64,000 nt of DNA, taken from the NCBI GenBank assembly GCA_036873755.1, contig JAVTVY010020558.1, forward strand, positions 1 through 64,000, given 5' to 3'. The notes beneath the pieces are model-generated. The model saw only the letters and a program-made list of their open reading frames with translations. It searched no databases and was not told where the DNA came from. A program made the position numbers and the translations under genes. The DNA comes from Hanleya hanleyi (lineage: Eukaryota; Mollusca; Polyplacophora; Lepidopleurida; Hanleyidae). Positions 1 to 64,000 of this stretch are shown here, piece after piece (within the stretch, counting starts at the first letter, position 1; the number at the start of each line of letters is the position of its first letter).

Positions 1-265
1 CTCGTAGGACCGTTTCCTATCCCTTCAGTATACATGTTCTCTTTCACTTCAATGTACCTACAAGGTGAACATTCATCAGCAAGACCGTTCTCTATTACCC
101 CAATAAACATATAAAGTGAACATTCATCAGGAAGACCGTTCCTATTACTTAGATATACCTGTTCTCTATTACCTGAAGATACCTGTGAACATTCACCAGG
201 GAGACCATTCTCTATCATTTCGATATGCCGATAACGTGAACATTCACCAGGAGGGCCGTTCTTGA
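1..265 (-). repeat. Minisatellite, inverted-orientation part
   Basis: Degenerate 50-60 bp units contain GTGAACATTCA and GGAAGACCGTTC. These are the reverse complement of the unit that fills the next 1.4 kb. The strand flips near position 265. Confidence 0.8.
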
Positions 266-1650
266 TAGATAACGGATCTCCTGTTGAATGTTCACCTAAA
301 AGGTATACTGAGGTGACACATAATGATCCTCCTGTTGAATGATCACCTGATATGTATACTGAGGTGATAGATAACGGTATTCCTGTTGAATGTTCACATG
401 ATGTGTATACTAAGGTGGTAGATAACGGTCCTCCTGTTGAATGTTCACCTTATAGGTATACTGAGGTGATGGATAACGGTCCTCCTGTTGAATGTTCGCC
501 TGATATGTATATTGAAGTGATGGATAACGGTCCTCCTGGTGAATGTTCACCTGTAATGTGATGGATAACGGTCCTCCTGTTGAATGTTCACCTGTAATGT
601 GATGGATAACGGTCCTCCTGTTGAATGTTCACCTGTAAGGTGATGGATAACGGTCCTCCTGTTGAATGTTCACCTGTAAGGTGATGGATAACGGTCCACC
701 TGTTGAATGTTCACCTGTAAGGTGATGGATAACGGTCCTCCTGTTGAATGTTCACCTGTAAGGTGATGGATAACGGTCCTCCTGTTAAATGTTCACCTGT
801 AAGGTGAGAGATAACGGTCCTCCTGCTGAATGTTCACCTGTAAGGTGATGGATAACGGTCCTCCTGTTGAATGTTCACCTGTAAGGTGATGGATAACGGT
901 CCTCCTGTTGAATGTTCACCTGTAAGGTGATGGACAACGGTCTTCCTGTTGAATTTTCACCTGTAAGGTGATGGATAACGGTCCTCCAGTTGAATGTTCA
1001 CCTGTAAGGTGATGGATAACGGTCCTCCTGTTGAATGTTCACCTGTAAGATGATGGATAATGGTCCTCCTGTTGAATGTTCACCTGTAAGGTGATGGATA
1101 ACGGTCCTCCTGTTGAATGTTCACCTGTAAGGTGATGGATAACGGTCCTCCTGTTGAATGTTCACCTGTAAGGTGAGAGATAACGGTCCTCCTGTTGAAT
1201 GTTCACCTGTAAGGTGATGGATAACGGTCTTCCTGTTGAATGTTCACCTGTAAGGTGATGGATAACGGTCCTCCTGTTGAATGTTCACCTGTAATGTGAT
1301 GGATAACGGTCCTCCTGTTGAATGTTCACCTGTAAGGTGATGGACAACGGTCTTCCTGTTGAATATTCACCTGTAAGGTGATGGATAACGGTCCTCCTGT
1401 TGAATGTTCACCTGTAAGGTGATGGATAACGGTCCTCCTGTTGAATGTTCACCTGTAAGGTGATGGATAACGGTCCTCCTGTTGAATGTTCACCTGTAAG
1501 GTGATGGATAACGGTCCTCCTGTTGAATGTTCACCTGTAAGGTGATGGATAACGGTACTCCTGTTGAATGTTCACCTGTAAGGTGATGGATAACGGTCCT
1601 CCTGTTTAATGTTCACCTGTAAGGTGATGGACAACGGTCTTCCTGGTGAA
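266..1650 (+). repeat. Minisatellite, 51-bp then 41-bp units
   Basis: About 30 direct copies are built around GATAACGGTCCTCCTGTTGAA. The first units (to about 550) have a period near 51 bp, a multiple of three, and stay open as a 17-residue peptide repeat (frame open at 352-561). The later units lose the GTATACTGA segment and have a period of 41 bp, which destroys any frame. I read this as non-coding satellite DNA, with the short ORF a by-product of the 51-bp period. Confidence 0.9.
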
Positions 1651-2075
1651 TTGTATCTTGAAATGATAGAGAAATGTCCCTGATCGCGCTATTCAGCCTT
1701 TTTTCGTGGATTAATAACCATTTTGAATGACCTTCATGTACATTTTATTTATACTGAAGTGATATACATACAGTATGGGTAGGGTAATAATGTTTTTGCT
1801 TTTTTTTAAATTTATGACCGGTAACAATGTTAAATAATTATGTACGTTTTTTTTCATGTGATAAAACTTTATTTACATAAGTCGCATGCATCAAAATTTC
1901 AGATAAATTCAATTTGCATCCCAGTTCGTTGAAACATACGATATGATTGAAAGAGGAATCTCTTTTCAAAAATAGAAAAAGGATTGCATATTTTAAAGGC
2001 TCTCGCGGAGGACGAGGTATGGGTGCTGCAGTTAAAGTACTCGTACAAATTCGTATGTTGTCAAAAGGCACACAT
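1651..2075. other. AT-rich spacer, no gene seen
   Basis: AT-rich sequence between the minisatellite and the left inverted repeat of element 2. Short ORFs on both strands here look random, and one runs into the repeat. Confidence 0.5.
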
Positions 2076-2404
2076 AGTCTGTGGGCTTATGTAAAAAAAG
2101 CAAAATTTTGGGTAGATTCTTGGCACCAATGTTTAATCACACCTAGAAACATCACTGATTAAGAAAAAAATGGGTGCCAGTTTTTGCATTAACATTTAGG
2201 GCCTCCATTTTGAATTTCAAAATGGCCGCCTTTTTTTAGCCGATCTGTATGATTTTTTGTTATTCAACAATATTTTAAACATGTAATCGAAATGTGCGCA
2301 ATTAGTTTGGGTTTGAAATGCATTACAGTTGAGACAACTGTTCATCTGAACTCGTTTGCATGGATATTAACCTGTTTTCGACGTTATTATCAAGAAATAT
2401 TGGT

Positions 2405-3390
2405 ATGAATGTGCAACATCTTACTGTAGTCCGTGAGCTACTAGGGCTCACCTTGCACCCCCCACTACAGACCGAAACTATGTTTTTATGGGCTTTAGGA
2501 CATGTCAAATAAGAAACAATTTGTTAACAGTCGATAAACTGGGACTCGCTACCCTTTTAATCACTTCGAAATTACTCCTGTGTTAATAAGTACAATTTTT
2601 GTGACAATAGGGGGTAGTGTTACAAGAATAGTGTTATCTTCCATAATTATTATCCAATCTTTATAATGTTGGCCACATATTATTCAGCATTGATTGCTGC
2701 ATCGAATATTTACAAGATAATATCACTATTTGTTGGGTATGACATCACACAGGGACCATACATATAGTAGGTATGGTGGCTTTGGGTGTGTGTGCTTGAG
2801 CTACAGGGATCATGCTGACGTCGGGTGAGGTGTCAAAGTGAAGCCCTCGTTATGTAGACCATAAGGGATCTCCACATGATCTGTGATGTCATTGGTGACG
2901 TCATCAGTAGGAGTAGTAGACAAAGTAGGCATTTTGAGGATGCGGAGGAAGGTTTTTGGGGTAGAGACGGACCATCCGTGGTCTAAATGGACCATGTGGG
3001 GTGTCCCTCTGCATCTACATGCAGAGAGTTACAAGATGACACCCCACACGGTCCATTTATATCACGGATGGTCCATCTCTATCCCTTCCTCCGCATCCTC
3101 AAAATGCCTACTTTGTCTACTACTCCTACTGATGTCACCAATGACATCACAGATCATGTGGAGATCCCTCAAGCCGTGGTCTACATACCGAGGGCTTCAC
3201 TTTAACACCTCACCCGACGCATTCGAACCAAGAATGGTTCCTCAATCGCTCAAGCACACCCTCACGCACCCCAAAACGCCAGCTTTCGCTACTACTCCTA
3301 AAGCACATAAAAAACATAGTTTCGGTCTGTAGTGGGGGTGGGGGGTGCAAGGTGAGCCCCAGTAGCTCACGGACTACTGGTATATGACAA
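2405..3390. repeat. 1-kb imperfect hairpin
   Basis: Segment 2,405-2,500 (TAGTCCGTGAGCTACTAGGG onward) is the reverse complement of 3,300-3,385. Segment 2,819-2,990 is the reverse complement of 3,055-3,230. About 300 bp of unrelated DNA (2,505-2,810) interrupts the left arm, and about 65 bp forms the loop. ORFs here on both strands are shadows of the two arms. Confidence 0.75.
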
Positions 3391-3462
3391 ATATTTCTGC
3401 TCACAGTATGTAATAATGCATATCCAATGTGAACCAAATAAATTCCATGAAAATCAGAGCTT

Positions 3463-3640
3463 CTGAGCTAGTTCACCAGGGCGTTGAAGCGTTAAGCTGG
3501 GCGTTGACGGGCGTTGAAATGGGCGTTAAGGCGTAACGACGGGCTTTGACGGGCGTCGCTGCATTTCGATGAATTGGTGTCAATTCCATGGAAATCAGAG
3601 CTTCTGAGCTAATTCACCAGGGCGTTGAAGCTTAAGCTAA
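3463..3640. repeat. GGGCGTTGAAGCGTTAAG short repeats upstream of C2H2 gene
   Basis: Irregular copies of GGGCGTTGAA / GGGCGTTAAGG / TTCACCAGGGCG surround the zinc-finger genes. The same family recurs at 4,590-4,760 and, inverted, at 52,240-52,390 and 54,390-55,170. It marks the flanks of this gene type in elements 2 and 3. Confidence 0.7.
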
Positions 3641-3661
3641 GCGTTGACGGTCGTTACTGTC

Positions 3662-3668
3662 TATAAAA
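3662..3668 (+). promoter_or_regulatory. TATA box of C2H2 gene
   Basis: TATAAAA lies 54 bp before the ATG at 3,716. The motif and spacing are conserved in the inverted copy of the gene (54,373-54,379, minus strand). A start site about 30 bp downstream would exclude the upstream in-frame ATG at 3,644, which lies before the TATA box. Confidence 0.65.
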
Positions 3669-3715
3669 GCGAGCGTATTTCCAAAAACACGCACAGTCGA
3701 CGTTCAACCGTCAAC

Positions 3716-4288
3716 ATGACTTATACTTGCTCTGAGTGCGAATACACGTTCACCAGACATTACGATATGATGCGACACCAGAACAATATACATGGGATTG
3801 AAGACTCCGAGGAGTCCGTTGAGGGGGATGCTGATACAGAGACTGCTGAGAGTGTATCGACTGATACCGAAACAGAGATTGCTGAGAGTCTATCTAGTGA
3901 TACGGAGAGCTTGAACTCAGATAGTCAGCATACGTCCGTGGAAAGTGAGGCAGAACCTACCTTCTGGGATCGTATTGTGACAGCAGCTATCAATACTTAC
4001 GCTGCAGCGATCGAGGACGCCGGAGAGGATAATTTACAACAGACGTACACCCAAATGCGCCCCGGCATCAGGAAAACAGCCATGGCGATCTATGAACAGT
4101 ATACCTTACTACCGCTTGAAATGAAAGGCGACCCCACGCACAGGTCCATCATGAAGGCCAAGCGTCACTTGAAAGAGGCTATGGGGCTACCACCCACCGT
4201 GGCCCTGGAAAATGCGATCAGAATGCGCAAACAACTGTTTCAGGACATGCTGCCCGAAGAATATCCAGGCCTGTCCGACGATGATTAG
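3716..4288 (+). CDS. C2H2 zinc-finger / acidic-linker protein, intact
   Basis: 190 residues. One C2H2 finger sits at the extreme N-terminus (Cys pair CSEC, His pair in RHQNNIH). A Ser/Thr/Glu-rich acidic stretch follows (residues about 30-80), then a basic/helical C-terminal region of about 110 residues containing DNLQQTYTQMRP and KGDPTHRSIMKAK. I chose ATG 3,716 because it follows the TATA box and begins the finger; an in-frame ATG at 3,644 lies upstream of that box. An AATAAA follows at 4,496. A second copy at 52,646-54,326 (minus) is broken by a retroelement and point changes, which supports this being a real, once-mobile gene. The zinc finger suggests DNA or RNA binding. The C-terminal domain is not recognised; a small structural or regulatory protein of a Polinton-like element is one possibility. 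Confidence 0.7.
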   Translation: MTYTCSECEYTFTRHYDMMRHQNNIHGIEDSEESVEGDADTETAESVSTDTETEIAESLSSDTESLNSDSQHTSVESEAEPTFWDRIVTAAINTYAAAIEDAGEDNLQQTYTQMRPGIRKTAMAIYEQYTLLPLEMKGDPTHRSIMKAKRHLKEAMGLPPTVALENAIRMRKQLFQDMLPEEYPGLSDDD

Positions 4289-4444
4289 AATAAACGGTTC
4301 AGAGCGAACATGGCTGAAGATGGAAAGATGGAACTTGCTGAAATGGCGACTTCTGATTGGACAAGACTACATCTAACGGACAGGAACGAATATGATACAT
4401 GCAAATGGTGGCCTCTGATTGGGCAAGAGTCTTTTTGAGTTGTA

Positions 4445-4510
4445 AACATACCCAACGCGGCTCCCCCAGCGTGGGTATGATGTAACATTGGGGAAAATAA
4501 ACTATATGAA
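4445..4510 (+). terminator. Shared 3' module with AATAAA
   Basis: CTCCCCCAGCGTGGGTATGA, then TGTAACATTGGGG and AATAAA (4,496-4,501). The same block closes gene sets at 29,345-29,405 (minus), 37,625-37,690 (plus) and 52,455-52,520 (minus). The CCCCCAGC/GTGGG and CCCAA/TTGGGG parts can pair. It is probably a common cleavage and polyadenylation module. Confidence 0.65.
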
Positions 4511-4759
4511 AAAACTTCTTGTTGTTGTTGTTCTCTCATGTGTCATCCTTGTTTTTGTTGTTGTTGTTCTCTCTCCGGTCTATATCATGGCGTCAAGGCG
4601 TTATGTTAGAGCGTTAAGGCATAACTACAAGCGTTGACGGGCGTCAGTGCATTTCGAAGAATTAGTGACAATTACATGGAATATCTAGAAAATCAGAATT
4701 TCTGAGCTATTTCACCAGGGCGTTGAAGCGTTAAGCTTGGCGTTGGCGGGCGTTGCTAC

Positions 4760-5860
4760 AATATGACACCTCATACAACGCATTCGGATCAAGGATGGTC
4801 CCTCTCTACACCAAATACCTTCCTTTCACTGCCCCAAAATGTCCACTTTGGCTACTACTCGTACTGATGACGTCACCAATGACGTCACAGATGACGTGAA
4901 CATCCCTCAAATTGGGGTCTACACCCCAAGAACTACAAAATAACACCTCACACGACGCATTCGGACCAAGGATGGTCCCTCTCTACACCAAATACCTTCA
5001 TTCACTGCCCCAAAATGGCCACTTTACTTACTACAACCAACTGCGCATGCGCAGATTGACGCGACTTGCATTTGAAAACACACCATTCTGACTCTAACCC
5101 ACACAAGCTTCACTTTGACACCTTCCACGACCCATTCGGACCCATAGCGGTCCCAAACACACACCCACATACCCCCCCAACACACACCCACATACCCCCC
5201 CAAAATGCCTGCTTTCTATACTACGGCCAGACTGCGCATGCGCAGAATGACCATATTTCTACCCCACCACCACGCCACCAGATGCTCCATTACATAGGCT
5301 TCACATGGATACCTCACACGACCCATTCGAACCGTGAATAGCCCATCTCTAACCCAAACACACCCACACACTCCCCCAAAAAGGCCTGCTTTCTATACTA
5401 CGGCCGGGCTGCGCATGCACCAATTATTGACAACGTACGAATTATTAGTGTAGTCAAGTGCTCCTGCATGAGAGTTTCAAAATAGGACCTCATACGACAC
5501 CATTGGACCACCAGGGACTCACCTAGACTCCAACACGTCCACCCAGTATGGATTTATACATACATTGGGCTTATACCCCAGTATATGGGGCTATAGACAG
5601 ACCTCAAACTTTTTTCAAAAATTTCACCGTTTCGTGCGGGGACACTTCCTATCATGTTTGTCTTGACGAGACAAAACAAATCAAAACAACCATACCGCAA
5701 ATGTCTAGAAGTACGTTTCCCAGTGGGACAAACATTGGTCCTATACCCCCAGTATTGGACTATATGGGGCTACGTAAACAAATCCTGAAATCTGGTGACC
5801 ATCTTGGATTTTTGCTATTTAGAGTATTTATAGTGTTCTTATTTTGTTTCCAATGAATGG
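4760..5860 (+). repeat. Element end modules B, C and D
   Basis: B: two copies of GGATGGTCCCTCTCTACACC with paired TGACGTCA sites. C: from about 5,040, with CTGCGCATGCGCAG repeated at about 5,040, 5,230 and 5,410. D: from about 5,500, CAGTATGGATTTATAC and GACAGACCTCAAAC. The order and orientation match 38,150-39,245 in the giant element, where these modules lead to the element end. ORFs across this stretch do not agree between copies, so I do not call them genes. Confidence 0.7.
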
Positions 5861-6316
5861 TTGGCCCCTTTATAAGAGTTTAGATAAAATGAAACAAATA
5901 TTGGATGACATTTGAATGAATAATTGGTAATTATGTTTAAAAAATGATTTTCGATGATGGCCATTTTGAAATTCAAAATGGAGGTCCCAAATGTTAATGC
6001 AAAAACTGGCACCCATTCTTTTCTTAATCAGCGAACTTTCTAGATGTGTTTAGACATGAGTGCCAAGAATCTACCCGAAAAAATGACAAATCTGGAAAAT
6101 GTTACATAAGCCCATAGACTAACAGTTAAATTAAAGAACAAATGAAGTCTGTACTATAAAGAAACAGGGTACGAGGAGAACTATATATTATATTTATTTC
6201 GAAATTTGGAAAAGGGTGTGAAACAGTCACTTGTACATTTTGTACATATCTGCTACACAATGAATATACCCGGCATTGCTCTGTAACGATAGTAGAACTG
6301 GCAAATGGTCTATTAA

Positions 6317-6916
6317 CCCTATCTGGCCTTGGGATTTGGGGACCTGTCAATGCCTTGGGGAGGGGGGGGGGAGGGGATCTGACTCCCTGCTCTCTTAAAT
6401 ATTTTCCTTACCCCTTGAGCTAGGGGCTGAAACTTACCACACTATACGCTTGGGTCAAGCTCTATCAGAGATGCAAAAATATCCAAGATGGCCGATGTGA
6501 TGACATCACAGTGACGTCATTTTCATTTTTTTGTCGATTTTTCTGTCAGATTTTCCGATTTATTTTATCTTTGCCATTTCTCGGCAAAAGCTGCAAGATA
6601 AATTAGTAATTAATAGTCATATGATAGATGTGAAATAAAATCGTTTTTGCTCACTTTTCCTCACAGAAGAGCAAAACTTTTGAACAAAAATGACAAAACA
6701 TCACTTCCCTGTCACCCCACACGGTCACAATTTTGAATTTACCCATGATCCTCTGCTCGGAGGTTCATGCAAATAGGATCAAAATGACCTTAATATGGTA
6801 TGCTACAAAGTCATGGAGTGTCAGCTCTCAAGTATTTGGCAGAAATAGCTAGGACACAAAGTTTGATAGGGGACCATATTGACCCTCCCTCCCCCCCCCC
6901 AACCGGCCTATAATCA
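6317..6916 (+). mobile_element. piggyBac-type MITE, degenerate copy
   Basis: Starts after TTAA with CCCTATCTGGCC and shares its whole length with 54,538-55,123. The right end is worn (GGCCTATAATCAA). The interior includes GATGACATCACAGTGACGTC. No coding capacity. Confidence 0.65.
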
Positions 6917-6919
6917 ACC

Positions 6920-8130
6920 ATTTGTTTTCCAATCAAAAATCCAGTTTCGAATATCCTTATTATAACCATAATCTTACGACCAAGGAATATTATTTAGCCT
7001 ATCCTGCGTTGAAAAACGTGTTGTTTCTTGTTTTTTTTAAACGTTCAAATATATCGAATTTAAAAAATCATGGCGGAGAAAACTACACACGTATTCAATT
7101 CTGGCTTTTTTGATACTATTATAGTGCAATCGACATCGGAATCGCAATTTCCAAAACACGTTGTGAACATTGTCAATTCGCAGTATCTTACTTGTGACAA
7201 ATCTTAGAACCAGAATTTTTTTTTTTTCAAAATATCCACGCAGATAAAAAGTTATTTCTCATTAACTAGATATGAAATATAGTAAGATATGATATCATCA
7301 ATAAATTATTTGCAGAACTGGCTAGCTGGAAATTATTTTAAACATGAAAGCCTTTGTGAATATCATTTAAGATTACCTTTTTAATTGAAATTTGATAATT
7401 AGAAATGTTTTTAACTGAATCTATAGCACAACAGTACACCTTAAAACGCAAATGTTACATTTAACATCTAGAGGGTTGGAGGAGAGAAAACATTTATAAA
7501 GTGTTGCTTCACCACTTTTAAGTGTTGGATGCAACAGCTTAATATGTTGCATTTAACACTTAAAAGTGGTGAAACAACACTTTCTAATTTTTTTCTGAAT
7601 TGTTTTTTTGTTGTTTTTTTAAGCCCTGGAACCAACCATTGGGCATTTATTCGTTGTTCTGGCTACGATTTTACAATACTACCTTTACAATGCCCACGTA
7701 GGCCCAGCTGGGTGGCAAAAATTATGTATATATACAAGAGATGTACATGAAATGGCTAACACCTTACATGTCATATTCCATCTATTTGCGGAATGCTAAA
7801 AGAAAAGAAATATATATACCCCCCCCCCGCATCCTCTTCCAAACAAAGACAACTAATATAAACATTCCCAGTAAATTAATGCTAATACCCCCCCCCCCCC
7901 CACCATTAAATTAACCCCCAAAATAAGACAGGCACCAGCAGGCGAAGTATTCAACACCAATGGTAACAAGAAAAATAAAAAGAAATCGACGCTAAGAATG
8001 AAAATGATTGACGACAGAGTTGTAATTTCTGGGTGGCTGGACACTCGTAGAGATAGGTTGGTGCACGTGCAGAATATGACACCAGAGAGAAACATCTGAC
8101 GGACGAAGAACAGTCTAGTAGTATATCTTG
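6920..8130. other. AT-rich non-coding stretch
   Basis: Poly-T and poly-C tracts (7,811-7,827; 7,889-7,902) and short random ORFs. Apart from the hairpin at 7,498-7,583, nothing recognisable. Confidence 0.5.
7498..7583. repeat. 86-bp perfect-arm hairpin
   Basis: Arms of about 38 bp (AAAGTGTTGCTTCACCACTT; GAAACAACACTTT on the far side) flank a loop of about 10 bp (AGCTTAATAT). Resembles a very short fold-back MITE. Confidence 0.75.
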
Positions 8131-8266
8131 TTACATTGTTGCTGCCGCAAGCAGCTGGACAGAATTATTGTCCATACATCGTGGAGATCTTTCCGGTCCT
8201 GCTGGTGAATACGGTCCTGCTGTTGAACGTGCCTGCTCGTGAATGTAGGCTGGCCAGTACTGTTGT

Positions 8267-9495
8267 CGCTGGGGGTCTAATAACACCCCAGCCACCAGTC
8301 AGATTTTTGGACCGGATTCGGGGCCTTCGCGCACATCGCCGGAAGTGACATCATATATAGTCAAATAGATGTTTAACGAAAATTTTGATTACTTTTCAAG
8401 TCTGCATAATACCTCCGTTGACCTAGCGTTAAAAAGAATTATCTGGAGATAATTTTCCCTGTTTAGCTGGACAGAGCATATGAAAAGTAGTTCGCTCATG
8501 TGCAACACTAAAGGAGTTGTTCGGCCGGATTCAAACTGAACCGTGCGTTGGTTGGTTTCCCCTATACGTCATAGTAACGTAGTAAAGGTCAACTTCCGCT
8601 ATTGGTGGCAGGAATGGTAATGAAGCCTGTGAAATGGAGCATGCGCTGTGGGGAGGTTGACTTGTGCCACTCAAATGACACCTGTACCATCTTGATTGTG
8701 ATGAATAACTGTACCATCTTGATTGTGATGAATAAAGACAAGACATTTAATTCAGAACTGACTTTGTTTTATTCAAGACATAATATCCCATGTTACTCAC
8801 ATTTTGCAAAGGAATTATCCCTTCTACCAAGTTCTCGTGAGAATTCTTGCGCAGATGTCGTTCTGTTTGAGCCCAAACTATGGCATCACAACATAAAACC
8901 GAAGGTTGGGAAGTTAAAGAACGAATGTTTAAGTTTGTGGCAAACGTAATGTATGATGATGCTGTATTGATACAACATTTTGGTGATACGTTGATGGTCA
9001 TGGTCATAGTCATACATAGATGGAGCATCTTCATTTTATCAAATATGTCTACGTTTTCACTTGGAACCTGCCTTATCTGACCCCCTTCAGTGTCAACCTC
9101 CCCACAGCGCATGCTCCATTTCGCAGGCTCCATTACCATCCCTGCCACCACTAGCGGAAGTTGACCTTTACTGCGTTGCTATGACGTATAGGGGAAACCA
9201 ACCAACGCACGGCTCAGTTTGAATCCGGCCGAACAACTCCTTTAGTGTTGCACATGAGCGAACTACTTTTCATATGCTTTGTCCAGATAAACAGGGACAA
9301 TTATCTCCAGATAATTCTTTTTAACGCTAGCTAGGTCAACAGAGGTATTATGCAGACTTGAAAAGTAATCGAAATGTGCAAACATCTATTTTACTATATA
9401 TGATGTCACTTCCGGCGATGTGAGCGAAGGCCCCGAATCCGGTCCAAAAATCTGACTGGTGGCTGGGGTGTTATTAGACCCCCAGCGAGGTGGTT
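8267..9495. mobile_element. Fold-back element with 400-bp inverted repeats
   Basis: The left arm 8,267-8,663 (CGCTGGGGGTCTAATAACAC inward) is the reverse complement of 9,083-9,487. A single-copy core of about 420 bp contains a duplicated 27-bp segment (GTACCATCTTGATTGTGATG). A second copy of the arm is at 12,650 and a diverged inverted one at about 12,205-12,385. The right flank AGGTGGTT matches, inverted, the AACCACCT before the 12,650 copy, so the true end may extend to 9,495. No transposase. Confidence 0.8.
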
Positions 9496-9499
9496 ACTT

Positions 9500-10830
9500 C
9501 AGTGTTCGAAATCCGAGGTGTATATTTCACCTACGAACGAAAGACGAACCAATCAGAGCCCACACGTCGATTGTGTGTAGACTGACATCATCGTCAAGCA
9601 ACGGCGTAATATGGTGCTTGCATTGGCCCAATATATAGGTCAACCAATCAATGACGCTCTTCTACATGTGTGACACATTTCCAAATTCAAATGGTTTCGC
9701 GGTCAGTGACGTCTCGAGTCTATTTATAAGTTCTTTGAACATTGAATGGGACCAGAGAAGTTTGAAGTGGGAACGTAGAAATTGGCTTGATAAAAATTAT
9801 GAAGATGAGATTGAATGATGTAAAACGCGACTATGCCCATGAACCTTGACCAATGCCCCTTGACCTTCTACGGCAGTGACGTCATCGCCAGAATTTACGT
9901 CATCGTACGCATGCACCCTGATGTACTTTATATTCTACAGGCTACGTACACCACGAGTGCACAGGCGTGCGATGAGGTCAATTACGGCGATGGCGTAACC
10001 TCCGTCCAAGGCCAAGGTTAAATGGTCAATGTTCAATGTCGTGTATAACGTAACCCCATAGCTGTGTATTTGGGGAATAAACCTGTGTAGGCATGTTAAT
10101 TCTATAAATCAAGGCAGATCTACGATGAGACTCTACCTCTATCAAAATGTGGAGCCATGTTAGTTGGCTCTACATGACGTCATCGGCCGCGAAGAACTAT
10201 TTTCGACATACTGTAAACGAAGCTACGCGTCGGCGTTTGCACTACTTTAGCAAGAATCTTGCTTTTTCGAGCTTTTAGGCTACAAGCGAATAGTCGCATT
10301 ATATACTATTGACGTCAAAATATATTGGTGTTCACTGACACAAAGGTCAATAATGCGGTGTACGATCATAGAGGTGTGTGCCGTTTAACATTCGGCAATT
10401 TCATTGGGCAATGAGATTTAAGCGACACAAACACGGGCCGCCTGTTATTAATTTATACGGCATCGAAGACCTTTGTCAACTGTAACACGAAATAATTCTG
10501 ACGTCTTCCTATGTGATTGAGCCCTGATACAATAAACAACATTATTATATACCTAACAGCAAGATGTAGAAAACTATCATTCTAATAAAACTGTTATTTT
10601 ATTACTGTGACGATATTGATATCTTCCCTGTACCAAAATGACTGGAACTACTTTCTTGTGAGAATTACCTCCCCTTGCTAGAATCTTGTTCCCAGGGCAA
10701 CCCACTGTCAAAAATGTTGCTAAGCATTCGGATAGCTAATTAGCAGTACACCTGCTGATAGTCGCTATGAATGTGATGCACTTATTGGTGTCTGCTTCAA
10801 TCAATTTTATGATATCAGCAAAAAGAAAAC
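9500..10830. other. Unassigned DNA upstream of DUF3504 fragment
   Basis: No convincing ORF. Several TGACGTCA-type sites occur (9,877, 9,897, 10,174), and a short repeat TACCTAACAGCAAGAT at 10,551 recurs at 19,266. It may hold the old promoter of the gene starting at 10,834. Confidence 0.4.
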
Positions 10831-10833
10831 ATC

Positions 10834-11304
10834 ATGGAAGACTTTTTGGCCAGTGTAGAAAATTTGACTGATTTATTCAGTGATGATGAAGACCTGGAAG
10901 ATATTGATTTTGAGATTTTACAGCCAGCCAAGCCTAATGCCAGTCGAAAGTTTGATTTAGTCACCGTGGATGATGTGAATAAGTTCTTAGAGGAACAGGA
11001 GAATGACAACACGAGGCGCACAACTACAGGTGACATGAATCTGTTCCACACCTACCTGGAAAGTCAACAGGAATTTAACAACTTAACAACTACATGGTAA
11101 GTTTCTTTCATTTTCACATCCCGAGCGACATACAGTTTGCTACAAGTCGTGAAGTTCTTCGATCAAAGCAGAAACAGCTTAAATCACTTGGCAAAGGTAA
11201 CAAACCATGGGCAGCTGATGAAATCACAGATGAAGAAATCGATATAATGTATGATGCTAACGTTCTTGGACCCCACAATGCCAGTTCACTGTTACACACG
11301 TTGT
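10834..11304 (+). pseudogene. DUF3504 (Crypton-type recombinase-like) gene, N-terminal half
   Basis: The first part (10,834-11,096) encodes an acidic start, then KFLEEQENDNTRRTT, typical of the SAM-like DNA-binding region of DUF3504/Crypton-derived tyrosine-recombinase-like proteins. The reading stops at CATG/GTAAGT, a good splice donor. A second block (about 11,135-11,304) encodes SREVLRSKQKQLKSLGKGNK and ADEITDEEIDIMYDANVLG, also characteristic of the family; the segment normally between them is missing. The frame ends abruptly at ...LLHTL where a transposon end (CAGGGGCGTCGGAAG) begins at 11,305. The family's next residues are found on the minus strand at 20,457 downward. Family assignment is from remembered motifs. 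Confidence 0.7.
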
Positions 11305-11669
11305 CAGGGGCGTCGGAAGCGGGGGGCACGTGCCCCCAGATGAAAACTCAGGGGGGGGCCACAAGTATGTTTGTGCCCCCCCCAGATTTGGTAGTTGAAA
11401 ACCCTTCCTGACCTGGTTCAAACAGCGAAGGAGATGGGCGGGATGAGTTTTCGTCTCTGAAACGCGTGACGAGTATTCAAACATTGGTTGCTATACTGCA
11501 AAAGTTGCCAGTGAGACGGCGCATGATGTGTGAAGTAGAAAAGCTACTTCGCATTTACTTCCTTCTCTACGCTGAGACGCATCAAGACTTACCTACGCTC
11601 GAGCATGACCCAACAGCGCCTAAACAACGTAGTGCTACTGCACATCCATAGGGACATGACGGAGCAGTT
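11305..11669 (+). pseudogene. hAT-like transposon fragment, end plus transposase C-terminus
   Basis: Begins with the terminal repeat CAGGGGCGTCGGAAG (partner: CAGTGGCGTCGGAAG at 20,458). After a guanine-rich stretch come parts of a hAT dimerisation domain in two frames: CEVEKLLRIYFLL (about 11,530-11,570), then LRRIKTYLRSSMTQQRLNN and HIHRDMTEQ (about 11,572-11,669). The middle of the transposase is deleted and a frameshift separates the blocks. The coding sequence stops at GAGCAGTT (11,662-11,669), where a giant-element end begins. The missing tail is on the minus strand just below 21,027. Confidence 0.7.
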
Positions 11670-12047
11670 ACGTTCGTAAAGTTAGACCGCGGTTCGCAGT
11701 TCGCAGTTCGTTATTCGAGGGGACCAGTCATTATTTCCTCAGACATGGAGAAAAACATCTGTATTTTCTTTATTATGAGTATTTTGAACTCCAAACTCTG
11801 CACAGTAAGAGAGAACGTCATGCTTCATATGTTTTCATATTCATATCCCAAATCTGACGCAAGGGGGCGCTGCTAGGGGCGCTGTTATGAGTCTCTGGCT
11901 ATCCGAATAGCGGTTTGCCCTATCTGAATAGCGGTCTACCTTGCCATATCCGATAATACAAATGCTTCGAACTTGTAAATAGGACTGTTCAGAGAGTATA
12001 TCACGAGCTAGAAGATGGAGTCTTTAGTTCCCATATCGGTCGCCAGG
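11670..12047 (+). mobile_element. Solo left end of the giant-element family
   Basis: ACGTTCGTAAAGTTAGACCG and the following 370 bp are nearly identical to 21,028-21,403 and, inverted, to 44,410-44,780. It breaks off in the first array unit at ...GGTCGCCAGGG. It is flanked on its outer side by GAGCAGTT, the same 8 bp found (inverted) outside the 21,028 end. Confidence 0.85.
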
Positions 12048-12647
12048 GGTACGTCTCCTATCTATCAGGGTGATGGGAAGGAATCTGAAATTCTACAGCT
12101 ACATTGGTTTAATACAATGACGTCATGATGGCGTTATGCTGGCCTCCCACTCATTTTTGGGGATGAACCTGAAAAAGCTACCCGACAAGCTGTATTGTAC
12201 ACGGTGTTCCCGGTTTGAAGATCTGTGTGCAACGGACCGAACAACCCCCTCAGTTTTTTTGCATGAGCGAACTACTATCATATACCTACTCGTATCAACG
12301 CGGCAAATAGTCTCTATCGCATTCGTTATATCGCTAGGTTAACAGAGATATAACACAGAATTGAGAAGTGATAGGAAAGTCCAATCTGGGTTCATCTTCA
12401 CAGGAGACACGCCTGGAGAGACACCATCGCACCGCTATTTGTCAATATGTTCCGGCTTCGCCGCAGGACTGTCTAATTACGCAAGTACCCGCATATCAAA
12501 GGATGGAATGTATACCAAAGGAAAAATTTAAACGATTGCTATGCGGGCGTATATTGAAGGCAATGATGGCTCTTGTTAAAGAGCGCTATGGTCGCGGAAA
12601 GGCGAGTCTGGATCATGAGTGTTTCAACAATGTTTACATCAACCACC
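12048..12647. other. Unassigned segment with possible coding remnant
   Basis: 12,205-12,385 is a diverged inverted copy of the 8.27-kb fold-back arm. 12,400-12,647 stays open on the plus strand, with a segment (around ECIPKEKFKRLL and KERYGRGKASLD) whose composition looks coding. It is cut off at 12,648 by the fold-back arm. I do not recognise it. Confidence 0.3.
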
Positions 12648-14460
12648 TCGCTGGGGGTCTAATAACACCCCAGCCACCAGTCAGATTTCTGGACCGGATT
12701 TGGAGCCTTCACGCACATCGCCGGAAGTGACATCATATATAGTAAAATAGATGTTTGCCGAACATTTCGATTACTTTTCAAGTCTGCGTGATACCTCTGT
12801 TGACCTAGTGTTAAAAAGAATTATCTGGAGATAATTTTCCCTGTTTATCTGGACAGAGCATATGAAAAGTAGTTGGCTCATGTGCAACACTAAAGGAGTT
12901 GTTCGGCTGATTCAAACTGAACCGTGCGTTGGTTGGTCATATACGTATGATGGCCGAGAGGGGCCATCGCGTCTTTCATTTCTAATTTAACGCGATGGAG
13001 CGATGGAGCTATGCGATGGAACGATGGAGCTATGCGATGCGCGATGGAGCTATGCGATGGAGCGATGGAGCTATGCGATGAAAAGTCGCGCTATGCGGTG
13101 CGCGATGAGGCTATGCGATGGAGCTATGCGATGCGCGATGGAGCTATGCGATGGAGCGATGGAGCTATGCGATGGAGCGATGGAGCTATGCGATAAAAAG
13201 TCGCGCTATGCGATGCGCGATGAGGCTATGCGACGGAGCTATGCGATGCGCGATGGAGCTATGCGATGGAGCGATGGAGCTATGCGATGCAGCTATGCGA
13301 TGGGGCTATGCGATGGAGCTATGCGATGGAGCGATGGAGCGATGGCGCTATGCGATGGAAAATCAGAAATGAAAGACGCGATGAAAATGCGATGGAAAAT
13401 CAGAAATGAAAGACGCGATGAAAAATCAGAAATGAAATTAAAGACGCGATGAAAATGCGATGGAAAATCAGAAATGAAAGACGCGACGAAAATGCGATGG
13501 AAAATCAGAAATGAAAGACGCGATGGAAATGCGATGGAGCGATGGAGCGATGGAGCTATGCGATGAAAAGTCATTGCGCATGTTCGTTTACTTTCCAACA
13601 AGCATCATTCAAAATCTGGCTCTGTGTTCGGCTCCCCAACAAATATAAAATATCTATGACTGTGTTCTTGACATGATCAATTAAAGACGCGATGAAAATG
13701 CGATGGAAAATCAGAAATGAAAGACGCGATGAAAATGCGATTTTCCATCGCATTTTCATCGCGTCTTTCATTTCTGATATTCCATCGCATTTTCATCGCG
13801 TCTTTAATTTCATTTCTGATTTTTCATCGCGTCTTTCATTTCTGATTTTCCATCGCATTTTCATCGCGTCTTTCATTTCTGATTTTCCATCGATTTTTCA
13901 TCGCGTCTTTCATTTCTGATTTTCCATCGCATTTTCATCGCGTCTTTCATTTCTGATTTTCCATCGCATTTTCATCGCCTTTCATTTCTGATTTTCCATC
14001 GCATAGCTCCATCGCTCCATCGCTCCATCGCCTTTTCATCGCATAGCTCCATCGCTCCATCGCATAGCTCCATCGCGCATCGCATAGCTCCATCGCATAG
14101 CCTCATCGCGCATCGCATAGCGCGACTTTTCATCGCCTTTTCATCGCATAGCTCCATCGCTCCATCGCATAGCTCCATCGCGCATCGCATAGCTCCATCG
14201 CATAGCCTCATCGCGCATCGCATAGCGCGACTTTTCATCGACTTTTCATCGCATAGATCCATCGCTTCATCGCATAGCTCCATCGCGCATCGCATAGCTC
14301 CATCGCTCCATCGCGTTAAATTAGAAATGAAAGACGCGATGGCCCCTCTCGGCCATCATATATACGTCATAGCAACATAGTAAAGGTCAATTTCCGCTAT
14401 TGGTGACAGGGATGGTAATGGAGCCTGCGAAATGGAGCATGCGATGTCGGGAGGTTGTGT
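12648..14460. mobile_element. Second fold-back copy, split by another element
   Basis: Left arm 12,648-12,938 (CGCTGGGGGTCTAATAACAC) and the continuation of the same arm at 14,368-14,460 (CATAGCAACATAGTAAAGG...). Between them lies the simple-repeat fold-back element with its target duplications. The opposite arm is not seen nearby, so this copy is truncated. Confidence 0.75.
12947..14359. mobile_element. Fold-back element of inverted GCGATGGAGC-type repeats, 8-bp TSD
   Basis: 1,413 bp. Ends read ATGATGGCCGAGAGGGGCCA and its reverse complement. Direct 8-bp duplications ATATACGT lie at 12,939-12,946 and 14,360-14,367. Both arms are arrays of GCGATGGAGCTATGCGATG and GCGATGAAAATCAGAAATGA-like words, in opposite orientation, meeting at a palindrome near 13,742. 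A unique core of about 110 bp (13,573-13,680) is the only non-repeat part. Long ORFs here come from the short-period repeat and are not genes. An 8-bp duplication fits hAT- or P-like mobilisation in trans. Confidence 0.85.
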
Positions 14461-14792
14461 TTACATAAGATTTACTGCATCATATAACCCGTCAAAGGAA
14501 TAACACTTCACAAATACGAAGCAGGGCGAAAGTCTTTTTTTATTATTATTAGTGATTGTTTCCTGAAGAAAATATCCGTTTCATTTACAGTTCATATTTG
14601 TGTACGCTGCCTGGCGTTGTCAAACTTAGTTGAACGAAGAAAGAGCTTTAAAAAAACGATGCCACTGTTTCAAAGAGGCGGACGCCAAGACAAAACTGTT
14701 ACATTAGAGTCATCGGTGTGAAATTTTGATGAAGATAGTATTGAAGTGAGACGATCGCATGAGGAAATCCGATTTCATCCTCTACAGCAGTA
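14461..14792 (-). other. 3' untranslated region of cysteine-rich peptide gene
   Basis: On the minus strand, sequence after the stop at 14,793 runs to AATAAA at 14,539-14,544, about 250 bp downstream. No other feature is seen. Confidence 0.45.
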
Positions 14793-14917
14793 CTAGTTGC
14801 TGCAACAAACACAGTTACCGCCGCCGGTACACGGAGACTGGTTCGGAAAGGTACACAGCTGATCACATTTGTTGTGTTGAGCACAAGAACAATGTCCGCT
14901 GTTCCCGGGGCCACAGG
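14793..14917 (-). CDS. Exon 3 (last) of secreted cysteine-rich, defensin-like peptide
   Basis: The minus-strand exon starts after acceptor ...AATCAATCAG and ends in TAG (14,793-14,795). It encodes 40 residues with nine cysteines at exon codons 1, 9, 11, 17, 21, 29, 35, 37 and 38. The core CDQLC, then x7-C-x5-CVCC, reproduces the CxxxC...C...CxC signature of CSalpha/beta defensin-like peptides. The split-codon phase (two bases at the start) matches the one base left by the exon at 15,399-15,492. The other two frames of this strand are also open for much of this stretch and are probably shadows. Roles in such families include antimicrobial activity and ion-channel effects; which applies here cannot be told. 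Homology search and RNA evidence are lacking. Confidence 0.6.
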
Positions 14918-15117
14918 CTGATTGATTCGTTGAGGATTACAATATCGTGCAATGAGATATTATACTGCTAAGATTATTTTTTCAGATATCAGGTAAATGT
15001 TTAAATGATGATATGGTTGGCAGTGTTAGCATCACCTTATAAAGCAATGTGCACATGTATGCCCTAACTGGAATAAACATTTTCTAAAAATACAAATCAG
15101 TTTCGTCCATGAACTAC

Positions 15118-15270
15118 AAAAATTGCTAAAATGAAGTACGTAACGTAACAAAGTACCTACAAAAATAAAGTACGGAGCATTTACAAAGTAACTACAATAT
15201 AAAGTAACTTCAAAATGAAGTACAAAGTAACTACAAAATGAAGTACAGAGCAGATACAAGGTAACTACAA
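15118..15270. repeat. AAGTAACTACAAAATGAAGTAC minisatellite
   Basis: About six irregular copies, 20-30 bp each, of AACTACAAAATGAAGTACA. It lies inside the intron between the two coding exons of the cysteine-rich peptide gene. Confidence 0.7.
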
Positions 15271-15398
15271 AATGAAGCGAGGTGATCTGGTAACCTTATA
15301 AGCTCCGGGTTTGCAATGTGAATTAACGGATCAAATTGCTGCAGTATGCACTCCCTATCTTCGTTAGACAAGATTTGAACTCAAAAGGATACGCTGAC

Positions 15399-15492
15399 CA
15401 ACGCAAGGGGGGTCTGCATTCACGCCGATATCCACCAGGCAGAGGGTTACCACCAAGGCGAGACCGGCCAGCAAGAAGATGTTCTTCGCCAT
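15399..15492 (-). CDS. Exon 2: signal peptide of cysteine-rich peptide gene
   Basis: The exon begins at the ATG itself, right after acceptor TTAATTCCACACAG. It encodes 31 residues: MAKNIF, a hydrophobic core (LLAGLALVVTLCLV), then DIGVNA followed by DPPC. Signal cleavage is likely after ...VNA. The first mature cysteine follows three residues later. The donor is GTCAGC, GT-containing but weak. Ending one base into a codon, it joins in frame with 14,917. The total precursor is about 72 residues and the mature peptide about 46 with ten cysteines, a usual size for invertebrate defensin-type precursors. Confidence 0.6.
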
Positions 15493-15847
15493 CTGTGTGG
15501 AATTAATCAGACGTGTATACAGAAATGGTCAAACTGCATTACACATTGCCGCTCCCCCATCAAAAACAAAAACAAAAACACAAAAAACGCGGAGAGATCA
15601 ACATCCCTTCAGAGAAAGAAGATGCTGCGGCTAAACGAAGAACATGCTAGTAAAGTGTCACTGAATATTCTACTGATGACATAATTGTCGCAAATGGAAC
15701 AAGTATGTCATTAGCAGTTGTCATGTCACCAGCTAATGTCACAATTGTGTCATTATTGGTTGACTCGGCATGCAGTCAACTACTTATGGCAATTGCGTAA
15801 TATATATGCCAAATTTGAGAGCACTCCGTTCAGCCGTTGAAAATTAA

Positions 15848-16384
15848 CCTTACCTGGCCATCATGCCCCCCCCAACAAACTTTCTCCCCTATCTTCGGAA
15901 CGACAAAAGAATGAAAGCTGCCCCTCCTTGACTTTTCAGTTTGTTATATTGGGGTCATTTTGAGCCTATTTGCATAAATCCCGAGTAGAGGATCATTGGT
16001 AATTCAAGATGGCGGCCATGTGGGGTACAACAAATGTGATATTTTCGTCATTTTTCTTCAAAATTCATACTTTTCATCGAGTCAAATTCGGCAAAATTTA
16101 TTTTATTTCACATCAGACTATTATTTACTAATTGATCATACAGTTTTCGCAAAGAAAACATAAATAAAAAATTCAAAAAATCTGACCGGAAAATCGACCA
16201 AAAAATGCCTGTTTTGAAGATGACGTCATCAAAGCAGCCATCTTGATTTTTTTTCACGTTTTCCGGTAGAGCTTGACCCAAAGGTATAGTGTGGTAAGCT
16301 TCAGCCCCCTAGCTCAATGGGTAAGAAAAATATGGCAATGCCTCCCCACCTGGACAGGTCCCAAAAACCCAGGCCAGATAGAGT
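15848..16384 (-). mobile_element. piggyBac-type MITE, inverted copy
   Basis: Follows TTAA (15,844-15,847). Left end CCTTACCTGGCC; right end AGGCCAGATAGAG. Reverse-complement relative of 54,538-55,123 across its length, including AAGATGGCGGCCATGTGG and the GACGTCATC core. Confidence 0.7.
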
Positions 16385-16944
16385 TGAGGACGTAAACAAG
16401 GAAAGTCGGGAGGAGAAATAGAAGGAAGAGGAATAGAAGGAGAACGTGCATTCAGTAGGGCTTCTACGACTAAAGCTGACGTATTCCAAAAATGCGCTTC
16501 CACAGCGCATGCTTCTTTTCACATGCAGACACTCACTTCACTTTGAAACTGCTTTAACATGAGTTATAGCAGGAGGAAATTTTAAGAAAAAGGTAAGAAA
16601 GATAATCTTGTTAGTCTCTGCCCCGAGCAAACAGTCCTTTGATTTTTTTTTTGATTTTTTTTAAGAAATAAGTTTGTACTCAAAGGTTTTCATAACTGGC
16701 CTCCGAGCTGAAAGAAGAATATCAACTGTAGACCTATATTGTTTTCCGAAAGTTACTTTATTTCGAAATTGTATTGTAGAAAATGGAAGAATTCAAAAGA
16801 TCACCTGAAATTATTGTTCGGGAAATTACGTTATACTTCAGACGCAAATTATTTCGGAGTACCTTTCTGGAATAACGCGGTACGCAGTATGCCATCACTT
16901 TTATAAATACTTGTAAAAAAGTTATTGATGTCCTCAGTGCACCG

Positions 16945-17345
16945 CAGTGGAAACGTTTACACCGCGATGTAGACCTTGAGCCGCGGTGGAAACCTTTCAA
17001 CCACGCGGGTTTACCACGCGGTGTAGAGGTTTACTCCGCGGTGTAAAGGTTTACCCCGCGGTGTAAAGGTTTACCCGGCGGTGTAAATGTTTACTCCGCG
17101 GTGTAAAGGTTTACCCCGCGGTGTAGAGATTTACTCCGTGGTGTAAAGGTTTACCACGCGGTGTAGAGGTTTACTCCGCGGTGTAAAGGTTTACCCCGCG
17201 GTGTAAATGTTTACCCCGCGGTGTAAAGGTTTACCCCGCGGTGTAGAGATTTACTCCGTGGTGTAAAGGTTTACCCCGCGGTGTAGAGATTTACTCCGTG
17301 GTGTAAAGGTTTCCACTACGGTTTTTGTCACCGCAATTGAAACGT
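16945..17345 (+). repeat. 20-bp minisatellite with CCGCGG core
   Basis: About 18 copies of GTAAAGGTTTACCCCGCGGT with small changes. Each unit contains a near-palindromic CCGCGG. Confidence 0.9.
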
Positions 17346-17600
17346 TCACACGGCGGTGGAAGCCGTTCCATCGCGGTTGAAACTAGGTTTGAGAACTTTT
17401 CAACCGCGATGAAATCCGTTCAACCGGAGTGGAAAAGTTTACACAGCAAAGCAAACCTTTACAGCGCGGAGTAAATCTTTCCACCGCAGTGGAAACGTTT
17501 TTTCCGAAGAGAGAAAAACTTTTACTCCGCGGAGTAAATCTTTACACCTCATGCAGAATAAACCTTTACACCGCGGAGTAAACGGGTAATGTTTTCGGAG
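17346..17600 (-). repeat. Same minisatellite, opposite strand, decayed
   Basis: Units such as TTTACACCGCGGAGTAAAC and TCTTTCCACCGCAGTGGAAA are reverse-complement relatives of the preceding array, so the array switches orientation near 17,380. Confidence 0.7.
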
Positions 17601-18420
17601 TAAACCGAAATGTGACAAATCTGTCCCACAGCTTTTCCAGAAAATAAATTCGCACTTTCTCGCAGATTTGAACAGTTCTCTTGTATAGAGCAATAAAATG
17701 ATATATATTTTATGTTTTATAACAAACTGTAGTTTATTATAATTTTTAATTTATTTTTGTTTCTGTGGTTTACTCCAACAAACTCTCAATTTTATGGTGT
17801 CCCAATTACAAGATTGAATTTCCGTTTGCCCATATAGCGCGTGCCAGCAAGAATTTGGGCCTGTATATACAAGATTTATCTCATAGATAAACAATATGTG
17901 TAATATTTTCCTTAAAGCCAGAAATATATGAAGATTTTTTTTAGTTTTTACCCTATCCCAGGAATGTTGTCTTTACCGTCATGTTCTATAGGTGTTAAAG
18001 ACACATTAAATGGAGTAGCTCTGGCACAATAATCTCGTGATTAGTTAGCAGAGGATGATTTCCATTATTCATTGGAGAATGTTTCAGCGCGTATACAAGA
18101 GAACGTCGGTCACCAGATTCTCGGTTGTATTTAATGTATACGTCCGCGCACCTTTAATTTGTCTTTACCGTTCATATCTAATATATGGTAAAACCACACA
18201 TGCAGACCCGTTTCATGCAGAAATGGCAAGATGATCCGAGTCTCCGAAATATACAAATGACCGTAAAGCCGCCTGCATCTACTGGAACAGCGACGATCCG
18301 TGATGATTATAATTATACCAATACAGTAGCAGTATTTTTCTCTTTTGATAAAAGATCCAGACATTCGAAAGAACGTTGATGAGAGAAAAAGAAACCGCTT
18401 ATTTCGAACAATTAAACCTA
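17601..18420. other. Intron 1 of cysteine-rich peptide gene (proposed)
   Basis: AT-rich, without a supported ORF. Short ORFs at 18,131-18,466 cross the splice donor proposed at 18,420 and are not believed. Confidence 0.35.
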
Positions 18421-18485
18421 CCTTAACAGTCACAGGATAACTTGCGCAGGGTGTGGTGTTGAACAATCTGGAGAAGGCCGCAATT
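18421..18485 (-). other. Proposed non-coding exon 1 of cysteine-rich peptide gene
   Basis: The minus strand ends ...GTGACTGTTAAG before GTAGGT, a strong donor. Splicing to 15,492 would give AAG-ATGG, with A at -3 and G at +4 around the start codon. The 5' end is estimated from the TATA box at 18,511-18,516. No transcript evidence; another first exon is possible. Confidence 0.4.
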
Positions 18486-18510
18486 TAAAACTGCTGTTGC
18501 TTGGGGTTTG

Positions 18511-18516
18511 TTTATA
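18511..18516 (-). promoter_or_regulatory. TATA box of cysteine-rich peptide gene (proposed)
   Basis: TATAAA on the minus strand, about 30 bp upstream of the proposed non-coding exon. Confidence 0.35.
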
Positions 18517-18559
18517 ACGACAGTCAGGTTGGCTTGACGAGAGACATTCGACGCCTCCT

Positions 18560-19127
18560 CAAACGTTTCCACCTATCACGCGTTGTTCTTCCGGCCTCGA
18601 GGAGGAGTTTTGTCTGGACCACGCTTGACTTATTCGCAAATCGAATTCATTCACTCGTTTGTCACTGCTGCTATAATATACAAATATTGCATGTTTTAGT
18701 CTTGAACATGTGGATTTGTCAGATCGAGAAAATGCGATGAAAACACCTTTAGACAACTGACAAATCGGCATGTCCCACGCGTCCTCGTGATCTTGCGACG
18801 TTTTCAGAAGATGTCGAATTTACTCCAGTCAATTTCCATATCATATTCACTAGCTACAGGCTAAAAACGCAAATCTTCATTTCGGAAAAGTGCGCAGGCG
18901 CGCACAATACTAAAGTCTGTTTATTTTAATTTGTCGTCTACTTTGGAGCTTTTCAAGAATCAATATATAGTTACCTCCTGCATAATCTTTCTTTTTCGCA
19001 GAGTGTATAACAAACTGAACTCTACAAAATGACTACAACTACTCTATGATATTGATAACATTTCACGCTAGAAATAACTTTGTAATTCTCTCTATATAAA
19101 ACTCCAGTATAACGTTATATAGATGAT
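18560..19127. other. No feature recognised
   Basis: Mixed-composition DNA with short ORFs only. Possibly upstream region of the minus-strand peptide gene. Confidence 0.4.
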
Positions 19128-19249
19128 ATTAACTGGCTGTCGATGAATACCATCAATATTTCATCGAGTGCGGCGGGGAATTTTGAAAATACCAAATTCC
19201 ACGCCGCACGAGATGAAATATTGATTGTATTCATCGACAGCTAGTTAAT
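19128..19249. mobile_element. 122-bp hairpin MITE
   Basis: Arms of about 55 bp: ATTAACTGGCTGTCGATGAA on the left, TTCATCGACAGCTAGTTAAT on the right. The interior GAGTGCGGCG/CGCCGCACG pairs as well. Only a few bases are unpaired in the centre. Confidence 0.8.
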
Positions 19250-19801
19250 GTTCTATTTATTATGTACCTAACAGCAAGATATTAAAAACTTGCTGAATAT
19301 AGTTTCAGAAATATTTATAAGCCTTCCGTAAACTAAAAGTTTAAGATCTTGTCCTCAGACAACTCAGCTGATCGACATGCAAATCTAGGTCAAGCCAATT
19401 AACTACTCAAGACTTGCATTATGTCTACGCGTGTCGACTGCGTATAGGATATAGTGCATGGTGAAACGGGCAATCTTACGATTAATTTTGTTATTCAGTA
19501 TTAAAAAGAAGGAAAACTCAGTATTTCTTTTCAATTATAATAAATTGCTATCACAAGGTTTATTCTATAGCTGTTATTTTACATTTTTATGGAGGTGCGC
19601 ATTTAGACTGAAAATTGTGCTCGCGAGATGTGAAGCGGCTGTTTACATCGAAGCGAAGAAAAATGGAGACGATTGAATATCCCTGCTTGCACGTTGAACA
19701 TAAGCATGAGACACACAGCAAAATGTACTCTTAAATACTAAAGACTCACTATTCAAATTTATAGTAACAGTTACAACAGTTGTGTAAACGTATGGAAAAG
19801 T
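19250..19801. other. AT-rich spacer
   Basis: No supported gene. A plus-strand ORF at 19,458-19,676 is Lys/Phe-rich and looks like AT-rich noise. Confidence 0.4.
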
Positions 19802-20457
19802 TTAATTTCGGGCTGTCTCCGTCGTGGTTTGAGCTGGCTGTGGGCCAGAAAGCATGGTGTCCGTTGACGGAATAGGCTGGAGTGCGGGAAGTGTACACTG
19901 AAACCCCTCGGAGACATCGGCGGGAAGCACAAACTGATATTGGCTCTCTGTCATCACTGAACTCGTTGTTTGTTGGGGTGGTGCTTGATGAAAATGTACG
20001 TTGATATTTCCATGGATTTCGTTGCCCACAAAAAGACCAGGAATTGAATTTGGAGTCGAAAACGAAGCCGATGAATGCGTCGATGAAGAACTGGTGGTGG
20101 TGACCGCAGACGTCATGGAGGGGGGAAGTGCGATGACCGATTGTGTTTCATCTTTATTCGACAAAAGGTGAGAAATATGTCGACATTGGTTTGGATTCAA
20201 TCTGCTGTAATTATTGAGGCTGTTTACGTTTTTGTGCCCGGAAATCTGTCAGATTGATCGGGCAGACTGTAGGCTCTAGGCTTGGTCGCTCTCACATTTC
20301 TTGGATTCATCCCTGTTCTTGTTTTAGTTTGCCTTTCTTTGTTGTATATCAGGTAACTTTCTTCTTCGTTTTCTTTCAGTTGGATGCCCCCCATTTGAGA
20401 TTTCGAGCTTCGAGTCCCGTCCGGATACCGAAATGGATGGAGTTCATGAGCCACAAC
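19802..20457 (-). pseudogene. DUF3504 (Crypton-type recombinase-like) gene, C-terminal half
   Basis: Reading the minus strand from 20,457: WLMNSIHFGIRTG, containing the conserved arginine region of this family, and LEARNLKWG. After a frameshift come YNKERQTKTRTG and NPRNVRATKPRAY. After another shift or stop, NNYSRLNPNQCRHIS and a Ser/Thr/Pro-rich tail with GNEIHGNINVHF, which resembles the usual C-terminus (a GN-rich strand). The two frameshifts make it a pseudogene. The first codon continues exactly where the N-terminal half stops at 11,304, with the 5 bp GTTGT duplicated across the transposon insertion. This half lies in inverted orientation, 9 kb away. Confidence 0.75.
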
Positions 20458-21027
20458 CAGTGGCGTCGGAAGATAGTTCTGACTGGGGGGGCACTATCCC
20501 AGCACTTTAGGCGAGGGTCCAGGGGAAGCTCCGGGGTTCTAGACGGCCGTAGGAGCGTTTTGAGCGATTTCCGAGAAATAAAACGCATATATTTTCTCAG
20601 ATATTTCAACTGTTTTAATACTAGTTTGGTAAAAAAAAAAAATTAATAAAAAACTGCTAACACTCACACAGGAATATTATTCCGTCTTCATTTCCGTCAA
20701 ATAAACGGCTCGTCCAAATTTCCAGGAAGCTCCGGGGTTCTAGACGGCCGTAGGGGCGTTTTGAGCGATTTCCGACAAATAAAACGCATATATTTTCTCA
20801 GATATTTCAATTGTTTCAATACTAGTTTGGTAAAAAAAAATAATAAAAAAACTGCTAACAAACACACAGGAATATTAATCCGTCTTCATTTCCGTCAAAT
20901 AAACAACTCGTCCAAATTTCCAGCAGTGCAAATTCGATCTGAATCAGTCAAACTTTCCAAAAAAATTGACCCGTCGTTCATTTACAGATGCAAATAACTT
21001 CGCGACCCCTTTCAAGTCCAACTGCTC
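20458..21027 (-). pseudogene. hAT-like transposon, other end with transposase tail
   Basis: Terminal repeat CAGTGGCGTCGGAAG at 20,458. Reading minus from 21,027, GAGCAGTT continues with a typical hAT C-terminal tail (LDLKGVAKLFASVNERR, then FFGKF). A 201-bp segment is tandemly duplicated at 20,524-20,724 and 20,725-20,923 (GGAAGCTCCGGGGTTCTAGA). This is the missing end of the transposon at 11,305-11,669. ORFs inside the duplicated segment are shadows. Confidence 0.75.
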
Positions 21028-21189
21028 ACGTTCGTAAAGTTAGACCGCGGTTCGCAGTTCGCAGTTCGTTATTCGACGGGACCAGTCATTTCCTCAGACA
21101 TGGAGAAAAATATCTGTATTTTCTTTATTATGAGTATTTTGAACTCCAAACTCTGCACGGTAAGAGAGAACGTCATGCTTCATATGTTT

Positions 21190-22690
21190 TCATATTCATA
21201 TCCCAAATCTGACGCGAGGAGGCGCTGCTAGGGGCGCTGTTATGAGTCTCTGGCTATCCGAATAGCGGTCTGACCTATCTGAATAGCGGTCTACCTTGCC
21301 ATATCCGATAATACAAATGCTTCGAACTTGTAAATAGGACTGTTCAGAGAGTATATCACGAGCTAGAAGATGGAGTCTTTAGTTCCCATATCGGTCGCCA
21401 GGGGGCGCTTCAAAATATTTACACTTCGAACTTATAAATACGTCTAATGAGAGAGTATTTCATGGGCTACAAGTTGGAGTCTTCAGTTTCCACATCGGCC
21501 GGCAGGGGGCGCTACTATGAATGACCGTTTACATGTCGGTCTGAATAGCGGTCTGTCCTATCTGCATAGCGGTCTAGATCGCCAGAGACAATAATATAAA
21601 CAGTTCGAACTTATAAATGGGTATAATAAGAGAGTATTTCATGGGCTACAAGTTGGAGTCATCAGTCCCTACATCGGACGCTAGGGGGCGCTACTACGAA
21701 TGACCGTTTACATGCCGATCTGAATAGCGGTCTGGCATATCTGAATAGCGGTCTAGATCGCCAGAGAGAATAATATGTACACTTTGAACTTATAAATAGG
21801 TATAACGAGAGAGTATTTCATGGGCTACAAGATGGAGTCATCAGTACCTACAATGGACGCTAGGGGGCGCAACTACGAATGACCGTTTACATGCCGGTCT
21901 GAATAGCGGTCTGACCTATCTGAATAGCGGTCTGGCCTATCTGAATAGCGGTCTAGCTTGTCAGAGCCAAAAGTATAAATGCTTGGATCTTAAAAATAGG
22001 CATGTCGAGAGAGCATGTCATCGGATAAAAGATGGCGTCTTCAGTTCCTTTATCGGGCGACAGGGGGCGCTACTATGAATGACCGTTTACATGTCGGTCT
22101 GAATAGCGGTCTGGCATATCGGAATAGCGGTCTAGATCGCCAGAGACAATAATATATACACTTCGAACTTATAAATAGGTATAATGAGAGAGTATTTCAT
22201 GGGCTACAAGTTGGAGTCATCAGTCCCTACATCGGACGCTAGGGGGCGCTACTACGAATGACCGTTTACATGCCGGTCTGAATAGCGGTCTGATCTATCT
22301 GAATAGCGGTCTGGCCTGTCTGAATAGCGGTCTAGCTTGTCAGAGCAGAAAATATAAATGATTGGAGCTGAAAAGTAGACATGTCGAGAGAGCATGCCAT
22401 CGGCTAAAAGATGGAGTCTTCAGTTCCTTATCGGGCGTCAGGGGGCGCTACTATGAATGACCGTTTACATGTCGGTCGAATAGCGGTCTGTCGTCTCTGA
22501 ATAGCGGACTAGATCGCCATAGAAAATAATATAAACACTTCGAACCTATAAATAGGTATAACGAGAGAGTATTTCATGGGCTACAAGTTGGAGTCATCAG
22601 TCCCTACATCGGACGCTAGGGGCGCTACTACGAATGACCATTTACATGCCGGTCTGAATAGCGGTCTGACCTATCTGAGTAGCGGGCAGT
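21190..22690 (+). repeat. Left terminal array, about 9 units of 180-200 bp
   Basis: Units contain TCTGAATAGCGGTCTGACC words repeated 2-3 times at about 19-bp spacing, then AGGGGGCGCTACTACGAATG, and ...TATAAATAGGTATAATGAG... spacers. Reverse complement of the right array. Confidence 0.9.
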
Positions 22691-22960
22691 AGTATACAAA
22701 GAGCGGATTGTCTCTCATTGACCTTTGACATCTGTGGAGGTGGGGAGGTCAAAGGTCATTGAGTGCACTATAATTTCGGCAAAGGTTACGTGGTTGGCAT
22801 GGTGATGTCACTTGACCTTTGGGGCATGTATTTCGTCGCGGTGATGCGGTCTGGCGGTGATGCGGTCGGCCTCCGCGGACAGAAAGTAGTCCCAAAAACG
22901 TGGGTATTCGTGAGAATCATCGACAATCTTAAGGGGCGAGAGGGGCGACACCCCACACGA
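22691..22960 (+). repeat. Left inner end of element 1
   Basis: Reverse-complement copy of 39,868-40,142. It contains GGTCAAAGGTCATTGAGTGC, GGTGATGCGGTC repeated twice, and CGGACAGAAAGTAGTCCCA. The same block marks 49,040-49,180 and 57,920-58,020 in element 3. Confidence 0.85.
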
Positions 22961-22978
22961 CATATTTGAACCAAGGAT

Positions 22979-25900
22979 GGGATAACTTTAGTATTCAGAT
23001 CATAGACGTCGTCTATCCATCTACTAAGGATTCCCCTTTTGGATTTGAGAGAAAAATCCGAGAGCGGGAATTATTCTGGATGCTAGAACTTGGGTCAGTG
23101 TTTCCGTTTGGTTTAAATGATAATGTCAGTGGGTTCGGCAATGCTACAAACCGCCGTTCAAATATATCCAACATTACCCAACTATTTAAACCCCATCAAC
23201 GGAGACATCGCAGCCATGGTTGGCGAAAGTTTAATAGTTCGATGATTCACGATCATATCACTTTAACTTACTTAGTGGGTTTAACTAACACACCCAATAG
23301 TATACATAGCTTACGTACAGTTCTGTATGCGTTACCTCTGAGAGCTTTAGATCAAATAGCCAGAGATATACAACAATCTGCGTCTTCAGGAAATATAATA
23401 TCATCAAAAATCATTAAAGTATGTCAAGATATAGCGTATTTTCGGTTGTATCGTCCAGAGAACATAACCGAAACCTCTCAAGATCGGCTTTTCTTGAAAC
23501 TCAACTACCTAGATAAAGGACTGGACATCATTAATTTACCTCGAATCCTGAATGATCCAGAGGTACGCAACGCTGTACCAAACTATTTTAAGTTCACAGA
23601 ACCTCCTTGCATTTCATATAAGTACACTAAATCTATAGCCACCAAAATATTCAATTACTCAAATGCTGTCCAGGAGTTTGACTGGAACTTATACACGTCA
23701 GGAGGCTATAGTTGTGATTGTGAATCGTCGAACTTTATCTATACACCATGCAAACATATTGTGACTGGTGACCTTGATGTGGTGAGTGATAAGGATCTGA
23801 AATTACTCATGATGAAGGGACCTAAATATAGAGAGCCAAGAAGAATAAATCTGAAGGCCGACCAGAAGATAGTCCTGTCTGCATTGGAACAGTACGTTAT
23901 TGATTGGTCTAAGCGAGAAAAAGTTGAACCTACAGTACTCGCTGATTGGCTGGACCTCATCAAGAGCAAGGTCGTTGAAACAGTCTGCCATATTGACAGA
24001 AGTACCTTTCCCCAAGCAAAACAAGTACTGAGGAACCCCAGTTCGCAAGAAGTTCTAACAAATCTCCAGAGTAAATTCGTCATAGTCCCAGCTGACAAAG
24101 CTCCGAATAATATAATATTCATATGTAAATATTACTATTACCAGATGCTGGTTAAGGAATTGAGTGTAGACATATCTTCATCAAATACGTTTACTTACTC
24201 CCAAACCGCATTTACTCTGGAAGATTTATTTAACAATCACAAAAAGTTTCTCAGGGAAAGAGGTATTTGTCTTCCAACCAATCATAACGACATACCAAAA
24301 ATATACTGGACTCCCAAAATGCATAAATCACCATACAAAGCTAGATTCATAGCTGGTTCTAGAAGCTGCACCACCAAGCTTCTTTCAACCCTATTGACGA
24401 GGGCCCTTCAGGAGGTAAAAGCATTTTGGGAAAGGTATTGCGCCACTATTTCTAAGAACTCTGGCGTTGAATGTATGTGGATATTGAAAAACTCAAAATG
24501 TCTTACGGAAGAACTTGATGCTAAAGGTCACATACAGTACAGACATGTATCCACATGGGATTTCTCGACTCTCTATACTACAATCCCTCATCAGGACCTT
24601 ATTGACCGTCTAAGTTCATTAATAGTATCTGTGTTCAAGAAAACTGATCGTAGATATATTAATGTCGGAAGCCATAAAGCATTCTTTAGCTCGACTACAT
24701 ACAAGAGATATCGTTCATGGGATGTTTCTTTGTTGATAGAGTTGCTTGAATTTCTCATTAAAAATATCTGTGTGAAATTTGGCAACACAATATATCAGCA
24801 GCATATAGGTATTCCAATGGGTACTAATTGTGCACCCCTGTTGGCCGACCTGTATCTGTTCTCTTATGAATATGACTATATGCAGGCGCTTTCAAAACCG
24901 ATCCATTCAAAGCCCGTTCCCTCTCATTCACCAAACGCTATATAGACGATCTTCTCGCTGTGGATAATCGCTATATAAATGACGCAGTGAAGGATATATA
25001 TCCACCTTCACTGGATTTGAAGGAAACTACAGATTACAACACATATAAGGGAAGTGGGAAGAGGTGCCGACATACTGACTGCGTCACATGACTTCACAGA
25101 ATAGTCTTCTGGTAACCCTATTCTAAAGCACATACCAAGAATCTAACGATTCGTGATATGTGTTGTATCTCAGGTACGCTTTTATTGTACCTGTTCATGT
25201 GGCAACTTGGATGATATGACCACACGGCCCCTAGCACCGGCATAAGCGGTATTAGATACAAATCTAGAGAGCTATGATGGAAATGCTCTGACAACTCGTA
25301 GACTGGTAATTGGTGAGCTGTTTCGCTGTGACAACTCGTACATTGGAGATTGGTGAGCTGTATCATCGTCAGATGTAAATGACGGCAATTAACACAAAAG
25401 ACTAGTCTGTAAGGCCCGATGTCGACCCAGCATCAACTTCCCACAAATGCCAACATATATCAAAGACCAAAAGGTCTGTACAGGGGGCGGGCCTCGGGGA
25501 CGAAACGTCCACCAGCAGAATCTCGCCATATACAGGAATAAATTACAACACATATAAGGGAAGTGGGAAGAGGTGCCGACATACTGACTGCGTCACATGA
25601 CTTCACAGAATAGTCTTCTGGTAAACCTATTCTAAAGCACATACCAAGAATCTAACGATTCATGATATGTGTTGTATCTCAGGTACGCTTTTATTGTACC
25701 TGTTCATGTGGCAACTTGGATGATATGACCACACGGCCCCTAGCACCGGCATAAGCGGTATTAGATACAAATCTAGAGAGCTATGATGGAATTGCTCTGA
25801 CAACTCGTATACTGGTAATTGGTGAGCTGTTTCGCTGTGACAACTCGTACATTGGAGATTGGTGAGCTGTATCATCGTCAGATGTAAATGACGGCAATTA

Positions 25901-27290
25901 ACACAAAAGTCTAGTCTGTAAGGCCCGATGTCGACCCAGCATCAACTTCCCACAAATGCCAACATATATCAAAGACCAAAAGGTCTGTACAGGGGGCGGG
26001 CCTCGGGGACGAAACGTCCACCAGCAGAATCTCGCCATATACAGGAATAAATTACAACACATATAAGGGAAGTGGGAAGAGGTGCCGACATACTGACTGC
26101 GTCACATGACTTCACAGAATGGTCTTCTGGTAAACCTATTCTAAAGCACATACCAAGAATCTAACGATTCGTGATATGTGTTGTATCTCAGGTACGCTTT
26201 TATTGTACCTGTTCATGTGGCAACTTGGATGATATGACCACACGGCCCCTAGCACCGGCATCAGCGGTATTAGATACAAATCTAGAGAGCTATGATGGAA
26301 TTGCTCTGACAACTCGTATATTGATAATTGGCGAGCTGTTTCGCTGTGACAACTCGTACACTGGGTATTGGTGAGCTGTATCGTCGTCAGATGAAAATGA
26401 CGGCATTTAACACAAAAGACTAGTCTGTAAGGCCCGATGTCGACCCAGCATCAACTTCCCACAAATGCCAACATATATCAAAGATCAAAAGGTCTGTACA
26501 GGGGGCGGGCCTCGGGGACGAAACGTCCACCAGATCTGATTTAGATCTCTATCTCTATAAAAATAAAGCGGGCATTCTCTCACGTCGACTTTATGACAAA
26601 AGAGATGATTACAATTTCGACATCGTAAACCATCCCTTTCTGGATAGTAATGTTCCAGTGGGACCTGCATATGGCGTATACATATCTCGCTTAGTAGCAT
26701 TTGCTAGATCCTGTGTTAAATGTGATGATTTTAATCAACGTCACAAAACTTTGTTGCAGAAACTTATAAAACAGGGCTATTCCACCAAGCGCCTCCACTC
26801 AAAGTTTCTCAAATTTGGCGATACATATCGCATGCTGATAGCAAAATACGAACGTAGCGTGCAAGATAAATGGCGCTATGTTTCGTAACTTGTGCCTAAT
26901 TCCGCTTAACCCGGGGCTAGGGGCCGTATGAACTCATGTACCTCAAGATCCTCAAGGTACTCATATGAACAGTCACAATCAAAGCGTGACTGAGATACAT
27001 CTTTTTTTTAGATGACGATTCTATAACGAATATTATGGATTAAGAATACTGATCAGCGATACGGATTTGATATTTTTGGAACATCATGATGTCTTGCCGG
27101 CATCATTGAAAACTGTTGACCGCTTCTCTCTTGCAGGAAACAAGCCTATGTGTATGTATACTATGATTGTCTTTTTGAATTTGGTGCTAATACTGTTATG
27201 TGGAAAATGGAATAGGTCTTTGGATTATGGACGCGGATATTCTCTAATGGGCGACGGCTGGATTATGAATGACGGATTAGACGCTTGTAA
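22979..27290 (+). mobile_element. Penelope-like element 1 with split reverse transcriptase
   Basis: The coding part is open from 22,979 to 24,945 (the formal ORF starts at a TTG in flanking DNA, so there is no true start). N-terminal FERKIRERELFWMLELGSV resembles the tail of a GIY-YIG nuclease placed before the reverse transcriptase, as in Naiad/Chlamys-type Penelope-like elements. A CxC...CxH cluster (CDC, CKH) precedes KGPKYREPRRINL. Reverse transcriptase landmarks are FSTLYTTIPH, GIPMGTNCAPLLADLY and, after the break, RYIDDLL with the catalytic Asp pair. Lesions: one A missing in the run at 24,892-24,896 compared with the two other copies, and a 1.5-kb tandem repeat inserted at 25,034. The C-terminal part resumes at 26,540 and stops at 26,888; a shared 3' region runs to about 27,290. 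The element sits in a B module after GGATGG. Confidence 0.8.
25034..26533 (+). repeat. Three tandem copies of a 509-bp unit
   Basis: TTACAACACATATAAGGG recurs at 25,034, 25,543 and 26,052, exactly 509 bp apart; the last copy ends at ...CGTCCACCAG (26,533). Copies are nearly identical. The unit contains GAGCTGT/CAACTCGTA hairpins and GGACGAAACGTCC. It interrupts the reverse transcriptase of the Penelope-like element. A slightly longer-than-unit copy, inverted, interrupts the ATPase gene at 56,124-56,656. Part of it (CGGTATTAGATACA, GGCCCCTAGCACCGGC) resembles the Penelope 3' region at 26,890-27,000. The minus-strand 60-80 residue ORFs are repeat artefacts. Confidence 0.9.
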
Positions 27291-28440
27291 TTTACCCCAA
27301 ACACACCTCCGCGCAGCCCCCCAAATGGCCACTTTACTTACTACACACAACTGCGCATGCGCACAATATCGAAAACTGAAGATACCTTAGTCCAGTCGGG
27401 TGCTCTTCCAAGAGTGCTTCAAAATAAAACCTCATACGACACTATGGGACCAATAGGGGCTCACCTAGACCCCAAAACGTCCGCCCAGTATGGACTTATC
27501 CCCCTAAGCCAGTATGGGCCTATATGGGCCTATGTACAGACCTACCCGGTACTTTTCGAAAAATTTCACCGCTTACCTTCGAGACCCCACCCATTGTGTT
27601 CTACATGGTGAGACGTGAAAAACATGACCAAACAACCCATATCGCAATGAACATGTGTGAATTTCCCAGTATGGACCTATAACCCATAGCCAGTATGGGC
27701 CTAAAAACAGACCTACCCGGTACTTTTAAAAAAATGTCACCGCTTAGCTCCAGGACCCTTCCTATTGTGTTTTCATGGCGAGACGTGAAAAACAAGACCA
27801 AACAACCCATAGTAAACTAAAAAAAATAAAAAGACAACCCCCCACCATACCCCATACAGGCATTTTCTCGTATATTGCATAATACAGGCCCCTATTGTAG
27901 AGGTAAATGCCGTGTTCCGCTTTTTATATTTTCGGGAGACAAATCCTCAATTTACATACACCCACCCTGCCTCTCTCAGCAGGCTCCGATAAGCCAGGGG
28001 CCGATATTCGCCCTTTTGAATAGGGTTGATAGGAGTTTTCCTCTATTTTAGGGTTAAAGTCCGTGTTCCGCTTTTCATATTTTCGGGGACAAATCTTCAT
28101 TTTACATGAACCCACCCATGCACCCAGGCCCCGATAAGCCCGGGGTACCGATATTAGCCCTTTGGGATAGGGTTGATAGAGGTTTTACTCTATTGTAGGG
28201 GTAAAGTCCGTGTTCCGCTTTTTATATTTTCGGGACAAATCCTAAATTTACATACACCCACTCTCCCACCCTACCTCTCTCAGCAGGCCCCGATAAGCCA
28301 GGGACCGATATTAGCCCTTTGGGATAGGATTGATATTGGTTTTCTCCTATTGAAGGGGTAAAGTCCGTGTTCCGCTTTTTATATTTTCGAGACAAATCCT
28401 AAATTTACATGCACCCATTCACGGCTTGAGGAGCGCTTTA
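27291..28440 (+). repeat. Modules C, D, E (in the same orientation as the right arm)
   Basis: C: ACACACAACTGCGCATGCGC. D: CAGTATGGACTTATCCCCC and GACCTACCCGGTACTTTTC. E: four units with CCGTGTTCCGCTTTTTATAT. Order and direction equal 38,516-39,830. A mirror arm should carry them inverted, so this block has flipped. Confidence 0.8.
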
Positions 28441-28790
28441 CTTTGACACCTCACTCGATTCCACCAAGCACTCGGGGTGTAGACCCCGATTTGAGGAATG
28501 TACACGTCATCTGTGAGGTGTGGGCCATCGGTGACGTCATCCGTACGAGTATTAGCGAAAGTGGGCATTTTGGGGAAGTGAAAGAAGGTATTTTGTGTAG
28601 AGATGGACCATCCTTGGTCCGAATGCGTCTGGTGGGGTGTCATCTTGTAGACTTCGGGGTGGAAACCACGATTTGAGGGATGTCCACAGCATCTGTGACG
28701 TCAATGGTGACGTCATCAGTATGAGTAGTAGCGAAAGTGGGCTTTTGGGGCAGTGAAGGAGGGTATTTGGTGTAGAGATGGACAATCCAT
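28441..28790 (-). repeat. Module B, inverted, with paired CRE-like sites
   Basis: Two copies with GGTGTAGAGATGGAC, ATCTGTGACGTCAATGG and TGACGTCATCAGTATGAG. Reverse complement of 38,150-38,515. Confidence 0.8.
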
Positions 28791-29310
28791 ATCTCTTATG
28801 CATTATACCATATCTTTGCTGTACTATACCATATTTGTCCTGCATTATACCAAACCTGTGTTGTATTATACCATAACTGTCCTGAATTATACCATATCTG
28901 TGCTGTATTATACCAAATCTGTCCTGTGTTGTACCGTATTTGTCCTCTATTATACCGTATTTGTCCTGTATTATACCAAATCTGTCCTGTATTATACAGT
29001 ATCTGTCCTGTATTATAACAAATCTGTGCTGTATTATACCAAATCTGTGCTGTATTATACAGTATCTGTCCTGCATTAGACCAAATCTGTGCTGTATTAT
29101 ACCATATCTCTCCTGTATTGAACCATATATGTCCTGTATTATACAATATATGTTCTGTATTCTGTATTATAGCAAATCTGTGCTGCATTATACTGTATCT
29201 GTCCTGTATTATACCAAATCTGTGCTGTATTATACCATATTTGTCCTGTATTGTACCATATATGTCCTGTATTATACAATATATGTTCTGTATTATACAA
29301 TCGGATAGCG
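28791..29310 (-). repeat. Module A: 21-bp array
   Basis: About 24 units of CTGTCCTGTATTATACCATAT (one unit is 21 bp). 21 is a multiple of three, so several frames stay open for 100-170 codons on both strands; these are not genes. Inverted counterpart at 37,735-38,150. Confidence 0.9.
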
Positions 29311-29344
29311 GTTGTCGTGAATAACAACAAGTTCAGCAATGTTC

Positions 29345-29405
29345 ATGCAGTTTATTATCCCCAATGTTACATCATACCCAGGCTGGGGGAGCCGCCCTGG
29401 GCATG
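29345..29405 (-). terminator. Shared 3' module (left arm)
   Basis: TTTATTATCCCCAATGTTAC and CCAGGCTGGGGGAG on the plus strand are the reverse complement of the module at 37,625-37,690. It lies 3' of the leftward gene ending at 29,574 and supplies AATAAA on the minus strand. Confidence 0.65.
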
Positions 29406-29573
29406 TTTAGTATGTTCACAGCAAAACAAGTTGAAATATCAAACACCTTTTATTATTTAACGCACCGTCACATTACGTACAAGTGTTTACTGAGCTCAAG
29501 TCAACGATCAGCATGTAGACATATAGAGTATGTACGGCATGTTATGGTATTCATCAGTGCACGGGTGACGCAT

Positions 29574-30146
29574 TCAACCGATGGGGTTGATCAGTTTAAC
29601 CACGAAGAACGTAACATTGGTGACCCTCTCCACCGTCCACTTGGTGATGGGGCGTTCTTGTTGGGCCCATTCCACGGGATCCACGGTGTCCAGTTTCTCC
29701 AGCATCGTCTCCAGTGACGCACGATTGGTAATAGTGAACGGCTGGTCAAACACATAGATATTATTGCTGGGATAATAATACCGTAACTGGTCCGTCTCTT
29801 TCTGGCGTAAGATGTGCCCGAAAGCGACATTCAATTTGAAGGCCGTAGTTTGGTCGCTGAAGATGGGTTCCACGTAGCTACGTAGACGGGCCAGGTCGGT
29901 CAGTCGGAAATTGTAGACATCTTGAATAGGGCGATGACGGTTGAAACAGTGCCGTATCATGGACCAATGGCGCCGAGAGATGTCACTCACCGGATGGGCG
30001 TCCTGTAAGAGATCGCTAGGAACATTTTTGAGCTCGTCCAGAAAATGTTCGATGTTGTCAGGCGTATGACTCGAAACCGTAACGCTGGGGTCCGGCTGGA
30101 TATTCAGGCTCTTCTGAACTGTGGGTATAGGCGGCCTCTCCTTCAT
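29574..30146 (-). CDS. Polymerase-N-terminal-like protein, copy a (intact)
   Basis: 190 residues, ATG at 30,146. Conserved blocks are HPVSDISRRHWSMIRHCF, YNFRLTDLARLRSYVE, TTAFKLNVAFGHILR, RYYYPSNNIYVFDQPF and WTVERVTNVTFFVVKL. This TAFKLN...FGxIL...RYxY...WVVExxTNVTF pattern is one I know from the region before the catalytic core in Polinton/adintovirus-like DNA polymerases of invertebrates. Here it ends after about 190 residues, before any polymerase motif. It follows the C2H2 gene of the same strand by 90 bp. Three more copies in this element are broken; only this one is whole. It may act in protein-primed replication or may simply be a relic. Confidence 0.6.
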   Translation of the reverse strand: MKERPPIPTVQKSLNIQPDPSVTVSSHTPDNIEHFLDELKNVPSDLLQDAHPVSDISRRHWSMIRHCFNRHRPIQDVYNFRLTDLARLRSYVEPIFSDQTTAFKLNVAFGHILRQKETDQLRYYYPSNNIYVFDQPFTITNRASLETMLEKLDTVDPVEWAQQERPITKWTVERVTNVTFFVVKLINPIG

Positions 30147-30236
30147 CGCATCACCAGTGGCGTTCGTCTCCTCGGGCTAATCTTCACTGGGTCTGACATT
30201 CCGCGGCTCCTCTTCAGTGGGAAGCTGTCGCTCATG

Positions 30237-30494
30237 TCATGGTACCGGGGCATGAATCAAACGTTGATGTCGCAGCAACTGACTGGTCAGTTTGAAAAGC
30301 CGACCACATTCCTCACATGGACGCTTGCGTGACCCATGAATTGAACGTTCATGGCGCAGTAAAGCATCTTCCCGATTAAATGACCGTGCGCAGGTTATAC
30401 AAATATACCGTCCGCCGTTGTGGGCAGCGGTCTCGTGGCGACGTAAACTGTCTAGACGAGTAAACTGCTTCCGGCAAGTTGTGCAAGTGAACAT
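30237..30494 (-). CDS. Three-finger C2H2 protein, copy a (intact)
   Basis: 85 residues made almost entirely of three C2H2 fingers: CTTC...RRHETAAH (about 3-25), CITC...RHERSIH (about 31-53) and CEEC...RHQRLIH (about 59-81). It starts at MFTCTTC and stops after ...HAPVP. Two further copies lie at 34,907 (plus) and 36,546 (plus). Its promoter region has been separated from it by the Penelope-like insertion at 30,545-33,313. A DNA-binding role at the terminal arrays is plausible but unproven. Confidence 0.65.
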   Translation of the reverse strand: MFTCTTCRKQFTRLDSLRRHETAAHNGGRYICITCARSFNREDALLRHERSIHGSRKRPCEECGRLFKLTSQLLRHQRLIHAPVP

Positions 30495-30544
30495 CTTGGT
30501 AGTTGACAGAGTGTCTGATGAAACGGCCAGGCCGCTTTCCTCTT

Positions 30545-33313
30545 ATTACAAGCGTCTGGTCCGTCATTCATAACTCAGCCGTCGTCCATTAGAGAATATC
30601 TGCGTCCATAATCCAAAGACCTATTCCATATTCCATATAACAGTTTTAGCACCAAATTCAAAACGACAATAATAGTATACATAAACATAGGCTTGTTTCC
30701 TGCAAGAGAGAAGCGGTCAACAGTTTTCAATGATGCAGGCAAGACATCACGATGTTCCAAAAATATCAAATCCGTATCGCTGATCAGTATTCTTAATCCA
30801 TAATATTTGTTGTAAAGTTGTCACCTAAAGAATGATGTATCTCAGTCACGCTTTGATTGTGGCCCCTAGCCCCGGGTTAAGCGGAATTAGACACAAGTTA
30901 CGAAACGTAACGCCACAGATCTTGCACGCTACGCTCGTATTTTGCTATCAGCATGCGCGCCAAATTTGAGAAACTTTGAGTGCAGGCGCTTGGTTGTGTA
31001 GCTCTGTTTTATAAGTTTCTAAAACAATGTTTTGTGACGTTGATTAAAATCGTCACATTTAACACAGGATCTAGCAAATGCTACTAGGCGTGACATGTAT
31101 ACGACATATGCAGGTCCCACTGGAATATTACTGTCCAGAAAGGGATAGTTCACGATGTCGAAATTGTAATCATCTCTTTTGTCATACAGTCGGCGGGAGA
31201 GAAGGCCCGCTACATTTTTCTAAATAGGATGTGCCTGTAGGGTTATCATTAGTTTCCTTCAAATCCAGTGCAGGTGGATATATATCCTTCACTGTGTCAC
31301 TTATATAGCGATTATCCACAGCGAGAAGATCGTCTATATAGCGTTTGTTGAATGAGAAGGAACGGGCTTTGAATGGATCGGTTTTTGAAAGCGCCTGCAT
31401 ATAGTCATATTCATAAGAGAACAGATATAGGTCAGCCAACAGGGGTGCACAATTAGTACCCATTGGAATACCTATATGCTACTGATATATTGTGTTGCCA
31501 AATTTCACATAGATATTATTCATGAGAAATTCAAGCAACTCTATAAACAAAGAAACAACCCATGAATGATATCTCTTGTATGTAGTAGAGCTAAATAATG
31601 CTTTATGGCATCCGACATTAATATATCTACGATCAGTTTTCCTGAACACAGATAATATTAATGAACTTAGACGGTCAATAAGGTCCTGATGAGGGATTGT
31701 AGTATAGAGAGTCGAGAAATCCCATGTGGATACATGTCTATACGGTATGTGACCTTTAGCATCAAGTTCTTCCGTAATACATTTTGAGTTTTTCAATATC
31801 CACATACATTCAACGCCAGAGTTTTTAGAAATAGTGGCGCAATACCTTTCCCAAAATGTTTTTACCTCCTGAAGGGCCCTCGTCAACAGGATTGAAAGAA
31901 GCTTGGTGGTGCAGCTTCTAAAACCAGCTATGAATCTAGCTTTGTATGGTGATTTATGCATTTTGGGGCTCCAGTATACTTTTGATATATCATTATGTTT
32001 GGTTGGAATACAAATACCTCTTTCCTTGAGAAACGCTTTGTGATTGTTAAATAAATCTTCCAGAGAAAATGCAGTTTGAGAGTAAGTAGACGTATTTGAT
32101 GACGATATATTTACACTCAATTCTTCATCCAGCACCTGGTAATAGTAATATTTTCTGATGAATATTATATTATTTGGAGCTTTGTCTGCTGGGACTATGA
32201 CGAATTTACTCTGGAGATTTGTTAGAACTTCTTGCGAACTGGGGTTTCTCAGTACTTGTTTTGCTTGGGGAAAGGTACTTCTGTCAATATGGCAGACTGT
32301 TTCAACGACCTTGCTCTTGATGAGGTCCAGCCAATCAGCGAGTACTGTAGGTTCAACTTTTTCTCGATTAGACCAATGAATAACGTACTGTTCCAAAGCA
32401 GACAGGACTATCTTCTGGTCGGCCTTCAGATTTATATTTCTCGGCTCTCTATATTTAGGTCCCTTCATCAGGAGTAATCTTAGGTCCTTATCACTCACGA
32501 CATCAAGATCACCAGTCACAATATGTTTGCATGGTGTATAAAGTTCGACGATTCACAATCACAACTATAGCCACCCGACGTGTATAAGTTCCAGTCAAAC
32601 TCCTTGACAGCATTAGAGTAATTGAATATTTTGGTGGCTATAGATTTGGTATACTTATATGAAATGCAAGGAGGTTCGGTGAACTTCAAATAGTTTGGTA
32701 GAGTGTTGCGTACCTCTGGATCATTTAGGATTCGACGTAAATTAATAATGTCCAGTCCTTTATCTAAGTAGTTGAGTTTCAACAAAAGCCGATCTTGGGA
32801 TGTTTCGATTATGTTCACTGGACGATACAACCGAAAATACGCTATATGTTGACATACTTTAGTGATTTTGGGTGATATTGTATTTCCGGAAGACGCAGAT
32901 TGTTGTATATCTTTGGCTATATGATTTAAACCTCTCAGAGGTAACGCATACAGAACTGTACGTAAGCTATGTGTACTATTGGGTGTGTTAGCTAAACCCA
33001 CTAAGTTATTTAAGGTGATATGATCGTGAATCATCGCACTATTAAATTTTCTCCAACGATGGCTGCGATGTCTCCGTTGATGGGGTTTAAATAGCTGGGT
33101 AATATTGGATATATTTGAACGGCAGGTTGTAACATTGCCGAACCCAATGACATTATCATTTAAACCGTACGGAAACACTGACCCAAGCTCTAGCATCTAG
33201 AATAGTTCCCGCTCTCGGTTTTTTCTCTCAAATCCAAAGGGGGAATCATTGGTAGATGGATAGACGATATCTATGATCTGGATACTAAAGTTGTCCCAGG
33301 AATGGTCGGGTCC
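30545..33313 (-). mobile_element. Penelope-like element 2 (minus strand), pseudogene
   Basis: Same family as 22,979-27,290, about 95% identical by eye, without the 509-bp array. Minus-strand coding blocks are 33,250-32,516, 32,519-31,479 and 31,463-31,182, then to about 30,895. Breaks: a frameshift at the CxC...CxH cluster (near 32,525), a CAG-to-TAG stop just before the GIPMGTN motif (near 31,470), and a frameshift after 31,200. Catalytic YIDD is still present. It is inserted between the promoter region and ATG of zinc-finger copy a. Its 3' end is ATTACAAGCGTCTGG at 30,544, as in the other copies. Confidence 0.8.
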
Positions 33314-33338
33314 AGCACCCGACCATGGCTGGGACAAC
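33290..33338. repeat. Hairpin at 5' edge of Penelope-like element 2
   Basis: GTTGTCCCAGGAATGGTCGG pairs with CCATGGCTGGGACAAC around a short loop. The 5' truncation point of both large copies falls at the same GGGA(T/C)AACTTTAGTA sequence. Confidence 0.6.
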
Positions 33339-33700
33339 CAGCTAGCACGGTAGCAAGCACGGTAGCAAGCACGGTAGCAGCTGGGTAGATCAGCTAGCAC
33401 GCTAGCTGGTGATCTATTTTTAGCACACTCAGTTCAACTACCCAAATCGAGGACCGAGATGTACTGGTGTACGACTGAGCCGCATTGCGCGTGTGTGTGT
33501 GTGTGGGCAGTTGATTTTACATCTGGGGTCTTGTGAACATCCGGGTTTCCAAGTGGGTTTTTCCCGTCGTTCTTCCGTCTTCCATCCGGGTACTGTGGTT
33601 TTACAGCCGGGTCCTCAGCTTACATCCGGGGTTTTCATGAGCCCCATTGCGCGCGTGTGTGTGTGTGTGCGTGTTTGTATTTGTATCCATCCGTACACAA
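33339..33700 (-). promoter_or_regulatory. Promoter region orphaned from zinc-finger copy a
   Basis: The minus strand contains CTCAGTCGTACACCAGTACA, AGTTGAACTGAGTGTGCTAA and ATAGATCACCAGCTAGCGTG, matching the regions upstream of the copies at 34,907 and 36,546. Beyond it are CCGGATG-type words and GT/CG-rich microsatellites. Confidence 0.6.
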
Positions 33701-34044
33701 TGTAGAATGACGTTCTCTCCGAAAACTTCCTCTCATCGTATCAATATGCTCAGACCCATTCAATATAAACACAACCAAGAGACATCAAAAACAACAGCCA
33801 CATTGCGTAATACACGTTTTATTATCCTCACACCACCACCACCACCACCACCACCACCACCTGGCGTTGACGCCGTCAACGATCAGCATGTAGACATATA
33901 GAGTATGTACGACATGTTATGCTATTCATAACGGGTGACGAATTCAGCCGACCACCTGGCGTTGACGCCGTCAACGATCAGCATGTAGACATATAGAGTA
34001 TGTACGACATGTTATGCTATTCATAACGGGTGACGAATTCAGCC
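33701..34044. repeat. 3' flank with (CCA)n and 90-bp tandem duplication
   Basis: ACCACCACC run at 33,830-33,860, then two copies (about 33,857-33,951 and 33,952-34,044) of a segment starting ACCTGGCGTTGACGCCGTCA. A counterpart with one copy follows the gene ending near 35,975. Confidence 0.7.
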
Positions 34045-34490
34045 GATGGGGATGGTCGGTCAGCTTGGTAACGAAAAACGTGACATTGGTCATCCTCTCT
34101 ACGACCCATTGTGTGTTGGGGCGTTGTTGTTGGGCCCATTCCAAGAGAAACACGGTGTCCAGTTTCTCCAGCATCGTCTTTAGCGACGCCCGGTTAATGA
34201 TGGTAAACGGTTGGTCAAATACCCGGATGTTACTGCTCGGGTAAAAGTATCGGGTCTGGTCTGTGTCCTTATGCTGCAGCACATAACCAGATTCAAATTG
34301 AAGGCCGTAGTTTGATCATTGAAGATGGCTTCCACGTAGCTGCGTAGACGGGCGAGGTCGGTCAGCCGGAAATTGTAGATATCTTGAATAGGACGATGAC
34401 GGTAGAAACAGTGCCGGATCATGGGCCAATGGCGCCGATAGATGTCACTCACTGGATGGTCTTCGCGTAACAGATCGCTAGAAACAAGAC
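33971..34490 (-). pseudogene. Polymerase-N-terminal-like protein, copy b
   Basis: Minus-strand relative of copy a. It starts in the middle (SDLLREDHPVSDIYRRHW) because the N-terminus and the preceding zinc-finger gene are lost; a frameshift falls after TTAFNLN (near 34,280). The C-terminal block with WVVERMTNVTFFVTKL is retained. It abuts the 64-bp inverted repeat at the centre of the element. Confidence 0.65.
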
Positions 34491-34548
34491 AGGGGGCGCC
34501 CCCTGTCGGAAGTAGTAGGAGGTCAATATCGGGGCGCCACCTGTCTTG
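34485..34548. repeat. 64-bp inverted repeat at the symmetry centre
   Basis: CAAGACAGGGGGCGCCCCCT at the left and GGGGCGCCACCTGTCTTG at the right are inverted. It lies where the leftward and rightward cassettes meet, so it may be a mini-MITE or the scar of the fusion. Confidence 0.65.
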
Positions 34549-34906
34549 TGACAACTTCTGGTTCCGGTCATGTGACAGTAAGCATGGAAAAACTCGGATA
34601 TAAGATGGGGACCCGGATGAAAAACCACAGTACCCGGATGGAAGACGGAGGAACGGCGGGAAAACCCCACTTGGAAACCCGGATGTTGACAAGATCCCGA
34701 ATGTAAAATCCACTGCCCACTCATACACACACACACACATATACACACACACACGCGCGCGCAATGCGGCTCAGTCGTACACCAGTACATCTCGGGCCTC
34801 GACTTGGGGTAGTTGAACTGAGTGTGCTAAAAATAGATCATCAGGTAGCGTGCTATAAACGGGAAGCGGCCTGGCCGTTTCATCAGACACTCTGTCAACC
34901 ACCAAG
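34549..34906 (+). promoter_or_regulatory. Promoter region of zinc-finger copy c
   Basis: CCGGATG words, (CA)n, CTCAGTCGTACACCAGTACA, and TATAAA at 34,854-34,859, 48 bp before the ATG. The block is shared with 36,240-36,545 and, inverted, 33,339-33,700. Confidence 0.6.
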
Positions 34907-35192
34907 ATGTTCACTTGTACCACGTGCTCGAAATCATTCACTCGTCTGCACGACTTGGGCCGCCATGAGGCTACCAAGCACGAAGGAACCGCCCGGTATA
35001 GCTGTACGATATGTACACTGTCGTTTCAGCGCCCGGATCATTTACAGCGTCACGAACGTTCAATTCATGGACCACCCAAGCGTCCATGCGAAGAATGTGG
35101 TCGGCTTTTCAAACTGACCAGTCAGTTGCTGCGACACCAACGCACACGACACCCTGTTCCGCAGCCACGTTTGCAGGAAGAGGAGACAGTAG
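34907..35192 (+). CDS. Three-finger C2H2 protein, copy c
   Basis: All three fingers are complete: CTTC...GRHEATKH, CTIC...RHERSIH, CEEC...RHQRTRH. A Pro/Gln-rich tail follows. The open frame continues to 35,224 only by reading into the 145-bp MITE inserted at 35,193, so the natural C-terminus is changed. Copy c has all metal ligands, unlike copy d, and a TATA box upstream; it is the copy most likely to be expressed. Confidence 0.6.
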
Positions 35193-35337
35193 GGTCGATA
35201 CTTGGTGTAAGAACGCATTGTTGAGGCTTTTGTTGAGACTTTTGTGCAGCTGAAAAGGGTCACGTCTAGACGCATTGTTGAGCTCAGACAGGCTATTGTA
35301 GGCTTTGTCTTGTGCGTTCTTACACCAAGTATAAACC
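35193..35337. mobile_element. 145-bp MITE with 8-bp TSD
   Basis: Ends GGTCGATACTTGGTGTAAGA and TCTTACACCAAGTATAAACC are inverted. Perfect direct repeats GACAGTAG flank it (35,185-35,192 and 35,338-35,345). Inserted between zinc-finger copy c and the downstream gene. Confidence 0.85.
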
Positions 35338-35443
35338 GACAGTAGGCATCAGTATCGAGACAGCGGGAACTCCCACCCATCGCACGAGGGCCGATGATGA
35401 TTATGTCGCCCTAATTTAACAGTCAAATTCAGACTTCAAGACC

Positions 35444-35975
35444 TTGGACCAGATTTTGTACGACGTGGAGGGCAAAGTACACTTCGTGGACGAACCCATA
35501 AATGTTCCTAGCGATCTGTTACACGAAGACCATCCAGTGAGTAACATCTATCGGCGCCATTGGCCCATGATTCGGCACTGCTTCTGCCGTCATCACCCTA
35601 TTCAAGATATCTACAATTTCCAGCTGACCGACCACGCCCGTCTAAGCAGCTACGTGGAAGCCATCTTCAACGATCAAACTACGGCCTTCAGGTTGAATCT
35701 GGCGTTTGGTTATGTGCTGCAGCATAAGTACACAGACCAAGCCCGATACTTTTACCCGAGCAGTAACATCCGGGTCTTTGACCAACCGTTTACCATCATT
35801 AACCGGGCGTCGCTAGAGACGATGCTGGAGGAACTGGACACCGTGGATCCCTTGGAATGGGCCCAATAACAACGCCCCAACACACAATGGGTCGTAGAGA
35901 GGATGCCCAATGTCACGTTTTTCGTTACCAAGCTGACCGTCCATCCCCATCGGCTGAATGCGTCACCCATGCACT
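35444..35975 (+). pseudogene. Polymerase-N-terminal-like protein, copy c
   Basis: Homologous to copy a from about NVPSDLL onward. The open stretch starts at a TTG and has no convincing ATG. A TAA interrupts at 35,867-35,869, in WAQ-QRPNTQW, and the final block (VERMPNVTFFVTKLT) continues in frame beyond. The 5' part was damaged when the MITE arrived or before. Confidence 0.65.
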
Positions 35976-36039
35976 GATGAATACCATAACATGTCGTACA
36001 TACTCTATATGTTTACATGCTGATCGTTGACGGCGTCAA

Positions 36040-36545
36040 CGCCAGGTGGTGGTGGTGGTGTGAGGATAATAAAACGTGTAAAACGCAATGTGCCTGTTGT
36101 TGTTTATGTCTCTTGGTTGTGTTTGTATTGAATGGGCCTGAGCATATTGATGCGATGAGAGGAAGTTTTCGGAGAGAACGTAATTCTACATTGTGCACGG
36201 ATGGATAGAAACACAAACAAATACTCACACACGCGCGCAATGCGGCTCATAAAAAACCCGGATGTAAACTGAGGACCCGGATGCAAAACCACAGTACCCG
36301 GATGGTAGACGGAGGAACGACGGGAACAACCCGCTTGGAAACCCGGATGTTGACAAGATCCCGGATGTAAAATCCACTGATCCCACACACACTCACGCGC
36401 AATACGGCTCAGTCGTACACCAGTACATCTCGGTCCTCGACTTGGGGGTAGTTGAACTGAGTGTGCTAAAAATAGATCACCAGCTAGCGTGCAAAAAAAG
36501 GAAAGCGGCCTGGCCGTTTCATCAGACACCCTGTCAACCACCAAG
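36040..36545 (+). promoter_or_regulatory. Spacer and promoter region of zinc-finger copy d
   Basis: CCAGGTGGTGGTGG run, AATAAAACG, then ACCCGGATG words and the shared block with CTCAGTCGTACACCAGTACA. At the position of the copy-c TATA box this copy reads GTGCAAAAAAAGG, so the box is lost. Confidence 0.5.
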
Positions 36546-36806
36546 ATGTTCACTTGCACAACAAGGCAGAAGCAGTTTCCTCGTCTAGACAATTTACGTC
36601 GCCACGAGACCGCCGCCCCCAACGGCGGACGGTATACTTGTATAACCTGCGCACGGTCATTTAATCGGGAGGATGCTTTACTGCGCCATGAACGTTCAAT
36701 TCATGGGTACCAATCTTCCATGCGGGGAATGTGGTCGGCTTCTCAAACCGACCAGTCATTTGCTGCGACACTAACGTTTGATTCATGCCCCGGCACCATG
36801 GCATGA
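36546..36806 (+). pseudogene. Three-finger C2H2 protein, copy d
   Basis: The first finger lacks one Cys (CTTR) and one His (TAAP replaces TAAH). The second is intact. The third is destroyed by a frameshift after RHERSIHG. Starts at ATG 36,546; an upstream ATG at 36,489 lies in promoter-like sequence. Confidence 0.65.
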
Positions 36807-36891
36807 CCGACAACTTCCCACTGAAGAGGAGCCGCGGAATGTCAGACCCAGTGGAGATTAGCCCGAGGAGACGAACGCCACTGGTGATGCG

Positions 36892-37452
36892 ATGACGGAG
36901 AGCCCGCCTATACCCACAGTTCAGAAGAGCCTGGATATCCAGCCGGACCCCAGCGTTAAGGTTTCGAGTCATACGGCTGACAACATCGAACATTTTCTGG
37001 ACGAGCCCATAAATGTTCCTAGCGATCTCTTACAGGACGTCCATCCAGTGAGTGACATCTCTCGGCGCCATTGGTCCATGATACGGCACTGTTTCAACCG
37101 TCATCGCCCTGTTCAAGATATCTACAATTTCCGACTGACCCACCTGGCCAGTGTACGTAGCTACGTGGAAGCCATCTTCAACGACAGAACTACGGCCTTC
37201 AATTGAATGTCGCTTTTGGGTACTCACGCCGCAAAGGGACGGACCAGTTACGGTATTATTATCCCAGCAATAATATCTATGTGTTTGACCAGCCGTTCAC
37301 TATTACCAATCGTGCGTCACTGGAGACGATGCTGGAGAAACCGTGGATCCCTTAGAATGGGCCCAACAACAACGCCCCAACACCAAGTGGACAGTGGAGA
37401 GGGTCACCAATGTTACGTTCTTCGTGGTTAAACTGATCAACCCCAAAGGCTG
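36892..37452 (+). pseudogene. Polymerase-N-terminal-like protein, copy d
   Basis: Closest to copy a (same MTES/MKER-PPIPTVQKSL start). The frame stops at TTCAATTGA (37,206), where copy a reads TTCAAATTG. It is shifted again near 37,340, then ends with VERVTNVTFFVVKLI-like sequence near 37,452. Confidence 0.7.
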
Positions 37453-37624
37453 AATGCGTCACCCGTGCACTGATGAATACCATAACATGCCGTACATACT
37501 CTATATGTATACATGCTGATCGTTGACTTGAGCTCAGTAAACACTTGTACCTAATGTGACGGCGCGTTAAATAATAAAACATGGTGTTTGATATTTCAAT
37601 TTGTTTTGCTGTGAACATACTAAA

Positions 37625-37690
37625 CATGCCCAGGGCGGCTCCCCCAGCCTGGGTATGATGTAACATTGGGGATAATAAACTGCATGAACA
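37625..37690 (+). terminator. Shared 3' module (right arm)
   Basis: GGCGGCTCCCCCAGCCTGGG, TGTAACATTGGGG, ATAATAAAC. Same block as at 4,445-4,510, and inverted at 29,345 and 52,455. Confidence 0.65.
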
Positions 37691-37734
37691 TTGCTGAACT
37701 TGTTGTTATTCACGACAACCGCTATTCGATTGTA

Positions 37735-38150
37735 TAACACAGAACATATATTGTATAATACATGACATATATGGTACAATACAGGATAGATATGGTATAA
37801 TACTGCACAGATTTGGTCTAATACAGGACAGATACTGTATAATACAGCAGATTTGGTATAATACAGCACAGATTTGTTATAATACAGGACAGATACTGTA
37901 TAATACAGGACAGATTTGGTATAATACAGGACATATATGGTACAATAGAGTACAAATATGGTACAATACAAGACAGATTTGGTATAATACAGGACAGATA
38001 TTGTTTAACACAGGGCAGATATGGTATAATCCAGCACAGATATGGTATAATTCAGGACAGATATGGTATAATACAGCACACATTTGGCATAATGCAGGAC
38101 AGATATGGTATAATACAGCAAAGATATGGTATAATGCATGACAGATATGG
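37735..38150 (+). repeat. Module A: 21-bp array (right)
   Basis: About 19 units of GATATGGTATAATACAGGACA. Mirror of 28,791-29,310. ORFs are repeat artefacts. Confidence 0.9.
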
Positions 38151-39867
38151 ATGGTCCATCTCTACACCAAATACCCTCCTTCACTGCCCCAAAATGCCCA
38201 CTTTCGCTACTACTCGTACTGATGACGTCACTAATGACGTCACAGATGCTGTGCACATCCCTCAAATCGTGGTCTCCACCACGAGAACTACAAGATGACA
38301 CCCCACACGACGCATTCGGACCATTAGTGGTCCATCTCTACACCAAAAACCTTCCTTCACTTCCCCAAAATGCCCACTTTCGCTACTACTCGTACTGATG
38401 ACGTCACTAATGACGTCACAGATGCTGTGTACATCCCTTAAATCGTGGTCTACACCCCAAGAGCTACAAAATGACACCCCACACGACACATTCGGACCAA
38501 GGATGGTCCATCTCTACCCCAAACACACCTCCACGCACCCCCCAAAATGACCACTTTATTTACTACACCCAACTGCGCATGCGTAGATTGACGCGACATG
38601 CACTAAAAAACACGCCATTCTGACTCTACCCCACAACAGCTTCACTTTTACACCTCCCTCGACCCATTTGGACCCATAGTGGTCCATCTCTACCCAAACA
38701 CACCCCCACGCACTCCCAAAATGCCTGCTGTCTATACTACTGCCAGACTGCGCATGCGCACATTATTGAAAACGGACGATACCTTAGTCCAGTCGGGTAC
38801 TCTTCCACGAGAGCTTCAAAATAAGACCTCATACGACACCATGGACCACTAGGGGCTCACCTAGACCCCAAAACGTCCACCCAGTATGGACTTATCCCCC
38901 TAAGCCAGTATGGGAGTATATGGGCCTATATACAGACCTACCCTGTACTTTCCCAAAAAAATCACCGCTGAGCTCCGAGACCCCTCCCATCGTGTTCTAC
39001 ATGGTGAGACGTGAACAACAAGACCAAACAACCGATATCGCAATGAACATGTGTGAATTTCCCAGTATGGATCTATACCCCCATAGCCAGTATGGGCCTA
39101 TATACAGACCTACGCGGTACTTTTCAAAACATTTCACCGCTTAGCTCCGGGACCCTTTCCATCGTGTTTTTCATGGCGAGACGTGAAAAACAAGACCAAA
39201 CAACCCATAGTAGAATCAAAAAAAAAAATGACAAACCCCCATACCCCATACAGGCATTTTCCCGTAAATTATATAATACAGGCCCCTATTGTAGAGGTAA
39301 AGTCCGTGTTCCGCTTTTTATATTTTCGGGGGACAAATCCTCAATTTACATACACCCACCCTGCCTCTCTCAGTAGGCCCTGATAAGCCAGGTGCCGATA
39401 TTCGCTCTATTGGATAGGGCTGATAGGCATTTTCCCCTATTTTAGGGGTAAAGTTCGTGTTCCACTTTTTTTATTTTCGGGGACAAATCCTCATTTTACA
39501 TGCACCCACCCATGCATCCAGACCCCGATAAGCCCGGGGGACCGATATTAGCCCTTTGGGACAGGGTTGATAGAGGTTTTCCTCTATTGTAGGGGTGAAG
39601 TCCGTGTTCTGCTTTTTATATTTTCGGGACAAATCCTAAATTTAAATACACCCACTCCACCACCCTTCCTCCCTCAGCAGGCCCCGATAAGCCAGGGACC
39701 GATATTAGCCCTTTGGGATAGGGTTTAAAGGGGTTTTCCCCTATTATAGGGGTAAAGTCCGTGTTCCGCTTTTTATATTTTCGAGACAAATCCTAAATTT
39801 ACATGCACCCATTCACGACCGGAGGAGCGTTTCACTTTGACACCTCACTCGACCGAATCAGTCCACC
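38151..39867 (+). repeat. Modules B, C, D, E (right)
   Basis: B 38,151-38,515: two copies with TGATGACGTCACTAATGACG. C 38,516-38,830: CTGCGCATGCG motifs. D 38,831-39,245: CAGTATGGACTTATCCCCC. E 39,246-39,867: four units with CCGTGTTCCGCTTTTTATAT. No conserved ORF. Confidence 0.85.
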
Positions 39868-40142
39868 AACGGCCCCTCTCGCCCCTGAAGATTGCCGAAC
39901 ATTCTAACGAAAACCCACCTATTTGGGACTACTTTCTGTCCGCAGAGGCAGACCGCATCACCGCCGGACCGCATCACCGCGGAGGAATACATGCCCCAAA
40001 GGTCAAGTGACGTCACCATGCCAACCACGTAACCTTTGCCGGAACTATAGTGCACCCAATGACCTTTGACCGCCCCACCTCCACGAAACCTCCACAGAGG
40101 TCAAAGGTTAATAAGTGTCAATTCGCACTTTGTATACTACTG
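39868..40142 (-). repeat. Right inner end of element 1
   Basis: Inverted partner of 22,691-22,960: TGGGACTACTTTCTGTCCGC, GACCGCATCACCGC repeated, ACCTTTGACC words, ending TTTGTATACTACTGACCGCT. Confidence 0.85.
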
Positions 40143-43100
40143 ACCGCTATTCAGATAGGTCAGACCACTATTTAGACCGGCACGTAAATGGTCATTCGTA
40201 GTAGCGCCCCCTAGCATCCGATGTAGGGACTGATGACTCCAACTTGTAGCCCATGAAATACTCTCTCATTATACCTATTTATAAGTTCGACGTGTATATA
40301 TTATTGTCTCTGGCGAGCTAGACCGCTATTCAGATATGCCAGACCGCTATTCAGACCTGTATGTAAACGGTTATTCGTAGTAGCGCCCCCTAGCGTCCGA
40401 CGTAGGGACTGAAGACTCCAACTTGTAGCCAATGAAATACCCTCTCATTATACCTATTTATAAGTTCGAAGTTTTTATATTATTGTCTCTGGCGATCTAG
40501 ACCGCTATTCAGATAGGTCAGACCGCTATTCAGACCGGCATGTAAACGGTCATTCGTAGTAGCGCCCCCTAGCGTCCGATGTAGGGACTGATGACCCCAT
40601 CTTTTAGCCGATGGCATGCTCTCTCGACATGCCTATTTTTAAGTTTCAACCATTTCAATTTTCGGCTCTGACAAGCCAGACCGCTATTCAGATAGGCCAG
40701 ACCGCTATTCAGATAGGTCAGACCGCTATTCAGACCGGCATGTAAACGGTCATTCGTAGTAGCGTCTCCTAGCGTCAGATGTAGGGACTGACGACTCCAT
40801 CTTTTAGCCGATGGCATGCTCTCTCGACATGCCTATTTTTAAGTTTCAAGCATTTCAATTTTCGGCTCTGACAAGCCCGACCGCTATTCAGATAGGCCAG
40901 ACCGCTATTCAGATAGGTCAGACCGCTATTCAGACCGGCATGTAAACGGTCATTCGTAGTAGCGCCCCCTAGCGTCCGATGTAGGGACTGATGACTCCAA
41001 CTTTTAGCCCATGAAATATTCTCTCATTATACCTATTTATAAGTTCGAAGTGTATATATTATTGTCTCTGGCGATCTAGACCGCTATTCAGACATGCCAG
41101 ACCGCTATTCAGACCGGCATGTAAACGTTCATTCGTAGTAGCGCCCCCTATCGTCTGATGTAGGGACTGAAGTCTCCAACTGGTGGCCAACGAAATACTC
41201 TCTCATTATACCTGTTTATAAGTTCGAAGTGTATGTATTATTGTCTCTGGCGATCTAGATCGCTATTCAGATATGCCAGACCACTATTCAGACCGGCATG
41301 TAAACGGTCATTCACAGTAGCGCCCCCTGGCGCTCGATAAAGGATCTGAAGACTCCATCTTTTAGCCGATGGCATGCTCTGTCGACATACCTATTTTTAA
41401 GTTCCAAGCATTTATATTTTCGGCTCTGACAAGCCAGACCGCTATTCAGATAGGCCAGACCGCTATTCAGATAGGTCAAACCGCTATTCAGAACGGCATG
41501 TAAATGGGCATTCGTAGTAGCGCCCCCTAGCGTCCGATGTAGGGACTGATAACTCCAACTTGTAGCCCATGAAATACTCTCTCATTATGCCTATTTATAA
41601 GTTCCAAGTGTTTATATTATTGTCTCTGGCGATCTAGACCGCTATTCAGATAGGACAGACCGCTATTCAGAACGACATGTAAACGGTCGTTCATAGTAGC
41701 GCCCCCTGGCGCCCGATAATGGAACTGAAGACTCCATCTTTTAGCCGATGGCATACTCTCTCGACATGGCTATTTTTAAGCTCCAAGCATTTAAATTTTC
41801 GGTTCTGACAAACTAGACCGCTATTCAGATAGGCCAGCCCGCTATTCAGATAGGTCAGACCGCTATTCAGACTGGCATGTAAATGGTCGTTCGTAGTAGC
41901 GCCCCTAGCGTCCGATGTAGGAACTGACGACTCCAACTTGTAGCCCATGAAATACTCTATCATTATACCTATTTATAAGTTCGAAGTGTATATATTATTG
42001 TCTCTGGTTACATAGACCGCTATTCAGATGCCAGACCGCTATTCAGACCGGCATGTAAACGGTCATTCGTAGTAGCACCCCTAGCATCCGATGTAGGGAC
42101 TGAAGACTCCAACTTGTAGCCAATGGAATACTCTCTCATTATATCTATTTATAAGTTCGAAGTGTTTATATTATTGTCTCTGGCGATCTAGACCGCTATT
42201 CAGATAGGACAGACCGCTATTCAGACCGACATGTAAAAGGTCATTCATAGTAGCGCCCCCCTGGCGCCCGATAAAGGAACTGAAGACTCCATCTTTTTCG
42301 GATGGCATGCTCTCTCGACATGCCTATTTTAAAGTTCCAAGCATTTATATTTTCGGCTCTGACAAGCTAGACCGCTATTCAGATAGGCCAGACCGCTATT
42401 CAGATAGGTCAGACCGCTATTCAGACCGGCATGTAAACGTCCATTCGTAGTAGCGTCCCCTAGCTCCCGATGTAGGGACTGATGACTCCAACTTGTAGCC
42501 CATGAAATACTCTCTCATCATACCTATTTATAAGTTCGAGGTGTATATATTATTGTCTCTGACGATAGACCGCTATTCAGACCGGCATGTAAACGGTCAT
42601 TCGTAGTAGCGCCTCCTATCGTCTGATGTGGGGACTGAAGTCTCCAACTGGTGGCCAATGAAATACTCTCTCATTATACCTATTTATAAGTTCGAAGTGT
42701 TTATGTTATTGTCTCTGGCGATCTAGATCGCTATTTAGATAGGACAGACCGCTATTCAGACCGACATGTAAACGGCCATTCCTAGTAGCGCCCCCTGGCG
42801 CCCGATAAAGGAACTGAAGACTCCATCTTTTAGACGATGGCATGCTCTCTCCACATGCCTATTTTTAAGTCCCAAGCATTTAAATTTTCGGCTCTGACAA
42901 GCTAGACCGCTATTCAGATAGGCCAGACCGCTATTCAGATAGGTCAGACCGCTATTTAGACCGACATGTAAATGGTCATTCATAGTAGCGCCCCCTGGCG
43001 CCCGATAAAGGAACTGAAGACTCCATCTTTTTCTGTTAAAGTTGCAAGCATTTATATTTTCGGCTCTGACAAGCTAGACCGCTATTCAGATAGGCCAGAC

Positions 43101-44540
43101 CGCTATTCAGATAGGTTAGACCGCTATTCAGACCGGCATGTAAACGTCCATTCGTAGTAGCGCCCCCTAGCGTCCGATGTAGGGACTGATGACTCCAACT
43201 TGTAGCCCATGAAATACTCTCTCATCATACCTATTTATAAGTTCGAGGTGTATATATTATTGTCTCTGGCGATCTAGACCGCTATTCAGACCGGCATGTA
43301 AACGGTCATTCGTAGTAGCGCCCCCTATCGTCTGATGTAGGGACTGAAGTCTCCAACTGGTGGCCAATGAAATACTCTCTCATTATACCTATTTATAAGT
43401 TCGAAGTGTTTATGTTATTGTCTCTGGCGATCTAGACCGCTATTCAGATAGGACAGACCGCTATTCAGACCGACATGTAAACGGTCATTCATAGTAGCGC
43501 CCCCTGGCGCCCGATAAAGGAACTGAAGACTTCGTCTTTTAGCCGATGGCATGCTCTCTCGGCATGCCTATTTTTAAGTTCCAATCATTTATATTTTCGG
43601 CTCTGACAAGCTAGACCGCTATTCAGATAGGCCAGACCGCTATTCAGATAGGTCAGACCGCTATTCAGACCGGCATGTAAACGGTCATTCGTAGTAGCGC
43701 CCCCTAGCGTCCGATGTAGGGACTGATGACTCCAACTTGTAGCCCATGAAATACTCTCTCATTATACCTATTTATAAGTTCGAAGTGTATATATTATTGT
43801 CTCTGGTTATCTAGACCGTTATACAGACATATGCCAGACCGCTATTCAGACCGGCATGTAAACGGTCATTCGTAGTAGCGCCCCCTAGCGTCCGATGTAG
43901 GGACTGAAGACTCCAACTGGTGGCCAATGAAATACTCTCTCATTATACCTATTTATAAGTTCGAAGTTTTTATGTTATTGTCTCTGGCGATCTAGACCGC
44001 TATTCAGATAGGACAGACCGCTATTCAGACCGACATGCAAACGGTCATTCCTAGTAGCGCCCCCTGGCGCTCGATAAAGGAACTGAAGACTCCATCTTTT
44101 AGCCGATGGCATGCTCTCTCGACATGCCTATTTCTAAGTTCCAAGCATTTATATTTTCGGCTCTGACAAGCTAGACCGCTATTCAGACAGGCCAGACCGC
44201 TATTCAGATAGGTCAGACCGCTATTCAGACCGGCATGTAAACGGTCATTCGTAGTAGCGCCCCCTAGCGTCCGATGTAGGGACTGAAGACTCCAACTTGT
44301 AGCCAATGAAGTACTCTCTCACTAGACCTATTTATAAGTTCGAGATGTTTATATTATTGTCTTTGTCGATCTAGACCGCTATTCAGGTAGGGCAGACCGC
44401 TATTCAGACCGACATGTAAACGGCCCCGTGGCGACCGATATGGTAACTGAAAACTCCATCTTCTAGCTCGTGATATACTCTCTGAACAGTCTGAGCATTT
44501 GTATTATCGGATCTAGCAGGGTAGACCGCTATTCAGATAG
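40143..44540 (-). repeat. Right terminal array, about 24 units of 160-200 bp
   Basis: Each unit has GACCGCTATTCAGATAGG words (two or three in tandem), TAGTAGCGCCCCCTAGCGTC and ATACTCTCTCATTATACCTA. Two unit types alternate (GATGTAGGGACTGATGAC and GATAAAGGAACTGAAGAC), so the array grew by higher-order duplication. Short minus-strand ORFs repeated here have no start or codon support. Confidence 0.9.
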
Positions 44541-44780
44541 GCCAGACCGCTATTCGGATAGCCAGAGACTCATAACAGCGCCCCTGGCAGCGCCCCCTGG
44601 CGTCGGATTTGGGATATGAATATGAAAACATATGAAGCAGGACTTTCTCTCTTACTATGCAGAGTTTGGAGTTCAAAATACTCATAATAAAGAAAATACA
44701 TATGTTTTTCTCCATGTCTGAGGAAATAATGACTGGTCCCCTCGAATAACGAACTGCGAACTGCGAACCGCGGTCTAACT
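44541..44780 (-). repeat. Right terminal segment of element 1
   Basis: Reverse complement of 21,038-21,270: GAGTTTGGAGTTCAAAATAC, GAGGAAATAATGACTGGTCC, GAACTGCGAACTGCGAACCG. The outermost ACGTTCGTA of the left ends is not preserved here. Confidence 0.85.
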
Positions 44781-44910
44781 TATATTATTTCGAACACAAA
44801 TGGGAAACATAATTTCCCTGTGAAAACTGCATGTACAGCATGTGAGAAAATCATATTGAGGTGAAAGAAGTCTTGTCAGTGTGTCTCGGATAACGAGTTA
44901 CAAACATGTA

Positions 44911-45242
44911 CAAGGAGCACAGCATAGAACATATCCCACTATTATATACAAGGAACACAGCATAGAACATATCCCACTATTATATACAAGGAACACAGCA
45001 TAGAACATATCCCACTACTATATACAAGGAACACAACATAGAACATATCCCACTATTATATACAAGGAACACAACATAGAACATATCCCACTATTATATA
45101 CAAGGAACACAGCATAGAACATATCCCACTATTATATACAAGGAACACAGCATAGAATATATCCCACTACTATATACAAGGAACACAGCATAGAACATAT
45201 CTCACTCCTATATACAAGGAACACAGCATAGAACATATCTCA
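44911..45242 (+). repeat. 38-bp minisatellite, 9 copies
   Basis: CAAGGAACACAGCATAGAAC recurs every 38 bp from 44,911 to 45,215. Confidence 0.9.
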
Positions 45243-45301
45243 ATATTTTCGTTATTTTGGGATTACGCTCTAGCATAGAACAGACTTTAGTGCTGAAAAT
45301 T

Positions 45302-45390
45302 GGTCGAGTCCCGCGCGGGATTCGAACCTGTGACACCAAGAGCGAGTCGGCATGTCGGCGATCTGAACCACTCGGCCAACTGCCCTCCCA
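45302..45390 (-). repeat. tRNA-like repeat (minus)
   Basis: The minus strand carries an A-box-like TTGGCCGAGTGGTT and a B-box GGTTCGAATCC at about the right spacing for RNA polymerase III. The acceptor and T stems pair badly, so I call a tRNA-derived repeat rather than a working tRNA-Ser/Leu-type gene. Inverted partner at 45,552-45,651. Confidence 0.5.
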
Positions 45391-45551
45391 CAATAATAGG
45401 AGGTAGCAGACCGGTGGTCTTGAAAGCGAGCATACAGTACCCCTCTGATGGCCGTTATGACACAGCTCCCATAGTTGAATACATGGGAAGATATATTTTT
45501 GTCATTTACAAAGTGATGGTATAACAGTATTTTCGTTATAATCCTATTTTG

Positions 45552-45651
45552 TGGGAGGCCCGTTGGCCGAGTGGTTTAGACCGCCGACATACAGTGCTGT
45601 CGATTGTGTGCCTTACTCTCGGGGTCGCTGGTTCGAATCTCGCACTCGACC
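45552..45651 (+). repeat. tRNA-like repeat (plus)
   Basis: GTTGGCCGAGTGGTTTAGAC and GGTTCGAATC with a long middle. Ends in CTCGACCAATTTTCAGC, the exact reverse complement of the sequence bordering the other copy (45,291-45,307). Confidence 0.5.
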
Positions 45652-45659
45652 AATTTTCA

Positions 45660-48265
45660 GCGCCAGAATATGTTGCTATACTAAAATAGTGTAATCCGAA
45701 AATAACTTTATACGATCGCTTTCTAAATGACAAAAAATTTATCTTCCTACAATTTTTCGTTGAGAACTTAGAAAAACCATATTTAACACTTTTATATATT
45801 TTTGTTTAATGCTTACCTTTAACACGAGCAATAGTGGTTGACATGCACAGGATGTAAAGAACGGTTCTTCCGGGGAATGAAGTCATCATCGCTTTTGACC
45901 GATTTTGGTTGTAAGAATTCCTTGTTCTAATTTGGCGATGTCACAATGTGGTATATAGGTCTAGCATGGAAAATCAAACGCTTCATTCGCATATTTTTCG
46001 GTGATTAAAAACTGAAACATTTCTATGTTCCCAGGGGCTGGTTATAGAGATTACACTGGATGACGTCCGAAGGTATCTCCCAACAGCCGTTCTGATTAAC
46101 ACAGATATTACCGTGTTCGCATCTTGGAGACACTTTCAAAGTACCAACATGAATTTACGAGAACGACACTCATCAACGAACTCTTATCTTCTAATGCCAC
46201 TCATATTCACATTGCTATCAGATCATATCATGCGAAGCAAAAAAAAGAAAGAATCCTTTGTTTGCTCGTTGGCATAATTTTATCTTTGGCAAACATAGAA
46301 AATCGTCTCTTGAAGGAATATTTGATTAAATTGATAAGATTATCTCCCAGGCAGATGAAAAGCGACTATTCATATCGACTGTTATCGGAGAATACCTGAG
46401 GTTGTCAAGATAATATTCAATGATAATTATACGGTCGTGTCGTTCACTGTTGTTTCTGGTCTCAAGCTAATACATTCTTTATGATGACTGATAATTCTCC
46501 TTCTACCGTCCATTGTCATTCGCGGCGACATCTTTAGAATGCAGAACGCGCTCGTTCTCGATTATCCTACAAATGTCAAATTATCAACTGATCAAGTCTG
46601 ACGCCCATTAAACTTCCGTGATCCCTTACAAACATTAAATCAAACACGGGATAAAAGCCAACGTCAGACCCGATAGTCAGTAGGTAGCGGTTGTCCATGA
46701 AAAAATTCCACGTCCATATACCGTACTCGAACAAGACGGTATTCACTCGACACTACGATCACATGGATGAAACATCACCAGCTTAAATGGCTCTCTCCAC
46801 TACGGCATTTATGGATAAATCGATGAGTCTGCTAGCAGGCGTCGGATGCCATTTTTTAAATCTTGTTTTTCGTTTCTTTTTTATCACTCTATCGGACCCA
46901 GAGCTATTCTGTCTGTTCATTTTACGTTGATTTCTCGGGATTCATACCAATTAACCCATTAGTTTCAGTATAATTATTAATCAATGAAAGTCCGTACACT
47001 GGGTTGCCCATGTTAATCTAGCGGTGGCGGAAGTGAACTTGTGTAACATGGTGGTGTTGTTAGTCTCCCAAGCAATGCATGCATATTCCATCCTCCGTAA
47101 TGCAGTTCTGTATACTCCGTAAAAAGCCCTGTCCCTAGACGAGAGCTTTACAGTTATATTACAAGAACCGTCCGTTTAAAATATCAGCCAATGAACGGAC
47201 GGCGGAGTTTTGGGGTAATACGCCACCCTCGTGTGATCTCGGTATATTTACACGAAGGCCCAGTTTATGGCCATGAGTTCACGAATGCGCTCTGGAATAT
47301 TTCCGACTGAAGTGACTGATATTCGTTGTGGTGTAAAGCTATCCGCCATGGCTCGGATTTGATAGAAGAACTGACTTAGGATGATGTGCATATTCGAGCA
47401 GATACCAGTTTCAATAGTTGATGCTTTGCGTCTATCGTAGAACATATTATTCTATATGGGGACTTAATTTTGATGAGGTATTTTAGTCAGTAGACATAAA
47501 ACAAAACAAAGTCAGTATCTCAGATATTCCAGCATTTTGTTTTTTTAATTTTCAACAATGTTTGATAAATATAAAGAATAATGTAAATGTTAATTCAAGA
47601 CGCAGTTGTCAATATAAATAGGCAACTTATGTTTCAACAGGCCAACTTGTTTTCCCATACCGTGAGTTCTGAATTGCACGGGTTTTTTTATTTTTCCATA
47701 TAATTCTGTGCAAAACCTAGGCAGGATAAAATACCGGGATCAATGGTTCTACACACGTATATGAGATGACCGCGTGCGATTCAGGCTGACCAATCACAAC
47801 GCTCGACACCTGGTGCAGGCATGATGCGCTCCACCAAAGTTTCTGTCAAAGTGTGGTTGATATCTTTACTCGTTGGTTCTCTATTCCTCAGGAGGGTGAA
47901 TTTTCTTTCTTGATGATAATAAACCAATTTACGGACCAGTCAAAATTAACCACGGACAAGCTCAAAATGGTTTACTGCGGTAGTCTGATGAACTAGTTTA
48001 TATTCTTCCGAAATTCGAAGTTCAGACGAATCCGGATGCTGGATTCAAAATACTGCCTTGTATTCTCTCTCTCCTTTTCACACACTGGCAATAATAGGGC
48101 TACGACTTGGCATCCCCAGCAGCAGCGTAGATAGACATGTCGAAACTTGGACATCCACAGCTTTGCAAATTGTACGGTGGTACCCAGAAGGCTGATACGA
48201 CATCCGACGGCATCGGTGGTGTTTGTTCTGTCATAGCACAGAATAGACTGAAGTGCATCGATCGA
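45660..48265. other. Mostly anonymous DNA
   Basis: Two stretches look mildly coding. Plus-strand 46,124-46,399 is AT-rich and unlike any family I know. Minus-strand 47,248-47,445 (containing IRAMADSFTPQRISVTSVGN, ending INWAFV) could be a terminal exon. Neither is supported by splice sites or homology that I can see. Confidence 0.35.
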
Positions 48266-48460
48266 GGTCCGTGTAACCTTGCACAGTTCAATTGTCGTTT
48301 TTCGTTTTTAGGGCAATTTTCAATATTTGATTTTCGTTTCCCGCGAAGTACACAATTGTAAAACGAAAAAAGAAAATTGAAAACTGACGTTCAAATTTCG
48401 ATTTTTGAATTTGAGAAACCAAAAAAAACGAAGATTGCACTGTGCAAGGTTACATGGACC
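48266..48460. mobile_element. 195-bp MITE
   Basis: 22-bp inverted ends: GGTCCGTGTAACCTTGCACA on the left, TGTGCAAGGTTACATGGACC on the right. The interior is T-rich then A-rich (imperfect hairpin). Confidence 0.75.
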
Positions 48461-48959
48461 CATCGACTCTTCACATGAAAAGTACTAGCTGCCAGACACT
48501 GGAGTGAAGATAGATGACTTCCATTCATGCAGGCTGGTGACCATGTTGGTCAATTATAGGAACATGACAACATAAGCATTAGCGTTGTATCCCTGAGCCA
48601 GCCAACTCTGTAAACTGCAAAACTGAATGTATGTGCCCAGTGAATGAACTGGCCTACACTGAGGTGCAAGTGTAAATGCATTGTTCACGACCGAGAAAAT
48701 GCAATAACTAATGCGTCCATTCAGTTCTAACTGTCATGCCGCCAGGTCCACGTACAGTATACTGCTTCACGATGTCTATTGACCACTCTTGTGTTTGGTT
48801 TTCGCAGTTCTTTGCATTGCCGTATAGGATCATGTGCTTGAATGTATCGCAATATCGCAACATCATAATTCATGGACAGGCCTCCCAACTTATGAAGATG
48901 TCTCTCTGATTTCTTCGCTCATCGAACTGAATGTAAGAACTGTATACTGTATGTATTCA
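48461..48959. other. No feature recognised
   Basis: No ORF, repeat or RNA gene that I can support. Confidence 0.4.
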
Positions 48960-49389
48960 GCATATTGACTCAACTTGACCTTTGACCTCAAAAATTTGCA
49001 TATTGGGGAACAAAAACTCGCTCCGAACACAGAAGAGTTCCAATCTTTGCAGGTCACGTGGTTGCCATGGTGACGTCACTTCCGGTCACGTGGCCTTTGG
49101 GGCATGTATTCCTCTGCGGTGATGCGGTCTAGCGGTGATGCGGTCGCGGGAAAAAGCCTGCGCGGACAGAAAGTAGTCCCAAGTATATAATGCTGATATT
49201 GACTCAACTTGACCTTTGACCTCTGAGTGCAGTCTATTCCATCATGCAATATTTCCGTAATGACGTCATGTGTGACGTCACTTCCGGTGTGACTCGTTCG
49301 GGCGTGACCTTGGAGCAGGACCTCTTCAACATCCGGAGTTTCCCACTGGGTTTTTCCCGGCCCGACCGCACGCATGCGCGGGTTATCCG

Positions 49390-49600
49390 GCCGCACGCAA
49401 GAACATCTGGTATGGCGCCTGTGTGAGTGAGTGAGCTCACGTGCCGGAAACCTGGCTCCGCGAAGGAAAAATTTGGCACCGTGCTTTGTGCCAAACCGTG
49501 AACACCTGGTATTGTGCCTACGTGTCTGTGTGAATGAGCTCATGTGCCGAACTCCTGGCTCCGCGAAGGAAAAATTCTTCGCTGACGTCACGGATCGAAT
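49390..49600 (+). repeat. Tandem duplication of about 105 bp
   Basis: GAACATCTGGTATGGCGCCT ... CTGGCTCCGCGAAGGAAAAA occurs twice with divergence. Confidence 0.65.
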
Positions 49601-49639
49601 GAACATCAAATCGAGGTGCAGCCTCAAACGACCTTGGCA

Positions 49640-51340
49640 GATCAGGTCAGATTTCCTGTCAATTTTCTCCTTCCGTTAGGCTAAATACGCCCTTTCTCTC
49701 CCCAATTTTACCGTCAAACGAAAGCTTGTGAAAATGTAGGAGTCCAGAAATATTCCCTTTCCACAAACAAACACGTTATTATGCTTTATTTCGCGAAATA
49801 TAATTTACGGTGGAGAAGGTCACCAAGGTCGTTCAAACCAAGATGTCAGCCACCATGTTCGAGAATGCTTTGTCATCTTCCTGAACAGTGAGAGCTAATT
49901 TATTCAAAGTTATATATTTTTACACCCTTGTGACTGCTTTTCTTTTTCAACCTTAAGTCAAATTTATTACCAAACTTATTACTGATCGCTCTTGTGTCAC
50001 TGGTCAACAACTCAGCACTCGAAAACTGGTGTTTTCAGTATGTGGTTGTCATTGTTATTTTATCGTTGCATTTTGGTTTATTTCTTATTTCTCTGCTTCT
50101 CCCCTCACTTCACATTAATGCTAAAATGTTCTCCGACATTTCCTATGACAGACATCAATCTCGATCCGTAATCAAAACACGAAAAACACGGAAAACCCAA
50201 CCCATATAACAACATGTGCGTTACTTTTGCAGTGTTCTTGTTACTTCCTGGTTTGTATTTTCAGCCATTTCTTGTTCCCAAGACTGTTTTATTACTCCAA
50301 ATGTATGCGAGCATGTTCTATGACATGTCTTCTAACACAGATCAGTCTCGGCCGATCGAACTATAGCCTATTAATCGTCAAATCAATAACCAAACAAAGG
50401 GGAGCATGGTCCATATACATGTATAATGTTTTGTAAAATGCAGGTTTTAGTTTTGGTTCAAATTCATATTGTTCTGCATGTTTGGGCCTGGAAAAGTATC
50501 CACACACTTCCACTGACATACAATGTAGATGGCAAACTTATCTCTTAGTCTGTAAAGCCCAAATTTTCTGAAAATTCAATGCAAACAACATGTACTATAT
50601 TTCTGTGTTTTTATGCAAAATTCATATTTACTGTTGGGTCAGATTCATATTTTCATGCTTAATTGGGAGTGGAAATGCATTGAAAAACGTTCGCCAACAT
50701 GTGCCGTAGGCCACTCCCACCTTGTCTGCAGAATCAGAACTCTGTGAATAATCAACGCGCAGCACAACGTACCGTCAAATTCATATGTGTATTATGTAAA
50801 ATGCAGGTCCATGTTTCCTTGCCTGTTTTGGACTGCAAAACCATCGATAAACTTCTGCAAACATGTCGCTCTGTCCATGAACCTTTCACGTAGTTTGAGA
50901 AATCCAAATTTTTCAAATAATCGACACATTGCACATGTGCTATTCCAAGGTTGTTTGTGGTTGCTTCTAGGAGATACTAGGTTTGAGTCCTAGGGGATTT
51001 AAAAAACAACCCTTTCACATTTACGGAATAGCACGCGTCATTATTTTAATTCCGCGGTGCCTTTTCAACGCTTCTTTGGTCATAATCATATCGCACCATT
51101 AGATACCATATAGAACCAGTACCATGTTTTTCATCACTAAAATGACAGTTTTCCTTCGGAATACCAGTTGACTTCTAATCAGCACCGAATATGCTGAATA
51201 TGCGGAGAGAGTGCGGGTTATAATTTCCTGAATAATAAAGCTAACTATGGCTCCTAATTCTGTAGAATTAACATTTATGTCAAAATTGCCTATATCTATA
51301 CACATGTATTCAATTCATCATGATTCAATAATTCATAATT
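49640..51340. other. No gene recognised
   Basis: AT-rich DNA with weak internal similarity (ATGTTCTATGACATGTC at 50,310 versus GTTCTCCGACATTTCC at 50,128; GTAAAATGCAGGT at 50,434 and 50,795). ORFs are short and unconvincing. Confidence 0.4.
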
Positions 51341-52085
51341 CTTTAATTCGCCATTCTATAAGCCAACATTATCGTTCAATTCACCATTAATTAATTCACT
51401 GTTCTTTGAATCAGCATTATTATTCAGTTCACCATTATATATCTCACCATTATTCTATATTTCACCATTCTATAATTCACCATTACTCTACTTTGTGCAT
51501 GTCCATGTACATATACTATGCGCATGTCCATGTATTCTTTGCATATCCCTGTACATGTACTAGGGAGGGAGGGAATTTGGCTTAATGTCACACTCAAGTT
51601 TGTTTCACTCATATGGTGACAGTCAGTTTGGTTGGTGGAGGAAGCCGGAGTACCCGGAGAGAACCACCGCCATTCGGCAAGTAACTGACAAACTTTCACA
51701 CATGGACCAGCTGGGCCTATACATGTACTATGGGCCTGAACATGTAATCTGCCCATGTACATATACTCTGCCAATGTACATGTTCCTTGTCCATGTACAT
51801 GTACTCTGTGCATGTCCATGTACATGTGCTCTGTGCATGTCCATATATTCTGTGCATATCCATGTACTATGTGTATGTACTATGGGCCTGTACATGTAAT
51901 CTGTCAATGTACATGTTCCTTGTCCATATAAAGTACAGGTAAACTATCCATATACATGTTCCTTGTCCATGTAAATGTACCCTGTCGATGTACATGTAAT
52001 TTGAGCAAGTCCTTGTCCATGTATTCTGTGCATATCTACCTATACATGTACTATGTGCCTGTACATGTAATCTGTCCATGTACGC
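51330..52085. repeat. TTCACCATT and ATGTACATG-type low-complexity arrays
   Basis: 51,330-51,485: irregular AATTCACCATTATT units. 51,490-51,540 and 51,715-52,085: CATGTCCATGTACATGTACT-type units. The two ATGTACATG blocks are separated by the repeat at 51,545. Confidence 0.75.
51545..51700 (+). repeat. Dispersed mollusc-type repeat, copy 1
   Basis: GGCTTAATGTCACACTCAAG, GGTGACAGTCAGTTTGGTTG and GGAGTACCCGGAGAGAACCA are shared with 63,150-63,285. The GGAGTACCCGGAGA core is familiar from many molluscan sequences. Confidence 0.75.
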
Positions 52086-52109
52086 AGAGTGAGTGAGCGA
52101 GTGAGTGAG

Positions 52110-52245
52110 TGAGTGATCATATCAGGTCGTTTAGGAGTAGTAGTTAAAGTGAACATTTTGGGGGTGTGAAGGAAGGTGGTTGGGGTAGAATTGGACCATC
52201 CTTGGTCCGAATGCATCGTGTGAAGTGGCATCTTGTAGCAACGCC
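52110..52245 (-). repeat. Module B, inverted (element 3)
   Basis: GGAGTAGTAGTTAAAGTGAA, GGTTGGGGTAGAATTGGACC and CTTGGTCCGAATGCATCG, reverse-complement relatives of the B modules elsewhere. It lies 3' of the minus-strand zinc-finger gene, the same relative position as in elements 1 and 2. Confidence 0.75.
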
Positions 52246-52454
52246 CGCCAACGCCAAGCTCAATGCTTCAACGCCCTGGTGAATTAGCCCAAAAGCTCTG
52301 ATTTTCATGGAATTGTCACTAATTCATTGGAAATGCAGTCACGCCCGTCGTTACGCCTTAACGCCCTAGCATAACGCCTTGACGCCATGATATAGACAGA
52401 TGAGAGAACAACAACAACAACAAGAATGACAGATGAGAGAACAACAACAAGTTT

Positions 52455-52520
52455 TCATATAGTTTATTCTCCCCAATGTTACATCATACCCACGCTGGGG
52501 AAGCCGCGTTGGGTATGTTT
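52455..52520 (-). terminator. Shared 3' module (element 3)
   Basis: On the minus strand, AATAAA (52,463-52,468) and the block GCTTCCCCAGCGTGGGTATG. It follows the zinc-finger pseudogene that stops at 52,646. Confidence 0.65.
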
Positions 52521-52645
52521 ACAATTCAAGAAGACTCTTGTCCGATCAGAGGCCGCCATTTGGCGCTGCATCTGTCATATTCTCGGCTGCTGTTGTCCAA
52601 TCAGAAGCCGTCCTTTGAGAAAGTTCCATCTTTGCTCGGTGTGAC

Positions 52646-54326
52646 CTAAGCGTCGTCGGGCAGTTCAGGATATTGTTCGGGCAGCATGTCTTGAAAGAGT
52701 TGTTTGCGCATTCTGATCGCATTTTCCAGGACCTCGGTGGGTGGTAGCCCATATCCTCTTCCGAGTGACGCTTGGTCTTCATGATGGAGCTGTGCGTGGG
52801 GTCGCCTTTCATTTCAAGCAGCAGCAGGCTATACAGTTCATAGATCGCTATGGCTGTTTCCCTGATGCAGGGGCGAATTTGGGTGTACGCCTGTTGTAAG
52901 TTATCCTGTCCGGTGTCCTCGATCGCTGCAGCGTGTGTATTGATAGCTTCATGCACAATACGATCACAGGAGATAGGTTCTGCCTCACTTTCCTGGGATG
53001 TAGGCTGACTATCTGAGGTCGAACTCGCCGTATTAGTAGATAGACTTATACGGAGATAAACATCATGGGATGTTTCTTTGTTTACAGAGTTGCTTGAATT
53101 TCTCATTAAAAATATCTATGTGAAATTTGGCAACACAATATATCAACAGTATATAGGTATTCCAATGGGTACTAATTGTGCATCCCTATTGGCTGACCTA
53201 TATCTGTTCTCTTATGAATATGACTATATGCAGGCGCTTTCAAAAACCGATCCATTCAAAGCCCGTTCCTTCTCATTCACCATATAGACGATCTTCTCGC
53301 TGCGGATAATCGCTATATAAATGACGCAGTGAAGGATATATATCCACCTTCTCTGGATTTGAAGGAAACTACAGATAGCCCTACAGGCACATCATATTTA
53401 GACCTACATCTCTAAAAATGAAGCGGGCTTTCTCTCTCGTCGACTGTATGACAAAAGAGATGATTATAATTTCGACATCGTAAACTATCCCTTTCTGGAC
53501 AGTAATATTCCAGTGGAACTTGCATATCGCGTATACATATCACGCCTAGTAGCATTTGCTAGATCCTGTGTTAAATGTGACGATTTTAATCAACGTCACA
53601 AAACATTGTTGCAGAAACTTATAAAACAGGGCTACACCACCAAGCGCCTCCACTCAAAGTTTCTCAAATTTGGCGATACATATCGCATGCTGACAGCAAA
53701 ATACGAGCGTAGCGTGCAAGATCTATGGCATTACGTTTCGTAACTTGTCTCTAATTTCGCTTAATCCGGGGCTAGGGGCCGTATGAACCCATGTACTTCA
53801 AGATCCTCATGGTGCGCACATGAACAGTCACAATCAAAGCGTGACTGAGATACATCATTCTTTAGTTGACGAATTTACAACGAATATTATGGATTAAGAA
53901 TACTGATCAGCGATACGGATTTGATATTTTTGGAACATCATGATGTCTTGCCGGCATCATTGAAAACTGTTGACCGCTTCTCTCTTGCAGGAAACAAGCC
54001 TATGTTTATGTATACTATGCTTGTCTTTTTGAATTTGGTGATAATACTGTTATATGGAATATGGAATAGGTCTTTGGATTATGGACGCGGATATTCTCTA
54101 ATGGACGACGGCTGAATTATGAATGACGGACCAGACGCTTGTAATCTCAGCAATCTCTGTTTCGTTATCAGTCAGCAATCTCTGTTTCGGTATCAGTCGA
54201 TGGACTCTCATCAGTCTCTGTATCGGTTTCTTGTGACTCGGAGTCTGGATGGAAAGTCTTCTAGTGTCGCATCATATCGTAATGTCTGGTGAACGTGCGT
54301 TCGCACTCAGAGCCAGTATAAGCCAT
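52646..54326 (-). pseudogene. C2H2 / acidic-linker protein, second copy, split by retroelement
   Basis: Minus-strand relative of the intact gene at 3,716-4,288. Start ATG 54,324-54,326, TATA box at 54,373-54,379. The finger has lost its first Cys (GSEC replaces CSEC), and a TAG stop replaces the residue after RHYDMMRH. The acidic region runs to 54,148, where a Penelope fragment intervenes (53,065-54,147). The C-terminal part resumes at about 53,060 (AAAIEDTGQDNLQQAYTQ, KGDPTHSSIMKTKRH) and is frameshifted near 52,750. Stop at 52,646. Confidence 0.75.
53065..54147 (+). mobile_element. Penelope-like element 3, 5'-truncated fragment
   Basis: Begins inside the reverse transcriptase (TELLEFLIKNIYVKFGNT), keeps GIPMGTNCAS and, after a short deletion, the YIDD-adjacent block, C-terminal ORF 53,513-53,743, and the 3' region with MIFLEHHDVLPASLKTV (53,921-54,115). 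It ends at CAGACGCTTGTAAT. The A-run that is shortened in copy 1 is intact here. Confidence 0.8.
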
Positions 54327-54372
54327 GTTGACGGTTGAACGTCGACTGTGCGTGTTTTGGGAATACACTTGC

Positions 54373-54379
54373 TTTTATA
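54373..54379 (-). promoter_or_regulatory. TATA box of C2H2 pseudogene
   Basis: TATAAAA on the minus strand, 47 bp before the ATG. Conserved with 3,662-3,668. Confidence 0.55.
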
Positions 54380-54537
54380 GACAGTAACGCCCGTCACCGC
54401 TTAGCTTAACGCTTCAACGCCTTGGTGTACTAGCTTAGAAGCTCTGAATTGCCACCAATACATCGAAATGCAGTGACGCCCGTCGTTACGCCTTAACGCC
54501 CGTCTCAACGCCTTAACACCCAATCTTAACGCCTTAA

Positions 54538-55123
54538 CCCTATCTGGCCTAGGCTTTTTGGGACCTGTCCAGCCCTGGGGGGGGGGCCGAAATGGCCCCC
54601 CCTAATTATTTTTCTTACCCCTTGAGCTAGGGGGCTGGAACTTACTACACTATACCCTTGGGTCAAGCTCTACCAGAAAATGTAAAAAAATCCAAGATGG
54701 CCGCTTTGATGACGTCACAGTGACGTCATTTTCAAAAACGGCATTTTTTGGTCGATTTTTCGGTCGGATTTTTGGAATGTTTTATTTTTGCAATTTCTCC
54801 ACAAAAACTGCATGAAAAATTAGCAAATATTAATGTGATATCAAATAAAATTGTTTTTGCCCACTTTTCATCGCGGAAAAGCAGAAATTTTGAAGAAATA
54901 TGACAAAAACACCACTTCTCTGGTACACCACGTGGCCGCCATCTTGAATTTTCCCATGATCCTCTGCTCGGGGGGTTATGCAAATAGCTCCCAAATCAAA
55001 ATGACCCCAATAAGATAAACTATAAAGTCACGGAGTTTCAGCTCTTCATTTTTTGCCGTTCCGGAGATAGTGCAGAAAGTTTGGTAGGGGGGGCCATAAT
55101 GGCCCCCCCCAGGCCAGGTAGGG
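54538..55123 (+). mobile_element. piggyBac-type MITE, best-preserved copy
   Basis: 586 bp flanked by TTAA on both sides (54,534-54,537 and 55,124-55,127). Inverted ends CCCTATCTGGCCTAGGC and AGGCCAGGTAGGG. It sits in a CGCCTTAACGCCCG repeat array, so the TTAA target is part of that repeat. CCC...GGG ends at TTAA are the piggyBac hallmark. No transposase inside. Confidence 0.85.
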
Positions 55124-55228
55124 TTAACGCCCGTCTCAATGCCCGTCTCAATACCTATCTCAACGCGTTATGCATTGTCGATCATCATTGGACGGACATC
55201 ATTATGTTGGAGGATGAAGAAAATAATT

Positions 55229-55537
55229 TCACGTCTCCAACTGGGTCTCCACAAAGGTGTGAAATGCCTCATGCAGGGTCAGCAGATTCTGGGCACAGGT
55301 AGTTGTGTTGGTATCCTTATTGGGTATTATCTGTTTCTTATGCAGCAGAAGACATACCCGTGTCACCCATTGGAGGTCATCTATTAGCGTGATAAGATGA
55401 CAACGCATGCGTTGGTGCTGAACGGTAGATCCACCTTGCGCTGTATCAATAATAGCATCGACATTGGCTTGACGTAACGCTTCGGTTAGAATATCCTCGT
55501 TGTCGAGTTCAAACAAGTTGGCCTCTGTAGTGCACAT
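55229..55537 (-). CDS. Small helical protein of element 3, function unknown
   Basis: 102 residues, ATG 55,537, acidic N-terminus (ELDNEDILTEALRQANV) followed by a mostly helical Leu-rich part (LITLIDDLQWVTRVCLLLHK). TATAAATA lies 32 bp upstream (55,569-55,576), the layout seen for the zinc-finger gene, which supports a real gene. It is the only uninterrupted gene of element 3. No family recognised; a small virion or regulatory protein would fit the neighbourhood, but that is inference. Confidence 0.45.
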   Translation of the reverse strand: MCTTEANLFELDNEDILTEALRQANVDAIIDTAQGGSTVQHQRMRCHLITLIDDLQWVTRVCLLLHKKQIIPNKDTNTTTCAQNLLTLHEAFHTFVETQLET

Positions 55538-55568
55538 GGTGAAATGAGGGGAATGGTGTCGTGTGGTC

Positions 55569-55576
55569 TATTTATA
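55569..55576 (-). promoter_or_regulatory. TATA box overlapping upstream gene's stop
   Basis: TATAAATA on the minus strand. The stop codon TAA of the preceding gene (55,572-55,574) lies within it. Confidence 0.5.
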
Positions 55577-56123
55577 ATGGAACGCTTTTGATCTTAATGA
55601 TGCGTTCGAACAAATGTTTCTTTTGTGCTATTGCCGCTGAGGTGCCTGAGGTTTTCAACATCGACGCTGTTCTTTCGATTTCCATATGGACCGGGTCCTT
55701 GTCAAGCAATTTTATATGAGTCAGAAGGTCGGCATACTGCTGACGTAAAGCCCGTCATAATCTGGGTGCCAATGGTTATGGGCTAAAATTGCGACTTCCT
55801 CTTTCGAATACCCTTTGCGGTGAAACTTGTTTCCTGTGGCATCTAACGTCTCGCCCATCTCGGCGTCCATACTTTCTTTGAACAAATCCTTCCATAGCCT
55901 CGAGTTCACATTATGTTCATTCCCTTGTACGGGTTTGGGTTGGTCCTTCACGGTTGGGTGATATTCCGGGACTGATGTTATGAAGGGGGCCCGCCTTGTG
56001 AGGCGGTTTGCTGCTGCTCTGCCAGATGTGAACACGGTGGATGGTATAGGAGTATATGACGTTGCTGTGATGGCTTGCCGGGTAACATGTGGGCCGTCAG
56101 CTGGCGATTTTCGGGGGGTATGT
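55572..56123 (-). pseudogene. Unidentified gene downstream of ATPase, frameshifted
   Basis: Reading minus: a segment with NVNSRLWKDLFKESMDAE and KGYSKEEVAILAHNHWHP to about 55,757, then, one frame over, LRQQYADLLTHIKLLDKDP and an Ala/Ser/Lys-rich C-terminus ending at 55,572. The upstream part (to 56,123) overlaps the severed C-terminus of the ATPase in another frame, so the true start is uncertain. The first 30 residues of the long ORF to 56,242 come from the inserted 509-bp repeat and are not native. Function unknown. Confidence 0.4.
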
Positions 56124-56656
56124 ACTTCCCTTATATGTGTTGTAATTTTTTTCCTGTATATGGCGAGATTCTGCTGGTGGACGTTTCGTCCCCGAGGCCC
56201 GCCCCCTGTACAGACCTTTTGGTCTTTGATATATGTTGGCACTTGTGGGAAGTTGATGCTGGGTCGACATCGGGCCTTACAGACTAGCCTTTTGTGTTAA
56301 ATGCCGTCATTTACATCTGACGACGATACAGCTCACCAATCTCCAATGTACGAGTTGTCACAGCGAAACAGCTCACCAATTACCAGTATACGAGTTGTCA
56401 GAGCATTTTCATCATAGCTCTCTAGATTTGTATCTAATACCGCTTATGCCGGTGCTACGGGCCGTGTGGTCATATCATCCCAGTTGCCACATGAACAGGT
56501 ACAATAAAAGCGTACCTGAGATACAACACATATCACTAATCGTTAGATTCTTGGTATGTGCTTTAGAATAGGTTAACCAGAGGACTATTCTGTGAAGTCA
56601 TGTGACGCAGTCAGTATGTCGGCACCTCTTCCCACTTCCCTTATATGTGTTGTAAT
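56124..56656 (-). mobile_element. 509-bp repeat unit inserted in ATPase gene
   Basis: Inverted relative of the array at 25,034-26,533, slightly more than one unit: ATTACAACACATATAAGGG is present at both ends. Insertions in two unrelated genes, always as more than one unit, suggest a mobile tandem-repeat element. Confidence 0.8.
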
Positions 56657-57290
56657 TTAGATCTACGAACAGGTAGCCTTACGGACGACTTGTCGCTCCT
56701 TGAAACGCCTGCATAAAATGGTCGATTTTTTCAGGATAAATTCGACTACCGAACACACGGATTTGTGCTCTGTCGATGGGGTTGGAGAACAACACAAAGT
56801 ATTGGCAGTTCAAGGTAATATCTCTGGACGCCTTCCCTTGAGGGAAGAGATTCTGAGTCAAATAGATGACGGACAGATTGCGATAATGGGACCCTTTGAT
56901 GAATAGGTCGACGATTTTCGAATTGTCCTTGGCCGTACTCATCAGGTCATCGAGCACTACTACGTTGGTCTGCTCGGAATCGAAGTAATACGGTTCGTTT
57001 ATGTCGTGAGGAATTCCTGGGACGAAACTCACATTCTGTAATCGCGTAGTTTCGTACGCTTACTGCCATTGGCTGTAACATCATACAAAGTGTGTCGGAG
57101 CTGGGGTTGCCACACCTTGCTCTAAGTACTTCATCACCCAGGACGTCTTTCCACACCCCGTAAGGCCGCTCACCGTCATCGTATAGGGATGTTCTACTCT
57201 ATTTGATGGACCTATAGCGGGATTCGGTGGTGTCTCTTGTCTATGCATTAGACGCATATGTCTGAGCATATTGAGAGTATCTTCTGGCAG
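56657..57290 (-). pseudogene. A32/FtsK-type packaging ATPase with N-terminal C2H2 finger, broken
   Basis: Minus strand. An N-terminal His-pair remnant of a C2H2 finger (LRHMRLMH) is followed by TMTVSGLTGCGKTSWVMKY, a Walker A motif. A stop or shift near 57,080 separates CYSQWQ-like sequence. The next open block (57,032-56,679) has GIPHDINEP, Walker B with VVVLDDLM, FIKGSHYRNLSVIYLTQNLF, and NPIDRAQIRVFGSR. This order is typical of the genome-packaging ATPases of Polinton/adintovirus-like elements. A nonsense change follows SRP, and the 509-bp repeat cuts the C-terminus. At least three lesions, so it is inactive. Confidence 0.75.
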
Positions 57291-57364
57291 AACAGATATG
57301 TACTCGAGTGGTACCCGGTCAGAGGGTGGATACAGACTGAGGCTAATGGTTTACAAACGACCTT

Positions 57365-57600
57365 ATATGACCACTCACTCACGCACTTCCTCACTCACTC
57401 AGTCACTCACTCACTCACTCACTCACTCACTCACACTTCCTCACTCACTCACTCACCATCGTTAGTGCGTCCATGCGTTAAGACGGGCGTTGGGCACGCC
57501 TCACGGGCGTTGGTCATGCCTCACTCACTCACTCACTCATTCACTCACTCACTAACTTACTCACTCACTCACTCACTCATTCACTCACGAACTCATTCTG
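57365..57600 (+). repeat. (ACTC)n microsatellite, two blocks
   Basis: CACTCACTCACT runs at 57,365-57,455 and 57,520-57,595, separated by GGGCGTTGG-type repeats. Confidence 0.9.
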
Positions 57601-57654
57601 GGAGTTCATTTGGACCATTTTGGCCCCAAAATAGCCATGATTCTCCATGGTTTA

Positions 57655-58150
57655 GGGGCTAAGTCCGTGTTCCGCTTTTTATATTTTCGGGACAAATCCT
57701 AATTTTACATACACTCACTCCCCCACCCTGCCTCTGTCGGCGATGTTAAAGAGGTCCCGGATGTAAAACCAGAGTACCCGGATGTTCACGAATGTTCCAC
57801 GGTCCCCGGATGTAACAACGCGGATGTTGAAGAGGTCCCGGATGTTGAAAAGGCCCCGGATGTTGAAGGTCAGTACAAATCATCCACGCATAGTATGGTG
57901 GATCGACCCAGGGTCCAAAGTCACGTCTTTGGGACTACTTTCTCTGTCCACAGGGGTTTTTTTCTCACGACCGCATCACCGCCAGACCGCATCACCGCGG
58001 AGGGATACATACCCCGTGACCTGCGCACTTCCGTTATTTCATCCACGCATGCGTGCGGCCGGATAACCCGCGCATGCGTGCGGCCGGATAACCCGCGCAT
58101 GCGTGCGGTGGGGCCGGGGAAAATCCAGTGAGAAACCCAGATGTTGAAGA
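57655..58150 (+). repeat. Right end modules of element 3
   Basis: One E unit (CCGTGTTCCGCTTTTTATAT), CCCGGATGTTGAAGAGG words, inner-end block GACCGCATCACCGC and three copies of GGCCGGATAACCCGCGCATG-type sequence. Confidence 0.75.
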
Positions 58151-58886
58151 GGTTTAATAATAGACAGCAGCTCCTAGTCGAATGGTGATGCTGCTCCTAC
58201 CGTCTGAGCGATGCCGGTTCATACTGAAGATAATGCATGAATTGTATTGCATATTCTCATTGCAGATCTATCAGCAATCAATTAGAATACAGTCCATTCT
58301 AACTACTCTGATTATCAAATCGTAAAATTTTAACTGAGTATGTACGCTGATAGATAAAACTGTTAAACAGGCTACAATCTAACAGTCGTACGGTACTGGT
58401 GTACTGTGGATATTGTTTACTAGTTATAGGTGACCACACCTCCCATGGTAAGATATGGACGATTTGGATTATAGATTCTATAAATCTCAAAAATATTCCT
58501 ATTACCATTCATGTTGTTCCACTAACAACTCTGCATATATCAACAACTAATTTGTCGAGTTTGAAACAGTGTGCACAACAACATATTCATATAGGTGTCA
58601 CCTTATTCCTATTAGACATATATTTCTACATCTCCGAAGTATTGTGTATTGGGCTAGGTATTCTAGTGTAACTCAACATTCTCAGTGCAGCAAGCGTGTG
58701 ATTGAACAGCTTTTCCTGATTCTGTTGTTACCTTCGTCATAAATTGATTTTATGGATATAAAAATGTAATCATTTTATACCCCATCTCCGATTTAAGCGT
58801 TCATACCTTAGGCCTGGTTCACAAGAGCCTGTTTTCATTCGGAGACTAAGTTTATGGAAATCTGTAGTGTTCATAAGGTTGCTTAC
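58151..58886. other. No feature recognised
   Basis: AT-rich, probably intron or intergenic. A plus-strand ORF at 58,399-58,671 has no supporting evidence. Confidence 0.4.
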
Positions 58887-59048
58887 ATGCACAAGCTTAT
58901 ATTATAGACGATGACCCGTACCAGATCAGGATTTAGCGGATGGTCGTAACAGTCGTCCACAAATTTGGTCTCGCTTGTCAAGGAAAACTGGCACGTGTTT
59001 TCCAGGCCTAACTGGAGACCTGCCGCAAACGGACCCGTACCATAAACA
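58887..59048 (-). CDS. Possible internal exon, extracellular-type sequence
   Basis: The minus-strand exon is framed by acceptor ...TTCTACAACCCAG and donor GTAAGC. 162 nt, phase-symmetric. Encodes about 53 residues including YGTGPFAAGLQLGLENTC, QFSLTSETKF and DDCYDHPLNPDLVRV. The start resembles the first strands of a filamin-type repeat, but the match is weak. The neighbouring exons were not found in the window. Confidence 0.35.
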
Positions 59049-60060
59049 CTGGGTTGTAGAACAAAAGTTATACATGATATATATACCAGTGTCTCACCAG
59101 ACACCCTCATCAGACATTTTATATGGTGGGGGTTTAGGCCCAACTCACACTACGAAAATTTTGTTGTATAAGAACAACGAGAGATCCTGAAGGATCTTGG
59201 CGCCCACCATTGTCCGATAATTGTAAGCCAATGACAAGAGGATCTTTTTGTCCATTGTTACCAAGACGATTGAGTTGTGATTTTGTTTACAGAATTTCGA
59301 ATCTGAGCGAAAAAAATCGAAAAAGGGACACTGGAAAACACCAAGATATAATCTTTCTAAGTTTCAGGAGTTTCAAGATTTTTAGAAACTGTACTTATGT
59401 CGGTTGTTATAGTACAAGAGAAATGAGCAAAGTTCGTCTGAAAGTCAATGTACATGTAAGGAGGATCCTTCGTCTTCGTTTTGTAGTATTTTTATTTTAT
59501 TTATTTTTTTGCACGTGTCATCATTGGGTACTGGAAGCGAAGAAAAATCTCTTTGACACGTTGGCATACTTAAGGTTTTATAATTAGGAACGAATGCTAA
59601 TTCTGTTCTGTTTACTGGACTAGTTTGAGATATCTCTTTTAAGATACCATGCTCGAAAATAGTAAGATGGTACAATACTTAATACTGAAGGGATCCGGTC
59701 CGCGCAATAATGTTGAAACTTCGATTTTGAAAGTGTCTGAATCCTGATTATTTCCCTTGGATCGAAACATGCAGTAGTTTACAGTTGTCGAGTTGTGACA
59801 TTGTGTCACAAGAGTGACGTCCCTTCATGTAGCTGACCCGCAGGCAGACGAAAGGGTGGGGCAGTTCACTTGCAACTGCATGGACTAAAGAAAACTGATT
59901 TAAAATTTGAAGAAATACATTTTAATTCCGAATTATTTGAACTCCCTGATATGGAAGGTGAAGATATGGATATTCTCTATAGTCAATATACAGAATATGC
60001 CCCACCATTTGATCCGCCGACTCTTGTGATGCAACGTCATAACTCGGGAATACCGTATTA
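59049..60060. other. Unassigned; one possible small ORF
   Basis: Plus-strand 59,870-60,061 encodes an acidic 63-residue peptide (FELPDMEGEDMDILYSQYTE) directly before the satellite. It may be the end of a gene or transposon ORF; no family recognised. The rest shows nothing. Confidence 0.3.
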
Positions 60061-61255
60061 ATTGGATTTTCGAATCGGACCAAACTAGGCCCCAAGGTGA
60101 ACCTGTGTACCAAATTTGAGAAAGATACATGCAGTAGTTCCTGAGAAATCGCGATAACAAGGTTTCATGGGGAACTCCAAGATGGCCGCCTTGTGGCCAT
60201 ATTGGATTTTCGATTCGGACCGAAAAAGGTATCTTGCAAAACTAGACCCCAAGGGGAACCTGTGTACCAAATTTGAGAAAGATCCATGCAGTACTGAGAA
60301 ATGACGATAACTAAGTTTCATGGGGAAATCCAAGATGGCTGCCTGGTGGCCATATTGGATTTTCGAATCGGACCAGAAAAGGTATCTTGCACAACTAGAC
60401 CCCAAGGGGAACCTGTGTACCAAATTTGAGAAAGATCCATGCAGTAGTTCCTGAGAAATCGCGATAAGGTTTCATGGGGAAATCCAAGATGGCTGCCTGG
60501 TGGCCATATTGGATTTTCGAATCGGACCAGAAAAGGTATCTTGCTCAACTAGACCCCATGTGGGACCTGTGTACCAAATTTGAGAAAGATCCATGCAGTA
60601 GTTCCTGAGAAAACGCGATAACAAGGTTTCATGGGGAAATCCAAGATGGCTGCCTGGTGGCCACATTGGATTTTCGAATCGGACCCGAAAAGGTTTCTTG
60701 CACAACCAGACCCCAAGGGGAACCTGTGTACCAAATTTGAGAAAGATCCATGCAGTACTTCCTGAGAAATCGCGATAACAAGGTTTCATGGGGAAATCCA
60801 AGATGGCTGCCTGGTGGCCATATTGGATTTTCGAATCGGACCAGAAAAGGGTTCCTGCACAACTAGACCCCAAGGGGAACCTGTGTACCAAATTTGAAAA
60901 AAGATCCATGCAGTAGTTCCTGAGAAATCGTGGTAACAAGGTTTCATGGGGAAATCCAAGATGGCTGCCTGGTGGCCATATTGGATTTTCGAATCGGACC
61001 AGAAATGGTTTCTTGCACAACCAGACCCCAAGGGGAGCCTGTGTGCCAAATTTGAAAAAGATCCATAAAGTAGTTCCTGAGAAATCGCGGTAACAAGGTT
61101 TCATGGGGAAATCCAAGATAGCTGCCTGGTGGCCATATTGGATTTTCGAATCGGACCAGAAAAGGTTTCTTGCACAACTGGACCCCAAGGGGAACCTGTG
61201 TACCAAATTTGAAAAAGATACATGCAGTAGTTCCTGAGAAATCGCGGTAACAAGA
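60061..61255 (+). repeat. 158-bp satellite, about 7.5 copies
   Basis: GGGGAAATCCAAGATGGCTG and CAGTAGTTCCTGAGAAATCG recur about every 153-158 bp. Followed by a GGACGGACGGAC run (61,262-61,310). Repeated minus-strand ORFs of 60-240 residues are a by-product of the array. Confidence 0.9.
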
Positions 61256-61363
61256 ATTGTTTACGGACGGACTGACGGACGAAGGGCGGACGGACGGACG
61301 ACGGACCACGGACGAAAAGTGATTTGAACAGCCCATCATCTGGTGATGGTGGGCTAAAAACAC

Positions 61364-61658
61364 AGTTCAGAACATGTTTTGTCTGCAGTGTGAGGTGCCC
61401 AGAAACACGAACATTTTGTTCAAGGGACAAGTTCGTGAAATCAAACACGTTTGATTTTCGGAACTGTTTTTGCCTCAGAAGAGATTTTGTCTTCAGTGTG
61501 TGGTGATAGCGAACTTGTGTCCGAAAATGTACCAGCAGTTATCAAATCAACTGGCAGCTGTCGGTCATGTGACGAAGCCACTCTCACGTGACACAACAAA
61601 ATGGTAGAATGTTCGTGTTTCTGGGCACCTCACATTGCAGACGAAACATGTTCTGAAC
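61364..61658. mobile_element. 295-bp MITE with 50-bp inverted repeats
   Basis: GTTCAGAACATGTTTTGTCT on the left pairs with ACGAAACATGTTCTGAAC on the right. The arms continue through GAGGTGCCCAGAAACACGAA. The interior is unique. Confidence 0.8.
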
Positions 61659-62620
61659 ATTTTTTTCTAATACAACAAAATGTTCGTAGTGTGAGTTGGG
61701 CTTATAAAGCGAGACCATTTTTTGCATGGGCCTGGATTTTCGGCTATATATATATACCGGGTATATATGAGTGTGCCCTATTTAGTTTGAGGTATATGCC
61801 TATACACTCGGTTTATACTAAATACAGGAAGTATTTTTTCTTTATTTTTTTAGAATATATTATTAAGAAACCATTAATTTGCTTGTAGCTTAGCCCTTGG
61901 CTACTAACGAAACTCAATTAGTAAAACCGAATAACAATTAAGTTCTTACAGCATCCCAGGTTTGTTGGACTAGTCCGATTTCAAGTTTTATCATAACAGA
62001 AGCAAGATGAAGTTTCCGCTTAACAGAATCACGAATGAGCGTGACTAGATACCCAGATCACTGCTCTTCATCAGTCCACTTATAAACTGATTAGAGCAAA
62101 CCAAAAATTGATTTCACTATAAATACTGGCTTTTATTAACTTTGGACAAACATACTGTTCTTATCTTCTATTGTAATGGTCACATGGTCAGAGTTTCTTA
62201 GTTGCACAGGCATGTATTTGCAACAGAAGATAATAAAGGTACATTGAAAAGACTATCTAATCCACCACGATGAACATGTGTTCAATAATACAAAGACGAC
62301 AAACTAATAACATCATCCAAAGATTGACGGGAGAAGTTTATTTGCCTTAATATATTAGATCGATCTGCTTTCGAAGAGTCGTGATAAAGCTGAACAATTG
62401 TTGAAGCCGGCGTTAAATCATTCACCCTCACGCTTTCGAAGGACCTAACACGGTTTAGCGAAGATTCCCCCTCCCCCAAAGAGACGAGGTTTAAGTGCAA
62501 ACAAAAAAATAATAATAAGAAAACATGTATTAAGCATGAAAGGTAGCTTTTCAGGCAGCTTGAAATAGGTTATCTTATCGTATGCTCTGGATACTTCTGA
62601 GGCATTTGGTCTTTGGGTTA
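61659..62620. other. AT-rich, no feature recognised
   Basis: Contains TATATATATACCGGGTATAT near 61,745 and scattered short ORFs. Nothing supported. Confidence 0.4.
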
Positions 62621-62621
62621 T

Positions 62622-63783
62622 TGAGTGAGTGAGTGAGTGAGTGAATAGAATTTAACGTCGCTTTCAACAATATTTCAGCTATATCACGACGAACCAACTA
62701 AGCACCACCTAACCCAGTTGTGTTCCTGCTATTTCAAAGAAAAAATCTTTGAAGCAGCCTGGCATCAGACACCCTTCATCCACCCTATAAAACACTGAGG
62801 ACAGCGCACAATACACAGACAGGACGCTTACATGGTGCAATAAAAACAAGTGATATTACAGTGCTAGACATCACATTATCAAGTTCCTGTTGCTTCTCAG
62901 CAAACTGCATTGAATCAACAGGAATCTGAACCCACCCAATCACCCGCCTTTGGATTATTGAATGAGAGTGCACCAAAGTGTTCGTCATGTCAGCTAGTTT
63001 GGTAGTTGTTTACCGAGGTCGGTTTTGGTTCTGAACTGACTTCATATGTTATAAGAGTGAAAGAGGTGCTGTTTTCACCTCGAAACAGACATTTCTGCAC
63101 AAACAGTCTACTTCAACATGATGTCACTCAAATAACCCGAAAGGGGGGGGGGGGGAATTGGCTTAATGTCACACTCAAGGTTGTTTCACTCATATGGTGA
63201 CAGTCAGTTTGGTTGGTGGAGGAAACCGGAGTACCCGGAGAGAACCACCGTCCGTTGATAAGTAACTGACAAACTTTCACACATTGACCCGAAGAGGCCC
63301 CACTCTGATTTGTACGGCTTTTCTACATCTACTCAACATTACCCGTATGATGTGATGCCCTGTGGGTAAATCTTTGAAGCAACATGGAGCCAGACACCGG
63401 TCATCTACCCAATAACAAACTGAGGACAGCACACACGACACAGACAGAACGCTTACACTGGTGCAATAAAGACAAGTGCAATTACAGTTCTAGACACCAA
63501 ATTATCAAGTTCATGTTGCTTATAATCAAATTGCATTGAAGCAACAGAAACCTGATATGTGGTGTCTAGAACTGTAATTGCACTTGTCTTTATTGCACCA
63601 TGTAAGCGTCGTGTCTGTGTCGTGTATTCTGTCCTCCGTTTGTTATTGGGTAGATGACAGGTGTCTGGTTCCATGTTGCTTCAAAGATTTGCTTCATTGA
63701 AGCAGCAGGAACGCAACTTGACTGATTAGTGCCTAGTTGGCTCATATCGTTGAAAGTGACGTTAAATTCCACTCACTTACTCA
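62622..63783. mobile_element. Composite inverted-repeat element bounded by GAGTGAGTGA
   Basis: Left end GTGAGTGAGTGAATAGAATT, then TAACGTCGCTTTCAACAATA. The right end is the inverted relative (TATCGTTGAAAGTGACGTTA...CACTCACTTACTCAC). Inside, 63,376-63,510 is the reverse complement of 63,555-63,690, and 62,760-62,985 is a diverged copy of the same arm. A copy of the GGAGTACCCGGAGA repeat sits at 63,141-63,290. Confidence 0.65.
63141..63290 (+). repeat. Dispersed mollusc-type repeat, copy 2
   Basis: Direct relative of 51,545-51,700, preceded by a poly-G run (63,145-63,155). Confidence 0.75.
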
Positions 63784-64000
63784 CCCCATTATGATGTGAA
63801 TGTGAAGGTACTATATACGTCACTTACCTAGAAATCAACACATCGGGTCAGCAGTCATTGCCTTCAAGCTAACGGGTAACAATCTTCCGTACGTCATATT
63901 TCATTTCGGCACTTAAACCGCACCTCATGGGTGCCAGATCCTTATTAAACCGCACCAGGTAGTTTCGGGTACATTTTCTAGCACAAAACAATGGATTACA

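Follow-up and report, generated by a model that had tools for sequence, protein, structure and literature searches.

The palindrome that occupies 21-45 kb of the Hanleya hanleyi window (the whole stretch of 64,000 nucleotides analysed) is shared by a family of scattered elements, so it predates this locus and moves as one piece. With slightly better than even confidence we read the region as a decayed copy of a palindromic transposable element family with Polinton/Maverick-type ends. The element is likely a non-autonomous Polinton derivative that would be moved in trans by a Polinton integrase, and its second arm was likely copied from the first in protein-primed replication. Long palindromes are usually unstable in chromosomes, so a palindromic family calls for an explanation. 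Such a family makes the replication mode of protein-primed Polintons testable from sequence, because strand switching would yield symmetric genomes and arm-to-arm identity would be its record. A sequence-only reading of the window had proposed a Polinton-related element with a mirrored body and duplicated cassettes, and this was borne out.

Structure of the element

Within 21-45 kb inverted partners flank a centre near 34.52 kb (Table 1). The terminal arrays (T), the inner ends, the blocks of 21-bp and 176-bp repeats, the tail and the cassettes are all mirrored across it. The inner ends (22690-22946 and 39872-40140) are 89.9% identical in inverted orientation and the tails of the two arms 98.4%. 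Two cassettes point each way, as first described, with a and b on the minus strand and c and d on the plus strand; over polN, a and d share 94.8% identity, b and c 94.0%. Once the two retroelement inserts R+ and R- are left out, 81% of the sequence in each arm can be matched to an inverted counterpart beyond the centre (5087 of 6302 bases on the left and 8277 of 10251 on the right, counted from BLAST matches of at least 100 bp with E ≤1e-5). The inverted arms are long, which disposes of the suspicion that only short local inverted repeats might be present.

Table 1. Features of the element and of a related fragment in the window
Feature	Position	Strand	Remarks
Left outer end and array of 179/200-bp units (T)	21028..22687	+	starts near CGTTCGTAAAGTTAGACCGCGG; outer end also in C13315 and at 11670-12049
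Left inner end	22688..22946	+	begins AGTAGTATACA, the terminus of copies with 6-bp TSD elsewhere
R+, GIY-YIG/RT (Penelope/Naiad-like) retroelement copy	22978..27291	+	passenger outside the mirror; 3 x 509-bp insert at 25033-26531
Module M (flipped)	27296..28458	+	direct copy of 38693-39852
176-bp-type repeats (28467-28788) and 21-bp array (28787-29298)	28467..29298	-	
Cassette a: C2H2 zinc fingers 30262-30546, polN ORF 29574-30146	29500..30546	-	stop-interrupted
R-, second retroelement copy	30554..33396	-	confined to the left arm; insertion shared by C3525 and C13315
Cassette b remnant: polN 33970-34486	33397..34486	-	zinc-finger half missing
Centre remnant, core in both orientations	34484..34586		34484-34519 minus, 34531-34586 plus
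Cassette c: C2H2 34855-35190, polN 35479-36031	34855..36031	+	
Cassette d: C2H2 36487-36860, polN 36990-37527	36487..37527	+	
Tail, 21-bp array (37732-38150), 176-bp repeats (38150-38560)	37520..38560	+	
Module M, orientation as in mirrored copies	38693..39852	+	
Right inner end	39872..40141	-	ends GTATACTACT at 40132-40141
Right T array (179/200-bp units) with outer end	40142..44781	-	outermost bases unlike left
Solitary outer-end fragment	11670..12049	+	97.4% to 21028-21404

The mirror order around 34.5 kb originally claimed thus holds for most modules but not as a complete mirror, the exceptions being R+, R-, module M, the array lengths and cassette b, whose zinc-finger half is gone. The T arrays, which are internally repetitive, measure about 1.7 kb on the left and 4.6 kb on the right. 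We rejected the view that they represent a satellite target, since they are mirrored too and so resemble extensions of the ends. The two copies of module M are 90.2% identical and have the same orientation on both sides. M is mirrored in C18033 and C36117 and flipped in C13315 too; in C3525 the left-hand M is oriented as in the mirrored copies.

Copies elsewhere in the assembly

The 2.48-Gb assembly of the same genome was searched with the cassette; 40 of 7,424 candidates were scored, so the loci found are a lower bound. Cassette loci lay on 24 contigs. Nine of these were seen over both arms or to either side of the centre, the remaining 15 in stretches no longer than about 4 kb (C13315 with an additional 9 kb to the left). 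All six contigs with two full cassette hits had them in divergent orientation (minus, then plus). The copy in C18033 is 16.2 kb long and contains a continuous palindrome of 9.3 kb (30645-39910, centre 35277.5, 93.7% identity) with fewer than 30 nt at its centre; its M arms are 97.1% identical. The ends of C18033, C17650 and C36117 lack T; these copies too are mirrored, with genes inside the arms. The inner cassettes are absent from C36117, and the right arms of C17650 and C12277 lack a full inner cassette. A core sequence at the centre is common to several copies. C13315 was considered as an allele of the window and rejected, as the left flanks differ.

Taken alone, the window would fit a local head-to-head dimer or an inverted segmental duplication, and a single dimer event at this locus had been the explanation first offered. 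That proposal had to be abandoned: other sites share the mirror, its centre and even the R- insertion, which refutes a one-off event and makes a purely local origin very improbable. Palindromic chimaeras do occur in long-read data, and an artefact of assembly or sequencing had been named as something that would overturn the structure. It is scarcely credible here. The arms differ by 2-10% with indels, one arm carries an insertion whose empty site is visible in the other, other contigs have the same mirror, and target duplications match at three copies.

Ends and relationship to Polintons

All three short-ended copies of which both ends were seen start with an AGTAGT-like motif and end with ACTACT (AGTAGT/ACTACT in C18033, AGTAGG/ACTACT in C36117, AGCAGT/ACTACT in C17650); we also denote these family ends as AGTAGTATAC ends. 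AGTAGT was found at both ends of C4967 as well, and the window copy has the motif at internal positions (22688 and 40141). The same three copies have 6-bp target duplications (AACATG/AACATG, CAGGAC/CAGGAC and ACCCAG/ATCCAG, i.e. matches of 6/6, 6/6 and 5/6), the chance of a match of at least 5/6 being 0.0056 for each copy. No target duplication was detected at the outer or inner ends of the window copy, nor one in register in C4967. Terminal inverted repeats are present in that the inverted arms extend to the ends and span most of the body.

In vertebrate Mavericks (PMC8097293) the commonest end type is (AGT)2//(ACT)2 with a 6-bp target duplication; the elements measure 12.7-24.6 kb, and the terminal inverted repeats of intact ones 46-1,447 bp. 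The family described here shares these ends, the 6-bp target duplication and the link to a type-B DNA polymerase, and its size is broadly similar (9.8, 12.5 and 16.2 kb). It differs in its inverted body, in gene sets that point outward from the centre in both arms, and in the gene content of C18033. The remark that a whole-body mirror is not a standard Polinton layout therefore agrees with the layout published for Mavericks. In all 39 ORFs of at least 110 aa in C18033 (one of them 4 codons short at the stretch boundary) Pfam searches gave no match to PolB, to a retrovirus-like integrase (E ≤0.01), to a capsid protein, ATPase or protease, or to a transposase. The matches obtained were zinc fingers and weak ones (TPR, 3-dmu-9), mostly in frames of repeat arrays. 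Likewise, none of the ten window ORFs scanned matched an integrase.

The repetitive T arrays, unequal between the ends, recall those reported for Galileo and Foldback (PMC3573991, PMC4079207), and it could be argued that the inverted repeats of a foldback/Galileo-type element lengthened in steps, through internal tandem duplication, and finally met. We consider this unlikely, as three copies are mirrored without T and bear genes in their arms. Moreover, the copies show 6-bp duplications and AGTAGT-like ends rather than FB-type ends, and no P-type or other transposase was matched in the C18033 ORFs. Among Galileo, Foldback and Tetris, Galileo is reported to belong to the P-element superfamily by its transposase; the present family has genes in inverted arms and Polinton-like ends. 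Teratorn (PMC6431247) has internal terminal inverted repeats at the boundary of its long inverted repeats in addition to external ones, and in the window copy, too, outer ends enclose a pair of inner AGTAGT ends. Unlike the window family, however, Teratorn belongs to the piggyBac superfamily, carries herpesvirus genes and has a unique region between its inverted repeats.

The C2H2-polN gene and PolB-encoding palindromes

In intact copies C2H2 and polN form one open reading frame of 305-306 aa, which was found at five of nine loci examined. The cassette had been described as a C2H2 gene plus a polymerase-N-terminal-like gene; both parts are present, but they are not two genes. Each arm of the fullest copy has two different C2H2-polN genes, oriented outward from the shared centre. 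Between types c and d dN/dS is 0.29 (0.16 in the polN part), which, as judged from the codons, indicates purifying selection between the two gene types. The protein matches P0124 (29% identity over 91% of the query, E 7.8e-26), which is longer, has C2H2 at the N-terminus and continues with further sequence C-terminal to the polN-like region. By alignment polN is assigned to the N-terminal region of a longer PolB-type protein. No polN was found in viral contigs. A fold-based assignment of function was rejected: the model of a 190-aa window ORF had a mean pLDDT of 72.5 and no PDB match at E ≤0.001, and the 50 PDB matches listed all had TM <0.3.

C4967 contains a PolB-encoding element (PF03175, E 1.1e-38) that is itself a palindrome, and its centre is common to C41214, which was read at the centre. 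There is no detectable DNA similarity between the C2H2-polN type and the PolB type represented by C4967 and C41214; both are palindromic. The PolB of C4967 was rejected as direct parent of the window protein, because the significant BLASTP matches pair zinc fingers with zinc fingers. C28015, with a divergent PolB pair, was rejected as a palindrome, since no palindrome is present in the 1.4 kb where its centre was estimated to lie.

Origin of the second arm

A tree was built from the arms of the six loci at which both were available. The two arms of one locus grouped together at four of them: C18033 (96 and 98), C17650 (95), C12277 (98) and C36117 (100). When arms were paired at random, a mean identity as high as that observed arose in 0.0006 of trials with all six loci and in 0.0103 with the four. 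The arms of the window and C3525 were not mutually closest; instead win_b grouped with C3525_b (100), win_c with C3525_c (99) and win_d with C3525_d (85), and own-arm identity in this lineage was 93-94%. This cross-site pairing, together with the presence of R- in one arm only at both loci, implies at least one duplication without re-making of an arm. Own-arm pairing became weaker in a set of 30 sequences, to which single hits of other contigs had been added. It was kept at C17650 (0.936) and C36117 (0.892), while the right arm of C18033 was slightly nearer to C18986 (98.5 vs 98.0%) and the left arm of C12277 to C2849 (99.8%), possibly its allele.

These observations are consistent with a protein-primed head-to-head origin, from which a route to the second arm may be inferred. 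A Polinton integrase would mobilise the element in trans. One strand of the element could fold back to give a long hairpin duplex, and a PolB primed at an end would switch strand at the centre, so that each arm templates the other. The C2H2-polN protein might act on Polinton DNA or compete with the polymerase that it resembles N-terminally. In the window copy the mirrored T arrays now extend the ends outward, M is flipped, half of cassette b is lost and two retroelements are inserted. The missing target duplication of the window, the cassettes missing from C36117, C17650 and C12277, and the lack of an integrase, a capsid and a full PolB match in C18033 fit this reading less well.

Long palindromes undergo gene conversion. 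The palindrome may therefore go back to a single error of host replication at some short inverted repeat (template switching or origin-dependent inverted-repeat amplification) and have moved afterwards as an ordinary element with long terminal inverted repeats, conversion keeping the arms alike with no special replication step. This is a serious possibility, although we think it the less probable one. The core shared by several centres needs a single origin only, and also fits this course with later gene conversion. The arms of the window lineage stayed distinct through duplication, and some arms in the 30-sequence set are nearer to other contigs than to their partners. The smallest loop given for stable inverted junctions in yeast, 17 bp (PMC4689423), is comparable to the centre of C18033. 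However, conversion would be expected in the window lineage too, yet its arms are just 93-94% identical. Nor does one accident account for two dissimilar lineages that are both palindromic, the PolB copy having the same AGTAGT end.

Protein-primed copying of the second arm could be a lifestyle rather than an event. In such a self-complementary "snap-back" transposon the arm is copied head to head, the single strand folds to a full duplex, and the second arm is re-made at each protein-primed copying, so that ends and genes are kept matched. This lifestyle, which would have arisen in two or more Polinton lineages of this genome, is a tentative idea and rather doubtful. Self-complementary AAV genomes and symmetric adenovirus recombinants are head-to-head genomes formed when copying turns back; unlike inherited transposons, these are defective or engineered forms of viruses. 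The dog-bone molecules of origin-dependent inverted-repeat amplification, (PMC4689423) likewise consist of self-complementary DNA joined head to head, with a short loop where the strand turns, but they are intermediates of yeast chromosomal amplification, whereas the family described here is a dispersed element with target duplications. In the Polinton layouts that we found described, at the level of summaries of mainly open literature, gene-bearing transposons with a body-long palindrome are absent.

Retroelement passengers

R+ and R- are separate insertions of an abundant retroelement and are passengers in the palindrome. We rejected the RT modules as components of the mirror: both lie left of the centre, and the R- site is empty in the other arm; a third copy has its empty site at 3885-3887. 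R+ is absent from the corresponding site in C3525 and C13315. The RT match in R+ (E 4.9e-4) is below the curated cut-off, and the R copies of the window gave no match to a GIY-YIG domain. A hammerhead ribozyme in the 509-bp repeats was rejected, there being no Rfam match at gathering thresholds. The R inserts may belong with Naiad and other Penelope-like retroelements, which combine RT with GIY-YIG: all five relatives scanned carry an N-terminal GIY-YIG domain, followed in three of them by an RVT_1 match.

Structure of the element

Self-comparison of the window upheld the greater part of the sequence-only reading, which had described two inverted arms carrying the same genes and modules. With the retroelement copies R+ and R- left out, an inverted partner across the centre exists for 5087 of 6302 left-arm bases and for 8277 of 10251 right-arm bases. 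The main exception is module M, whose two copies are direct. The reverse transcriptase modules R+ and R- are inserts and belong neither to the mirror nor to the body.

Features of the mirrored element, from self-comparison of the window (T, terminal array; cassettes, C2H2 zinc fingers plus polN, a region resembling the N-terminal part of a longer, presumably PolB-type protein)
Feature	Positions	Strand
Left T array	21028-22687	
Left inner end	22688-22946	
R+	22978-27291	
Left M	27296-28458	
Left 176-bp and 21-bp repeats	28467-29298	
Cassette a	29500-30546	minus
R-	30554-33396	
Cassette b remnant	33397-34486	minus
Centre	34484-34586	
Cassette c	34855-36031	plus
Cassette d	36487-37527	plus
Right 21-bp and 176-bp repeats	37732-38560	
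Right M	38693-39852	
Right inner end	39872-40141	
Right T array	40142-44781	

Over polN, a and d are 94.8% and b and c 94.0% identical, and all other pairs (a-b, c-d, a-c, b-d) 81-82.5%. These closest pairings across the centre indicate that two gene types arose first and that the pair was inverted afterwards.

R+ and R- were rejected as body parts: they are copies of an abundant element (40 scored out of 4,524 first-look candidates genome-wide), and the insertion site of R- is unoccupied in the right arm. R+ is absent at the corresponding place in contigs C3525 and C13315 of the same assembly. Both copies end 3' in GCTTGTAAT, and all five relatives scanned have a GIY-YIG match near the N-terminus, before the reverse transcriptase region. 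A third, 5'-truncated copy lies at 53063-54145, in a sequence that has an unoccupied relative elsewhere in the window, with the empty site at 3885-3887. R+ itself holds an insert of three tandem 509-bp units (25033-26531), which gave no Rfam match at the gathering threshold; a single inverted copy of the unit occurs at 56124-56659.

Copies elsewhere in the genome

When the 2.48-Gb assembly was searched with cassette a, two full cassettes were found on six contigs including that of the window, minus then plus in all six (40 of 7,424 candidates scored). In stretches of the five other contigs the modules follow one another as in the window, inward to the centre and outward again, with losses. C36117 is without inner cassettes, and no complete inner cassette is present on the right of C17650 and C12277. 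Among 24 contigs, both arms or both sides of the centre were seen in nine (4-kb stretches counted), the other 15 being viewed over too short a length.

In the C18033 element (27868-44083, 16,216 bp) the palindrome runs through the centre. Positions 30645-39910 align to their own reverse complement at 93.7% around 35277.5, and where the arms meet, fewer than 30 nt separate GGCCCCTGCGCGC from its complement; beyond this palindrome the arms continue at 97.1% and 96.5%, except for about 0.5 kb of R sequence on the left and about 1.9 kb on the right. M is mirrored in C18033, so the left M of the window was flipped later, a flip common to C13315. Diverged relatives of the 176-bp repeats and of M's first half occur away from the cassettes at 2819-5700 and 52132-54538; M may have a mobile past of its own. 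C3525 carries two mirrored copies, the second of which (L048, C3525:31354-38553) directly adjoins the first and has mostly lost its right cassettes.

Ends and target-site duplications

This family of palindromes inserts with Polinton-type ends and target duplications. The elements start with AGTAGT (C18033), AGCAGT (C17650) and AGTAGG (C36117), and all three end in ACTACT. Their six flanking bases are AACATG/AACATG, CAGGAC/CAGGAC and ACCCAG/ATCCAG, respectively; the chance of agreement at five or more of six positions is 0.0056 (random 6-mers, C18033 stretch), and flanks of ends from different copies agree at 1-3 positions. In vertebrate Mavericks (AGT)2//(ACT)2 is the most common end motif, and target duplications are 6 bp (PMC8097293).

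In the window the motif stands at 22688 and 40141, and from there mirrored T arrays continue outward. The outer end, beyond these arrays, differs from the AGTAGT type and is common to C13315 and the fragment 11670-12049; a target duplication of the window copy was looked for and not found. The contigs stop before the far ends of the C12277 copy and of the second C3525 copy. A 38-bp tandem array (44909-45247) lies just beyond the right outer end.

Genes in the arms

The arm genes are all directed outward from the centre. Among nine loci looked at, C2H2 and polN form a single ORF of 305-306 aa in stretches L013, L018, L030 and L033 and twice in C18033 (L040). Comparison of gene types c (7 copies) and d (4 copies) gave a dN/dS of 0.29, and of 0.16 for the polN part; within the set of 30 d-type copies the value is 0.67, in line with the presence of many dead ones. 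Among long relatives P0124 matches best (E 7.8e-26, 29% identity over 91% of the query); in it the zinc fingers are followed by the polN region and, beyond that, by more sequence. The last part of P0124 is presumably the start of a PolB exonuclease domain; Pfam gave no such match.

A Pfam scan of all 39 stop-to-stop ORFs of at least 110 aa in C18033 (one trimmed by 4 codons) yielded zinc fingers and otherwise weak matches, mostly in array frames; there was no integrase match. The palindromic elements would be moved in trans by a Polinton integrase. Because their repeat unit equals seven codons, the 21-bp arrays (28787-29298, 37732-38150, L040:5571-7157) stay open in several frames (529 aa in C18033), and the weak TPR-like Pfam matches in them look like chance.

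Its ends and target duplication place the family with Polintons/Mavericks; by gene content it fails as an autonomous member. We class the element as a Polinton derivative that is non-autonomous, carries genes and is palindromic over its whole body. Among the titles and abstract beginnings listed in the literature searches, none described such elements.

Likeness of the arms and origin of the palindrome

Of the six loci that show both arms, four have arms that are unusually alike. Own-partner identity of the d cassette is 98.0% in C18033, 96.7% in C17650, 96.6% in C12277 and 96.1% in C36117, and 94.1% in the window and 93.0% in C3525; the mean between loci is 94.3% (429 pairs). When arms are paired at random, 0.0006 of trials attain the observed mean for the six loci and 0.0103 for the first four. 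In a tree of the six loci (21 sequences) own arms pair at these four (support 95-100), and those of the window and C3525 pair across loci (85-100). Since R- also lies in the left arm only at both, this palindrome was duplicated as a unit and its arms were not re-made. T arrays beyond the AGTAGT ends characterise the window/C3525 sublineage; at a guess, from few sites, it may have moved in another way.

When single hits from other contigs were added to the two-arm loci (30 sequences), own arms were sisters at C17650 and C36117. The C18033 right arm was nearer C18986 (98.5%) than its own partner (98.0%), and the C12277 left arm nearer C2849 (99.8%), possibly an allele. This weaker pairing, the single centre common to the copies and the sublineage duplicated without re-made arms all allow that the arms are kept alike by gene conversion and not by protein-primed replication.

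A separate lineage bears on this choice. Among the matches listed in a DNA_pol_B_2 search of the assembly, at least four contigs carry a pair of separate genes, in each case minus then plus. In C4967 the arms (16840-23984 and 33651-26551) match at 90.6%, and each bears a C2H2-PolB gene (open frames of 1099 and 1201 aa; PF03175 in the latter, E 1.1e-38), and both ends start with AGTAGTATAG; its flanks hold no target duplication in register. The palindromic centre of C41214 is the same (arms 99.1% over 429 columns); in C28015 the 1.4 kb at the estimated centre form no palindrome. Zinc fingers are the sole part common to the C4967 polymerase and the window protein, and the window modules gave no match to C4967 DNA at E 1e-5. 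That a separate PolB lineage is palindromic too favours replication over gene conversion: the second arm would be copied from the first during protein-primed replication.

The C4967 centre (L054, L055; C4967:23973-26550) consists of two consecutive palindromes, of 97.5% and 90.6%. Elsewhere in the window, inverted repeat pairs at 8266-9488, 12641-12937 and 12946-14360 (94%, 93% and 86%) look like separate elements, and tandem arrays occur at 263-1651 (41 bp) and 60083-61254 (157 bp).
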